From: Argopecten irradians
Lineage: Eukaryota > Mollusca > Bivalvia > Pectinida > Pectinidae
Assembly (NCBI RefSeq): GCF_041381155.1
Contig: NC_091138.1
Location: 30,931,604 to 30,995,603 of the forward strand
DNA: 64,000 bases
Reading direction: 5' to 3'
Positions within the stretch are counted from its first letter, which is position 1. The number at the start of each line of letters is the position of its first letter. Position numbers and translations under genes: made by a program. Shown in pieces: positions 1 to 64,000 of this stretch. The notes under the pieces are model-generated. The model was not told the origin of the DNA and made no database searches. It saw only the letters and a list, made by a program, of their open reading frames with translations.

Positions 1-75
1 TGACATCAATGCGATTTGACGACATTCCAGACTAAAATGAGACCTAATTCCCTAAATAAGAAACCAGAGTTGTAA
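1..75. repeat. Dispersed repeat, copy 1
   Basis: Closely matches 10793-10866 in the same orientation: both contain GATTTGACGACAT, AATGA(G/A)ACCTAATTCCCTAAA and GAAACC. It is truncated by the window edge; the family is unknown. Confidence 0.7.
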
Positions 76-189
76 GTTGACTTAAAACATAGTGGTGATG
101 TCATGTTTTGTTGTTGCCGTACTTTCACTCCCGGATTATCGGATCATTACCTGTAACTGTCCTATATGTTACCATTTACTGTCTTATAT

Positions 190-925
190 GTGTAACGTTT
201 CCTCCACCCGGTATAATAATCGTGTCCGAGTTTTGGGTAAGGACCGTTAACATAAAGTAAAGTTTCGTTCATAGCCTAGCACTGTGACCAAAAGAAAACC
301 AGAGACAGAAAATACAGTTTACAATTTATTATAAAAACAACATTAACGGAATTCACAATCCTTATTGGTTCCAGTTCACAGTCCATATGGATCCAGAGGT
401 AGAGAATGCTATGCTATGTACAATATTGTATATATTCACCCATATTTGGGTACGGAACTTTTATCAATATTTGATTGAAAAACTTTGTACGTTATTTGAT
501 AAAATAATTCAAATATGGAAATGTACCCAGAACTAATTATTGGGTATTACTTTTACAAATTTACATTTATCAAGAAATCTCTAGTATTTCCTGCTTGTAT
601 CGTTTTACCAGACATTGGGTACACACAATGTCAAAATGTCCCGGTAAAATATTAATAAAGTAGCTTACGATCCATTTTTGGGTAAAGTACCCTGTCTTTG
701 GTAAAACTATACATTTAGAAAAAATGTACCCAAAAAATGTCCATGTTTGGACCGGGGTCAACCCTAGTTTCGGAGGCTGGAGGTAAGCAGACGATGACAA
801 TAAATGAGCGGCGAACTCGCCTTTTATACCACTTGGGAGTAGTTGCACGCAACATTTCCTACCAATTTCTCAAATCCTAATTTGCGATTGGTCCGTATCC
901 GTTACCGTGTCTGCACATTGCAATA
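190..925. repeat. Dispersed repeat A (inverted relative to 23545-24150)
   Basis: Shares long blocks in inverted orientation with 23545-24150, for example GGTATAATAATCGTGTCCGA and the block beginning TTTACAATTTATTATAAAAA. About 60 bp near 785-845 are absent from the other copy. Neither copy has convincing protein coding. Confidence 0.85.
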
Positions 926-1282
926 CACTTCCCTCCTCCGACGCTAAAGAGTTCCAAAGCATCAGCGTTGGGCGGCAAGGCCTTTTCAGAAGCTAAACTG
1001 GCCGTTTATTGACGTAATACGACTTTATTCATTTAATTTATATGAAGTTTCAAGACTCCGGTAACTATTAAAAACGTTAATATTCTCGGTTAACCATTTT
1101 TACATGTCATTACAGAATCCCGAGTCATTTTATGCCTGTGTAAACCAGACGTGAGACTCATCAATATGGCGATCATCTTCATCATGGAAATCACCTATTC
1201 ATTTCCTATTTGCTAATCGTATGATTATGTTGTAAATTCGGGCATCCAAGATTCGTAACATATGTGACTCTTATATAATAAA

Positions 1283-1705
1283 TCAATCAATCAATAATAT
1301 TTTATTTAAAGACCCATTACCTTTCCGGAGCAAAATATAAAGGTTTCTTAAAAAAACATTAATAACATCAGAAAATGCATACCGATGACCTAAAATAAGG
1401 TTACGACACCAAACATATGCAAGATTTCCTGCGTAATATATGAAAACAGCGGCGAGTCGATTCGCTGTTTTGCCGTCTGGCGCAGTGATAATCAATTCAA
1501 CCTACGCGCGGTATTTAGGACGACGGCGGGAAACATAATACGACCCGCGTTATGAAAATAAACATTTTATTTATTTTAATCAAATCATTCAGAAGGTGAT
1601 GATAAATGTAGTATTAACGGTAAGTTAATAATTTTTAGGACTCTACAAAATTATCGATCTTGTTTTACATTCCCATTTTAAAAATTAAAAGCCGTTTCGG
1701 AAAGG
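1283..1705. repeat. Dispersed repeat, first copy
   Basis: Direct relative of 14710-15000: shared blocks include GGAAACATAATACGACCC, ACTCTACA(A/G)AATTA and AAGCCGTTT. Similarity is roughly 70-80% by eye; the element type is unknown. Confidence 0.65.
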
Positions 1706-2250
1706 TAGTGGGCCTTTGAAGTGTCACAGCACCACGACAAAAGTATTCGCGATTTTTTAAAATGACGGCTCGGCCACTGTGCGCTTCGTGCGATTAAAGG
1801 GTATATAACTCGTCCATAAATGTATATTTTTGGCTATTTTTTTTATATGACGTCGCAGATGACGTAACTGACGTCATTTGTCAAAGTCAGGCGTCTGTTT
1901 GCTAAAATACCAACGTAAACAAAACCACGAAAAGATGGGGAGGAAATAAAACGATCAAGCATATAATATACAAATGCATAATAAAACTAATATCAACATC
2001 CAGCCTTATACGACTTACGAGACACTATTAAGTATAAAACTGATTCTATCAAAAATAAAAATATTTGCAAATTATCACAATAAAAATTACATCAAAATAA
2101 TATTTGGAGCACTATAAAAATATTGGTAATATTACGGGCCCTACATAAATTTAAGATATGAGATTACATTTAAAATTATAAACTTACTAAAAATTATTTC
2201 ATAAAATACAAATGCATTACGTAGTATTAAGACAATATCAGTAAAATTAG

Positions 2251-4242
2251 CTAATAAGCAATTTTCGTCTGCGTAACATTAAACACTGTCTTGGCTAATA
2301 TATACTGAATATCAGGATTTTCCATTAATAAATTAAATTTGGCATCATTATCACAGTTTTTAAAATTATCACAGTTACTAATAGGAAGTAACAGATTCAT
2401 TCGCAAGTCACTATATGTTGGACAGACACAAAGAAAATGTAATTCATTAATAATTTCATTACAACAAAAAGGATATAATCTTTCATTTAGAGGAATCGGA
2501 GGCCTGATATATCGACCAGTCTCTATCTTTAGAGGCGCACTTCCAAATCGCAGTTTGGTTAGAGCACTACGGTAAGCTCCAGGCATATATGTTTTCAAAT
2601 AATGTTCTGTTCTTAAATCCTTCTTAAACTTTCTATATGTTCTTAACTTGTTCCCTTTAGGATTCCTACGATCGTTCCACAATTGCCACAAACTATTCAC
2701 TTTCGTTTTTCTGCCAAATTTTGGAGTTGATGTCATTCATGACATGTTGGGTGGGCTTATACCCGGATTCCAAAATCAAACGAATACCATACTGATCACC
2801 CAGTCTCAGTGCTCTCGTGTCTCATGAATTTCGTCTACGCTTTGATCAGATATGGATCTTGGGAAGTAGTCTCCCATCGTCTACGGAATTGACACGACAG
2901 TATAAACGAAATACCTCCAGACGTTGTTTGCTAAGGGTAGATAACCATCCCATGTCACCAATGACGCCGACACATCAGATGTTCAGATGTATGTTTTGTA
3001 GCACCCATGAAAACTCTCATCGCTCAGTTTTGTACTCTATTCATTTCTTTGTGGTGGGGTTAGCCCCAAATGGCTGAACAATATAGGAGAAGGCTTTCAT
3101 ATAAGTTTGTAAATAATGAGTAGGACATTCCGCCAGCACTATAAAATTTTGAAATGAGAAGACCGAGAGCTCGACTAGCTGATTTGGACAGTTCTTGCAC
3201 TGCCAAATCCATTTCAGCATATTCATCAAACCCCAATCCTAAATACTTATAACGGCCCGTGCGTTCGATAGATTGCCCATTACATACGAATGCATGTTGA
3301 GTGGATGGTACAGATCTGTGTCTAAAATGAACTACTTTATTCTTTCCAGTATTTACCGAGAGGCGCCAGCGGGAGCACCATGACGGGACTGTATTCAAAA
3401 GCGACTGTAGACTGTCTTCTGATGACGTCATCAACACATTGTCATCAGAATAAAATAAACAACTAAAGCTAATGTCGTCAATATCAATACCAAGATTTGA
3501 AGCGTTAAGTTCATTAAGTCATTGATATAGATACCAAATAACGTTGGAGAGGTCAAACATCCTTGTTTTACTCCACATGATACGGGTAGCCAATCGCTAT
3601 GTAGATTGTTCATGCGCACGCAACAGGTGACATCATTGTAAAGAGTAAAAACAGCGTTATAAACAACACCTTTGATACCAGAGTGTAGCAGTTCATACCA
3701 AAGACAGTCTCTGTCGACCGTGTCAAAAGTCTTACGAAGATCGATGAAGCACTAACAAGTAGACTGCCTAGCGTTGATATGATTCTTCACGATGTAGAAT
3801 ATCGTGTTTCCTAAGCCAAGTGGAAAGACGGAGGTTAATGATATCACAATAAATCTTGCATGGAACAGACAATAGGATAATACCCCGGTAAGTCAATGGA
3901 TTCATCGGGTCGGTGCTGTTCGGTTTTACGATGGGGTTGATAATTCCTTGCTTCCATTTATCAGGAACGATTCCGTGAATGATGTCCACGCAAGCGTCGT
4001 TTTTAAATACTTCCGCTGGTATGCTATCAATACCGGCCGCTTTTCCTATCTTTGCGCGATGAATTGCATCAACCATTTCCTGACGTTGGAATGGCATATT
4101 TAGATACGAAATGTCATAATTATGATTTAAAGGCACTGTATTGTTTGCAATTCGCTCTTCGTCGTACTCTGTTGACTCGACGTCGTTAGTCGCATACAAA
4201 CTCGCATAGTTTGACCGCCACCGTTCGAGAACATGGACGTCG
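2251..4242 (-). pseudogene. LINE reverse transcriptase and C-terminal domain
   Basis: Fingers and palm motifs are split among three frames (3768-4247, about 3431-3767, 3060-3437), followed by the C-terminal region in two further frames. The catalytic box reads YSDD. The C-terminal piece (2251-2736) has ALTKLRFGSAPLKIETGRY and the cysteine-histidine cluster typical of this family. Confidence 0.88.
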
Positions 4243-5135
4243 CGCACAATGTTCGGTCACTTTTATGTAACGTTATTGAATGTAAAAGACGTCATTATCT
4301 TATAACATGACGAGCGCAATTGACGTCATTTCCGACATTCGGCAAACCTGCAAGACAAAGAAAAAACGCAATTTTTCGAATACTTTTTTGAATTTTCAGT
4401 AGAGATTTCGCACACGTATATTTGAGCAAAAACGTATTTTTTTATTCTGAATAGAAAACATACTTCCTAATATAAAGTCATTTTTCAACGTCGTGAACTT
4501 GCGTGACAGAACAGTCAATCTAAAAATTTCATTTTGTGTCATTTCTGCAAGACAAAGGTTTTGTTCGATAAAAAAGTAGAACGACGTCGCAGTCTATATT
4601 TTCTGACATGTTATTAAAATAGAAGAAAAACGTATTTTTATATTAACAATTCATGTCTCTATGTCATGTATTAGTACCGTTTTGTACTGTGTGTATTTGT
4701 GTTTTTTCACTTTTTTTATCTTTTCTCTTCGGATTTGTCGATCGGCAAGTCTACAAACAAAGTCCACCATTTTGAAGTATGACGTCACAATTCATTTTAA
4801 CGAAATGACATCATGATAGTTCGTTTTCGGGGAATCTCTTTGTCAAATTTTACCGACATGTGGTGTTCAGTATGACCACAGTGACACTTAACTGAAACCG
4901 CATACAGGTGCGTGTTACATCTGCCGCGCCAAAAAACGTCATTTTCTCAACAAAAACACATCAATAGAAAAATAAATATTACAAATATTTTGATAAAAGT
5001 CTTCCCGTAATTGAATAAATATATCCTTTCTGTTTTTCAATTTAAAAAAATAGTATTGCGCTTATATTATTTTACTGTTCAACGCTTTTTCCAATGAAAT
5101 TCCGGCGTGACGTAAAAGTGACCGAACATTGTGCG
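4243..5135. mobile_element. Non-autonomous DNA element inserted in the LINE, 893 bp
   Basis: Ends are inverted repeats of at least 23 bp: CGCACAATGTTCGGTCACTT at 4243 and its complement ending at 5135. The LINE reading frame continues on both sides (DTRHD at right, DVHVLERWRSNY at left). The interior is AT-rich with no coding sequence that I recognise. I could not fix a target duplication, so the superfamily is open. Confidence 0.75.
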
Positions 5136-5986
5136 TTATGTCATGGCGAGTGTCGTTAATAATGTTACCGGTGCTATCTTTAATTTGGAGCGGGATTTGC
5201 GTTGGCTTATCGTTTGCAATTCCTATTTTACCGATGTCCTTCCAGAATTCCTTGGAGTTTGGTTGTTCTAACTTATTATGTAAATCTTTCACTTGTTGAG
5301 CCTGAAATTGTCGTTTGACTTTCCAATGTAACTTATCGAACTCTTTACGCTCTACACAAAATGAATGTTTTAGTTGACATTTTTGCGACTGTTGCTTATT
5401 CCTACATAGTAACCAAGCGCGCTCCTTTTTGACTACAGTGTCTCACTTACGCTTTAGCTCATCGTTCAAATAGGGTTTAGAAGATGAATTTGCAGAAGCC
5501 CGTACGTTGACTTTCGCGTTAACTTACATACCTGCGGTATACATATTATGGTGGAGAAGGTCTACAAAATCGTCATACGCGGCATTGACATCCACTCTAT
5601 TGTTCAGGTGGCTTTGTAGTCTTTCAATGGTTGCATTGATGATAGGTAAATGATGAGATTGATGAAAAAAAGTCAATTGGGACGTTTTTAGTGTTAAAGC
5701 GAGTGTAAGATTCGGTGTCAACAATACATTCCTTCCCGATGTCATTGTTATAAACGTCAAAACTTTCAGGAAATTGCACGGTACACTGCAATATCGAATG
5801 ATCAGGGTATGACATTGGTACAAGATCGTTGATATTTTCAATTATAGACGACATTGTCGTAACTTTAAAATCCTGAATAAATCGTAGCTGATCATGGGGT
5901 ACTATTATGTACGTCTGACCTGCCACGCGTAGACACACGTAAAATTATTATCATCATCACTATAGCGCCCATTACGCATACATGTA

Positions 5987-6369
5987 TTAGAATAAATACA
6001 AAAATTCTATCAGGCGGTATCCATAAGAGTTTCCCACGGTATCGATGATACGACGTTGAGAAACATTGTCGACTCCCTCAATATAATCTGACAAATCGCC
6101 GGTTCGTGCATTAAAGTCTCCGAGTATGATCACACGTCCTTCATTTTGGTATAGATGTAATTGATGTAGAAGCTCAGAATATGCAATGCACGGATCATGT
6201 GAGTGACTCGAGTTTTCTAGTGGAAAATAAAATGCACAGAGGCAGATTGTGAGATCGTTTGATTTAGACTTTATTTTTATCCAATAAACGTCATCTTTCA
6301 CATTATCTAGAACTGTCACATCAATACTGTCCATTAAAGAGGTTTTAAGAAGAAAACCTACACCAACTG
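5987..6369 (-). pseudogene. LINE AP-endonuclease domain, C-terminal part
   Basis: Contains SLMDSIDVTVLDNVKDDVYW, a beta-strand segment, then VIILGDFNARTG, the catalytic Asp-Asn region of exonuclease-endonuclease-phosphatase domains. The N-terminal part lies beyond the Harbinger insertion at 8871-9057, where one frameshift is needed to read on. Confidence 0.85.
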
Positions 6370-6380
6370 AACCTCGCTTA

Positions 6381-8867
6381 AGCCCCGGTCACACATTCAC
6401 GGATCACCTCACTGGAATAGCTACGAAATAATAGAATACGGATACCCACGGTTAGGCCATTATCCGTAGACAGATACGGATCCGATACGGTATGTCTACG
6501 GTTTTTCACGTGTAGGCCAATAATTATTTAAATATTTTCCCGGTTTGCAACGTAGGTGATACGGATTGTTACGGAAAGGTACGTTTTTACTTCGGAATAA
6601 CACGGATTAATTCGGAATGCAACGTATCAGGGCGGATCTACTGCGATCAGCTACGGTTTGCTACGGTGTAAGTACGGACAAGAACGGTCTTATACGGAAT
6701 AGCACGAGTTAAAACGGAGACTACGAAGGTTAAGAACTTGATTCGCGTCAAAAAATCGAGTATTCGACAAAATGCCTTCAAGAAAAGTAGAGCAACAAAG
6801 CGTCCAGCTGAAGTATTGGTACCTGATCAAGAGGATTCTTGGACAAATAATAGAGTTGAATCTAGCACCACAAGTGAGCAAAATATATGCAGCAAAAAGA
6901 ACAAAGCTAAGCTTCGCCAGCAAGCTCTATATTTAACTGCAACACAACAAGACGTATTGACATTGCGGTATGAGCGCAAAAACCCAACATCCAGGCACTG
7001 TATTATAATATACTTTTTGCGAAAACGATACAACTACACAACATATTTGTTTTTAGAGTCTTTGTATTCTACATGTTTTGTTTGTCTCGCTGCGAACTTA
7101 CATAGCTGATCTTGACCATCTTCACCATAGAATAAACAGAGTCGAAAATGTCAAACAGATCTCACCAGTCTTTTATACCATTCTATCTTGCCATGACACA
7201 GATCCAACAGGGGAATTCATGTAATGTTTTAGATAAACCCTTTGTTGTTTAACGTCGAAAATGTCAAAGTTGCCAACCCTGAATACTTGCACATCGCCCA
7301 TGTCAACACCATCTCTCCAGGCTCCCGGAATGATTTGGTGATCGTCGTCTTCCTGGTCCATTAGAAGGTTCTGATCAGCAGGATATCTGACTCTCATAAT
7401 ATTGTAAAGACAAACACATGCGAGAACTATGACATGAACTGTATCTGGGTTTTGGTTCATTACCGAGAGCAAACATCTGTATCTATTCGCAAGGATACCA
7501 AAAGCATTCTCAACAAATATTCTGGCCCTTGATAAGCGGTAGTTAAAAAATCCTTTCGTCATTTGTAAGACCCCGTCTGGAAAAAGGGTTCATAAGCCAG
7601 GTTTTCATTGCAAAAGCGTCGTCTGCGATGATGAAATAATTCATTGGTTTGTCATCACCGGGAAGGGGGGGGGGGTGCTTCTGGTATGCCGATTATTCCC
7701 TTTTCAATGGCCTTTTTTAAGTCACACTGGTTCCAAATCTGAGCGTCAGAACATCCACCTTGGGCACCAATATTAATCCACCGAAACTTGTAATCGGCGT
7801 CGACAAGGGCCACAGAATGATATATTTTGCCACTGTTCTGGCTCAGTAAGAGTCTGAATAACATCTTAAGCATACGCGGACACTATTGCCTTACATACAT
7901 CTCGAACAATACTGCAAATGGTGTTGTGCGCAACACGAAAACCATACATCAACGTGCGATAGCTATCCCCCGTAGCTAAATATCTCAGAGTGATTGCTAA
8001 TTTTAAACCGGGATCAATACACTGTCGGTACCAGGTATTTTTCTTCGTAACCCGTGGACCAACGACTTGTAGCAATTCTTGAAACAAATGAGGGTCTATT
8101 CTGACAAAGTTCTTATACGCAGCTGGATTTTCTGCACAAAGTTAGGTCATGAGGGCCTCATACTGGCCATGGATGGGTCTTCGGAGAAGCCAGTCCCTAG
8201 TCCACCATCTTCTCTGCTTATGGTTACCTCTTTGCATGTCCGCAAGAACCTTGATCATTGCCCTGACATTTTGTGCCACGTCATTATCTAATCCAAACAA
8301 TTAATGACAAGTATGAGCTGGTGACTGTAAGACATTATGGTGTTGTTTTCCTCGACAATATAGACTATTTTAAACCCCAATTCAAGCGGTACTCGTATCG
8401 TACCGTACATCTACGTAGTTCACCATAAAGATATTGGACAATCCGTGCTGATTTTTACCCTTCCGAAATGCAACGTAACTGTTCCGTTACAAATCGTAAC
8501 AACCCGTATCGGATCCTTGCATTGGTAAATACACACTGCAATCGCACTGAAACGTAGTTAACTTTACCTCAGCGTAAAAATCCTTAACGATTTCAGGCTT
8601 ACGATTTAGTACTGGCTAATGCGGTTTCAATACAGACTTAAACGAGTCAAGACGGTTTCGTACGGTAAAGTAAGGATATACCACGGTTATGTGATCCGTG
8701 GCCAAATTTTGAACATATTCAAAACTTGTCACCGAAATAAAACTTGTTTGAAGTATGACTACGGGTACTAAACGAAAAAGTACGGACCAATACAGAATAC
8801 AACGAAAGATGCCGGATCTTATCCGTAGCTAATACGGCGAGGTGATCCGTGAATGTGTGATCGGGCA
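6381..8867 (-). mobile_element. PIF/Harbinger DNA transposon, broken
   Basis: Terminal inverted repeats share an exact core TCACACATTCACGGATCACC. TTA is duplicated at 6378-6380 and 8868-8870, the 3-bp TWA duplication typical of PIF/Harbinger. A transposase remnant lies on the minus strand. A plus-strand open frame at 6738-7109 (charged, Ser/Thr-rich) may be a second-protein exon, but I cannot identify it. Removing the element with one TTA rejoins the LINE endonuclease in frame. Confidence 0.9.
7173..8290 (-). pseudogene. Harbinger transposase (HARBI1-like), degraded
   Basis: Read in order: RRWWTRDWLLRRPIHGQYEA, VGPRVTKKNTWYRQ, LAITLRYLATGDSYRTLMYG, FRVAHNTICSIVRDV, then an internal deletion, VALVDADYKFRWINIGAQGG, IADDAFAMKTWLMNPFSRR, FNYRLSRARIFVENAFGILA, IIPGAWRDG. 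The segment that normally carries the first catalytic Asp (DGKH) is missing; the second (ADDAFA) and the Glu (ENAFG) remain. Frames shift at a poly-G run near 7667 and a poly-T run near 7550, and stops are present. Confidence 0.88.
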
Positions 8868-9057
8868 TTAGCGCGAGTATGTATATTCGATCTATTGTTT
8901 TCAAGAAAGCGATATCCATCAACATATATCTGTTCATAACAAGAACGTGGAAATCAAAATGTTGTGTAACTTTATTTCTAAATTTTGAGGTGTCATTATC
9001 ATGCCTGTACCAACCGTTCACGTTCCAACCACCCAGTCGATGACTGACCTAGCGACG

Positions 9058-10024
9058 TTCAAAGCGGCCGTGGTTTTGAGGAGAATATAAGACAGTCACT
9101 TATAGGACAGTCAAAGGTAGCATATGGGAGGGTTACATAATACGGGTGAATGTATATCTCCGGGCATAATCCCAAAATTATGTTAACACAACCTGCCGGA
9201 ATATTCTATTGTTGTTTTAATCCAAATGACGAAAAAATACCACACAACGAATATGAAGAAAATTAAACACATCCACAGAATTTCTGTATATATCAAAGAT
9301 AGAGTTTTCCTCCTTATTATGATTTCACCATTTAACACAACTAGCATAAACTCCAATTTACGTCTTTTGATTTTAAATTTCCAAATCATCTACTCTGTAG
9401 TTTAACACTTATTTTGGTGTTGTTTCAACAATATTTCAGAATTTCACCTAAATCCCATTGGCTTATTGAATAAAATTGCACATGGTATAAATAAATCCGA
9501 AATTGTCCCTAGAGAAGTTGAAATGTTAAATCCTCTAAATTCAGTGAACGTTCTGGGAGCACCGACTATTTTGAACTAGCCTGGAATTTATTGTGATCAT
9601 TTTAGCAAAACAATTTCAACACCTAAATTGCAAGTCTAATTTCATATGTCATTTCTTTACACCACATCAGACATTGGAAAGACATGTCCTTTTAGCAATA
9701 AAAGTCACTAAAGCCATCTTAATATATCGCTTTAATAGAGAAAGTAATATCCCTCCATCCCTGTTGGCCAACATGGGGAAAAGGAATTTACAGATAGTTG
9801 TCCAACCCAAAAGCATACTTCATGCTTTCCATTCATGAATGCTATTCATTACATATAACACAGGCAAAGGTAATTCTATGTTGCCATTGTCTATATCGGA
9901 TTTGGCATGGTTGAATGCACATTGGTAGAGTTATAGCTCATAGAAAAAGGCAAAAAAACTGTCTTATATTAGAAATAAAAGTGTACTTTATTAACACACA
10001 GACTTGCTATGTTTTAAGTTAGAG
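9058..10024. other. No gene seen
   Basis: AT-rich sequence upstream of the LINE endonuclease. It may include LINE 5' sequence, but no ORF1-like protein or repeat with a second copy in the window was recognised. Confidence 0.4.
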
Positions 10025-10113
10025 ATAAGCCGAAAACTGTACAATATGTGGGAGAGAGAACAGATCTCGGCCCTGAGTTCTCTCTCCCACATGTTGTACA
10101 GTTTTTGGCTTAT
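10025..10113. repeat. Palindromic hairpin element
   Basis: Two 37-nt arms (ATAAGCCGAAAACTGTACAA and its complement) surround a loop AGATCTCGGCCCTGA. Only a few mismatches. Confidence 0.85.
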
Positions 10114-10334
10114 ATTCATAACAGAAATACGTTCACATAGATATGTTTCAAAGAAAGTGCTATAACGATCTTTTGTATTTCGATGCTTATGTTTTTGTTC
10201 TTGAGTTTCGATAATTGAAGTTTGCCATTTTTTTTTTTATTTTTTTTTTCAAATTGTGTAACACATTTTACATGACAAACAAAGACACTTGCATTCTTCA
10301 CATACATACACACCTTATGTTATCAAACATACAC

Positions 10335-10440
10335 ATAGAGAGACGAAAAACAAAAACAACAGAATAGAAAAAACAAGAGAAAGGAAAGAGAGAGAAAGAG
10401 AAATAAGAAAGAGAAAGGGGAGGGTAGACAGAGAAGTGGT
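10335..10440 (+). repeat. Purine-rich low-complexity tract
   Basis: A long GA-rich run (repeated GAGAGA, AGAAAG, GGAAAG). Two similar stretches of about 65 bp (10170-10235 and 10880-10945, both with TTTTTGTTCT and AATAATTGA-like text) flank it. Confidence 0.6.
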
Positions 10441-10792
10441 GTTAAGAGTGGCACGTGCATTAAGCAAAGATCAGAAGAAAAGGGAAAGTATATCGGCAAA
10501 AAGCTGGATATATAATATGACTGAAGGCAAGGACGTAAAGGGCGCAGCCAGATATTTTAGTAACCATTAATTATACAATGTTAAAAAGTGCACTCTATGG
10601 AAATAACGGAGCAGAATTTTCTGTTTATTTATTATTAATATATTCACACCCTAATCTTGTCCCCAAACCCCCATTTGAGAAGGAAACCCCCATTACGGAA
10701 GGAAGAAATTTTAATTCCGTAACAGATATTCCGTTTATATATAATCAGCTGATGATGAATTCATTTCAGATAGAATTGCTCTAAGATTCCAT

Positions 10793-10866
10793 TTTGACAT
10801 TAATGTGATTTGACGACATCACGGAATAAAATGAAACCTAATTCCCTAAATTGGAAACCTGAGTAA
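10793..10866. repeat. Dispersed repeat, copy 2
   Basis: Direct copy of the sequence at 1-75, differing at a few positions. Confidence 0.7.
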
Positions 10867-11824
10867 TGTATTATAGGGACTTTTATATATCAATGCTTAG
10901 GTTTTTGTTCTGGAATTTCAATAATTGATTTTTTGCCGCTATTTATCATAACATTCTGTGATAGGATTAGTCTCAAATTCATTATGTACGCTTAACTTTG
11001 CCTTATTTTGTCTCTTCTTTCTATCTGACTTTGTTTGCTCAATTTTGGTTGATCGCTCATCTCTGTGAGGAAGGTTCTGGTTTATGGCCTCTGGCCGTCA
11101 CACACCATCTTCTGTGATAGTGGTAGTTTCTGCGCCTACATAACGCTCAGCATAAAGGGAGTAGGACGACTGCTTTGCCCACTGACCAGGATGAGTAAGC
11201 GGCATGCTTAGTAAAATAACACTACATGTATAAACAAGGACAATAGTTTCACTATTCCAAAGAGACACAATACGAATATTTATCCTGCAACTGTCCCACA
11301 TACGGACCGATAACTACTGCCGGATAAACTTGTGCTTTATCCGTCAATACGAAATGCTTTATCCGTCAATACGATCACGTGAATTTGTTCCATATCTGAC
11401 GGCACTTTTTCTAACTTGACCCAGAACTTGAACCTTCCGGTGAATGAAACGTCATTCAGTCCCGCAAAAACGTGACGTCACATTCACCGAAATGACGTCA
11501 TTTTTACGATATCGAAAATCTCGTATGGCGGTGCCGTCTTTTTCTTGGCTCATGACAAAGGTATGTATTGTAAAGTAATTCTTTAATGGGTATTTATTGT
11601 TATTTGAGTATTTTCATTTCCTTTCAGTGATATATCACACTGAATAGAATTACGGTGAATACGCTTATATATTTCCCACGGCAGTAAAAAGGAGTGCACT
11701 CTCATTCGGTTAAGTGAATGAATCTTTACCTCCGCATCAAAGAAGCGTCTCGCTTCGAGCGAAACAAAGTAAGGAACTGTCAATTTGCTTTCGTTTTGAA
11801 TGCCATAATGGTTGCAGGATAAAC

Positions 11825-11974
11825 AGAATACACGGTTAGTATCTTACAATACAGGTTTTATTTTGGTGCTCGACACGGAAAGCCGAGATGACTCGGCACA
11901 GCCTCGTCATCTCGGCTTTCCTAAGTCTCACACCAAAATGAACCTTATATTGTAAGATACTAACCGTGTATTCT
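11825..11974. repeat. Palindromic hairpin element
   Basis: The arms begin AGAATACACGGTTAGTATCT and continue with TTTTATTTTGGTG and AAAGCCGAGATGA. The mirrored half ends at 11974. Confidence 0.85.
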
Positions 11975-11982
11975 CTATATAC

Positions 11983-12126
11983 ACAGGTAATATTTCCTCA
12001 AGCGAAATTCACGTCATTTTTTAAACATGAAATTCGCGTGAATTGCACGTGAACATTTTCACGTAAATTTCATGTGATTTTTTTATATGAAATTCACGCT
12101 AACTTTACGTGAATATTGCCTGTGTA
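11983..12126. repeat. Short foldback element with TACACAGG ends
   Basis: Left end TATACACAGGTAATATT mirrors the right end AATATTGCCTGTGTAC. The interior is built of repeated (A)TTCACGTGAA-like half-palindromes. A related design is at 18997-19180. Confidence 0.6.
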
Positions 12127-12549
12127 CTTTGCACGCATGGGAGGCTGTCCTTAAATGGCTGATAATGGGACGTCAAACCTAATACGAAATCAAACACTCC
12201 AGAATGTTTTTTTTATTTAGTCGGCTATTACTACCGATTTGAATATTATACTAATGTTTACGTTAGAAATAATTCAGTCATCAATTTCAATGAATTTAAC
12301 ATTACGATATATACAAGAATCCGTGCTTCGAATGTACTTACTGTATTGTCCCAGAAATTTCCACAATGTAACAATATTCTAGAGTTCACAATTACAGTCT
12401 ATGCCGACTTCTCTATATTTGTAATTCGATAGATCAAAATTTTCGTCATTCCATATTTCAACCCAAAGTTGCGAGTTCTGGTTATAGGAGTATATACTCA
12501 TTTTCTTTAGGGCAAGAAATTGCATTTTCCACTAAAATATCGGCGGTAT

Positions 12550-12730
12550 ATTCAGTTTCTGCATATTACAGAGTTAACTCCCTTGCGGGTAGGTATCCAT
12601 TGTCATTATTTTGTGAGCGCAATTCACGTCGTTTTCTCCGAAAGGTATGACCTTACGCTTGCAAACACATGACGTCACAATCAATGCCTATCCGCAAGGG
12701 CAGATAACTCTGTAATAGACAAATACAGAA
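12550..12730. mobile_element. MITE, CRE-bearing family, copy 1
   Basis: Terminal inverted repeats TGCATATTACAGAGTTAACT near the left end and the complement near the right, about 180 bp. The interior has TTTTGTGAGCGCAATTCACG and TGACGTCACAATCA. Just downstream of the minus-strand IDO-family gene. Confidence 0.8.
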
Positions 12731-13036
12731 TTGCATAAAAGCAAATCAGCTCAACAGAAATTAATGCAACGCGTTTGCTGTTGGTTTCAAATATAACAAC
12801 TTTTAATATTCTATCATTCCACCATAAAATATTATCAATAAAAAATATATAAATATAGATTATAACAAATAAGATATACATGGGATTTTGTAATTGCTGA
12901 TTTCCACTTCATTTATCCCGAGGTCCTCGTTACCATCGTAGCAGTTCATTAAGGGACGTGTTGTTATTTGATTGGTTCACTTGTTTTGTGTCTTAATTGC
13001 AACGCCGATTATTCTATTCCAGTAATGAACACAGTC

Positions 13037-16000
13037 CTAATTGCCTGTAGATTCATTTCTCATACCCTTAAGAAAGTTCATCAAATCTGAAATGTAATAA
13101 TACTGAGCATTCAAAACAGTTATCAGGTAAATAAATATCAGACTAGGAAACCAAATCTTCTGGACAACCTCATGTTATCTCAAGTATACATAACATAAAA
13201 AAAGAAATACATGAAACGTTTTTTATACAAATCCATACGCTTTAATTGGAATTGGCTTATGGCTAAACATTTCGTGATTATGACCAAACAAAACCGCCCA
13301 TTTAAATGGACCGAAGTATGCTACTCAGGCTAAATAGGTGTATATGATTAAATCATTCTTCAATAGAATAATAATAAAGTGAATTATGGATATAATGGGA
13401 ATAGCGTGGAACATTACCGGCAAAATATGATGCTTCAGTGTGGTAGCACTATATACAAGGGACAATCCACTATTACAAGGAGGAAAAACACAAATATACC
13501 CCAGCCTCCTAAAATATACAGACGTCCACACAGCGCCACATATTGCATACATGGGAGGCCGTCCTTAAACGACCATGGCTGATAATAGAACGCTATGCCC
13601 AATAAACCGAACCAAGCCATGTCTGAAAGCTTACCATCTATGCCCGGGACACTACCGTTGGCGGGAACCACTACATACCTATTCAACAAAAACAGTAATA
13701 TAACATTCAACTTTTATGGAAGATTATTAATATTTGGTTACGCTACGAACGAAATATCAAAAGTAATATTATTCATGTATATGATATTAATGAATAATGA
13801 TGCCATGGTACGTATGACATTCACTGCTCAGATTTAGAATGATGTGAAGCTATAAAACGGAGGGTTTTACATGAGAGCTGATGACGTAGGCTTCCCCGTT
13901 GTATTTCGTAATGTGTTTTTTAAATAGTCAAATGCAAAATTAAAAACATAATTCTTATAACATTATGCTGATAAAGATAATAAAAATTTTGATTTGATCT
14001 TATGGCGGTACTGGGTAGGTGACTTCTCTACGAGATATCTTTTTTATTACTGACTTCTCTTACTTAGTAACAATCTTGATATGACCGCTTCGGAAGTCAG
14101 CCAGTCCACGCAGACAACTTTCAAACGCTGATGTAAGGACCGCATCTTTCTGATTCATTACTGCAACGTTAAGAGTCTATATCACTGACAGTTTTCATTT
14201 ATACACATTATCCTTTTCATACCGCCATTGTATATTACAGAGTTAGCTCCCTTGCGGTAGGTATTTATTACGACATCATTGGTTTTTTTTTTGGTAAATG
14301 TAAAATAACAAACCTGACATTATTGAAGATATGGATAGCAAAAGAATTGGTAAGATATTAATATTTCCCCATAAACTTCTTTATTTTAATACACGCAATG
14401 ATAATTAAATATTGATACTTATAACAACGAGTCGCTATCGACTTACTACGTTATCATTTTAACGGTAGTTTTATTTTAACGATTTTCGTGCTGTTTTTGA
14501 AGCGAAAATTCATGTACGTCGCTAAATTTCGTAAATGAATAACTCCTGTATCAAACTGTACCTTTATTTACAACGGCGGTAATAAATCTTAATTTTTGTT
14601 ACTGATTGCGCTAAAATTTGACTGCGCTATAGAATTGAGCTAATAATGTTGAATTGCAGGAGACAGCAGCATACTTCGCTGACGAAGTAGCAGACGACAA
14701 GTCTTTTTGGAATTTCGGAATATTTATATAAAAGACCCACTACGTTTTCAAAACAAAAGTTCCTTAAAATCCATGTTAACATGTCAACGCTGCTTTTCCG
14801 TCTGACGCGCGGTAATTAAGATGACGGCTGGAAACATAATACGACCCAAGTTATAAAGATCCATTTTAACTTAAATGTTTAGAAGCTAATGATAAGTGTA
14901 TTTTCAACAGTTTTTAACTTTTGTGACTCTACAGAATTAACAATCTCTTTTTATATTACCATTATAAAATCCAAGCCGTTTTGGTATCGGGTAAACTTTG
15001 TTCCAAAAATACAAAACCATGACGTCCCGGAATCGCAAGCGTCATTGGTCTCTTTGACTGCATTACATTCAGGTAAAATTTAGGCAAAACGTGTTATCTG
15101 CAAAATGTAAGGGTTAGATTACCAAACCGACGAATCTGTGATCGTTCTTCTACAGTTTCTAGCAGCTTCCTATGTCCTAAGGGCATGTGCTTCCGGAAAA
15201 CATCGGTCATTGTTTTATTACCTGGTTCAATGATTGATAATACATTCATTATCATTTGTTATGTAACAGATATAATCTTTATAAATCGAGGTCAATTTAA
15301 CAAACCATTCTTCAATCCATATTTTTGATATTGCATTTTGAAAGCTTAAAGATGCATGTATAAATGTAGGTACATTATCATTTACGCCATTTTAAAGGGT
15401 TAGGGTAAGGTTCTATAATTTGTACCTTTAATTAACCTAAAGATATCTATTTTTCAGACGCAAGAAATAACTCCGATAGAATTGTCCTTATTTCAAACTA
15501 CTGATTCAATACATGTACTTCTAAATGATATATATCATAAATTGTCATAGTTTTGACAAGCATTGGTGTGTAACATACATTGGATGTTCTAGCATATCCA
15601 GTGGTGCGCGTTAGCAACATATAGGTACTGTGCAGTGGCAATATTAATGTTTAAAACCAGTATTCTATTCAATAATATGTACAAAAATATTATCATTTGG
15701 AGTGTACTAATATACGTAGCTACTGCCAGTTTGATCTTTTTTCGTTTTTTTTGTAATAATATTTCATAAAAGACAATAATCATATATTTTTCCTCCCCAT
15801 AAAACCTTCTCATCTCACATTGATATATTGTTTAATTCAAAACATTTATATAAGATCGGTATCAATACATCTCTTTCGAGATTCCAAAAAGGCTCGGGCT
15901 AAGTCCGATGTACAGTCGATTAGTCCAATGTTTATCTCCGCGAAAAAGTAATTACCAAACTAACTTTGAAAGGTTATTTTATATTGATAAAAAAATCCGT

Positions 16001-19000
16001 GAAAGCTTATCTCCTCAAACTTGTTTTGGTACAGAGATCGCAAAATTTAGTAACCGGGAAAGGAAGCTGGTTTACAGTGATGTACATTTCCCAGTGTTTA
16101 TATCAAATATACACGCATTGATACTCAGGGTGAGTGACGTACGAAATGTACAAAAGACAAAAGATAACACTAGACGACTTTACTATCAATAAGGTATAAA
16201 TCTTACCTTCGGTATGTTTTACCCCGAGAGCAGCGTCTACCAATGGGAGAGTAGATGTTGGTGCAGCACTGGCCGATGTCGCCTACCAACATACCAATAT
16301 TACAGAAACACTAATTCAACACATGGGGGATCATATCGTTAATCTCGAGTAAAATTGAATCAATTTAATGCTTTTCATATATCAGATTACGATTGTGAGA
16401 TTGAACAATGTCATCATCATTAGTGTTTTATACAAATTATTATATAATCAGACATTGGAAATCGGGGCGAATTCACTATTCATTACTCCATGCGAAGATT
16501 TTCTTTTTCAACCATCTCGGTTATATTTTAATTGTAGCGTTCTTTTGAGCATCATGATCAAACCTCACTAGATTTCGCTGTCGTTTGTTGTCTTCAACTT
16601 TATCATTCTACTCGTCTCCTTTGTCTTTCTATTGCCATACATAATGTGATCGTGTTTGTTTTATGTGTGTCCTGATAAATGGACACATGCCTTGAAATTT
16701 CAACAAAATAGTTTGTCTACACGGTCAGAATTACTTTCTTGTTCCATATCAGAAGATACAATCAATTTATCACATAATCCGCATTATATCCAGTGCTTTC
16801 GCACATGTAATATTTTTGTGTATTACACTAGTGAAATATGACTTGGGCGATTTTATTGGCTGAAAATCCATTGTGACGTCAGACAGAAACAATAAAATGA
16901 CGTCAGGATTACGAGGACGGTGGGACAAAATGGCGGCCTCTGCTGGATTTTCCGAATACATTTTGACTTAAATTCTTTGTTATGTAGGTATTTTTTATTT
17001 ATGTGATAAAAAGAATCTTAAAGTGTTCATTTCATATGAGATTTTATAAAACGAGTCTTAATTTTTGCGAGCCTTGGCGAGAAAAAAATAAAACTTCGAG
17101 ACGAAATGATCACTCATGTAAGATCCTATATATATTCATCAAATGCATATATAAGTATTGGTCTGCTTTCTGTTGGCAATTGTGGGAGTATATATATTCC
17201 AACTGAACACTGACAACTTTAACATGAAGCGCTAGCTGGATACAGTTCAATGATTAGATATACATGTACTTTCCAATCTTTCCCAGGATTCATCGCGGTA
17301 TCCGCATTTCTCATTTTATTGAAATATGAAGGATAACCATAATACAAAAAAAATGTATACTTACATATATAGGTTTATCACTAACACCCTCAAACAGAAG
17401 TCCCTCTGGTAACGGCGTGTTAGGCCCATACCTAGAGAGTTAAGATCTACATATAAATCTTACACTTTGATGACAAAGAATGTCCTCATTATATGTATGT
17501 AATACACTTAACACGTTATCAATTCCTCCATATCTTTTGCAAGGTTGTGCAGCATTCCAATATTTCGTTAGATACAAATGATCTAGAAATAGTACATTAT
17601 TACACAGTAAGTGAAACAATCTCAACAGTATCTTCTGTTAGTTTATTACCAACGGATGGACATACTTTTGCTTGTACTTATGGCAATGATTTTAGTTATT
17701 TTAAAGAAAAACTCTAAATGTCTGACGTACCTAAATTTTATAGTGAGCTGACAACAAAGAAATTATATGAGGCCCTTTCGCAATATTGTTTGTATATATA
17801 TACAACGTACATCGCAATGATTGCCATTGATTTTCATTAAGTATTCTCATTTATGAATAAGAATAATCAATCAGCATAGATAAAAAGCGTGAAAAATGAT
17901 ATAATGTTGATACACATTTAATTGAAAAGCTTGCTCCAAACTTCAAATTATGATCTTATTACCATATTATTCTATCTCGGGACTAAAAACTAATATGTTA
18001 AGAAAAACAATATAATGAAATAGGAAACACATTACATCTATATTAATAAGATAAACCTACCCTTTAAAGAAATTGGATAGAACATTAAAAAATGTACTGG
18101 CCGAGAGAACGTCTGTAAATATAAAGCATAATTTTAATAGCTGTTTTGGGTGTTTAATGTGCGTATACATAAATTTGAATTAATTCTACAATGTGTAATA
18201 ATACTTCTCAAGTACCATGTTTATAATAACGTGCTAATTCTCTAATGTATTATTTTGATAATATTTAATGCATGAAAGAAGTAGATATTGATAATATAAT
18301 GACTAAGATTACAGATTGCAAATGTCAAGAAAATATCTTGTCTGACAGATGTGCTCTTTCAAATTGTTTATTCAATGCAGAATCCTGAATTATTTTTTTC
18401 GAAATTTCAATTTATGGAATAATAAGTTAATAAATCTCGTTTTCGGGAAAATAACGTAATGATATTTTACCGTGATATCCATTTAGTAATTCAGTCATCT
18501 TTCTCAGAGTAGATGCAACATCCTCCAGACATTTCGTCAGAGACGAGGAATCTGAGTCCTCAGCGGCATACATGGCGTTTAAGACACACTGTACATAATA
18601 TCAATGTGGGGTTATAGCGGAGCAAATAAGTGCATAAATTGTACACAAAAGCATGAAATACAGTTTATACCAAAAGAAATGTTTTAGCCCTGTTGGCCAT
18701 CGGAAAATACCCATATGACGTGACTGGCGGCCATTTTCCAATATGGCCGCCAGAAACATTTAAAAACAAAACATACCAGATTAATAGTAAGTCTTTATTC
18801 TGACACTTTCAGAATTTGCTACTTCTCAAACAAGGTTTAAATGGTTAAATGAATTATTGACTTATTTGTTCAATGTATCATGGCCTGAAATTGACCTGAT
18901 ATTGGCCGGAATTTCTGGTCAATTTCTGATCAATTTCTTAAAAATTCTTAACCAGGTTAAGGTCAGAAATCCATGTGAACTTCTGGAGTAATCATTTATA

Positions 19001-22000
19001 CAGGCAAACTTTCCTCAATTGAATTTCAGCTCAAGAAATCTTGACCTGAAATTGATCTGAGATTAGCCAGAAATTCTGGTCAATTTCTGGTCAATTTCCG
19101 ATCAAACTGAGGTCAGGATTTTAAATCAGGAATTAATGTGAAATTCTGGTCAATTTCAGGTGAGGGAAATTCGCATGTGTACAGTGACAAGCGGTTTTAC
19201 TTCAGCTCATGTACATCATATAAAAAAAATATAACCAGGAATAAAATCAAGGGAAAAGGTAAGATAATGGATACACGAATGTATTAACACTATAACTTGA
19301 TCCAATTGTGCTTTCCGGTGTTAATTTTCACTTGATTGACAGCTTACCTGTATTGCAGGTAAGAATGCTAGTTCTATTCCAAGTGATACTCGCATGAACA
19401 TTTCCGTTTCGTGGCCACCGGGAAACAAGTATAGCGGCTTGATGTTGCTAAAACATTATAACTGCAGTACTTAATAATGTATTAAAAATACAATAAAGAT
19501 GCAACTGGGTTTTGTAAATTATTTTTGATAACCACATGAACTAAATGAATATTTTTATTGTCTTCGTCGTCAAAATATATTTACTAAAAGAGATAATGTT
19601 TTTTGTTTTTTGTTTTTTTTAATTTTTACTTTACCGCAATTTAATGTTTTAGAGAATGATTATGACTCACCTTTCAGGCAATCCGAAACCATCGGCACTT
19701 TTCGTAAACGATAAATTACCTTTTTCGTTTACGGAAGGTACAGAAGTTTACCAATTGACTTTGTAGGGAAGAGTTCACAAAGAGAAACTACTGTTTTGGA
19801 AAGGTAAACAACTCGCACCAAAAAACGCTGACCGCCGTCCATCAAACCAAAGACGTTTTTGCCATAAAATATTTTATCTTACAATAAAATTGTATATATT
19901 TGAAATCAATTTGATTGCATATTTGAATGATTATTGTTACACGTTGATTTCAAGCCATTAAAATTACAACGTGTCTAAGTAAATAGTTATACTTACTCCT
20001 TTGTCAGTGGTCTGTAGAACAAAAGTAATAATAATCGTATTAAGTAAAAAAACAATTTCATTATAATAATAAAAATAAACAAAATCTGAGTCTAGCGTCA
20101 TGAACATTCCTTAACTTTTAGAAATCCCTTTAAACTAAATTTGCCATAGGAAACACATTGCATAAATTAAGAAAAGTTTGTTTTTAATTACAACATATGA
20201 ATATATAATGCCTTAAGTAAAGAAATTTGATGAACAAGTACAATATCTTGTTTTAATCTGGAGACGGATTAATTGTACTTGTTTCTGGATCCAATCTTTT
20301 TAAGACATGTATGTTGTACTGCATCCTTATTGACTAAATCTTGTTTAAACCAAATGTTGACGAAACTGTGCTTTGATTAGTTTTACTTTTATACAAACAA
20401 CCACAACGTGCAAATTACGAGTACAATGCAAAACAGGAACTCCAAATTGTCTAATACTTTATCATTACAAGTACCACCTAACCTAACCCCCGTCTTAGTA
20501 AGGATATAGAAATGTAATGACCACCTAACCTAACCCCCGTCTTAGTAAGGATATATAAATGTAATGTCAGCAGTTCACTGTACTATTCAGTACTCTGATA
20601 AACTTCTCCTCCTAACTAACTCCATATGCCCATAAAGAATCATAGAAGTTATAAGACTCCAACCAGATCTATTTAAACAATAATGCATTAATATTATGGT
20701 TTGAAAAAAATACGTGGCGGCTGAAATGGACACCCTCGCTTAATTTTTGCATTCCATAAGAATATTAAATAATTTCAAAGATTAGAGAAAATAATAAAGT
20801 GACAGAGTCTACTACTTCGTTTTGATTTGATAATATGTCAACATATTGTATTAGATTAATGTAATCTTAGATGGGTCTGCAAAGTGGATAAGGATAAGTT
20901 AAACCAAACCCAAATGTCCTGGCAACACGAGGCTTCTGGAGTGTTTACCGGCTAAAATCTTACACGAGGGTTGAGATGCCACCGTCGACTTTACAGGGCG
21001 AATTTTTCCCATTTATAGAAAAAATTACAAAATTTTGATAGCTTATAATTAATATTTATTTGTTTTCATACCAAATCTGGCTTTCTGATTGGCCAATATT
21101 TTTTTTGTATACCACTAAAAAAAAATCCGAGATGGCGCGAAACCCCGACGTTATTGTGATGTCTCAATAGAGACATTGACGTTGCGTATTGATTCGGAAA
21201 AAAAGACTCCCTTGAAAAAACACTATAATGTTACATTTAAACATACTTCGTTTTATCAAATAGAGTATAAAAATTAATTATAAGTATTGATGTCACTACT
21301 TTTAAATTTTATCGGGTTTTGAAACAATTTTTTTCATACCCCGATAAAATTTAAAAGTAGTGATATCAATACTTAAGTGAGCATTATGTATGCGTCTTGT
21401 ACTTCCTAGGAACAACGCCATGACACTGTGATGGTAGGATCTTACCCTGTTTTGAAAGCAGAACAACTGAATCTGAATCCGAGGAGGAAATTCAGGAGTG
21501 CCTAGCCATGAGGATTGTATATCACATAGCTACCATCCTTACGGGTAGGTATCGATTGTGACGTCAATATTTTGTGAGCGAAACCCACGCCGTTAATTTA
21601 TTAATTAAAAAATTGTTACAACATTCAACTACAGCGTCAATTTTTCCCGCGAACTAACTTGGAGTCAGTAAACGAGACTCCCATTCAAGTATATACATGT
21701 ATTAGGTATCATTATACCAAGTCTAGGTTGCATTAATTCAGTAATGATTAAGTAATGGGAGTGACAGAAAATTAATATTCTTAACTGTATTACATTACGC
21801 TCGCAAACACATGACGTCACAATCAATCAATAGCCATCCTCAAGGGTTCAAGGGTTAACTCTTTATATGCAATTGCATCTCAAGTCACCTTCCATACATA
21901 CTCACGCTTTCGGGTCAACTGGTCGCCAGTTCCAAAGAATGACGTCACAATAACAAATTACTGGCGGGAGTGATAGTCTCTCAGACACGCCGTAAAAGGG

Positions 22001-25000
22001 TATTGCTATACATTTGGGTATTCCCTGCAATATGAAGTTGATACGTCACTAAGTTATATTTAACGTATATAATATGTATGTATAATTAACTTTAGGAGAA
22101 GAATACCATGATAGATAGCTTGTGTAACAGAAAAGGAGAAAAAGGACTGGCTTAACCGGGACTCGAACCCAGACCTCCGACTACTAGCCAGATACTCTAG
22201 CTGTTTAGCTGCTACTTGGTCACCGATATTCGACCTAGTTCAGCCCTGCTACACTAATTACAAAAATAAAATATCACACTTATCTATTATTTTATCTTTT
22301 TTATTGTTATTATTAATTTTTATTACCTTTGTGGGATTATTTGGTCCATTTTGCCAGACATAACCAGCTACAATAAAGGACAACTGCAAGTGTGCTAATC
22401 TCAGTTCCGCTTGTCCATTAAGTTTCTTATGGTCCAGCAGTTCGAGCTCAAAAAGAGATACACAAACTGTTTGATAATACGCTAAAGATGAACAGCCAAG
22501 GAGATAAAATAAATGACAAGTTTTATTTACGAACTCAAATCACACTTATGATAGCAATGGCCAAATTAGAGTACACGGTACAATTATGATATTATTATAT
22601 ATTTTATTATTACATAAACAACAATATCACACAAATCATATAAGTTATTTGAATATATTGCTATGTTGTACATCTAGAATTCATGAAATGCACAAATAGT
22701 ATCCAAACTTACATTTCGTTAATTCACATATTATCATTTAGTTAAACGTTCTACTAACAGCCAGGGACATGTAAAAACGAGCTAAGTTTGATGGTGAAGA
22801 AATTCGGAGTACCCGGAGAAAAACCACCGACCAGCGGTCAGTACCTGGCAAATATACATATAGTTAATTCATAAACTAGATAACCTAGACACACACCACT
22901 CTAGTAAGCAACATCATAAAGACTGGGTTAATGGTGATTTATGATAATCATGATGACCATTAAGCAGGTGTTGTCTTTACGTTGCAACGTTTACCTTATC
23001 CACGTGTTCCCAAACGGTTTTATTTTCTATCAGATCGACTAGGCGGCTTGATATATTGGTCCATGGCTGGAAATATTCCGGTAACTTCTCCTGTTCAACA
23101 AAGAATGGTAAACATATTTAGTATTGTTCCTTCAATTAAGCTATAATAAAGCTTTGGACGTTCTTTTAGACTTTCTATCAATGGTGGGAAAATGCATCAG
23201 GGACTTTGAATTATGGCTGGTCAGTTTCGTCTGCCTGTCCATACGAATGAAAACATACGAATGATACCATACGGGGAAAGACACACCATGTAAGCTGTGA
23301 TGGCCCTAATATCGCTATCAAATTACTATTATAATACATGTATATTCAATTCAGTTTTACTATGATTATACCATACATATCATTAGATAACAGAAATTCT
23401 AGAATGAAGGAGATATTGATTTTAGTGGTAACATAGCCACGTGTTGTAGTCGTTAGTACCATAAATATGCTTGTAGATACACTCGAATTTGGTTTAACAT
23501 ATTTATAGTTATATGTTCCTAGTTGTTTTTCCAGTACCGGCACAGTTAAGTCCCTCTCTACCGGACTCGGTAACGGATACGGACCAATCACAAATCAGGA
23601 TTTGAGAAATTGGTAGGAGATTTCGCGTGCAACTACACCGAAACCAGCGTTGACCCCGGTCCAAACATGAACATGGAATTGGTAAGTTTTGGGTACATTT
23701 TTCTAAATGTATACTTTTACCCAAGACTGGATATTTTACCCAAAAATAGATCGTAAGCTACTTTATTAATATTTTACCGGGACATTTTGACATTGTGTTT
23801 ACCCAATGTCTGTTAAATGATAGTAGCAGAAAATACTAGAGTATCTTGATTAATGTAAATTTGTAAAGTAATACCCAATAATTATTTCTGGGACATTTTC
23901 ATATCTGAACTATTTTATCAAATAATGTACAAAGTTTATCAATCAAATATTGTACTGTGAGCTTGAACCAATAAGGATTGTGAATTTCGTGAATGTTGTT
24001 TTTATAATAAATTGTAAACTGTATTTTCTGTCTCTGGTTTTCTTTTGGTCACAGTGCTAGGCTGGGAACAAACTTTTTTTTATGTAAACAGTCCTTACCC
24101 AAAACTCGGACACGATTATTATACCGGATAAAGGAAACGTTACACTATATTACAGTTAAAGTTCCTTCCCAGTTAATATTACCTTATAATTATTTAAAAA
24201 TTCTTGTCTTTTTTTTCTATATTTCGTCTTCTCTATTTTATATATATTTTAGCTAATTGAACAACTTCAGGAAGATTATTCCATGTTCAAGTAGTTCTGA
24301 TGGCGAATGTTTTGCTTCAAAGCGTGATCCTGAATTGACGTTGGGATATCATCTTTATGTTTCTTAACATATTAATCATGGTAAACGTATCTTCTTTATT
24401 TTCAGCATATTCGGGAATACAAAAGTTGGCGATGAAGGGCTCATATACTGACAATAAAGTAAATGCATTTATACGTTTTAACAATTAATCGCTTAACAGT
24501 TGAATACGGGTTTGAAATTTCTCGCAAAGATGAATATTTTGCGAAAATAAACTCGATTATATGTGATTTATTGACAATACACACGCTAGAGAAGGACAGT
24601 TCTTATGTTATTTTTGTTATGTTTGAATATAGAAAGATCGGTATGCTATACATACATTGTCAGTATTTGTTGATGTATTCTCGTCAAGGTTGCATGGCGA
24701 GAACAGCCGTAGTGTTTACATATATTAACTAAGTTCATGTGAGGCCATATCATACATATACAGTAAAGGTCAGATTAGGTCAGTCAGGTATCTAGGACAT
24801 CAACAACTATAGGGTCATAATTCAAGACCTGTGGGTCTCTTTTAACTTAATATGTCGTTCTATTAAGACAGTCATAGCATTAAATGCTTTCAGTATTTGA
24901 CTAATATCAAATACATTCCCGATATGTATGAAAAATTCGATATATCAGTAATGACATGTTGATATAGCTAGCACACGACCGATCTTTATTTTCATAACAC

Positions 25001-25546
25001 CTCGGACGAGTACCTATAATTATGCATACTGTAGAATATATTTTCCGTTCGATAGTCTCGTGATTCTTTAACGTTAAGGACCATGACCTCGATCAGCTAA
25101 CCTGAAATTGTAATTCACATTATATTTACCTGTAAGACTAGGGTCTCTTGCGAGTTAAGTATGGTAATCACACCTGGTTATACAAGTTTACATACAATCT
25201 GTATTGAGATTCGTTTTTTGAAAGTTAAAACGTGCTTTAAGTCAAATCAGACAGGGCATATTGACTGATTGGGAAGAGTTGATAGTTGTTCATAAAAGCA
25301 GGTGTGTTCATTCTAAAATAAATCGATACACAGGTACATGTAAAATCATACGTAGCTACTCGTGTTAACACCAAGCTCACCTAGTCCTATAAATATAGTG
25401 TATTACATTATTTCTCAGAGATGGGATCATGATCCTTACAAAAGTACATATTATATACCAACCAAAATATCTCCATCTGCAAATCCAGTCGTTTCGGAGA
25501 CGTCGAAATCTCCTAGATTGATTTTGTTATTGCTACCCTCCATCAT
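13037..25546 (-). CDS. IDO-family protein, 14 coding exons, probable non-canonical heme protein
   Basis: Exons in gene order: 25463-25546, 22995-23090, 22327-22446, 21906-22024, 19997-20011, 19348-19447, 18471-18588, 18061-18112, 17365-17431, 16207-16282, 15123-15221, 14064-14160, 13635-13678, 13037-13086. All junctions are GT-AG with matching phases; the sum is 1137 nt, 378 residues and a stop. Seen: the IDO fold landmarks LAHLQLSFIVAGYVWQNG, LPPVICYCDVILWNW, FPGGHE, LPEGLLFEGVSD, FRKHMPLGHRKLLE, ADFRSGHIKIVTKYV and LMNFLKGMR. The proximal heme histidine (human IDO1 His346) is kept in RSGHIKIVTK. Human Arg231 is Ser (FFNVLSNFF), GGSAGQS is SASAAPT, and GTGGT is absent. Family knowledge: IDO opens the tryptophan indole ring, and abalone myoglobin is an IDO derivative. 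Inference: heme is bound but ordinary tryptophan dioxygenation is unlikely. The first donor (TTG|GTTGGT) is weak, so that boundary is the least sure. The start is the first of two adjacent ATG codons. Confidence 0.9.
13545..13615 (+). repeat. SINE 3' tail remnant
   Basis: GGCTGATAATAGAACG followed by CCAATAAACCGAACC resembles the molluscan SINE tail (GGCTGTTAATAGGACGTTAA). A similar fragment with GGGAGGCTGTCCTTAAA is at about 12135-12175. Confidence 0.5.
14229..14285. mobile_element. MITE, same family, truncated copy 2
   Basis: Only the left terminal repeat remains: TATATTACAGAGTTAGCTCC, then CTTGCGGTAGGTAT. Confidence 0.65.
14710..15000. repeat. Dispersed repeat, second copy (IDO-family intron)
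   Basis: Related to 1283-1705 in the same orientation. It lies in the intron between exons 11 and 12 of the minus-strand IDO-family gene. An open frame read through it is repeat-derived, not an exon. Confidence 0.65.
18885..19180. repeat. Foldback or minisatellite-like element with TTCTGGTCAATTTC units
   Basis: Several degenerate copies of TTCTGGTCAATTTC on one side and GACCTGAAATTGA on the other. The right end reads GCATGTGTAC. It lies in the intron between exons 6 and 7 of the minus-strand IDO-family gene. Confidence 0.6.
19679..19757. repeat. AATCGGGAACC hairpin family, copy 1 (degraded)
   Basis: CAATCCGAAACCATCGGCAC pairs with its mirrored half ending in ACCAATTG. Compare 29621-29698 and 59749-59824. 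Confidence 0.6.
19997..20011 (-). other. 15-nt microexon of the minus-strand IDO-family gene
   Basis: On the minus strand TTGTTCTACAG precedes ACCACTGACAAAGGA and the donor GTAAGT follows. It encodes PLTKD with the flanking exons and joins NWRPVDPKA to NIKPLYLFPGG. Length and phase equal those of the plus-strand paralogue's microexon. Confidence 0.87.
20473..20566. repeat. Tandem duplication, 47-bp unit, two copies
   Basis: The unit begins ACCACCTAACCTAACCCCCG and includes CTTAGTAAGGATATA. The two copies differ at one or two bases. In an IDO-family intron. Confidence 0.9.
21122..21240. repeat. Dispersed repeat, pair of 45608-45725
   Basis: Shared text: CCGAGATGGCGCGAAA (here) versus CCGAGAATGGCACGAAA, then CAATAGAGACATT.ACGTT and a GATTGATT-like block. 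In an IDO-family intron. Confidence 0.6.
21281..21375. repeat. Palindromic hairpin, 37-nt arms
   Basis: TAAGTATTGATGTCACTACT plus TTTAAATTTTATCGGG is mirrored after a spacer of about 23 nt. One mismatch was seen in the arms (GATGTC against GATATC). Confidence 0.88.
21530..21875. mobile_element. MITE, same family, copy 3 with internal insertion
   Basis: The left part CGGGTAGGTATCGATTGTGA and the right part CGCTCGCAAACACATGACGT match the family. About 170 bp of unrelated AT-rich sequence separates them. In an IDO-family intron. Confidence 0.7.
22140..22250 (-). repeat. tRNA-derived SINE-like fragment
   Basis: On the minus strand GGTCTGGGTTCGAGTCCCGG gives a B-box, and an A-box-like TAGCAGCTAAACAGCTAGAG lies upstream. 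The cloverleaf does not close well, so it is a tRNA-like head rather than a working tRNA gene. Confidence 0.5.
22757..22860 (-). repeat. SINE fragment (molluscan core type), minus orientation
   Basis: Complement reads TACTGACCGCTGGTCGGTGG, TTTTTCTCCGGGTACTCC and CCCTGGCTGTTAGTAGAACG, matching 34078-34250 block by block. Confidence 0.8.
23545..24150. repeat. Dispersed repeat B, inverted copy of 190-925
   Basis: Lies inside the first intron of the minus-strand IDO-family gene. It begins with GGTAACGGATACGGACCAAT and ends near GATTATTATACCGG, the complement of the other copy's ends. Confidence 0.85.
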
Positions 25547-25655
25547 TTCGGCATGTTATGACGAAAGCATATGTACTGTACACAATGTATCATACTCCAG
25601 GGTTAAGGTATTAGCTAGTCTCCTCACGAACGATGTGGTTTGTTAACCCCGATTG

Positions 25656-25668
25656 GATTTATATATAG
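25656..25668 (-). promoter_or_regulatory. TATA box of the minus-strand IDO-family gene
   Basis: On the minus strand TATATATAAATCC lies about 110 bp upstream of the ATG, with CCAATC immediately downstream. It resembles the TATA box of the divergent partner gene (TATATATAAACC). Confidence 0.55.
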
Positions 25669-27050
25669 AATGACTTTTGTTTGGTACCAAGCTGGGAGCC
25701 GTGGGTGCCAAAGTAGGTCACGTATAAACATAAATTGATAGCTTATCTACGGGGATATTGTCAGAGAAAAAAGTGGAAATAAAATTGGAAATATATTATA
25801 GTCTTGATAGAGGTATTATTGTATTATGTAGTAGAAGTCATCAAAATGCCATGCCCATAGGGGTATGATCACTTTCTGCCCACCACGACCTTGACCGTGC
25901 ATAGCTCTTGCTCGAATACACTACATGCAGGTAAAAGTCACGTGACGTATTATCGATCTCCAGTGTTCAAAATATGATATTAAGTTAATCTATTTCATTA
26001 TTCGTATAATAAACGGCAAACTTAGCGGCCTTTGTTACTTTAATCACAAATAAATATCTTATTTATCATAATATCGAACAGTTTTCTTGTTTTTGTTCAT
26101 AAAATGGAAACATCGAAAAATCCAATACCGTTATGAGTTGCAAACCAAAACAAAGAGGTATAAATATCAACACCAATGAAGTTCAATTGAAACCAGATTC
26201 CCAAAAATGTATCTTTGTATGCACCTGCGTACTGTAGTCGGGTTTTTTTATTCATCACTTGTGCTAGCATGGCATCTACAGAAAATGCGCGAATTCGTCT
26301 ACCGCGAAATCCCATTTTCTGACTAGGTCAAAAAGGACTCGATGTGTATGCTTTTCTAAAGTCGTATCCAGTCAGACCAAACCTCCTTATTTATATGATA
26401 TAAACACTAGTGTAAACATATTGGTATGCTTTTAAGTGACAGGACGCAAATATTTTTTCAACAATTGTATCTTAAAGTAAAATTAGAAGCTCAAATATTT
26501 CAATGGTGGTAATGGTGTAAAGTAAGTAATTTTTATAACCGAAGACAACTACTAATACGCCTGCTCCTTTTTTGATAGAGAAAAAATACCATTTGTTAGC
26601 GGTGGAACATTTTTAAAATTATTTGATTGCACCAATTAACATAATAGCATGTTTACAGTACACTACCCATTCATTGTAAATAAGCTATCAAAATCAAAAG
26701 CATTTTCTCGCATATGAATATGCAGTGGAATATATTTTTTTCATATTGCAAAGAATAGTACAAATATTTGCAGATCATTTTTGCAATAAAAATTTCTCTT
26801 TAAATAGTCAAATCGAAATGTTTACCTATATAAACAAACTATGGGTGTTATCCCCCTTTACACATACAGTAGTAATGATATTGCTATCATCGTACGAATT
26901 GTATCAGAAGTTTTTTTTTTTAATTTACAATGTTGACTGCATACGAAAAGTGGATCAAGTACGATAAAGATCTTTAAACATGGCTGTGATGTCATCATTT
27001 GTTATAACTTGAGGTATAGTCGTAGCAAAATCCACTATTATAACCTACTA

Positions 27051-27122
27051 CTGTGGAATAGTTACCTTTTGCTGTGGAATAGTTTGTGAACTATTCTACA
27101 GGAAAAGGTAACTATTCCACAG
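27051..27122. repeat. Left hairpin of a two-hairpin element, copy 1
   Basis: 34-nt arms CTGTGGAATAGTTACCTTTT with two mismatches and a 4-nt loop. The preceding ACATGGCTGTGATGTCATCA also precedes the left hairpin of copy 2. Confidence 0.85.
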
Positions 27123-27651
27123 TTGAAGGTAGATGTAGAGACTGGTGAAGATAGCTTAGAATTTTAGTCAGAAATACATTCTTACACCCAGGTACTTGTC
27201 AACGTTTTCGTGATGTATTTGTAAACTTAATTTCATTATTCCGATATATACAAATTTCATTACTTCATTTCAAAATAAATGTCCTCATTTCTTTCACAGC
27301 CACTGTATCCAATAACCAAGAAAAAAATTCACCTTACCAAATCCAGAAGAGAGAAGTTTACGATTAAATCCCATGTGACAAATGCTGAATTTTATGCCAA
27401 AATGAAATTACATATGCTCGATGTAACTTTTTCATATTTCATTATCCAAAGCACTTCGTATTCCATTTAAATGTCATTATTCAAACAAATTTACATTAAA
27501 AAACCTTTCATGAAGATAAGAATTCCAAAGGAATACTTTCAAAACCACACTTTTGCCACACGATTTCACCTTTTTTGTGTACATATGCACCAGTAGTATT
27601 ATGATCCAAAATATTAAAGAATATATATATTTTTTTTTTAATTCTGAAGAG

Positions 27652-27676
27652 GCCCCCCCCCCCCCCCCCCCCCCCA
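27652..27676. repeat. Poly-C run
   Basis: More than 20 C in a row after an A/T-rich stretch. Length is probably unreliable in the assembly. Confidence 0.9.
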
Positions 27677-28037
27677 AAGGCCTGTGCTGCACGGGAAAAT
27701 TTTTTGGCTAAAATCATTCCAAAATCATATTAAAAAACCATCTCTTCTGTCTTCAAATCTGCATTACAAGCTACATATTTATGGTCCTCGATGTTGAACA
27801 GCGAAAACTAAACTGAGTTATTGTTTCAGTGTGAGTACCATAAAGTACTGTGCATGGACCTTTAAAAAAATCATGCAAATTCAAGATTCTTGTTCTTCAA
27901 ATGAGGTAATGGAATGAATCATAAATAGGTCTCAAGGTTTAAATGGATAGTAAGAGATTACCTGGAGCTGTTGAATAGTTAAACAATACCCAGTGAAATA
28001 GTGAAGAGTACCAGTGACATTCGGTGCCATGTTTTAA

Positions 28038-28146
28038 GTATAAGAAACATAAGAATAGTCATGATAATGAATAGTTCTCGACCCTTACGGGCCTCCAACA
28101 ATTCATTATCTTGACTATTCCACAGTTTTCGGTGTTTCTCTTATAC
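28038..28146. repeat. Right hairpin of a two-hairpin element, copy 1
   Basis: The arms contain GATAATGAATAGTT and its mirrored half with CTATTCCACAGTTTTCGGTG. The loop is CTCGACCCTTACGGGCCTCC. Confidence 0.8.
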
Positions 28147-28734
28147 ATATTCCTTTGACATTATTCCTTTATATGCTTTTTTCCACACTTTCGATTATTT
28201 CAACAAATAAAAATCATGCATTGACAAAATATTATATCATGACAAATAATGAGAATAGATATAAGGTATTTTAGCCTACAAAGAATGTGTATTTATGCAG
28301 AACGAACTTTATTATCTAATGCACTATGACTCGTCAAAATTATAGGAATTAATTGTACTTTTTAATGTTTATTACATTACTGGTTCATCCTCTACAAGTC
28401 ATACGATAAAACAAGGTTATCGAAAAAATAAACATAAACTACTGCAAAGTTGTTTTAGCGGAATTTTGTTAGATCAATAATGGGTCGATATATATTCGGT
28501 AATTATTACGACAGAGGACTAGTATGTAACTATCAATACTTTGCAAGATATAGGTGAGGGACCCTGGTAGAAAAGTAGACTTGATGTATATTCCGTAAAT
28601 GTCGCATTATGCAAAAATATTTGAGATGATCATTTTAGTACTACATATATGTAGCACATTTAGTTTACATGATGGATCTGCTTTAAGGTAGCTCTGGCAA
28701 TGCTATGCATGAAGTCAGATACGACAATATTTCA

Positions 28735-28892
28735 TTCGGCCATAGGTTTCCATTGTGATGTCATTATTTTGTGGGCGCAATTCACGTCGTTTTCTCCGAA
28801 ATAATGACGTTACGCATGCAAACAAATGGCGTCGCAATTAATACCTACCCACAAGGACAGATAACTCTGTAATATGCAAATACAGAATATGA
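28735..28892. mobile_element. MITE, same family, copy 4
   Basis: The interior TTTTGTGGGCGCAATTCACG and the right end AACTCTGTAATATGCAAATA are clear; the left terminus is degraded. It sits between the divergent IDO genes. Confidence 0.72.
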
Positions 28893-29620
28893 TCTGAAGC
28901 GATCTCCATCAGCTGCAAACTCATTGTGACGTTTAATGAAATGACAGAAACATTTAAATAACATGACATCAGGATTTCAAGTCTTCATACATGCCATTGT
29001 CATAGCATTGCCATAAAGCAGGCAAATCATGTAAAGTCTACTACACCTTTTTACAATATATTCAGAGTAACTTAATAGTAATCTGTAAGATACAAAAATG
29101 TACGTGCCACTATCATTAAACATTTGTTTAACATGATCTAACCATCTAAACCGTATTTGTCCATTGCGATTTAAACTCAGTATTAGTCTATATAAGATAT
29201 TGCTTCATTTATTTTCTTTTGACAAAAGGATGTTCCAAAGTTTTAACATTCTCAACTTTACCTTTTTTTCTAACGGATATCTTCCCAATTCACCATAGAT
29301 CATAAACCCAGGCGTGCTAGTCCTAGCATTTAAAATTCGTGTGCAATACTAAAGGTGAGTTTGTTTTAAAAGATTTAAATCTTCGTTTAGTCATATGCAA
29401 ATTGACTTTGTGAAATAATCGATATGAGGAAATAATTGAAACACGGACATCTTTGGCATGGGGAAATAATTCAAATGAGAGAAGTGCTTACATTTCATGT
29501 AGCGGTTAGACAGGTACTACGAACTAGCCCGATATTCTACTGATTGAGCTTCAATATTTTAATGTATATTGTACCTGGTCGCCGATGATAAGCCAAGACC
29601 ATTCCCCGCTTCGCCCAACA

Positions 29621-29698
29621 CAATCGGGAACCTTCGGAACTTTCCGTAAACGAGAAATATTTTCTCGTTTACGTAAAATGCCGAAGGTTCCCGATTGA
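29621..29698. repeat. AATCGGGAACC hairpin family, copy 2
   Basis: Arms CAATCGGGAACCTTCGGAAC and its near-perfect complement, with the axis at AAATATTTT. It lies between the two IDO start codons. Confidence 0.85.
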
Positions 29699-30583
29699 GT
29701 TCCCAACGGTGAATGAATTTCTTGTTTAATGGAACGATCGCACATATTGACATATCACAGTCTTACAACATAGAACGTGAACTTGAACTTTTGAGCTTGT
29801 GCACACTAACAAACAATAACACACAATGATCAGACACTGGATATCTTGCAAGCTTGCCAACCTAGGGAATACCAGAAATCACGCGACCGCCTTTTGTAGT
29901 TAAAATAGTTCTAAGTTGTTTTGATATATAGGTATTCTAAAAATATATACAGCTCAATGACATGTGCATTATAGAAATAATTTTTTACGATTTTAAAAGT
30001 CAATTTACATTAGATGGAATGCTTTACACCTACAACACTTCCAGAGCTAAAATGAATAATTTTGTTGTCCAAGTTAAAAAAAAATCCATCAGAAAAATAT
30101 TAACACTTTGCGCCAATAGGAAAAGAAACTCGCATGTGCATTTAATTGTAGTATGACTACGAGAGCTATTCTTATTAAATATTGCATTGTATGCATGTAG
30201 CTAGTTTCACTTCGAAATCTATACTGATCTGCTTGTCTATACAACATGGAAGAATTTTATTGGTAATATATTTTATGTGGTCAAATAAAATATCTGACAA
30301 CCAACATATGAAGCCGTGAAATCGTTCATACAATGTTTATTCAATGCATGATATTTTTTGCAGTTGAGGTAGTTCGTTCATACCTTATTAATCACATAAA
30401 TGATTTATTTACTATTTTATTATATATACATATATGTATATGTGTATTTTTCCAACGGTAGTATTTGTTTCCATACTTTGAAACGAAAAGCAGGTGTTGT
30501 CATTTGTTATTTATAATCTTGAAACTCGTCCAAGATTCCCAGAAGTGACAGCTAACGTGTTTCCAAAAATAAAATTAAAAAAA

Positions 30584-30596
30584 ATATATATAAACC
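30584..30596 (+). promoter_or_regulatory. TATA box of the plus-strand IDO gene
   Basis: TATATATAAACCCC lies about 40 bp upstream of the start codon, which predicts a very short 5' leader of roughly 15-25 nt. The position is inferred; there is no transcript evidence. Confidence 0.6.
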
Positions 30597-30633
30597 CCAA
30601 CGTCAGGTAATTGTTTCAATCTGCTGTGAAATC

Positions 30634-33600
30634 ATGGCCGCAGGTAAGACAATTATTTTGAATTCATTTCAAGCGTTTTTGGTTTACTATTAACATGATT
30701 AAGGATTTACATCATTGTAAAACTTTTTAGAACAAGTTAAGATAGCCAGACTATTCGATATGTTTGTCACTCTTGAAACAACTACAAGTATCTTTCATTA
30801 ATTGATTCATATGTACCTAAACGAAATAAAGATATATATTTTTTATTTGCAATATTTCATATTTCGGACGCGTACAATTTAATGGTCTATTACAGAAAAT
30901 CTTATAAAAACGAACACAAATGTATGTTAATCGATTCTTTAATTAATTGTTTTCACAATTAGATGCGTTCAAAACATACATTTTCATTTGAGTTAACTTA
31001 CCAATAAAAAATATAATGTTAGAGTTATATAATGTAGTTATAAACTATAAACTTATCATTATTAGTATTATAGCTCATTTTGCATTGACAACTACATTTA
31101 TCGGTATAGCAACATGAGCATTGAATGAAAGACAGATCGAGTAGTAAATATGCATGCATTGATATGTTTTGATAATTACTTCATCCATATTGTACGAATT
31201 TTCGGAAAATAACTGTGATGCAAACTGTAGACATTACTTAGACATCAATGTATGCCTACTTTTCTAAATAGTAAGCTAAATATACAATTGTTTTTAAAAT
31301 CTGGAGTTATTTGGATTCATAATGGTTTATTACATGTATTTCATTGATTGTTGACCTTTGTTAGGGGATTAGATATGAAAGTACCGTTCGGCATCATTAG
31401 AACAATGTATCGAGACCTAGAGTTTGACAGCGTAAAAAGGCATAGCCCGAGGTATTCTCTTTTGCCCACATTTGAGTTTATACTTATTTTCATCCCGTTG
31501 TTTTGCGGACAGGCTTCGTATAGACAGTTTCTCAATTTAAGTCAAGTTGATATATTAATAAAATGTTTCCCGCATAGTTGCGCTCGTTCTATAAAAACTT
31601 TTAACGCTTTTTATTATCATTGATATTTTTTTATTTTTTTTTTTACATTTGAATACAGAAGAGAGTAATGTAAGCTTGTTTAAAAATAAAATTATGAAAT
31701 ATGTAAATGGTGTAATTGTCCTTCTACGAAAGGAACATATAATATTATTTACATGTAATATTTAAAAAAAAATTGTAAAAAAAGAAAAGCGCAGCATTGA
31801 AATAGTCTTTATTTTGATTCCTGCTCATATAGTCTTTATTTTGATTCCTGCTCATTACGTTTGTCGTGGTATGGATACGCTCTGATTCACATTCATTCAA
31901 ATTATAAAACAATACATTTAGTACTTTAAACTCCAGACATTCATGCATTACGACAGCAATATTGGTATTAGACCGATTAAATAGAGCTACCATAAGCGCG
32001 ACTTTGTATTAATGTAAAGAAGTAGTTTTTGAGATAAAAAAAACAAACTTTATTTGTAAATTCATCAAATTGCAACCCACGTAAAATAAAAAAAAAAGTA
32101 ATTAAAACAAATAATTAATTCAGCTAGCTATCTGTGCGTTGTGTCCTCGCTTACCAGGGGTTATTTTATTACATATGTTTACCCACCGTACATTTAAAAT
32201 ATCTCGAACAGAGACTTAATTATGACATTAGATCTTCTATATCGACGTACATTTGAATAGCCATAATATGTTTGTATACTTATACACCAGATAAATAAAC
32301 GATCATTAGACTAATCCAATAACACAAACACATACTGACCTAACGATACTTACCTCGGTGCGCAGTGTTGGTGTATTGTATGGTATATGATCCCATGAAC
32401 TCTTATAGTGATATGTACATGTATATTGCATGTTTATTAATCAATTCTTTGAAGCTGTTTATCAGGAGTTATTTGATTAAATGTGTGTATGCTTCATGGC
32501 TAATCTTATGTATTTTTGTTGACTCGTAATCTGTTGTGCAAGTTTGCGAAAAATGTGAATTTTAGAGTTTTCCTAAAATATATATTTTCGGTAAACTTTT
32601 AACAACGTTATATTATGTATCAGTAAAGCAAGATTGGAACCATATATCCTTAATCAAATAGCCATTTTATTACGTTATTTAGCGTATATACATAACTGTT
32701 TGTTTGGACATATCTTTTATTCGTCAATTGTATCTGCACGTGTACGTATAAATATGTTCCTAGTTAGCTAGGTGAGCGATTCCTGTCCATAGATCGACCT
32801 CCTACACATGCCGTCATTAAGGCGATTGGAAATCGTATATCTAGTGGGTATTTACAGAAATTTACAGTTTTTTACAGTTTACAGTATTTACAGTTACTAT
32901 AGTTGGAAAGTGCGATAATTTCACTTTAAAACATCTTAAACAAAGTTTAGTACCGTTATTTAGGCGAGTGTACCACTGTTTAAATAAAACTGAGACAAAA
33001 GCAGCATTATAAATAGGCTTTTAAAACTTGCAAAATAAATCACTTCTGTTAATGTCACAATGACAGCAATATACACCGTTTATCACATCATCCGCCTGAT
33101 ATCCAAAGATTAAAACTGTCGTATCATAACCTTTATATACCAAATTTTGAAAAAGCAATACATTAACATTTATATTGAACAGACTCTACTTTGCAATGCA
33201 ATGTGATTTCTGTGTTGAAACATTTAATAGGAAAGAGTGTCATTAGGCCAAACAAATATATGTTTGTTTAGGGTTACCCGACCGACCCTATTTTTCTTAC
33301 CACCGACCCTAATTTTGTTCCACTTTTCTACGAAAAATAATTAAAAGTCGATCTCCGGTTCCGGCCGCTACTTTAAATTGATAAAAGTCGACCTAGTACC
33401 GGCCATATTTTTTTTGCCAATGTAACCCTTAACAGACATATTTGGTTGGCCTTATAGGTTATATGAATGCAGAATAGAGGACGCTTATTTTAATAAAAAA
33501 ATTATGTATTTTGAAAAAATCGCCATGCTTTGTAACCCTTATCTTTAGATCTACAAAATAAAACGGTCATTTATAATGTTAATATCAGTGGTTAACGTAC

Positions 33601-36600
33601 AGCGATAATCCCGAAATATGACTGATAACTGTTTCTGATTTTTTTAAATGCTGACCTTTTTGTATTTTATTAAACACATAATGATATTTACGACCTTTTT
33701 TGTTATTTATTGCCATGTCACAAGTTTCTCTATCCAATTTTCCAGGTATATATCGATCACTTCGTCGAAAATAGCATTTATGTCTGTACTAAGGCCCTCG
33801 GTTACTTCAAGATCTAAGGAATCAAATTACGTAACCAATGAAATGACAAATACAAGTGTAGTTAGTGTGTTTGATAACGCCTAACGCATTAGAGTCTAGT
33901 AAAATGAAAGTTGTCCTTAACAGCATAGTGAGTCACGTTCGCAAACACCAGGAATTCTTATCAAGTAAACTATTAGAAATTCTCGGAAACTTACAATGAA
34001 AACCATTCAATTGTCATGAACAACTTAACGGGCTTTTAATCACGTTAAAATATCACGACATGATACCACAAAGCCTCCACCTCTGGATCGCATGTTCGAA
34101 TCCCATTTGGGTCAGTTGCCTAGTACTGACCACTAATCGGTGGGTTTTTTTCCGGGAACTCCAGCTTTCTCCACCAACAAACCTAGCACCTCCTCACATG
34201 ACCCTGGCTGTTAATAGGACGTTAAACTGATAAAACCAAAGTAACCAAAATCGACATAGCAGATTGAAGTGTCATATTTTGAATAATATCAAACTGCGGG
34301 ACTGAAATAACGGAAGTCATTGTAGTCCGGTGGCATGTTTTGAGGCTCCACCTTTTTTGGTTATATCAAAATATTACTTATGTTGTAGATATGTTTATGC
34401 AGCATGGCTGACATTGTTGTTACCATGTCTGCCATGTATGTATGAAACAACGTAAATTCTACCGTTTAATTTTCGGAGCACCCGCCTATGTGACGGTACA
34501 ACGAAGTCAGATACACTCCACAAGGGATTTCTGGTTTTAGTGTCTATGACATCCAACAACCAACTCTACCATCACAAACTAACTACAATTTATATCCATA
34601 TACACCCAGCAACTCCCCCCCCTAACCATTAGCTGGACATTTTCATTCTCTGTTTTAATTTATATAATATATCCAAAAAGCTTCAGTCGTGTCTTTTTGT
34701 CAGAGTGATGTAGATGTATAAAATAAATACCACATATCAATAAGGAAAATATGTCTCTGAAATTTATAAATGATTCCATTTGAAACTAGATATTTTTATA
34801 ACAATTACCCTGTCATATTTACGTAATATATCTTTAGAATGTTTATCGCATTATCGGTATTTGAAAAAAAATCAAAATGATTTTTTTTAAGTTCAGCGAA
34901 ACATTAACGGGCAGATAAAAAAAACTAAGTCTAAAAATAGACACACTTTCAACACCAGGTAATTTTTTAACGAGACTAATTTTGCAATAAGATATAATGC
35001 GCAATACGTTGAACATGAATAAACATAGTTCTTTACTATAGTCTTATATTTTCTGTATTACTAAATGAAATGGTTAATGTCTTACTTTTGATAAAGTATT
35101 TTTGTATTTCAATGCATTTCGTCATGCCGAAAATATTATATTTGATTGCCTTCTTCATTCTTATATCTTCAGACATTTCCATTGTTTTATTTGTTCTAAA
35201 TAATATTGTAATCGTTAAAAAATTATTGATACATTCTGATAGTATCACATGATATTTAGATATACACTTAATATATATCTTGACTGTGTGTACGCCGTTT
35301 TCCACGTCATTTACAAACTTTCCAGGTAGCTATTGATTTATTGATTTATTTCTAGTCTAAACATATATTATTTGAACGAATTAAAGAGGAATTGGGCATA
35401 AATTTTACAACTTAGGACTGCCCTCTCATATGCAAATTTATATGATGTTACATAATAAAATATACGATGGCAGCAATTACGATTGCATATCAAATTTTAT
35501 AGGCAAAAAAACCCCAACATTAGTAATCATTGGTTGTCACTTTTGATTTGTTTAGCCATACCAGCACCAACATATTTATTGAATTGTAGTTGAATAGCAT
35601 TGATCAACTTACGTCATTCGTTTACAGTATCTATATAAGGGAATAAGACTACATCGTTTTATTTATAAGACGGTAAATACAACGATAAACGAATCGTATA
35701 AAAAAGCAAAGAAATCAATCGATAAGCAAGTTATATAAGAGCATATTATTGGAAAGACTGAAATAATTCTCAGAAACCTTTAAATAAATCAAATACTTGG
35801 CAGTCACTTGCACTTGTAAAATGCACATACGCAGCAATATTACCTTATTTACGCAAACATAAAACACATATTCATGCAACCATAATGATTTATACTCAAC
35901 CTGTAAAAATACCTAGTTAATATGAAAAGTTACAGAAAAATTATGTAGTCGTGATTTTAGGATTTCCAAGCCTGTGATTAAGTAAACCCATTTTTTACAT
36001 GTTTGATGATGCAAAAAAATGAATTTTATTAGTTAAATGTCATATTTCATATCTGCACCTAAAAGTATGCTAGTAATTTCCGAATAAGTAAACATATCAA
36101 CTTGTACTTTGTCTTTGTATGCGTAATACACATCAAACGTCATAGGTGACATTCTAAAATGAAAGTGTTCTGCATGTGTCTTTGTATTTGTATTTGTTAG
36201 CTCTCTGTTTCTGTTTAAAGTTGATTGATATGTGTTTGCCTTCTTGCATTTTTTTATCATTAATGTCAAGTAAAGTAGTTTAATTTGAAGTTATATAATC
36301 AAAGCTGTATCTAAAATAAGCTGGGTTTTTTTTCGCCTTATCTACCATAGCGAATTATTTTGTACTTGACCACATTTTATTTTATCGATTTGTCCCGACA
36401 GTCAATTGATTGGTAGATCAATCTTGCTGAAATCTGAAAGTGGAACATACGTTGATAAAATTAACTTATTATGTAATATGCAATCTGTTTCAATTTTGTT
36501 CTTACTTTGCTTGCAGAAGTCTCGCAAAAATGAAACATTTTAACCCGCATATCATAGATATAGATTTAAAAAGAAGGAACATTCATGACAGATCTTCTGT

Positions 36601-39600
36601 ATAACTCCTTAAAACGCATCGCCATTTCAAAATAACCAAAATGGAATAAAATGATGTTTACATAAGTGTGAATTTGAATACGTATAAATGTCTTATGCTT
36701 AACACAATTCATTGGTGTTTTAGGCGTTGGAACTCTCTCACTGGAAGAGGTCGAATCGAAATATCTTGTTTCGAAAGACCTGGGGTTCTTAATAGATTGC
36801 TCTAAGGTATTGCAATATCCATTAATATTCCAAAACATTATTAAAAACGAAAAGAATTAAAGGGAGAATGTAAAAATGTAATAAATGAGATGGAAAATTT
36901 TGCATTGCTCATCCATCTTGATGAAGTATAACTGGTTTTCATTGAGAAACAAGTAATATCCTCTATTTTAATGGAATTATTATAAGAAAAAGTAAACAAT
37001 AATGATGCAAGTTTTTTATTTTTGATTTAGCAATTGATAACGTTACATGTTTTACTAACATGAAATATCTATTACATACCAATCTTCGTCTACTTTGATT
37101 CTGTATTATACCACAAATATCATTGTGCTAGGTGAAGTTAGCAGACTGTTGGCGCGATTTTGAAAGATTAGCTGCGGATTTGACATATCATGTGGAAATA
37201 AAACCATTCGAGTGGAAGTCGAGAGGGTATACTTTTATTATACATATATTTACATATTTTGAAAAACAAAATTGTTCAAATATCTGCATGTGATTTTTTT
37301 TTATTTTCAATCATTATTTTTTATCGAAAGCATATCTACATAATAAGTGAATAAGGCATGCAGACAGAAGAATCGTCTGTCATCTCTTTGTTAATAACAC
37401 ATAGGATCGTTCTGTAATACGAACGACAACATATGCTATTTTAATATGACTTTCCAGATGGAGACATCGTGATTAGTCGCACTGGCACGTGTTGTCATTC
37501 AGCCAATTAGCGACTGTAATACATCAACAAGATTTAAGAACACATCGTCACTGTACCTGCTTTAATATTTCAGCTTAACGGCGACCATGCCACACCAAAG
37601 AACAAATTAGAACAACTTTGTCTACACAAGATATTGACATTCTTAACATCTGGATATGTGTGGCAGGATGGCGAGAGAGACGTCCCAACGGTAAAAAGAC
37701 TTTTTATTAAAAAAGATCAACCTTGGTCAAAACCTATGGACTCCCCAATGCTAATTTTAAGTCAAATATCAATTGGGAATTATGTACTGTCGAAGTCCTA
37801 TATTTATCAATTTAAATATTCTCAAGTATACCCAAGAAGTGATAAATAGGCATACAAAAGATCACTAGTATAATTAGGGTATAAATCCTTAAAAATTTGA
37901 TCCTAATTGATAGTTTTCCTGACGTTCACAAATGAAGCTGCCTGTGTTGGTTGTACTAAATCTTAGGCTTTGCTGAGATTGTCTTAAAACTTCCAGACAC
38001 TTCCCACCTGCTTAGCACTACCACTGACTCGAGTATCAAATGCTCTCGGTATAAAACCTATATTAAGTTACCCGAGTATGATTTTGGCAAACTGGCAACT
38101 TAAGGATCCAAAAGGGCAAGTATATCTAAACTGTTTTTGACACAACCTTCATGAAATTCATAAAAAGATATTTTTTTAATAAACAAGTTTTTCAAAGTAG
38201 TTTTTGGCTATCCCGATGACCTTGTGTATCTGATGAACCGAGAATAATGCAATATTATTTTTAACGAATTGACTATTGAAAAATGACTATTTTGTCAGTA
38301 ATAATATGTACATTTGTATTGTAATACACACGCCTCATTTGACAATTATATGATTTATCTTTGTTGAACATGCAAGAAAGTATCTATCCATATTTTCTTG
38401 TTCTTTATTTAAGCGTTCTTTTTTCCAGGCCTTTTGACTTCGAGTGAGTAAACAGTTTTGCTTTGTTCACACTTAAATGATTCAATCGGATTGAAAAAAT
38501 ATGATAAATTTATGTTTGATTTTGATTCAGTATGATAAGTATTATTTGTATCTTGATATACAACAGAATAAAAAATATGAAAGGATGATTCTCTTGTTAT
38601 TGCAATTGGGACCGTCCAATGGTCAAATGCAGATCATTGCACTGGGTATTTTCATCAATGTTTCAAAGGTAAGGAGATCAATATTAATAAATCGCTACGT
38701 TTAATATAAAGGGAATATTTCATTCAAACAGTTTTAGGAAACTTTAAAGGGTAATGTTTAGCCAGCTTAACGTATATTAATCAATATTTGCAGTTTGCAC
38801 TGACATGGACTCAATAACCATGCTTACTAGTATTATCATTATCAGTGCATAATGATAATACAACACGTGCGGCGATTCTATTGTTACGGGAATAGTCGCT
38901 GGCGTAGCAACGTCGGGTCATGACCCCACTTTTGGTGGGAAAATATGAATGACTCGATTCCAATCAGCTGTTCAATCGAGAGAATGAAAATATGGGTATT
39001 TTATTAAAAATTTGCAACTGTCGCGAGAATAAATAATATCTATTTGCGTGAAAAACTGTAAATATAAAGATTTTTTTTTTTATTTTGTTTAGGTGATGAG
39101 GGTATAATGATAATGGAGCCCGTGTGAATTTTATGTAACCCGGCTTCGCAACAAACCTCAACAAAATTAAAATCTATTTCTTAATTACGCTAGTTATAAA
39201 TGTATTAAGTTATGCAACCGCTTTGATATGTTTGTAAATATAAATAGAATAATATAGCTATTAAATCGCCTCTCAAATAAGTCATATGTATGTTAAAACA
39301 TACCGTATTGTTGGTTATTTTCGTGGGGATGCTATTTCGCAATTTCGCGGGACATTGCTGATGATCGCGAAACTTTGAGCCGCGAAATGGTAAGAAATGG
39401 TTAAATCATATATGGAAACCAGATCACTAAACTTTAAACCGCTAAAATTAAATTTTCTCTATTTGAATTAAAATCGCCTAAAAGACTAACTACAGGGTAA
39501 TAGTTTATTTTTTTTTAAAGAAAATTCTTCTTCTTTTTTTTTTAACTTATATTTTTCATTTTTTTAGACAACATATTTACAAATACAAATGAGTCAGTAT

Positions 39601-42600
39601 GGGGAAGATGAATTTACGAATTATTCTAATTTTAACTAGGAATTTGCAAGCCATGTATCAGACTCCAGGTGGTGATGGGGCGGAATGGTTCATCCTCACC
39701 CACGTCATTATAGAACAGAGGTTCGCACCAGCTATCAAGGTAATTCAATGTGAATGGATTTAAAATATCCGCGAGAAGATTTAACACGTTGCTGCTCATT
39801 ATGGGAGATCTGCAGGAATGAAGTCACGCCTCGTATTCGGATACGCACGTGTACTTATAACACATTATTTTTTCAAAGTAAATTATTATCCTGTCAAAGT
39901 AAAATCGGATTTCTGTCCTATTCTTGTTTCATATGCATACTGAGATGATATTCAGTACAGTTTGCAGTAAGAATATAACTAAACTGCGGGTCGCAAATTC
40001 AATCAGCAATTTCAATTTGACAGGATAATTCACTTTGAAAAACAATGTGTTTTATTCAATGTCATAGCAGAATTTGTAGCAAACACAATGCAAAATGCAA
40101 AGGCATATGTGGTACCACGGTAGTTTGATTGACAGCTGCGATCTGTCGATTCCAGGTGGATGAAAACATTTCAACATGTTGAAATATTTTGTAAATGCAT
40201 TCTCTCTTGATTCGTTACCAAAGTTTTTCCTCTGAGGTCGGCGACAAAGCAACAATATGGGAGTGGAAGCAATAAGTAAAGTAGATTATATTGAATTACT
40301 TTATATCGGTATAAATATTTGTTAAATCGCGTGTGTTTTGTCTATCACAGACATAGATATATATCATACATTATTCTATTCCATTTTTACCTATAGGCTG
40401 TCATTGATGCCGTGAAGTATTCATCAGAAGGCCACGAAGACAGCGTTGCTCTGATCAAAGCATTGGAGGTTATCCCGGCGGTTATGACAGACATGATTGA
40501 AACCTTCAAAAGAATCAAAGGTTTGTTGTCACTGAGTATTCAAATAATTAAGTGTCAACATAAAGTAAATATAACCTTTCATTGGAAGTGAGACAAATGC
40601 AAAGACAAAAGTCTAAATCTAGCACAACTAGTATTAATGGCAACAAATGTCGCCCTAACACTGTGCGGAAACGAAACACAATGTATTAAACGATACAGTA
40701 CAGACCTTATTCCGATTAGCTTGATCATAACAAATTTCCATTGTCGACATTTATAAATTTGGTGAACACTTCATATTTTTATAAAATTGGTTTTATTTTG
40801 ACAGATTGTGTTGAACCGGAGCATTTCTACAATCATCTAAGGATATTTTACTCTGGGTATTTTTACACGAAAGTTTTCAGAATATGAATCTATATTGAAT
40901 TATATTTATTTCATTGTGTATAGATATAAATGAGAAAATATCTGAAAATTTTTATTGATACATCTGATTTTTTATTTGATTTATAAACATGAGACAAATA
41001 CTATCAAATAGAATTAATTCCTATCATGGTAAGCTTTTCAATATTAATTAACAATTAAATTACTAAAGTAACTGATTCAATATAGTAAAATTACGTATTA
41101 ATTACTAAGTATTTGATATGATGTGGCAATGATAACATTAATGCATTATCTGTTGTAGTTGGGGTGGTGGCAATGAACCGCTTCCGAACGGTCTTATCTA
41201 TGAAGGCGTGTCCCCCGATCCAATACCTGTATGTATACTTATAGATATTTTGGTAAAGTGTCAAATATTTCACACACTAGATATTGAAATTATTTGGCAT
41301 TAGAAGTTGTTCTTAATTGAAGTAAATAATAAATTATTTTTAAGCTAATATAATTTTAAAGTTCTTTGTAAATAATAAGAATAATATAGCATTTTACTTG
41401 TGAAAATTAATTGTACGTTTAAAAGGAAAACCGTTAATACGATTTACTCTTCTGTGCCCTTTTTTTCTTTATTGCATTAATGCCTCAGAATTAAGAAGCA
41501 TATGTTTGGAGACTGCCAAGATTGAAGACTTGGAATCTGCCTCTAATTTGTTAGCGATAACAACTATATGTGTTAAATATGTACTGTCTGATAACTTGAT
41601 TAAACTTCAGTCTAGACTACTTTGACTTTCAGATGAAGGGAGGGAGTGCGGCACAAAGCACCACCCTACAAGTACTAGACGCGGCGCTTGGTATCACACA
41701 TAGCGGAGGCATGTTGAATGTCAAATTATTTTACGTGGAAACTTCATTTTTCGTTTTTATACCCAACGACATTTTCCCAGAAATTTAATGTCCTACTTTA
41801 CCTGTATATTAAGGAGATTTTTTTCGTAATTTTCATTCGCCTGCAAAATTCAATCGCACACAAAAATAAGTTGTTTTATAGTATATAGCGTATGATATTT
41901 AATCAACCAAACACAGCTGACTTTTTATTTTATTTGTGATATTAATGTGCTATACTCAGTTTGTAAAGATTTTTATGCATCTGTAATGTTCCAATTGCGA
42001 TAATTATAATACATGTATATATATAGTGATAAAACATATGCATTGCTAATAATTATTATACAACTAAATAGACAGCCATTATTATATAACGAAATGGATA
42101 GTCAGTATTATAATAATATACAAATTGTAAATAACAGCAAATGCCTTAATTTCCGTATATTCTCAATATTTCCTATTTTGAATAAAAACGTCAGGTTCCA
42201 TGCATAGTTCGTTATTACAATGTACTACATACAATATGAAAATCACATATTGTGTCTCTTTCGTTTCAACAGATGAAAAAGCATTTTTGGATGAAGTTAG
42301 AGACTACATGCTAGAAGAACACCGCGATTTCTGCGATTATTTGTGGAACCATAGCAACATACGGAACTATGGTAGGAACACATTCCTTTAATCGATATCG
42401 ATTTTGCAGTTTTTATTAATATCGAATGATTCTTTGCAAATTTAATAATAACATATAAAACCACCCAAGAAAAAATAATGATCGGTTTTGTATGCATTGT
42501 TTAAGTAAACTGGCGATCCGTCAAAATATTGTGAGCTAATGAAATACATGTACATTGTATGTAATGTAAAGGTGGCAGCTGATCAGGATTTGAATAATTT

Positions 42601-44068
42601 CATTGTAAAACAATGTACAGCTATTGCACTGATCAAAGAATAAGCTGAAACATATCCTCATTTGTTACCTTGTACATTTTACATGTTTGTATGCTTCAAA
42701 GCTTTGTGGCATTTGATATATTTTTAGTAAGTGGGAGTGGAAACGATGACGTCCAAAAGGCCTATAATGCCTGCATCGACGCGATCAAACGCTTCCGGGA
42801 ACATCACAAAGGCAAAGTCATCCTGTAAGAAAGCAGTCCTTTGATTGATACATTTTGCTGATAAAAAGTATTTAAAAAATGTCTTTAATATAATATATAT
42901 AATCTCACAGCTATCATTTTGCTATCTCAACTCAATTCAACTTAACTCAAGATATTGGCTGACTAACACGAGGCTTGCCGAGTGCAAGATTTTGTTGGCT
43001 AACCAACACGAGCTTGCAGAATGTCAGATTTTGGTGGCTGACCAACACGAGACTTGCCAAGTGTAAGATATTGGCTGACCAACACGAGGCTTGCCAAAAT
43101 CTTATTCCAGAGTAGAGATATTCCTGTCCACTTTCAGTATTTGTTTTTGTTATTTTCAAATATTGCTTGTATCACGCCATTATCACAAGAACGCCGTTAT
43201 TGATGAAATTTTCTATAAAGTACGTCACATGTATTGAATACATTATGTAATTGTCTAACACGTCTAACACATTCCTGTGAGATATGGGAGAAATAATTTA
43301 ACCATAAAACCTAAAATGGACCAATAGACGATTATAACATTAAAAATATAACGCATAATTGTTTTTACCTTAAAGGACATGTTCCTAATGATAATAACAA
43401 GGTCATTAACTCGTTAAATCTGGAAATTTCCGATTGATTGAATATTTTCGTTAGGTTTACATTTTCATAGATAAAAAGCAAAAGTCAAACCAAAACACTA
43501 TTTCCATTCCGATATTGATTGATATCAATTTATGTATGATTCAATATTCAGATACATTAGGACGCCTTCCACAAGAGCGGATAGAAACAAAGATGTGGAT
43601 GGAATCCGCGAAAGAGGAACCGGAAGCACCCGTAAGTTGCTTTACACTAAATTAGATTTTAAGATCATCTAACTTATACTGTAAACTAATATATTTGTGC
43701 GTGCGATAGAAAATCGCGAAAATATATCTCCGCAATGATCGAAAATAAGTTGGTTTACAGTGCTTTGTGTATATTTTTACTGGTGATTTCAGTTTGGTGC
43801 TTTTACATAAGATGGTTTTTTTTTCGTTTTGCATTTCTTAAACCTCCAATGAATAGCAGATAAGCTTTATTGTTGAAAATCTTTTCATATATTTTGATCA
43901 GATCGCCAATGTTTTTGTACTTTCACAATTTTTAGTGACACTGCATTGATTCTGACCAACAATAATATGCATAACACAAAGTCGATATTTTTATCATCTG
44001 TTATAGCTTATCTTGACTTCCTGAAGAAAGTTAACAAAGACACTGACGACAGCAAACTGGAGGTATAA
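30634..44068 (+). CDS. IDO: Indoleamine 2,3-dioxygenase, 15 coding exons
   Basis: Exons: 30634-30643, 36724-36806, 37132-37226, 37574-37690, 37997-38115, 38429-38443, 39640-39739, 40397-40520, 40805-40856, 41159-41228, 41633-41708, 42273-42371, 42728-42824, 43552-43631, 44007-44068. IDO is a cytosolic heme enzyme converting tryptophan to N-formylkynurenine. Seen: FLTSGYVWQDGE, GIKPILSYPSMILANW, TPGGDGAEWF, EPEHFYNHLRIFYSG (human IDO1 Phe226 and Arg231 kept, Phe227 is Tyr), PNGLIYEGVSPD, GGSAAQSTTLQVLDAALG, FREHHKGKVILYI (proximal His kept) and RGTGSTPYLDFLKK. The first exon codes only Met-Ala-Ala plus one base and is followed by a 6.1-kb intron. Introns after exons 5 and 11 have GC donors. 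Exon 3 is one base short compared with the minus-strand paralogue, which breaks the frame once near 37196-37203; this is either an assembly error in an A-run or a real lesion. All other phases agree. The closest relatives I recall are molluscan IDO and abalone IDO-type myoglobin. Confidence 0.9.
31802..31855. repeat. Tandem duplication, 27-bp unit, two exact copies
   Basis: The unit ATAGTCTTTATTTTGATTCC plus TGCTCAT is repeated without change. In the first intron of IDO. Confidence 0.95.
33246..33451. mobile_element. MITE, Harbinger-like, 206 bp with TTA duplication
   Basis: Starts GGCCAAACAAATATATGTTT and ends with the mirrored ATATTTGGTTGGCC; TTA lies directly outside both ends. The terminal repeats extend to AGGGTTAC. 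In the first intron of IDO. Confidence 0.82.
34078..34250 (+). repeat. SINE with tRNA-like head, plus orientation
   Basis: B-box-like GTTCGAATCCCATT, then TACTGACCACTAATCGGTGG, TTTTTTCCGGGAACTCC and the tail CCTGGCTGTTAATAGGACGT ending in ACCAAA. In the first intron of IDO. Confidence 0.82.
38114..38121 (+). other. GC-AG intron donor after IDO exon 5
   Basis: The exon end reads AAAGG and is followed by GCAAGT, the usual consensus of GC-AG introns. Using the nearby GT at 38120 instead gives the wrong phase for the microexon and a stop. The homologous donor in the minus-strand gene is an ordinary GTGAGT. Confidence 0.8.
38429..38443 (+). other. 15-nt microexon of the plus-strand IDO gene
   Basis: A poly-T tract and AG precede GCCTTTTGACTTCGA, followed by the strong donor GTGAGT. 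With the GC donor of exon 5 upstream and the acceptor at 39638-39639 downstream it reads PFDFEN, which fits the PLTYEN segment of human IDO1. The homologous microexon in the minus-strand gene (19997-20011) is also 15 nt and in the same phase. Confidence 0.88.
41706..41714 (+). other. GC-AG intron donor after IDO exon 11
   Basis: The exon ends GGAG and is followed by GCATGT. This is the only donor giving the 76-nt exon and phase 1 needed to join ALGITHSG to DEKAFLDEVRDYM. The paralogous exon is also 76 nt but ends at a normal GTAAG. Confidence 0.75.
42951..43103 (+). repeat. Minisatellite, about four units of about 38 bp, in IDO intron 13
   Basis: The unit is close to TTGGCTGACCAACACGAGGC plus TTGCCAAGTGTAAGATA. 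Units differ at several bases. Confidence 0.88.
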
Positions 44069-44804
44069 GGAATGGCTTATCTCAACACCTTAGACATATC
44101 TTTGCTATGTGTACCAATCAACTGGTCAAATTAGTAGTATTCTGCTTTGACTGCTTCATAGTGAAACTTAAAGTGAGCATAGCTTAGAAGTCACAATACG
44201 TCTGCTGCTCATTGGAAAAATATATTTTTATGTGGCATCTTGATTACGACGTAATGATTTTAACAGAATTCAGCAGTTATATCGATATTATAAGGCGTAA
44301 GCAACTTTACGTGTGTGTGTTTACGGGTACGTGTAGACTACACACAGATGTACACGTAAACGTACAAGTTATCTGATCCCGTGAAACCGACGTCTATGAT
44401 TGGTACGTGTATCGGAATATATTATACGATTAATTGGCTGATTGATTTCTTTGAGATGGCCAAACACAGTTATTATTTCTATGTTGTCTGATCCGTTGAC
44501 CGTCACTTTATATAATCGGTGACAAGAATTTGTTTCGTTTAAATCTATGTAAATAATTGTGTTACATGTTATTGATGGTGATCTGCTGTACGTGTCAAAT
44601 CTTATGCATTGGTTTTTTTTTTAGTGTGTCCATTTCATGTCAATAATTATTATAAACCTGTTTATTATTGCCGTTTATTTCATATAAATATATTATGAAT
44701 AAGATAATGTCCCCTGATTATAATGTATAAATACACGATACTTACATAATCTTGCCACAAAGATAATCAATTAGGGACATATTTATTTCATTATTTATAG
44801 TGGC

Positions 44805-45050
44805 AGAGAGGTAAAGGGAAGTAACTCCCTGTTTATTTCCTTAATTGTTATTTTTACTCTAGTCAATATCTACACTATGTTAGTAGCATTCGTTGTACAT
44901 CACAATATACACAAAATGATAATTAATTAGTGACATTTTTTTTATTTCTAAAACAAACAATATCAATATGAAACATATATAAATAGAGGGGGTGGGACGG
45001 TTGTGGAGATAAAGGGAGGTAACTCCCTGTTTATTTCAACAATTGCAATT
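44805..45050. repeat. Pair of short direct repeats
   Basis: AAAGGGAAGTAACTCCCTGT at 44813 and AAAGGGAGGTAACTCCCTGT at 45012, each followed by TTATTTC. The flanks are less similar. Confidence 0.6.
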
Positions 45051-45607
45051 TTTTTCTCATTCATATATAGTGGCTAAAACTGGACACAAATTTTAGTTAA
45101 TGATTTTCTTAATTTATTTAGAGCTTCAATTTCTTCCAACTTGAAAACCATGTTAAAAACAGATACTTTTTGTCACCGATTTCTCAAAGATTATCTTATT
45201 TTGCTGTTTTGAACATGTCTAAAATTCTCATATTAATTACCTTTCCAGCTATTTATCTTTATTTTATATACATGTATATATTATTGTTTTGGATCAAATT
45301 ACTGCTATATATCAAATTGATTACTACTTCCTTGTATAGCTATTATTTTACTATAGTATTTATGCTTAATTAAAGGAGTTTAATATATCACTAGATCACT
45401 TGTTTTTTTTAATTATTATTATTATTATTTCTCAGTGTGCAAGTGATAACAAAAAGAGTTTGATTACTAAACTCATACTACCTTTAAGTCAGTGAGAACC
45501 CACAGAATACAACTGAGAAAGGTTAGCATTTTGCAGAACGTAGTCATAGGATTTTTTTTAGTTTACTTGGTTTTAAAATTAAGTCTGACTAAATCCACAA
45601 TAAGAAA

Positions 45608-45725
45608 ATTCCGAGAATGGCACGAAAATCCGACGACACAATAGAGACATTAACGTTATGGATTGATTTGAAAAATATAATCTCATGAAAAATCATTGGA
45701 ATCGTAAGTTTAAGGTATTTCAATT
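45608..45725. repeat. Dispersed repeat, pair of 21122-21240
   Basis: Same orientation and order of blocks as the copy at 21122, diverged. Confidence 0.6.
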
Positions 45726-46207
45726 TTTCGAGTATACATGTACATGTATGTAGCCTGAAAATTAATCAGCTAATGACACTGTTTTATTTACCGGTTTTTT
45801 TTAAAATAATGGATACTATTTTAATCCGCTGATCTTTTGCACATAGTTTGCAAGCTAATATCTTTTTCATAATCCGATGAGTTTTGAAGTTACCTGTTCA
45901 ATAAAATTTTATTTTTCTATCACTATAAACTTTTGTGTTTCTTTCAACATTCAGCTCTCCTTTAAAATTATAGTCTCTTTCTTAATTATGACAGTATTTT
46001 GTTTTAATGAAATTGATACCTAATAATTTAATTTCCTACGTTACACACGTTTCTATTGGTTAAATCTTTGAGGTTATTTTCATAGACCGAAAAAATGTAT
46101 TTGACGTCATATACTAAGTATTAAAACATGGCTATGATGTCATCTTTTGTTGTCCCCAGTACTTTATTTAGACTATTGTTCAAGTACTTGTTCTGTCTGT
46201 AGATAAG

Positions 46208-46299
46208 TACACCTTTCACTGTACATTAGTTTACCTGTAGCTGTAGATTAGTTTCAACTAATCTACAGTTCCAGGTAAACTAATGTACAAAGAAAGGTA
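46208..46299. repeat. Left hairpin of a two-hairpin element, copy 2
   Basis: The arms contain GTACATTAGTTTACCTGTAG and CTGTAGATTAGTT, mirrored around CAACTA. ACATGGCTATGATGTCATCT lies upstream, as in copy 1. Confidence 0.83.
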
Positions 46300-47309
46300 G
46301 AGAGTGACACTTCATACAGCATTGTAAAATTGGACAGATAAATAACAAATAAATGTAATCAAATTCAACATAAATGTAATAGAAAACTTCAATAATGCAT
46401 ATTATTACATATTTTCTGTTTTATATATATTGAATCGTGGACATCGGCATAAATCCAATCACTTCGACCACAACGCATAAAATTACTCCTTGTGTTGAAA
46501 ATCAAGACTCTTTAGTATTTCGACAGCACAGGCATTCCTACAATGATGTTTTAATTTTAGAAAGATATGTGTACTTTCTTTGAAAATTGAATGAATCCTT
46601 TCGGTATATTTCCCAATAATTTCACTGTTAATTGCTTCATTTCTTGTATACATACACGTGACACATAAATCCACGTTTCCCAAATTGAATAATTTCGGTA
46701 TAATTACTTATCCAAGAATCACACAAAGCCTACTGAACAAATTTGAAATTTTAAGCTTTCTTTCCATCACTTTGCCATTTTCACTGAATTTCAATGAAGT
46801 TTCCTTTAGAATCCACTAAATCTTGATACAATGTATTATGTTTTAGGACCAATCATGTTCTTCATTTCATAACGTAGAGCGGTATATTCAAAATTAATAC
46901 GTTTCCATGGTAATCCTCCATATCTTGTGAATTTCCGACAAGTTATATCCAAGTGAATGGTATGCCTCTTAAATTAACATATCACAAAATAAACTCTGTT
47001 ATTGGAAATTTGATAATCATTTTAGATAGTTTGACTTCGTAAAGATCTGATCTGTACTGTCTGCCATGTTGCCTCTTGTACTGCTCCACTCAGAATGAAG
47101 AGAACTAAAACTCACAAAAGATTCTCTGGTAATAACATCGGTATGGAATTTCATGAAAAATTCATACAATGCATGCACGACCAGAGTAGACATATTACAA
47201 CAATTACTGTGCTGACCTGTTCAGTGTCAAAGATGGTTGAAGGTCTTACCTGTAGCTGTAGATTAGTTACACAAACGCCATAGTTAGCATTGTACATCAG
47301 ATCTAGAGT

Positions 47310-47446
47310 AGATGTTCTGTATAGGAGAAACACCTCAAACTGTAGATTAGTCAAGATAATGAACAATGCTCGGACCTTCGGGCCTCGCATTGTCCATTAT
47401 CTTGACTAATCTACAGTTTTCGGTGTTTCTCCTATACAGAACATCT
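47310..47446. repeat. Right hairpin of a two-hairpin element, copy 2
   Basis: Near-perfect 60-nt arms starting AGATGTTCTGTATAGGAGAA. The loop TCGGACCTTCGGGCCTC resembles that of the right hairpin in copy 1, as does TTTTCGGTGTTTCTC. Confidence 0.9.
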
Positions 47447-50400
47447 AACGTTTTCGCGGGAAATAAACGCCGAAATTAATGCTCAATTAGTAGTCAATTG
47501 AGTTAATCAAATTTAATCATAAGCATTATTTCCAATATCTTTTGGGTTAATGAAGTCATAGACAGAAAACGGACAGACATTCTTTTTCATAGACGCAATT
47601 TCTTTTCCTCTATGACTTAGTTAAGACAAAATATATTGAGATTAATGCTTTTGATATATTTTTTAATTAGTTGGAAAGTTCTATAAACCAGCGGTAGTGT
47701 TTATCATAGCTACTAGATGTTACTAGATGCTACAAGATTACTACCTCCTGTTCTCCTCTTGGTGACAGTTTCGTTACTTTAAAATTAAAATAATGTTATG
47801 ATATTTGGAGTATAACTTCATTTCTATGCCCATTTTGATCTATATGTACCAGAGTTACTTCCCTTGGTTTCACTGACGAAGGGAAATAAATCTGATAGAT
47901 TAGAACCTCCAACCCCTGGTCAACTTACAACTTTGGCCACGATATTCAGAACCTCATTTCATAGCTCATCGATTTCGTTAATACAAGATAAACATAATGA
48001 CAGCCTTTGATGCTAAACCAATGTTTTCCCCATTTTTTTCCAACATTAAGAATAATCGATCACTTGTCAATGATGACATGATGACGCATCCACCGAATCA
48101 AATATCTGTACTATCGATTGCCTTTTAATGTTTATCACAATAGAACCCTTTACGAAATGGTGTTTACTTATGCAATTCACCGACAAACGTTCTATACATT
48201 TAGACAAATAGAGGTATTGAATGTAAATGCTATCTTTATTTGCTTTGAAACAATCATTAACTGGTAAATTCGCACTGAAATTATTGCATTATGCAGAGTG
48301 CTAATATATCAAATCCGGTCATCAAAGAAATCACTAGCGAGGGTTTATTATTTTTTTTCTAACAAGCTCGCTTGCATATCTTAATGCGCAATGACGTGAA
48401 GTATATTATTACATAACATATTGAGTTGTAAAATTTAAATACATATGCGTTAAAGAATTTTAATTTGCTTTCCCTCGCATTGACTTGAAACTTCAGAATA
48501 GACAATTATATGCTACCACGCGACAGGTTGGCCAAGTTTTATAACCGGCTTAGTCATTATTGGATTTGTGATACAAACTCGACCAGTAGTTACTTAAAAT
48601 TATGCCCAGACATCACATTGAGCTTATAAAGATATTAGAAGAGAAAGATACACCATAAAAGTAACGTATACGAAAATACATTCATGTACATACTGAAAAT
48701 GCAAATTGTATATCATAACAATGGCGTTACGTCGCCTCTGACTGGTCATTACAATATTATTAAAGAAAAAGACATGTTTTCGTTGATTTTGGTCAAAAAA
48801 CGATATCCACGAAAATTGAAAGTCCGCGAAAAATAAAGATTTCATAATAAACACTTTCTCACTCAGTTTATATTAATATAGTTTAATTTCATATGTTACC
48901 CTTTTTTCTATTAGTTATAATTTTAAAGCTATTTTCCATAAATCGAAAAAAATTTAAGTCGAGTATTATGACGTCATACATACGGAACGTTTCCGTCAGA
49001 AATTTTAAGAGCGACACATACATTGGCAAAACTAATCAATTGGCTAAGATATCAATGCGCTACAACTCCAATTGATTTAATGTAAAAGAAAGTAAAATCA
49101 CAGAAATCAATTGGTTTTTAGTACTTCGAAATAGACGAAAAACAATGAGAAATGAGACTATGAAAAATGTCCTGTCGTTGTTTTTTTTTTGTTTTTTTTT
49201 CTATGGCTTCATAAACAAAAACGCATTAAGAATATAGTGCTTAAATATTCAGCATTAACTTAAACATTTATCAATTTTGGAGCTGTCTTTACGGCCTTTA
49301 GTGTAACTTTATCTTTGTCATAATTGACACAATAATGAATCGTGTTGATAACCACGATATTTGATATTAATTTCGCAATGTTTTGAACACCAATATCATG
49401 TATTACCGACAAGCAAGATATTGCATACGAAATCAGTCATGGGTAATATTTACTAGTGGACCATACAGAAACTACAAGAAAGCTTGTGGACTATTTTCAA
49501 TATACAATCATTATTCTAGCGTTACATGACAATGCCAATCATGTGATAAGCGAAGATGAAATCAATACATAAAACTATATAAGGTTTCTACTAGTAGGAC
49601 GCATAATAAACGTTTTAAAGTTTTGTTTGCTTGTTTGTTTGTTTGTTTGTTTATTTGTTTGTTTGTTTTTACTCCTTTAACGTTCAAAGTTATTTAAGGA
49701 TTTGCCAGATTTAGATGGTGGTAGTGGTAATGATGGTGGAGGAAAGCTGTTGAATTAGAGAAAATAAATCTTACTTCGATCAATACAAGCTAACTGTTTC
49801 ATGTTTGATGATATGGTCGTCGACTACTGTTGCCATGACAATATTAGTTGTGCTTTAAATAACTGACAATATAAAAAAAATGTAGAAATAATATAACCCC
49901 TTTTTTTGCATTTTTAAAGAAAATATATTAAAATAAAACTGCAGTTTTAGTCCCTCGGATTTATATTTTGGCATTCATTTTTGCTATGTTTCAATGCACT
50001 ATAAAATGAAATAAACATATAGCAAAGCAAGGTGAAGGCTATTTTACTACACATTAGGTCTGGCCTGTTTAGGTTTCATTCCTCTTGTATTCACAACTTC
50101 GGTCCCGATACCAGAACCTCGTTTAGACAACTCAACGATTTATTGACTACATTTAACAGGAAGGTATAGAATGGCAGTTATGTTGTTTACACAAATCCCC
50201 ATCATTGCTTCCAATAACAGAATATGCATTAATTTTGGTCGTTATAGCAAAATAACATCTACGTCAGGCTTTCTACGTAATGGATTAACCGGATCTACCG
50301 GTTATACTAGGCAAATAAAATCACTGATTTTTTTATGAATAAGATATTCAATTCACACTGACAATTGAACCATTGAGGAAATTGTATATTTGATATAAAT

Positions 50401-51325
50401 TTCGAATACATTACCGATAGAAGTTGTATAATTTGTGTATAGAGTTATTAAATATAAATATAAACAAAAAATGCCATTGTGCCACAAATTGCCCATTACG
50501 CATGGCCAAAAACTTTTTACTGATATAAAAAAAACTATTTTGTATACAATGTCATTTTTTGTTGAGATATGTGTGAACAGGAAGCGCACAATGGAAGTAG
50601 CTAATATTAAATGAAATATTTTGGTATGGCTATATTGCATCCCCGGTCCAAGGTAAATCCCATTATTGCTTATTTACCCATGGGTACCTATGTCACTTTT
50701 ACCAGCTTCCGCATCCTCAACCTGTCACAGTGGTTTTTAAAGGCCGTTTCACAAAATAACTCCATGGACTTTAGTTCGGCTACAACGTTAACATACCATA
50801 ATCTCCGAAATCATACGGCATTCACTAGCTTATACAGCAATTCGCGTTCGTATAAATGTACGTATGTGTGTATGTATACATGCATGCATGATGTTATACA
50901 CACTTTTATCAACTTAGTTATATTCAAGAGGACTTCAGAAAGAAATGATATATAGGCATACAAATATATCTAGTTTACACACGAGAAACTTACTTGATAT
51001 GTTATTGTGTGTACTGTCACAAACACAACCTTTTATAACCATACAAGGAGCATAGTTAATATAAGATATTTGTCCTACAGCTACATGCAGTTACTTGATG
51101 CTGCCAGTAAGTTCATTTACTACAATAAAAATCAATACATCAAGATGCATCGTCAGTTCAAAGTCAAAATTCTCATAGACTATTCAGTTTTTAATAGGAT
51201 TCCTTTTTCGTTTGTTGAATTGATCGATAATTTAGATTCAAATTGACGTTGAAAAAGTCTCAAATAAGGGAATTTAATATCAATGTATTCTTTAACAAAT
51301 ATTATATATATTAATGACTACCTAT
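47447..51325. other. No gene recognised
   Basis: Apart from the TTTG microsatellite there are only short open frames (the longest at 50611-50955, 114 residues, low-complexity end, no domain). Treated as non-coding. Confidence 0.5.
49620..49672. repeat. TTTG microsatellite
   Basis: About a dozen TTTG units with small interruptions. Confidence 0.95.
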
Positions 51326-51615
51326 TTTGGTACACACATTTTAACTTAACTTCTAATATGCTATCAACTAAAGATTGTGTATTTGTGTGACTTAAAGTTG
51401 TTAATTCATCCATGTAATGTTAATTCCACATTCACGTTAAATGGATGCGTAACCTCGTTTCTAAAGCACTGGTTTGGTACACACATTTTAACTTAACTTC
51501 TATAATTCTATCAAATAAAGCTTGTGTATTTGTGTGACTTAAAGTGGTTAATTCATCCATGTAAAGTAAATTCCACATTAACGTTAAATTGTGCGTAACC
51601 TCGTATCCAATGAAT
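51326..51615. repeat. Tandem duplication, unit of about 148 bp, two copies
   Basis: Both units begin TTTGGTACACACATTTTAAC and contain TTGTGTATTTGTGTGACTTA and GCGTAACCTCGT, with scattered substitutions of roughly 10%. Confidence 0.92.
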
Positions 51616-52917
51616 GCGCACTAGTCGGGTGTTATTGAACATCAGGGTACCGAATAAAAGAATAACTTTTTTCGATATCCATCTCTATATTTCTTTTTTC
51701 CGCATCGGTGTTTGTTTAATGTAGCAGACAAGGTTTAGATATACGATTCTGATAATAATTGATTATTACATTAATTAGCTATTGATGTCCAAACTGCTGT
51801 TGAAAGTGGACGTGCCGTGGAGTCAACAACATCCGTCACAATATCCACCATAACATCGACCCGGTATACTGAGAATCAGTAATGAGTCATGTTGTCCGAG
51901 GATCCAAATGATAGGTTTGGTGGATAAAACGAACCTGAATTGGACTAGAAATTGAACATATAGTCTATGTAGATGGTACTGTGTCGTACGCATGTGATGA
52001 TGTATATATTTTGACGATAAGTGGTATATTGTTCGACCAACATATACAGATACAGAAGTTAAGAAGTCGACAAATTATGGCTTTTAAATATCAATTAGTA
52101 CCTGAGTGCTGATGAAGATACCACTACACCTTAAGTGCAGATGTTTGCAAATAAATTTTAATACCACTGTCCCTTTCGTGGTTTAACTTCCGTATTCAAC
52201 AAGCGTGCATTATTTGTTTATCCATTTCTTCTTAATCATCGTTTAATCGATTTCTATTACTGATAAAAATCTTACATTTGTGTCGTTGTTTTTTTTATAT
52301 GACACATATTATCTTTGCTTATGAAACTTTTAAGTATGTTTGAAGATAATCAATCAATGTCTATAATGTTTCAAATGAAAGGTTACACTAATGTAATCAC
52401 AGTGAAGAATAAAAGACTTATTAAAGTAATTGTTTGATAATGATTCGATTTTATTCTTGAGCAATAAAGATAAACTGATAAACGGTTCGATAACTATAAT
52501 CGCATAATATTGATTGTGTAAATGACTCGATTGCCATAAAGTTATTAAGACTAGCCATTGTTTGTTTGTAGAATAGGCAAACAATCTTATAGTTCTCCTT
52601 CATCAATGATTCACATTAATTACTAACGTCTGATCATGACATGTCGATGAGCAGCAGCCAAAATATCAATTATATTTGCTATTTCAATGATCGCTCCTTC
52701 ACTATTGCAATGAACAAAGAGTACCTTGATATGTTGTGATATTCGTAGCATATGTATTATCAAAAACTACTACACTACATTTATTTAAAGGGACGAATTC
52801 ACGTAGAACGTGATACCCGATACCCGTTTGTGCGGGAGTTGTATCTCCAATGGTGATGGAACGTTAAATATAACTTTGTCATCTTCCCGCTGAAATGACA
52901 GTAGCGTGGAATATTAT

Positions 52918-53720
52918 ATAAATACTACCTGCATTAGAGGGTGACAGTGCCTAGTGTCACCCCGAGGATATCACTGTCACCCTCTAATGCAGGTAGTATT
53001 TATTTTATTATACCGAAAGTCTAGAAACAAAAGTAGTTTTCAAGTATTTACAATCTATTGAAACATCTTAACTGATTTTAGCAAAAGTCGAACAATCAAC
53101 GTCGCAGTAGAATAGCTTATCAGCTTCTACTAGTAGAGCTAACTATCACTGCATTATAAAAAAATAATACTCACAATACGCATTTAGTGAAAATTCTTAT
53201 TGTCCTGTCACCTGTGTTTAAATCTTAACGTTTTTGTAAATCTCCATGAATTTTGGTTTCGTCCCGTCGTCTGTTTACAACATTAGCAACGTCACGAAGA
53301 CGCTTTAAATTGCATGTCTTCCGTTCACCTAATCACCGACGGGTTCATAAAAACCGACATATAACGCTTTGACGGTAAGTGAAAAGACGTGAACGGAAAA
53401 CTCCGTCCTTAATATGATATTTTTATTGATAAACATACTTTGGCAAAACAATTACTAAATAGCTCCAGATAAATTTTGAAGCGTCGTTTCAAAAACAAAG
53501 ATGGCGTCGAAATAAGAAACGAGTGCGCATCGTTTTCGGGCGGTTTTATTTTTTCCACTGTCAAAAATACACTATCACCCGTTGCTAGGGGGTTTGCTAC
53601 GAACGTGTCTATTGTTTCCTATTGTTCTAATGTTACCTGCCGCGTGATAGTGTAAAATACCAAATATCTCTCGACCAATCAGAATGCAGGATTCTCACTT
53701 GAGGTATAATAATATCTTTT
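52918..53720. mobile_element. Probable foldback element with a terminal hairpin
   Basis: A hairpin at about 52925-53005 has arms ATACTACCTGCATTAGAGGG and GTGACAGTG around GTGTCACCCCGAGG. The far end carries CTCGACCAATCAGAATGCAG and TGAGGTATAATAATAT, text that recurs in animal foldback repeats. The limits are approximate. Confidence 0.5.
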
Positions 53721-54319
53721 AGCACCGTTCCATCACCAATAGAAACAATAGTCACGCATAAACATTATCGGGTATCATATGGTATTGTGCATGTCAAAGA
53801 ATTGTTTTTGGAATTAATATATTTAATGAATATGTACTTGTAAAATATCTAATGATTCATTATACATAAAAATATAATAAATTATAAAACTTGAAGAAAC
53901 CTTTGTGATTTACCAATCCGTAAGGATAAATACATAATTAGCAGGATGACATGACTACAATACGGAGTTAATATTTCTGGAGCCAATATCAAGTCTGGCA
54001 TTGAAGTTGGTTTATCATATGACCAACAGTAAACAATATCCAAGTAAGATATGCTTACAACACATGGATAAACTAAAAGTCGTGTAACGAAGCAATTTTT
54101 CATTTTTAGAAAATCTGAGAATTTATTTGCCTTAAAATGATATGTGTTTTGCTTGACTCTATGTTGTTGAGTCGATTTCATTTACAATTTCGTTGAAACA
54201 CTTGTGTATGCTATGGATGATACATGTTACCTCGTATTCTTTTTGGACAGATATTAAGAAGAAGTAGTGCTTCACGCGGCAACTGAAGAGCTATAAGAAT
54301 CTACAGGCTATTTTGCTAA

Positions 54320-54556
54320 ATGGGTCACAAGCCGCAGTTAAGGCCCTCGCCTTTCACCTAGCCGGCCGGGGTCCGTACCAAGGAACGGACGTGAAAAGGT
54401 CAGGGGTTACCTACGCAAACACCTGGGTTTCATCCGGGTACTCCGGTTTCCTCCCACACTAAGACCCATCGTGCGCTTACATCTGGACCATCGAAAGTTA
54501 TTTGCATAAGTTGTATAACTTGTTTCGCAATCGATGTAAACTAAATAAAGTCTATA
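54320..54556 (+). repeat. SINE with conserved metazoan core
   Basis: A GC-rich head (CCTAGCCGGCCGGGGTCCG) is followed by ACCTGGGTTTCATCCGGGTA and CTCCGGTTTCCTCCCACAC, the core shared by Deu/Meta-type SINEs, and a diverged 3' tail. Confidence 0.78.
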
Positions 54557-54664
54557 TATGTACTAATTCAGACATAAAATATTTGAGAAACACTTGTGAG
54601 TCGATCTAAAAGAAACATGAGTATGTTGCTCAATGGATACTAAGGAGGCAAAAGATTTAGAAGA

Positions 54665-54946
54665 TTAATATAATTGGACAGTATGATTGTGTGGAAGTAA
54701 AATGTGATATACATTGCTCAAACCATTTTTCAAAGAGGTAATAACAATGTGATAGATTTGTTGTAAATTCTTCTCAATGTAATGTGCGGGATCGGATACT
54801 AGATAGCTGCCAGGGTACTTCCCCACCATTACTTCCCCTTCTTCCATGTGATGATATGTAACATGACCTTCAAAATTAGGGTTTATTCCCCAAACTTGAA
54901 ATATCCATTCAATCTGGACATTGGCCAAAGTTGCTATTGTCGTCTA
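54665..54946 (-). CDS. Possible exon or gene fragment, unrecognised
   Basis: An open reading frame on the minus strand follows a plausible acceptor (TTTCCCATAG at about 54946) and contains EWIFQVWGINPNFEGHVTYH, then MEEGEVMVGKYPGSYLVSDP. Its composition is protein-like (Gly, Pro, Trp and charged residues) unlike the AT-biased chance frames around it. I do not recognise the domain. A second open stretch upstream on the same strand (54975-55196) might be another piece. It could be a terminal exon of a gene, or a decayed repeat. Confidence 0.3.
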
Positions 54947-57891
54947 TGGGAAATCAATACAGGTTCTGCAGTTGCTATGAAATGGTAACAGAATTCATCT
55001 CGCTTTTAATAAAAAATCGACCCCAGTTTGATGCCATTGAAATTTTCCATATGAGATACCAACACGTGGCAGTTCGTTCTTGGGGAGTGTTCCTGATAAT
55101 ATGAGTGCTTTGTACAAGAGATCTTGTATTGTACTCTTCGGTACAGGTTATGGTACGTTGTAATTGGTATATAATAGATAATGCCATGTTGCGCACCAGA
55201 CCCAGTTACCCCGATGGGGAATTATGTTGAACGTACTCCGAATAAAGAAAAAATATATACCAAATACATAGCTTTATCTTTGAAATTATTACTTTTGTTC
55301 AGCGTCAGAAAAAAAAGGTTCGGTCTAGATAAACATAAAAGTGCCATTTTTTTTAAATTTATTTTCAATATGATTATAGACTACGACAAATGATTCATAT
55401 CAAGATGTAGATCATTGATACATATGGATTCAATATGAAATCAATTTCCATGTAAATTGAAAGAACACTCGGAAGTTTTACATAATATATGCAGTATACA
55501 TTCAGTATTTTTGTCTGAATATCGTATTGTTATTAGCCTCAAACATCAACATAATAATGTTTACTTTATGATTACTACACGTTTATTGTATTGAAATATG
55601 AGCAATAACAGATAAATAGTTAATTTAACATTGAAAGTGTATTCATTAACGAAAACACAATAAGTCTATCAAATGTGAAAAGCATCGCTTTAGTTAATTA
55701 TGCGATGTATCAAATAACAATGCTACCGTCATGAAATAAATCAATACGTGGGTACGTTATGGATTTGAACACCCAATCATTATACAAACAATAATCAATG
55801 TATATTAGCTCACTTCGTTGGACAAGCCTTTATCATTATCAGCATTCCGAGAGGATGGCAGTACCAGATACACACGGCTTGGCATAACGAGCTAGATAGC
55901 TACTTGAAAATCGGCGGTTCCTCCTAACGCGGTGTGTGCATATTACCAAAGGTGTTCAAATTGCGTGTGCTATTTGAATAATTCGCTGGAAAAGAAACGC
56001 CAATAGAAATTTGTAAGACTGTTTTTAAACAAATGTGAAAAGTTTACCTGTGATAATACTTACTTGAAATATGAATTTTAACGATGAATCGAGATTATAG
56101 TTTTTAACTACTGGTATTGCTGTGGGGGAAAAATTGGAATTCGTGATAAGAGTGTCGGCTTGTTGCTATTTGGTTTAGTAAGTATAATGCTTATACAATT
56201 ATCACATCAAACTTTTATTTCATTTTTTTTCTGTTTTCTAATTTTAAATTAAGTTTCAATTTCATATTTAGGACAGGTTTTGTTTCAAAACAATAAGCAT
56301 GTATTGTAACATACTAAAATACCTACAGTGGAACGAGCTCGAAGCAACCGCGAGAAAACTTCTAGTTATCCAAGTGTTCGAATTAAATGAGTTAGTCTAA
56401 TGACAATCTCTTTACTTATATTGTAGTCTATACTAGTTCCGTATCGCAAAGCGATGTCAGGAAGATGTCAAAGAATGTATATTCATTCAATATACAATAA
56501 CTGTCTTAATATTACGTTTTTGCTTACAAGGTATCATTTAATATTTGTATCAATGTAAATCACTAACTCTAATTCGAGACGTCTAGCCTACTCGTCTTCA
56601 GTTAAACAAAACCTAAACAAGCTAAAGAGAATATTTATCTAGATGTAGCTGTGCGATATTACGCCGTATTTATGTTCACCAAGATTACCTTATCATGATA
56701 AACGGTTTCCTAGTTTTCAAACTACGCTCAATTTATTGTTCTATTGGTACACCGTATTCGAGTCCGTTTTCTTGTCGCTCACAAAATCTTTGACCAAATA
56801 CTGAAAAATGTCTTTCCTTTTTAAAAATACGGCGAAATATTGTTGAGATTGTTTTCATGGGAACCATGAGCCATGTCATATCATCGAAAATATCATAACG
56901 TGATTATAAATGTTAAATTGGAATTATTCGCGTCATGGGAAATCCGTTGATTTCGTTTTCATTAAATCTCGGTTAATGTCCGGAAATATATCACCAATTT
57001 TCTATCTGGATATATAAGTAATCTCACTACAGTAACGTCGCGAAAATTATAATGTCGTGAAGTTTGTAAGCTGACTTAGCAAACATATCCTACCGCGAAA
57101 ATATCCTCGTTTACAGATTTTTAAGTTTCAACCAAGGAAAATTAGCTTAACACAGCGAGTCCTTTATTTGAAATGAGTGTAGCATATCAAAAGCACTGAT
57201 AAAAAAAATCTATATCTATACTTTATTAGTCTAGATATTTATCTTTAAAAAATAGTCAAGCTCTACTTTCAAACAGCTGTCCTGATTTAATGTCGACATA
57301 GCGAAGTTATACTGAGTGTTTGGTTTTAGGATTAAGTACTGTTAAAATTTGGTCAGTAATTGAGTATTGATATAACTAATACCAGCATGAAATAGTTACT
57401 GAATATTAATCTTACACTAGAAAACGTACTTGGGGAAAATAAAAAAGGTACACCCCTAGAGACACATAATACAAATAAAACCCATTTACTTGATGGAATT
57501 ACCTGTTTTCACAAAGCTTTGGAACACATTTAGGTTTAACAAAGAAAATCTCCAGCAGTAACATATAACAGAGTTATTGTAATGGTGAAATATTGTATGG
57601 CATGCTGGACACAATGATTTGAGTAAATGTACACTGGAATGTCAATGAGGCGCTCGACATCTGCAGCCTAACATCTATCAATTATTAAAAGAATTTTGAA
57701 AATGGAAATTTTTGTTAACATGTTCGATGAAACAATATCCATGACAGCACAAAAGTATATCATATGTCATGATCAGGCAACCGCTAAGGCTGATGCCCCT
57801 CTTGTTTATTAACCAAACAGATCGACCAGCATGGCAATGTTTTAAATCGATGAAATTGATTAACTAATTACTTTTTATATTGTTATATTAA

Positions 57892-58015
57892 ATTGAAATT
57901 TTAATGTTTGTACTCAAGCGGTTTGCTAAGCACAAATGCGTTATTATAATATGTATTGAAATTTTAATGTTTGTACTCAAGCGGTTTGCTAAGCACAAAT
58001 GCGTTATTATAATAT
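57892..58015. repeat. Tandem duplication, 63-bp unit, two nearly exact copies
   Basis: The unit begins ATTGAAATTTTAATGTTTGT and contains ACTCAAGCGGTTTGCTAAGC. No difference was seen over about 60 bp, so it is recent or gene-converted. Confidence 0.93.
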
Positions 58016-59748
58016 TTCATATTTATGTACTTAACTCAGAAAACGAAATATGGCCTTCCTCCAAAGCAAATCAGGACGATTGGATGGATAATTGATTGAG
58101 TTAAACGTCCTACATGCATTAACTGATGATTAAGGACGGCATTCTCTGTATTCAATGTGTATGTAATTATACATGTTTTGGAAGGCTGTTGTACAGTTTT
58201 TCCTAGCAGGTGCAGTTACTACAAATTACTACAACTTTCTGAACACTTTTATAAGTAATGGCCAGGGGACAGAATCAAAGCCTTCCTCGCAGAGGCAAGC
58301 GCTCATACCAAGACCATAAGTGAGGTGGGGTCGATGGGATTAGGTAGGGAGAGACGAAAGCAATTTAGGAAGAAGAGATATTGACATTTACATCAATTAT
58401 AGGATGTTTTTGATGAGAGATGAATACTATTTAAATTCAAGACAATATATTTTTGATTTCTGAAAATCCGTGCAACGGTATTGATACTATTGCATGCAAT
58501 TGAAATGGGCTCTCTTAGTTTTGATACAAGCAAAACGAAAATTGTCATTGCCCGTTGTTAATTGATGATTTGTGATAAAGAGTATGTCAATTTTTTAATT
58601 TTATATGAGACTTTATGAAACTAGTCTTGCCAGTAAAAATAAAAACAAAATTCGTTTATCAAACAATATCTCGTATAAAACATTCATTTAAGATCCTTCG
58701 CGAGTCTCTTCATCAAATCTGTGACACTCCTTCTGGTGTCACCCCACTAGTATATTTATTGATTAAATTTTCACACAAATGTAAACGTAAGAATCGATTT
58801 GCCATCACTAGTGTGCATTGGTGTACATGTACTTCCTAGATATTCAGCATTGTGCACTAGCACGCAACATTAGATATGTTAACAGCCAAATGCATGTTAC
58901 ACACTAGTGTATATAAAATTATGACAGCATACGTCCTTGGTTTCAAGATACAATCTGCTGACATGGTAATATATCTAATAAATAAGTCATATTCGGGGTA
59001 TACACAGAGAATCAGACTTTTCTTACCCTCTTACCCCACTTCGCACCCCCACCCCTTCCTCACGTACCTTTAAAAAATGTTTACCACTTCTAACAATTGA
59101 ACAGTTCGGTGATTACAATACGAAAACTTAATATCCTAAAGTACATAAATTGATAATAAGCTTCACTGTTTTAATGTACAGGAATATTTAATTTAAAAGG
59201 ATTCATGAAACTCACAGATAATATCGCTGATAATATTTATGTTGAAACAAAAGTGTTCATGCGTATATGAAACTAATTAATTTGAGTAATGCCTCTTTGT
59301 TATAAACGCACTAGCCCAATAACAAGGCTATTCATAACTACCTGATGTGTTCTATGTCCTAGTACAAACACGTTGATTCATTACGTATTACCAAGATATA
59401 ATGCTTCACTACATAACATTATATTAGAGTGGAATTTGGGGGGGTGATATCGAGAACATCGTCAATATAAAACTTTGATTATTTTACTTGATAAGATATG
59501 CAAATAAAGTATGTCATCAATATTTCATATTAACCTGTAAAGTTGTAATTCACTGTTGCGACAAAGTGTATCTAATATCTAATACTATTGTCGTGATTTC
59601 AGTTCGGAATAATTTTTTCACTATGGTTTAATTTCGTATGTTTCTACTTTAATTTTACCTTATATCTTTTTGCGACATTTAATTTTCGCGCGTTTATAAA
59701 TATTGCCCGCAAAATTTAATTGCACCCGGAAATAGGTTTGTTTACAGT

Positions 59749-59824
59749 CAATCGGGAACCTACGGCACTTTCCGTAAACAAGATACTTCTCGTTTATGGA
59801 AAGTGCCGAATTGTCGTGATTGGG
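59749..59824. repeat. AATCGGGAACC hairpin family, copy 3
   Basis: CAATCGGGAACCTACGGCAC and TTTCCGTAAACAAGA mirrored on the right side ending near 59824. Confidence 0.8.
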
Positions 59825-60652
59825 TTGACAGTATTACTTTTGATACGGAGTACATTAATTAACAAGTAACTACTTTATTTTATAAAAAATAGTCTAACAT
59901 CAAATAGAATGGCACAATGTTCCCGGCGCCTTCAAGGCTATAAATGAACGTCATCTCTATAATATGACTTTGGTGATCACGAAAGAACACAAACTCACGC
60001 ATCATGTATTTTGTACTCAGCCGTGCCGACCACAAAATATAACAACATGGTGTGTTGTATCTTAAATTAATCAGTTATCCTTACATTTCACATTTATGAT
60101 ACTTTCCATATTATTAGAACAATAGACTGGAAAATAAATTGCACTAAACGTGACAAAAGATGAAGAGACAGTACCTTACAATGTATATTTTATTTATTAC
60201 TTCTAAGTATTACTTTAAAATGCAGTGGTACTAACTTGAGTTACGGGGGTAATTAAAATTCGTCTTTGGACTGAAAATGTGATAGACAGAGCTTAATGCT
60301 TCGGAACCTGATGGTTAGCTTCAGTAGCTTCAGTTTTAAAAGTGATTTGTGCAATAAATGTAGATATAAAATTTGAAAAGCAATTTTAGAATCTTCCAAA
60401 TAGGTTTCCCTACATGAAAGTTTTCAGGAAATATACTTAATTCACTAAATAAGTACATGATCCAATGAAGCAACTAAAATCGAATAGTCATTTAAATTTT
60501 AATACCCGGCTGCAGGCCGAAAAGTCGTTTAGAATTTTAGGAACCCAGTGGAAGTAACATTTTCGTCGTTGGAAACACATTTCATCCTAGATGAGACATT
60601 CTATTTATCTATGATTCAAACTGCATTCATATATAGCGACTATTCCATCTTT

Positions 60653-60830
60653 GAATATTACAGGGTAAGCTCCCTTGCGTGTAGGTATCAAAAGTTACGT
60701 CATTATTTTGTGAGCACAATTCATGTCGTTTTCTCCAAAAGGTATGACGTTACGATCGCAAACACATGACGTCACAATCAAAACCTACTCGCAAGAGCTG
60801 ATAACAATGTAATATGCAAATACAGAATAT
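60653..60830. mobile_element. MITE, same family, copy 5
   Basis: Both ends are recognisable (GAATATTACAGGGTAAGCTC, and GTAATATGCAAATACAGAAT), with the CRE-like TGACGTCAC inside. Confidence 0.78.
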
Positions 60831-61576
60831 AAATGCTACTAACATTTGGTAACAGTTTACTGCATCCAAAAAATATATCACCTGCTCTCAAATAGACTGT
60901 GCCTATGTAAATTATATCATGGGTTTGTTTTCATAACAAATTGGTACACCGTTTCATTGATACATGTAGTGACATTCTGGTAAGTGTCATAATACTATCG
61001 ATAATGTCTGATCATCTGAAAATCTACCACTTTTCTTTTGAATTGTTTATCACTTGCCTATTTATGTTTTTTAATTTCGCGTCATTTACAATTTTTCTTT
61101 GTGGTATTACAGAAATAGATAAATTATTTGTCGGTTAACTTAACATATATTTAAAAAAGCAGCGCTTAAGGACCAGAAATGAAACTCCGTGTAACACGGA
61201 CAGTAGCAAATCATTTGATTCTGTGTTCTCTAGTATGTGTACATGTTTATGTACGTGTATGCTACCTGTTAACTGGATAAATATGTGTATGTTATTGTAA
61301 ACCGTCAAAAGAACATCGAGAAATATATCATTTCACTAAATTCGATTAAATGGAAAGTATTTAATTAATTAAATACATTTTTATGTCATGGAGATATAAC
61401 ACGAAACTCAGGGTGCACACCCAATTAATTCCCTAAAACTATAATGAAACCGCTATGCAGTTTGTTCAGAGTAAAATATGAATTTTTTTAAAATTCCATA
61501 GAAGGAATCATTTTCCTGCTAATCCGTAGTAAGACTTGCCTTTTTCATTATTATATATTTAATAAACATAATCTAT

Positions 61577-63659
61577 ATGGATTTCGTTCCAGTTTACCTA
61601 GGACACAACTTCATGAAAATGCTGAAAGACAGAAGATTTTCACAGTTTTTTGAGGAGGGTGTATTAATTACTTTTTATTTGCTAATGCATTCTGGGAATA
61701 TGGCCGTCTCTAACATCCAAGGCACAATCGTCCCAGGTCAGCGACTTACAGGATACGTCTTCAGAACTTTTACCATAATGGGACCAAAACAGTGCGCAAA
61801 CGAGTGTTTTTATAGGCCAAGCTGTATGTCGTACAATCATCAAACCGATCTAAGATGTGAGCTCAATAGAGACTCAGACACAGGTCAACCGGGGTCATTA
61901 GGTCAACATACGGGTTACTCGTATAGCAACATCGACACGTGGACGGGGGTATGTCAATGTGTATTCCCAAAACACTTATGTAGAATAATGCACTTATTAT
62001 ATAAACATGTTTATAACAAACACGTTTAAAACGAGTTATGATGTTTTAACTTTTCAATCCGATCAAAGTTCCAACATTATATTTGTAATTAAAGTATAAA
62101 AAAAATTGCTTATTACAAATAATTCCGTTGCTTCTCAGATTCGAATTCAAAAGAAAATTCAGTGTCAGTATGATATTATTTTGGAAGAACAATATTCTAG
62201 GAAAAAATACATACCACGTTCATATTCGTTGATAAATATTTATTTACGTCTGTATAGTATTACGCAAACATTCCGAATGATCAAAATACCAATACTTTTC
62301 CATAATAATGAAAAAAGTTGGGTGCTTTTTCATGTCGGGTGGCATTAAATGTTTACAATGAACACCAAGATTAAATGCAGACACATCAATCAACTAATGA
62401 ATTTTCATTCCTCTTTATATATTATTTAAAGTTACATTTGTTACCTTTGCCGCAATGTGTTTCTGAAGCAATATCTAATCTAACGATTGTCATGGCGTTA
62501 AAAAACTAGCCTTTTGGAAATTTATTGTCGAAAAAAGCAAATTAACATATCATCTGATTAAAATTACATGATTAACATATTACTTGATTAAAATTGCATA
62601 ATTAGCTGAAAAGCTGACACTTCATGTTCATCATTCATTGGTATTCTACCGTGAACAACAACTAAAAGACCCATCGAGGTTCAACGCTATTCTACGTGAA
62701 GTTCATTCTATTTAGTACATCAATATCAAAGTTGGTTCATGTTGTGTTTTCTCTATCATCTAAACTTATGTTTTATTCAAGAGATATTTTTATGTTTTTA
62801 TATAATATTTTCCATTAATATCTTAAATATTTTTTCGAATAGTTTTCTGGAAACTGCACAAGGGGAACATGTTCTGCGGGTCAGAGATGTTTCGAGTTTA
62901 CATCGACAACTTCTTGTATTTACGTTGGTAAGTATCGTTAGACATATAGGTCCATATTTGTGATAATAAAGTCTATTCCATGCCTGTGCATGCCTCACAA
63001 TGAACAAAAAAACACAAATTTGAGATAAATTCCATAGATATCAGTCAATTATCCATTATGTTTACAAATACCACAATTGTGTGTACAGACCCCCAGCGCC
63101 TCTCATTTGTTATCTCCTAATTCTTTTAGTTCTGATTTGTTCCATTTGACTTTCGGCCGGGAGAGACTTCCTTCCTAAGCGCAATTCCTTTTAATTTTTC
63201 TGTAAAAAAAATTATTTTCGCGGTGTCTTACCTTCGCGTTTTTTCATCAGTAATATGTATTCTACAACGGAAATATAAAACCATATGGGCCTTAACAGAG
63301 GTCCATAATTAATAAATATTAATATATACTTTTTTTAGAAAGCATCACTGGAAAAAATATACAATCAAGATCTAATAATAACATGTATGTCAAATTTTGA
63401 AATAAGGTTACTATCGATGTATCTCTGAAGAAAAAAAATCTCTGTAAGAATTTTAGACGATCACATGCTGAATTGTAATATTATTAATCTTCAGAATGCA
63501 TGGCCACCAATGTTTTTGGCGTGACCATTACTATGGAGGAAATAATTGTTGGGGATGCATTTCAAGCTGTTTGTAAGTCTGGATATGAGACAAGGGGAGC
63601 AGCGGCCAATGTCTCCTGCATGGGAAATGGTCAAATGGCGATCACATCCAGTTACTGCC
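61577..63659 (+). CDS. Extracellular PAN/apple, EGF-like and sushi-like domain protein, 5' part
   Basis: Three exons with matching phases: up to 61948, 62843-62927 and 63495-63659, continuing beyond the right edge. Exon 1 holds a PAN/apple-type module: QCANECFYRPSCMSYNHQTD and RCELNRDSD, closing with GYSYSNIDTW. Exon 2 is a short EGF-like segment with four cysteines (NCTRGTCSAGQRC, then TSC). Exon 3 resembles a sushi/CCP module with four cysteines and AVCKSGYETRG. This arrangement is common in secreted or membrane-anchored molluscan proteins for adhesion or recognition. The start is uncertain: ATGs at 61577 and 61616 are open, a weak hydrophobic stretch (VLITFYLLM) may be a signal sequence, and an acceptor near 61640 could mean an upstream exon. 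The ligand and function are unknown. Confidence 0.75.
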
Positions 63660-64000
63660 GTGAGTGCTCGTTAATTGTTACTTTCTTTATAACAAATTAT
63701 TTTCGCGGGCTTTCATTTTACAGATCACATTTTAATGAATTATATTTTCATGATTTTGTCATATTTACTCAATCCGTATTGCTTTGTGAATCATCTTTTT
63801 GGTCACATTTATTTCCCGCGAAATCGCGAAAATTTTATCCGCGCGAAAAAAAATCGGCGATACAGTCCTATCAGGAATATTATTAAAGTAATATAAAACC
63901 ACACGCAGTCAATGTTTTTATGGAAGCATAGGCAATGCACGTAAACGAGAATTCGAAACTGAGTGTAAACCCAACTGTAACGGATCATTTTTTAGCAAAA

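What the first reader, a model, noticed from the sequence alone, without database searches (positions are those of the whole stretch)
13037..44068. Divergent head-to-head pair of IDO-family genes, one apparently catalytic and one not
Both genes were rebuilt from splice sites and phase. The plus-strand gene keeps the IDO active-site signature; the minus-strand gene is fully open over 14 exons yet has lost several catalytic elements while keeping the heme-ligand histidine. Molluscs are known to have evolved a myoglobin from IDO (abalone and relatives). That protein kept the GTGGT and GGSAAQS motifs, so this gene would be a different and further-departed non-enzymatic heme protein. Its intact frame across about 1.1 kb of coding sequence argues for selection.
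Basis: partly seen in the sequence, partly recalled or inferred. Interest (0 to 1): 0.88.

Follow-up and report, generated by a model that had tools for sequence, protein, structure and literature searches.

The report
IDO relative without its tryptophan grip
Two genes for relatives of the tryptophan-degrading enzyme IDO lie back to back in an animal genome; one is intact but has lost the parts that hold tryptophan while keeping the heme pocket, so it is probably a heme protein with another job, while its neighbour keeps the enzyme's parts but has an unclear beginning.

Summary
The minus gene (25546 to 13037) is complete: 14 exons, ATG to TAG, 378 residues, 13 of 13 introns GT-AG; Pfam IDO E=2.1e-90. 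Against 14 other IDOs (neighbour, two human, 11 bacterial) it changes 9 of 25 otherwise invariant residues; no other row changes more than 2 of 16 to 18. Lost are R231, G261, Q266 and the GTGGT loop, which hold or surround tryptophan; kept are the heme ligand H346 and R343, D274, Y126 and F163. Best reading: an intact IDO-derived heme protein that no longer works as a tryptophan dioxygenase. Gas binding or sensing is plausible but untested.

The plus gene keeps the catalytic signature, but its start is unresolved: no ATG was found, the expected full-length exon 2 does not join exons 1 and 3 in frame, and two introns need GC donors. Shorter in-frame choices for exon 2 exist, so it is not shown to be broken.

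Inactive IDO relatives are known (abalone IDO-like myoglobin). This is a variant of a known kind. No animal genomes could be searched: organism, orthologues, expression and dN/dS remain unknown.

The parts
25658..25667 (-). TATA-like stretch about 115 nt upstream of the minus-gene ATG
   Evidence: read in sequence; may be chance in an A+T-rich region
25463..25546 (-). minus gene exon 1 with ATG
   Evidence: N-terminal IDO-like stretch FDVSETTGFADGDIL, inside the PDB and Pfam matches, phase-0 donor
22995..23090 (-). minus gene exon 2
22327..22446 (-). minus gene exon 3 (AGYVWQNG)
21906..22024 (-). minus gene exon 4 (Y126 region)
19997..20011 (-). minus gene exon 5, 15-nt micro-exon
   Evidence: same length as the plus micro-exon
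19348..19447 (-). minus gene exon 6 (F163, S167)
18471..18588 (-). minus gene exon 7
18061..18112 (-). minus gene exon 8; F226 F227 kept, R231 replaced by S
17365..17431 (-). minus gene exon 9; Y249 replaced by F
16207..16282 (-). minus gene exon 10; DE-loop GGSAAQS reads SASAAPT; D274 kept
15123..15221 (-). minus gene exon 11 (MPLGHRKLL)
14064..14160 (-). minus gene exon 12; R343 and proximal heme ligand H346 kept
13635..13678 (-). minus gene exon 13, 44 nt against 80 in the plus gene; GTGGT loop absent
13037..13086 (-). minus gene exon 14 with TAG; helix DLMNFLK as in human IDO1
36724..36806 (+). plus gene first recognised coding exon; no in-frame ATG found
37132..37226 (+). plus gene exon 2, extent uncertain; the full 95 nt do not join exons 1 and 3 in frame, shorter versions do
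37574..37690 (+). plus gene exon 3 (SGYVWQDG)
37997..38115 (+). plus gene exon 4; ends at a GC donor
38429..38443 (+). plus gene exon 5, 15-nt micro-exon
39640..39739 (+). plus gene exon 6 (F163; H at position 167)
40397..40520 (+). plus gene exon 7
40805..40856 (+). plus gene exon 8; R231 kept
41159..41228 (+). plus gene exon 9
41633..41708 (+). plus gene exon 10; GGSAAQS; ends at a GC donor
42273..42371 (+). plus gene exon 11
42728..42824 (+). plus gene exon 12; H346 kept
43552..43631 (+). plus gene exon 13; GTGST
44007..44068 (+). plus gene exon 14 with TAA

Best explanation
The minus-strand gene is an intact, protein-coding paralogue of the IDO family that has been released from tryptophan dioxygenase work but kept for its heme site. 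Shown: complete frame and splice sites; family membership; loss of R231, G261, Q266 and the GTGGT loop; retention of H346, R343, D274, Y126 and F163. Inferred from the human IDO1 structure: with no arginine for the carboxylate and no GTGG loop to hold the ammonium and carboxylate and close the distal pocket, tryptophan cannot be positioned over the iron, so the dioxygenase reaction should be lost or very weak, while heme should still bind through H346. Inferred further and weaker: the open heme site binds a small ligand (O2, NO or another), so that the protein acts as a gas binder, store or sensor, functionally like the abalone IDO-like myoglobin, though whether by the same descent is unknown. 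Rough odds: intact gene under selection 0.85; no useful tryptophan dioxygenase activity 0.75; heme-binding product 0.75; O2 binder 0.35.
For: Complete 14-exon model with 13 of 13 introns GT-AG and consistent phases. Pfam IDO 303.9 bits against a cut-off of 26; human IDO1 and IDO2 chains match over residues 9-14 to 355-356 of 378 at E 2e-68 to 4e-65. Leave-one-out test over exons 3-14: minus changes 9 of 25 columns invariant in the other 14 rows; each of the other 14 rows changes 0 to 2 of 16 to 18. R231, G261 and Q266 are present in 15 of 15 other rows; the four letters TGGT in 13 of 14 other rows that reach that region, the plus gene having TGST. Paper PMC5700043 (passages read): R231 ion-pairs with the tryptophan carboxylate and is critical for binding and recognition; [quoted passage not shown] Stop-free survival under neutral substitution is 47 of 2000 at 0.1 per site. 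Exons 3-14 differ from the paralogue only by zero or multiples of three in 12 of 12.
Against: No transcript, orthologue or protein evidence. No direct test of selection (dN/dS) was possible. Four of the nine changed invariants (Y249, L292, Y298, F306) were not named in the active-site passages that I read, so part of the loss may be general acceleration; the minus branch is long (1.72 against 1.12 for plus), though the relative-rate test is mixed (chi-square 5.38, 0.01, 4.57, 2.92 with four outgroups). Eleven of the 14 comparison rows are bacterial, some close kin, so the rows are not independent. The first glycine of GTGG is alanine in four of the bacterial rows. The retained hydrophobic pocket (Y126, F163, F226, F227, S167) would still suit an indole or another aromatic ligand, so activity on another substrate is not excluded. 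In human IDO1 truncation of part of the JK loop costs only about fourfold (PMC5700043, passage), but that is the N-terminal fragment, not the GTGG part.
Confidence: 0.6

Rival explanations
1. The minus gene encodes an enzyme with a changed substrate: the heme and the aromatic pocket are kept and the amino-acid clamp is given up, so it may oxidise an indole or another aromatic without carboxylate and ammonium groups, or act as a peroxidase.
For: Y126, F163, S167, F226, F227, D274, R343 and H346 kept while residues that read the amino-acid part are lost (PMC5700043 passages).
Against: I know of no such IDO relative (recalled; not searched for); the loop that encloses the pocket is gone, which should weaken any substrate positioning.
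Confidence: 0.15
2. The minus gene is a non-catalytic signalling protein, in the way proposed for vertebrate IDO2 and for IDO1's tyrosine motifs.
For: IDO2 is said to 'represent a sort of pseudoenzyme', with effects unlikely to come from kynurenine (PMC8097162, passages).
Against: The tyrosine of the second IDO1 motif (VYEGF) is phenylalanine here (LFEGV), and the first (VPYCQL) reads IPFYGV.
Confidence: 0.1
3. The minus gene is relaxed and on its way out: an enzyme gene that lost function recently and has not yet gained stops.
For: Long branch; nine otherwise invariant residues changed.
Against: No stop, no frame change, no broken splice site in 14 exons; simulated neutral copies rarely stay stop-free beyond 0.1 substitutions per site; the core heme-site residues (H346, R343, D274, Y126, F163) are kept, which blind decay would not favour.
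Confidence: 0.12
4. On the neighbour: the plus gene is a sound IDO gene whose unclear 5' part is a matter of annotation or sequence error (a shorter exon 2, a sequence error in it, and a start in an unrecognised upstream exon), not of decay. This does not compete with the reading of the minus gene.
For: Exons 3-14 open with the active-site residues; Pfam 5e-78. Eleven shorter candidate exons in this place have a length that is a multiple of three and no stop, among them two of 60 nt.
Against: The in-frame versions that overlap the IDO-like stretch would be at least 12 residues shorter than minus exon 2. Two of 13 introns need GC donors (0.7% by a binomial at a recalled 1% rate), and no ATG was found; together these also fit early decay.
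Confidence: 0.6

Closest known systems
IDO-like myoglobin of abalones and other Vetigastropoda (39 kDa)
   Same: IDO-family protein of about this size (378 residues here) that is reported to have lost tryptophan metabolism (cited as a manuscript in preparation) and to serve as oxygen carrier (PMC4191572, passages).
   Different: No sequence was available to compare.
Vertebrate IDO2
   Same: Divergent IDO paralogue, very weak enzyme, said to be perhaps 'a sort of pseudoenzyme' (PMC8097162, passages). That it lies next to IDO1 in vertebrates is recalled.
   Different: Human IDO2 keeps R231, GGSAAQS and GTGGT; the minus gene keeps none of these intact.
Molluscan genes annotated 'myoglobin-like' or IDO-like (Biomphalaria, Lymnaea)
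   Same: IDO-family genes of molluscs; the Biomphalaria one is named myoglobin-like, the Lymnaea one is a single transcript found in all tissues (PMC9481534, passages).
   Different: The Lymnaea product has 443 residues and is described as an IDO; no statement on R231 or GTGG was seen in the passages read.
Human IDO1
   Same: Family, heme ligand H346, R343, D274, Y126, F163, S167 (wild type), F226, F227 and the last helix DLMNFLK.
   Different: R231, G261, G262, Q266 and the GTGGT loop absent in the minus gene.

Membership tests
IDO protein family (Pfam PF01231) | Significant match to the family profile over most of its length | tested here: met
   minus 303.9 bits, E 2.1e-90, profile 2-363 of 412; plus exons 3-14 263.1 bits, E 5e-78, profile 71-411; cut-off 26. 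A 49-residue piece of plus exons 1-2 gave no match
IDO protein family (Pfam PF01231) | Proximal heme-ligand histidine (H346 of human IDO1) | tested here: met
   H in minus, plus and the 13 other rows that reach this region; one row (L016) stops before it
Tryptophan-cleaving IDO enzyme (minus gene) | R231, ion pair to the substrate carboxylate | tested here: not met
   S in minus; R in 15 of 15 other rows
[quoted passage not shown]
   absent; exon 13 is 36 nt shorter than in the plus gene; no Gly-Thr-Gly codon pattern on that strand in 12001-13640
Tryptophan-cleaving IDO enzyme (minus gene) | Kynurenine formation from tryptophan | not testable with these tools
   needs the protein
Tryptophan-cleaving IDO enzyme (plus gene) | R231, GGSAAQS loop, GTGG motif, H346 | tested here: met
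   R, GGSAAQS, GTGST (second glycine pair changed at one position) and H
Tryptophan-cleaving IDO enzyme (plus gene) | Open reading frame from start to stop | tested here: inconclusive
   no ATG found; full-length exon 2 does not join in frame, shorter versions do
IDO-like myoglobin (Vetigastropoda) | IDO-family protein without tryptophan dioxygenase activity | tested here: inconclusive
   inferred from lost residues only
IDO-like myoglobin (Vetigastropoda) | Common descent with the abalone protein; reversible O2 binding | not testable with these tools
   no mollusc sequences in the collections that I could search
Pseudogene (minus gene) | Stops, frame changes or broken splice sites | tested here: not met
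   none in 14 exons and 13 introns

The most novel reading that the evidence does not exclude
The minus gene is a second, separate departure of IDO from enzyme to heme protein: unlike the human and bacterial IDOs compared here, it has discarded the whole substrate clamp (R231, DE-loop glycine and glutamine, and the GTGG loop) and retained only the heme cradle, as a conserved gas-binding or gas-sensing protein of its lineage.
Probability: 0.3. Interest if true: 0.65.

Novelty: new variant of a known kind. Interest (0 to 1): 0.46.

Why it matters
IDO-derived myoglobin in abalones is a known case of an enzyme turned oxygen carrier. A gene that has lost the tryptophan clamp so completely while keeping the heme site would show which parts of the fold are needed for heme and gas binding alone, and would make the enzyme-to-carrier step testable by comparing this gene with its neighbour. 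It would also warn against annotating such genes as tryptophan-degrading enzymes by profile match alone.

Tried and rejected
The window's own genome is not held, so copy number and orthologues could not be counted. A first scan of bacterial and archaeal genomes with a four-row profile found no relative; a second with a shorter profile found 5 loci. Two phylum-wide draws gave 7 of 398 and 2 of 395 genomes with a match, each count including one genome already known. One bacterial row (L016) stops before the C-terminal region and was dropped from the invariance count, leaving 14 comparison rows of 15; because the plus row starts at exon 3, the count covers exons 3-14 only. The positions T379, T382 (lost) and G380 (kept) lie in the shortened loop and depend on where the gap is put. 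Search for a Gly-Thr-Gly stretch in the last intron of the minus gene: none. Search for an upstream ATG exon for the plus gene in 29001-36700, phase 1 and strong donors only: two candidates, neither IDO-like by eye.

A claim that I dropped on checking: I first read plus exon 2 as carrying a certain frame change that breaks the gene. Shuffling tests give little support for the similarity of its first part to IDO (2019, 947 and 647 of 5000 shuffles score as high), some for its last part in the other frame against minus exon 2 (57 of 5000) but not against IDO2 or IDO1 (1645 and 1235 of 5000), and shorter in-frame exons exist in that place. So I no longer call the gene broken, and I raised the odds that it is sound from 0.5 to 0.6.

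tRNA genes: none. NCBIfam on the minus protein: no match at E up to 0.1. Papers on bivalve IDO duplicates or on such a gene: searches, of which searches found no paper; of the others I saw the listed titles and abstract starts only (for instance 15 of 1,343), apart from passages of PMC4191572, PMC5700043, PMC8061021, PMC9481534 and PMC8097162. None of what I saw describes such a gene, but the library holds only open-licence papers, so this is weak.
Full report
What is there. The finding spans two genes of the IDO (indoleamine 2,3-dioxygenase) family that point away from each other. I rebuilt both from the sequence. The minus-strand gene runs from an ATG at 25546 to a TAG at 13037 in 14 exons with 1137 coding nucleotides including the stop; all 13 introns between them are GT-AG and all phases join. 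Its fifth exon is 15 nucleotides long. The plus-strand gene has 14 matching exons between 36724 and 44068, including a micro-exon of the same 15 nucleotides in length. Seven of the 14 exons (4, 5, 6, 8, 10, 11, 12) have exactly the same length in both genes, and all 12 of exons 3 to 14 differ by zero or a multiple of three. The first coding exons lie 11.2 kb apart, so this is not a pair around one short promoter.

Chance is excluded: the minus product matches the Pfam IDO profile at E=2.1e-90 and the plus product (exons 3-14) at 5e-78, and both match solved human IDO1 and IDO2 chains along most of their length. The two products share 34% identity over 317 aligned residues. A tree of 16 rows with bacterial IDOs puts both with human IDO1 and IDO2 at 100/100 support, but does not settle whether the two window genes are sisters, and the minus branch is long (1.72 against 1.12 for plus).

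The plus gene. Its active-site residues are there in exons 3-14. Its 5' part is unsettled. The first recognised coding exon resembles the N-terminus of human IDO2 and IDO1 more than 8 and 24 of 5000 shuffles allow (but not that of the minus gene, 1021 of 5000), and has no in-frame ATG. The exon at 37132-37226 stands where exon 2 should be and is 95 nucleotides long against 96 in the minus gene; taken whole it cannot join exons 1 and 3 in frame. Its likeness to IDO is weak by shuffling, except for its last part against minus exon 2, in the frame of exon 3 (57 of 5000). Eleven shorter candidate exons there would be in frame, among them two of 60 nucleotides. Two introns need GC donors, after exons 4 and 10. 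So this gene may be sound with an odd start, carry a sequence error, or be in early decay; I cannot tell, and I put 0.6 on its being sound, up from 0.5.

What the minus gene has lost and kept. I aligned it with the plus product (exons 3-14), human IDO1 and IDO2, and 12 bacterial IDOs; one bacterial row stops early and was dropped, leaving 14 comparison rows. Of 25 columns invariant in those 14, the minus protein changes nine: R231, Y249, G261, Q266, L292, Y298, F306, T379 and T382. When each other row is left out in turn, it changes 0, 1 or 2 of 16 to 18 such columns; the plus product changes 2 of 18. So the minus protein is unusual even against rows that are more distant in the tree. It keeps 16, among them the heme ligand H346, R343, D274, Y126 and F163. 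T379, T382 and the kept G380 sit in the shortened loop and depend on where the gap is placed. The comparison rows are not independent: 11 are bacterial and some are close kin.

Reading these in structure. In human IDO1, by the passages that I read of PMC5700043, the tryptophan carboxylate pairs with R231, its ammonium and carboxylate groups bond in a network with the GTGG motif of the JK loop and G262, and the pocket is lined by F226, L234, F163, V130 and Y126. [quoted passage not shown] in my rows the first glycine is alanine in four bacterial ones and the third is serine in the plus gene. In the minus protein R231 is serine, the GGSAAQS loop reads SASAAPT, and the JK loop is shortened so that no GTGG remains, while the helix after it (DLMNFLK) is identical to the human one. 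Of the lining, F226, F163 and Y126 stay, V130 is I and L234 is F. The pattern is thus selective: the parts that grip the amino-acid end of tryptophan are gone, the heme site is not.

Selection. With no orthologues I could not compute dN/dS. The indirect evidence is the clean frame. In a simple simulation of substitutions without selection, 908 of 2000 copies of this coding sequence stayed stop-free at 0.02 changes per site, 284 at 0.05, 47 at 0.1, 1 at 0.2 and 0 at 0.3 and 0.5. The two window genes agree at 49%, 58% and 33% of first, second and third codon positions over 317 codons, as expected for long purifying selection on proteins, but this averages both lineages. A relative-rate test is mixed: minus has more unique changes than plus with three of four outgroups (56 to 34, 49 to 30, 46 to 31) and about as many with human IDO1 (50 to 49).

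Most likely mechanism. I propose that the product folds as an IDO, binds heme through H346, and cannot hold tryptophan for dioxygenation. The iron should be free to bind a small ligand. Oxygen carriage, as in abalone IDO-like myoglobin, is the best precedent (PMC4191572, passages), but sensing or another ligand is as open. An enzyme with a different aromatic substrate is a real rival because much of the pocket is retained. A signalling role is less likely because the IDO1 tyrosine motifs are not kept (motifs from PMC8097162, passages).

Known and new. IDO relatives without tryptophan activity are reported in Vetigastropoda, a snail IDO-like gene is annotated as myoglobin-like (PMC9481534, passages), and IDO2 is said to be perhaps a sort of pseudoenzyme (PMC8097162, passages). 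What differs here is the complete loss of the substrate clamp in an intact gene. I could not compare with the abalone protein, nor confirm that the host is a bivalve, since none of the sequence collections that I could search holds animal genomes. I therefore class it as a new variant of a known kind, with moderate interest.

Noticed in passing
window 2251-6400, minus strand: Decayed LINE-type element (name recalled): pieces with reverse transcriptase matches (3060-3518 and 3431-3751, Pfam RVT_1) and a below-cut-off endonuclease match (5987-6388), in different frames; the pieces 2251-2736 and 3768-4256 had no Pfam match.
   Followed up: partly
window 7173-8300, minus strand: DDE transposase of the DDE_Tnp_4 kind in pieces (7173-7589 and 7655-7882); the piece 7866-8141 had no match. 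Probably Harbinger-like (name recalled).
   Followed up: partly
window 61526-63886, plus strand: Exons of another gene: a PAN domain piece (61526-62029) and a sushi-like piece (63488-63886, just under the Pfam cut-off).
   Followed up: partly
window 38115 and 41708, plus strand: Two GC donor sites in one gene of 13 introns; at a recalled 1% rate two or more would occur in 0.7% of such genes.
   Followed up: partly
window 18870-19160, minus strand: Several repeats of a unit like 'aaattgaccagaa' in the intron between exons 6 and 7 of the minus gene, seen while reading.
   Followed up: no
window 42960-43090, plus strand: Short degenerate tandem repeats (units like 'gaccaacacgaggcttgcc') in the intron before plus exon 13, seen while reading.
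   Followed up: no
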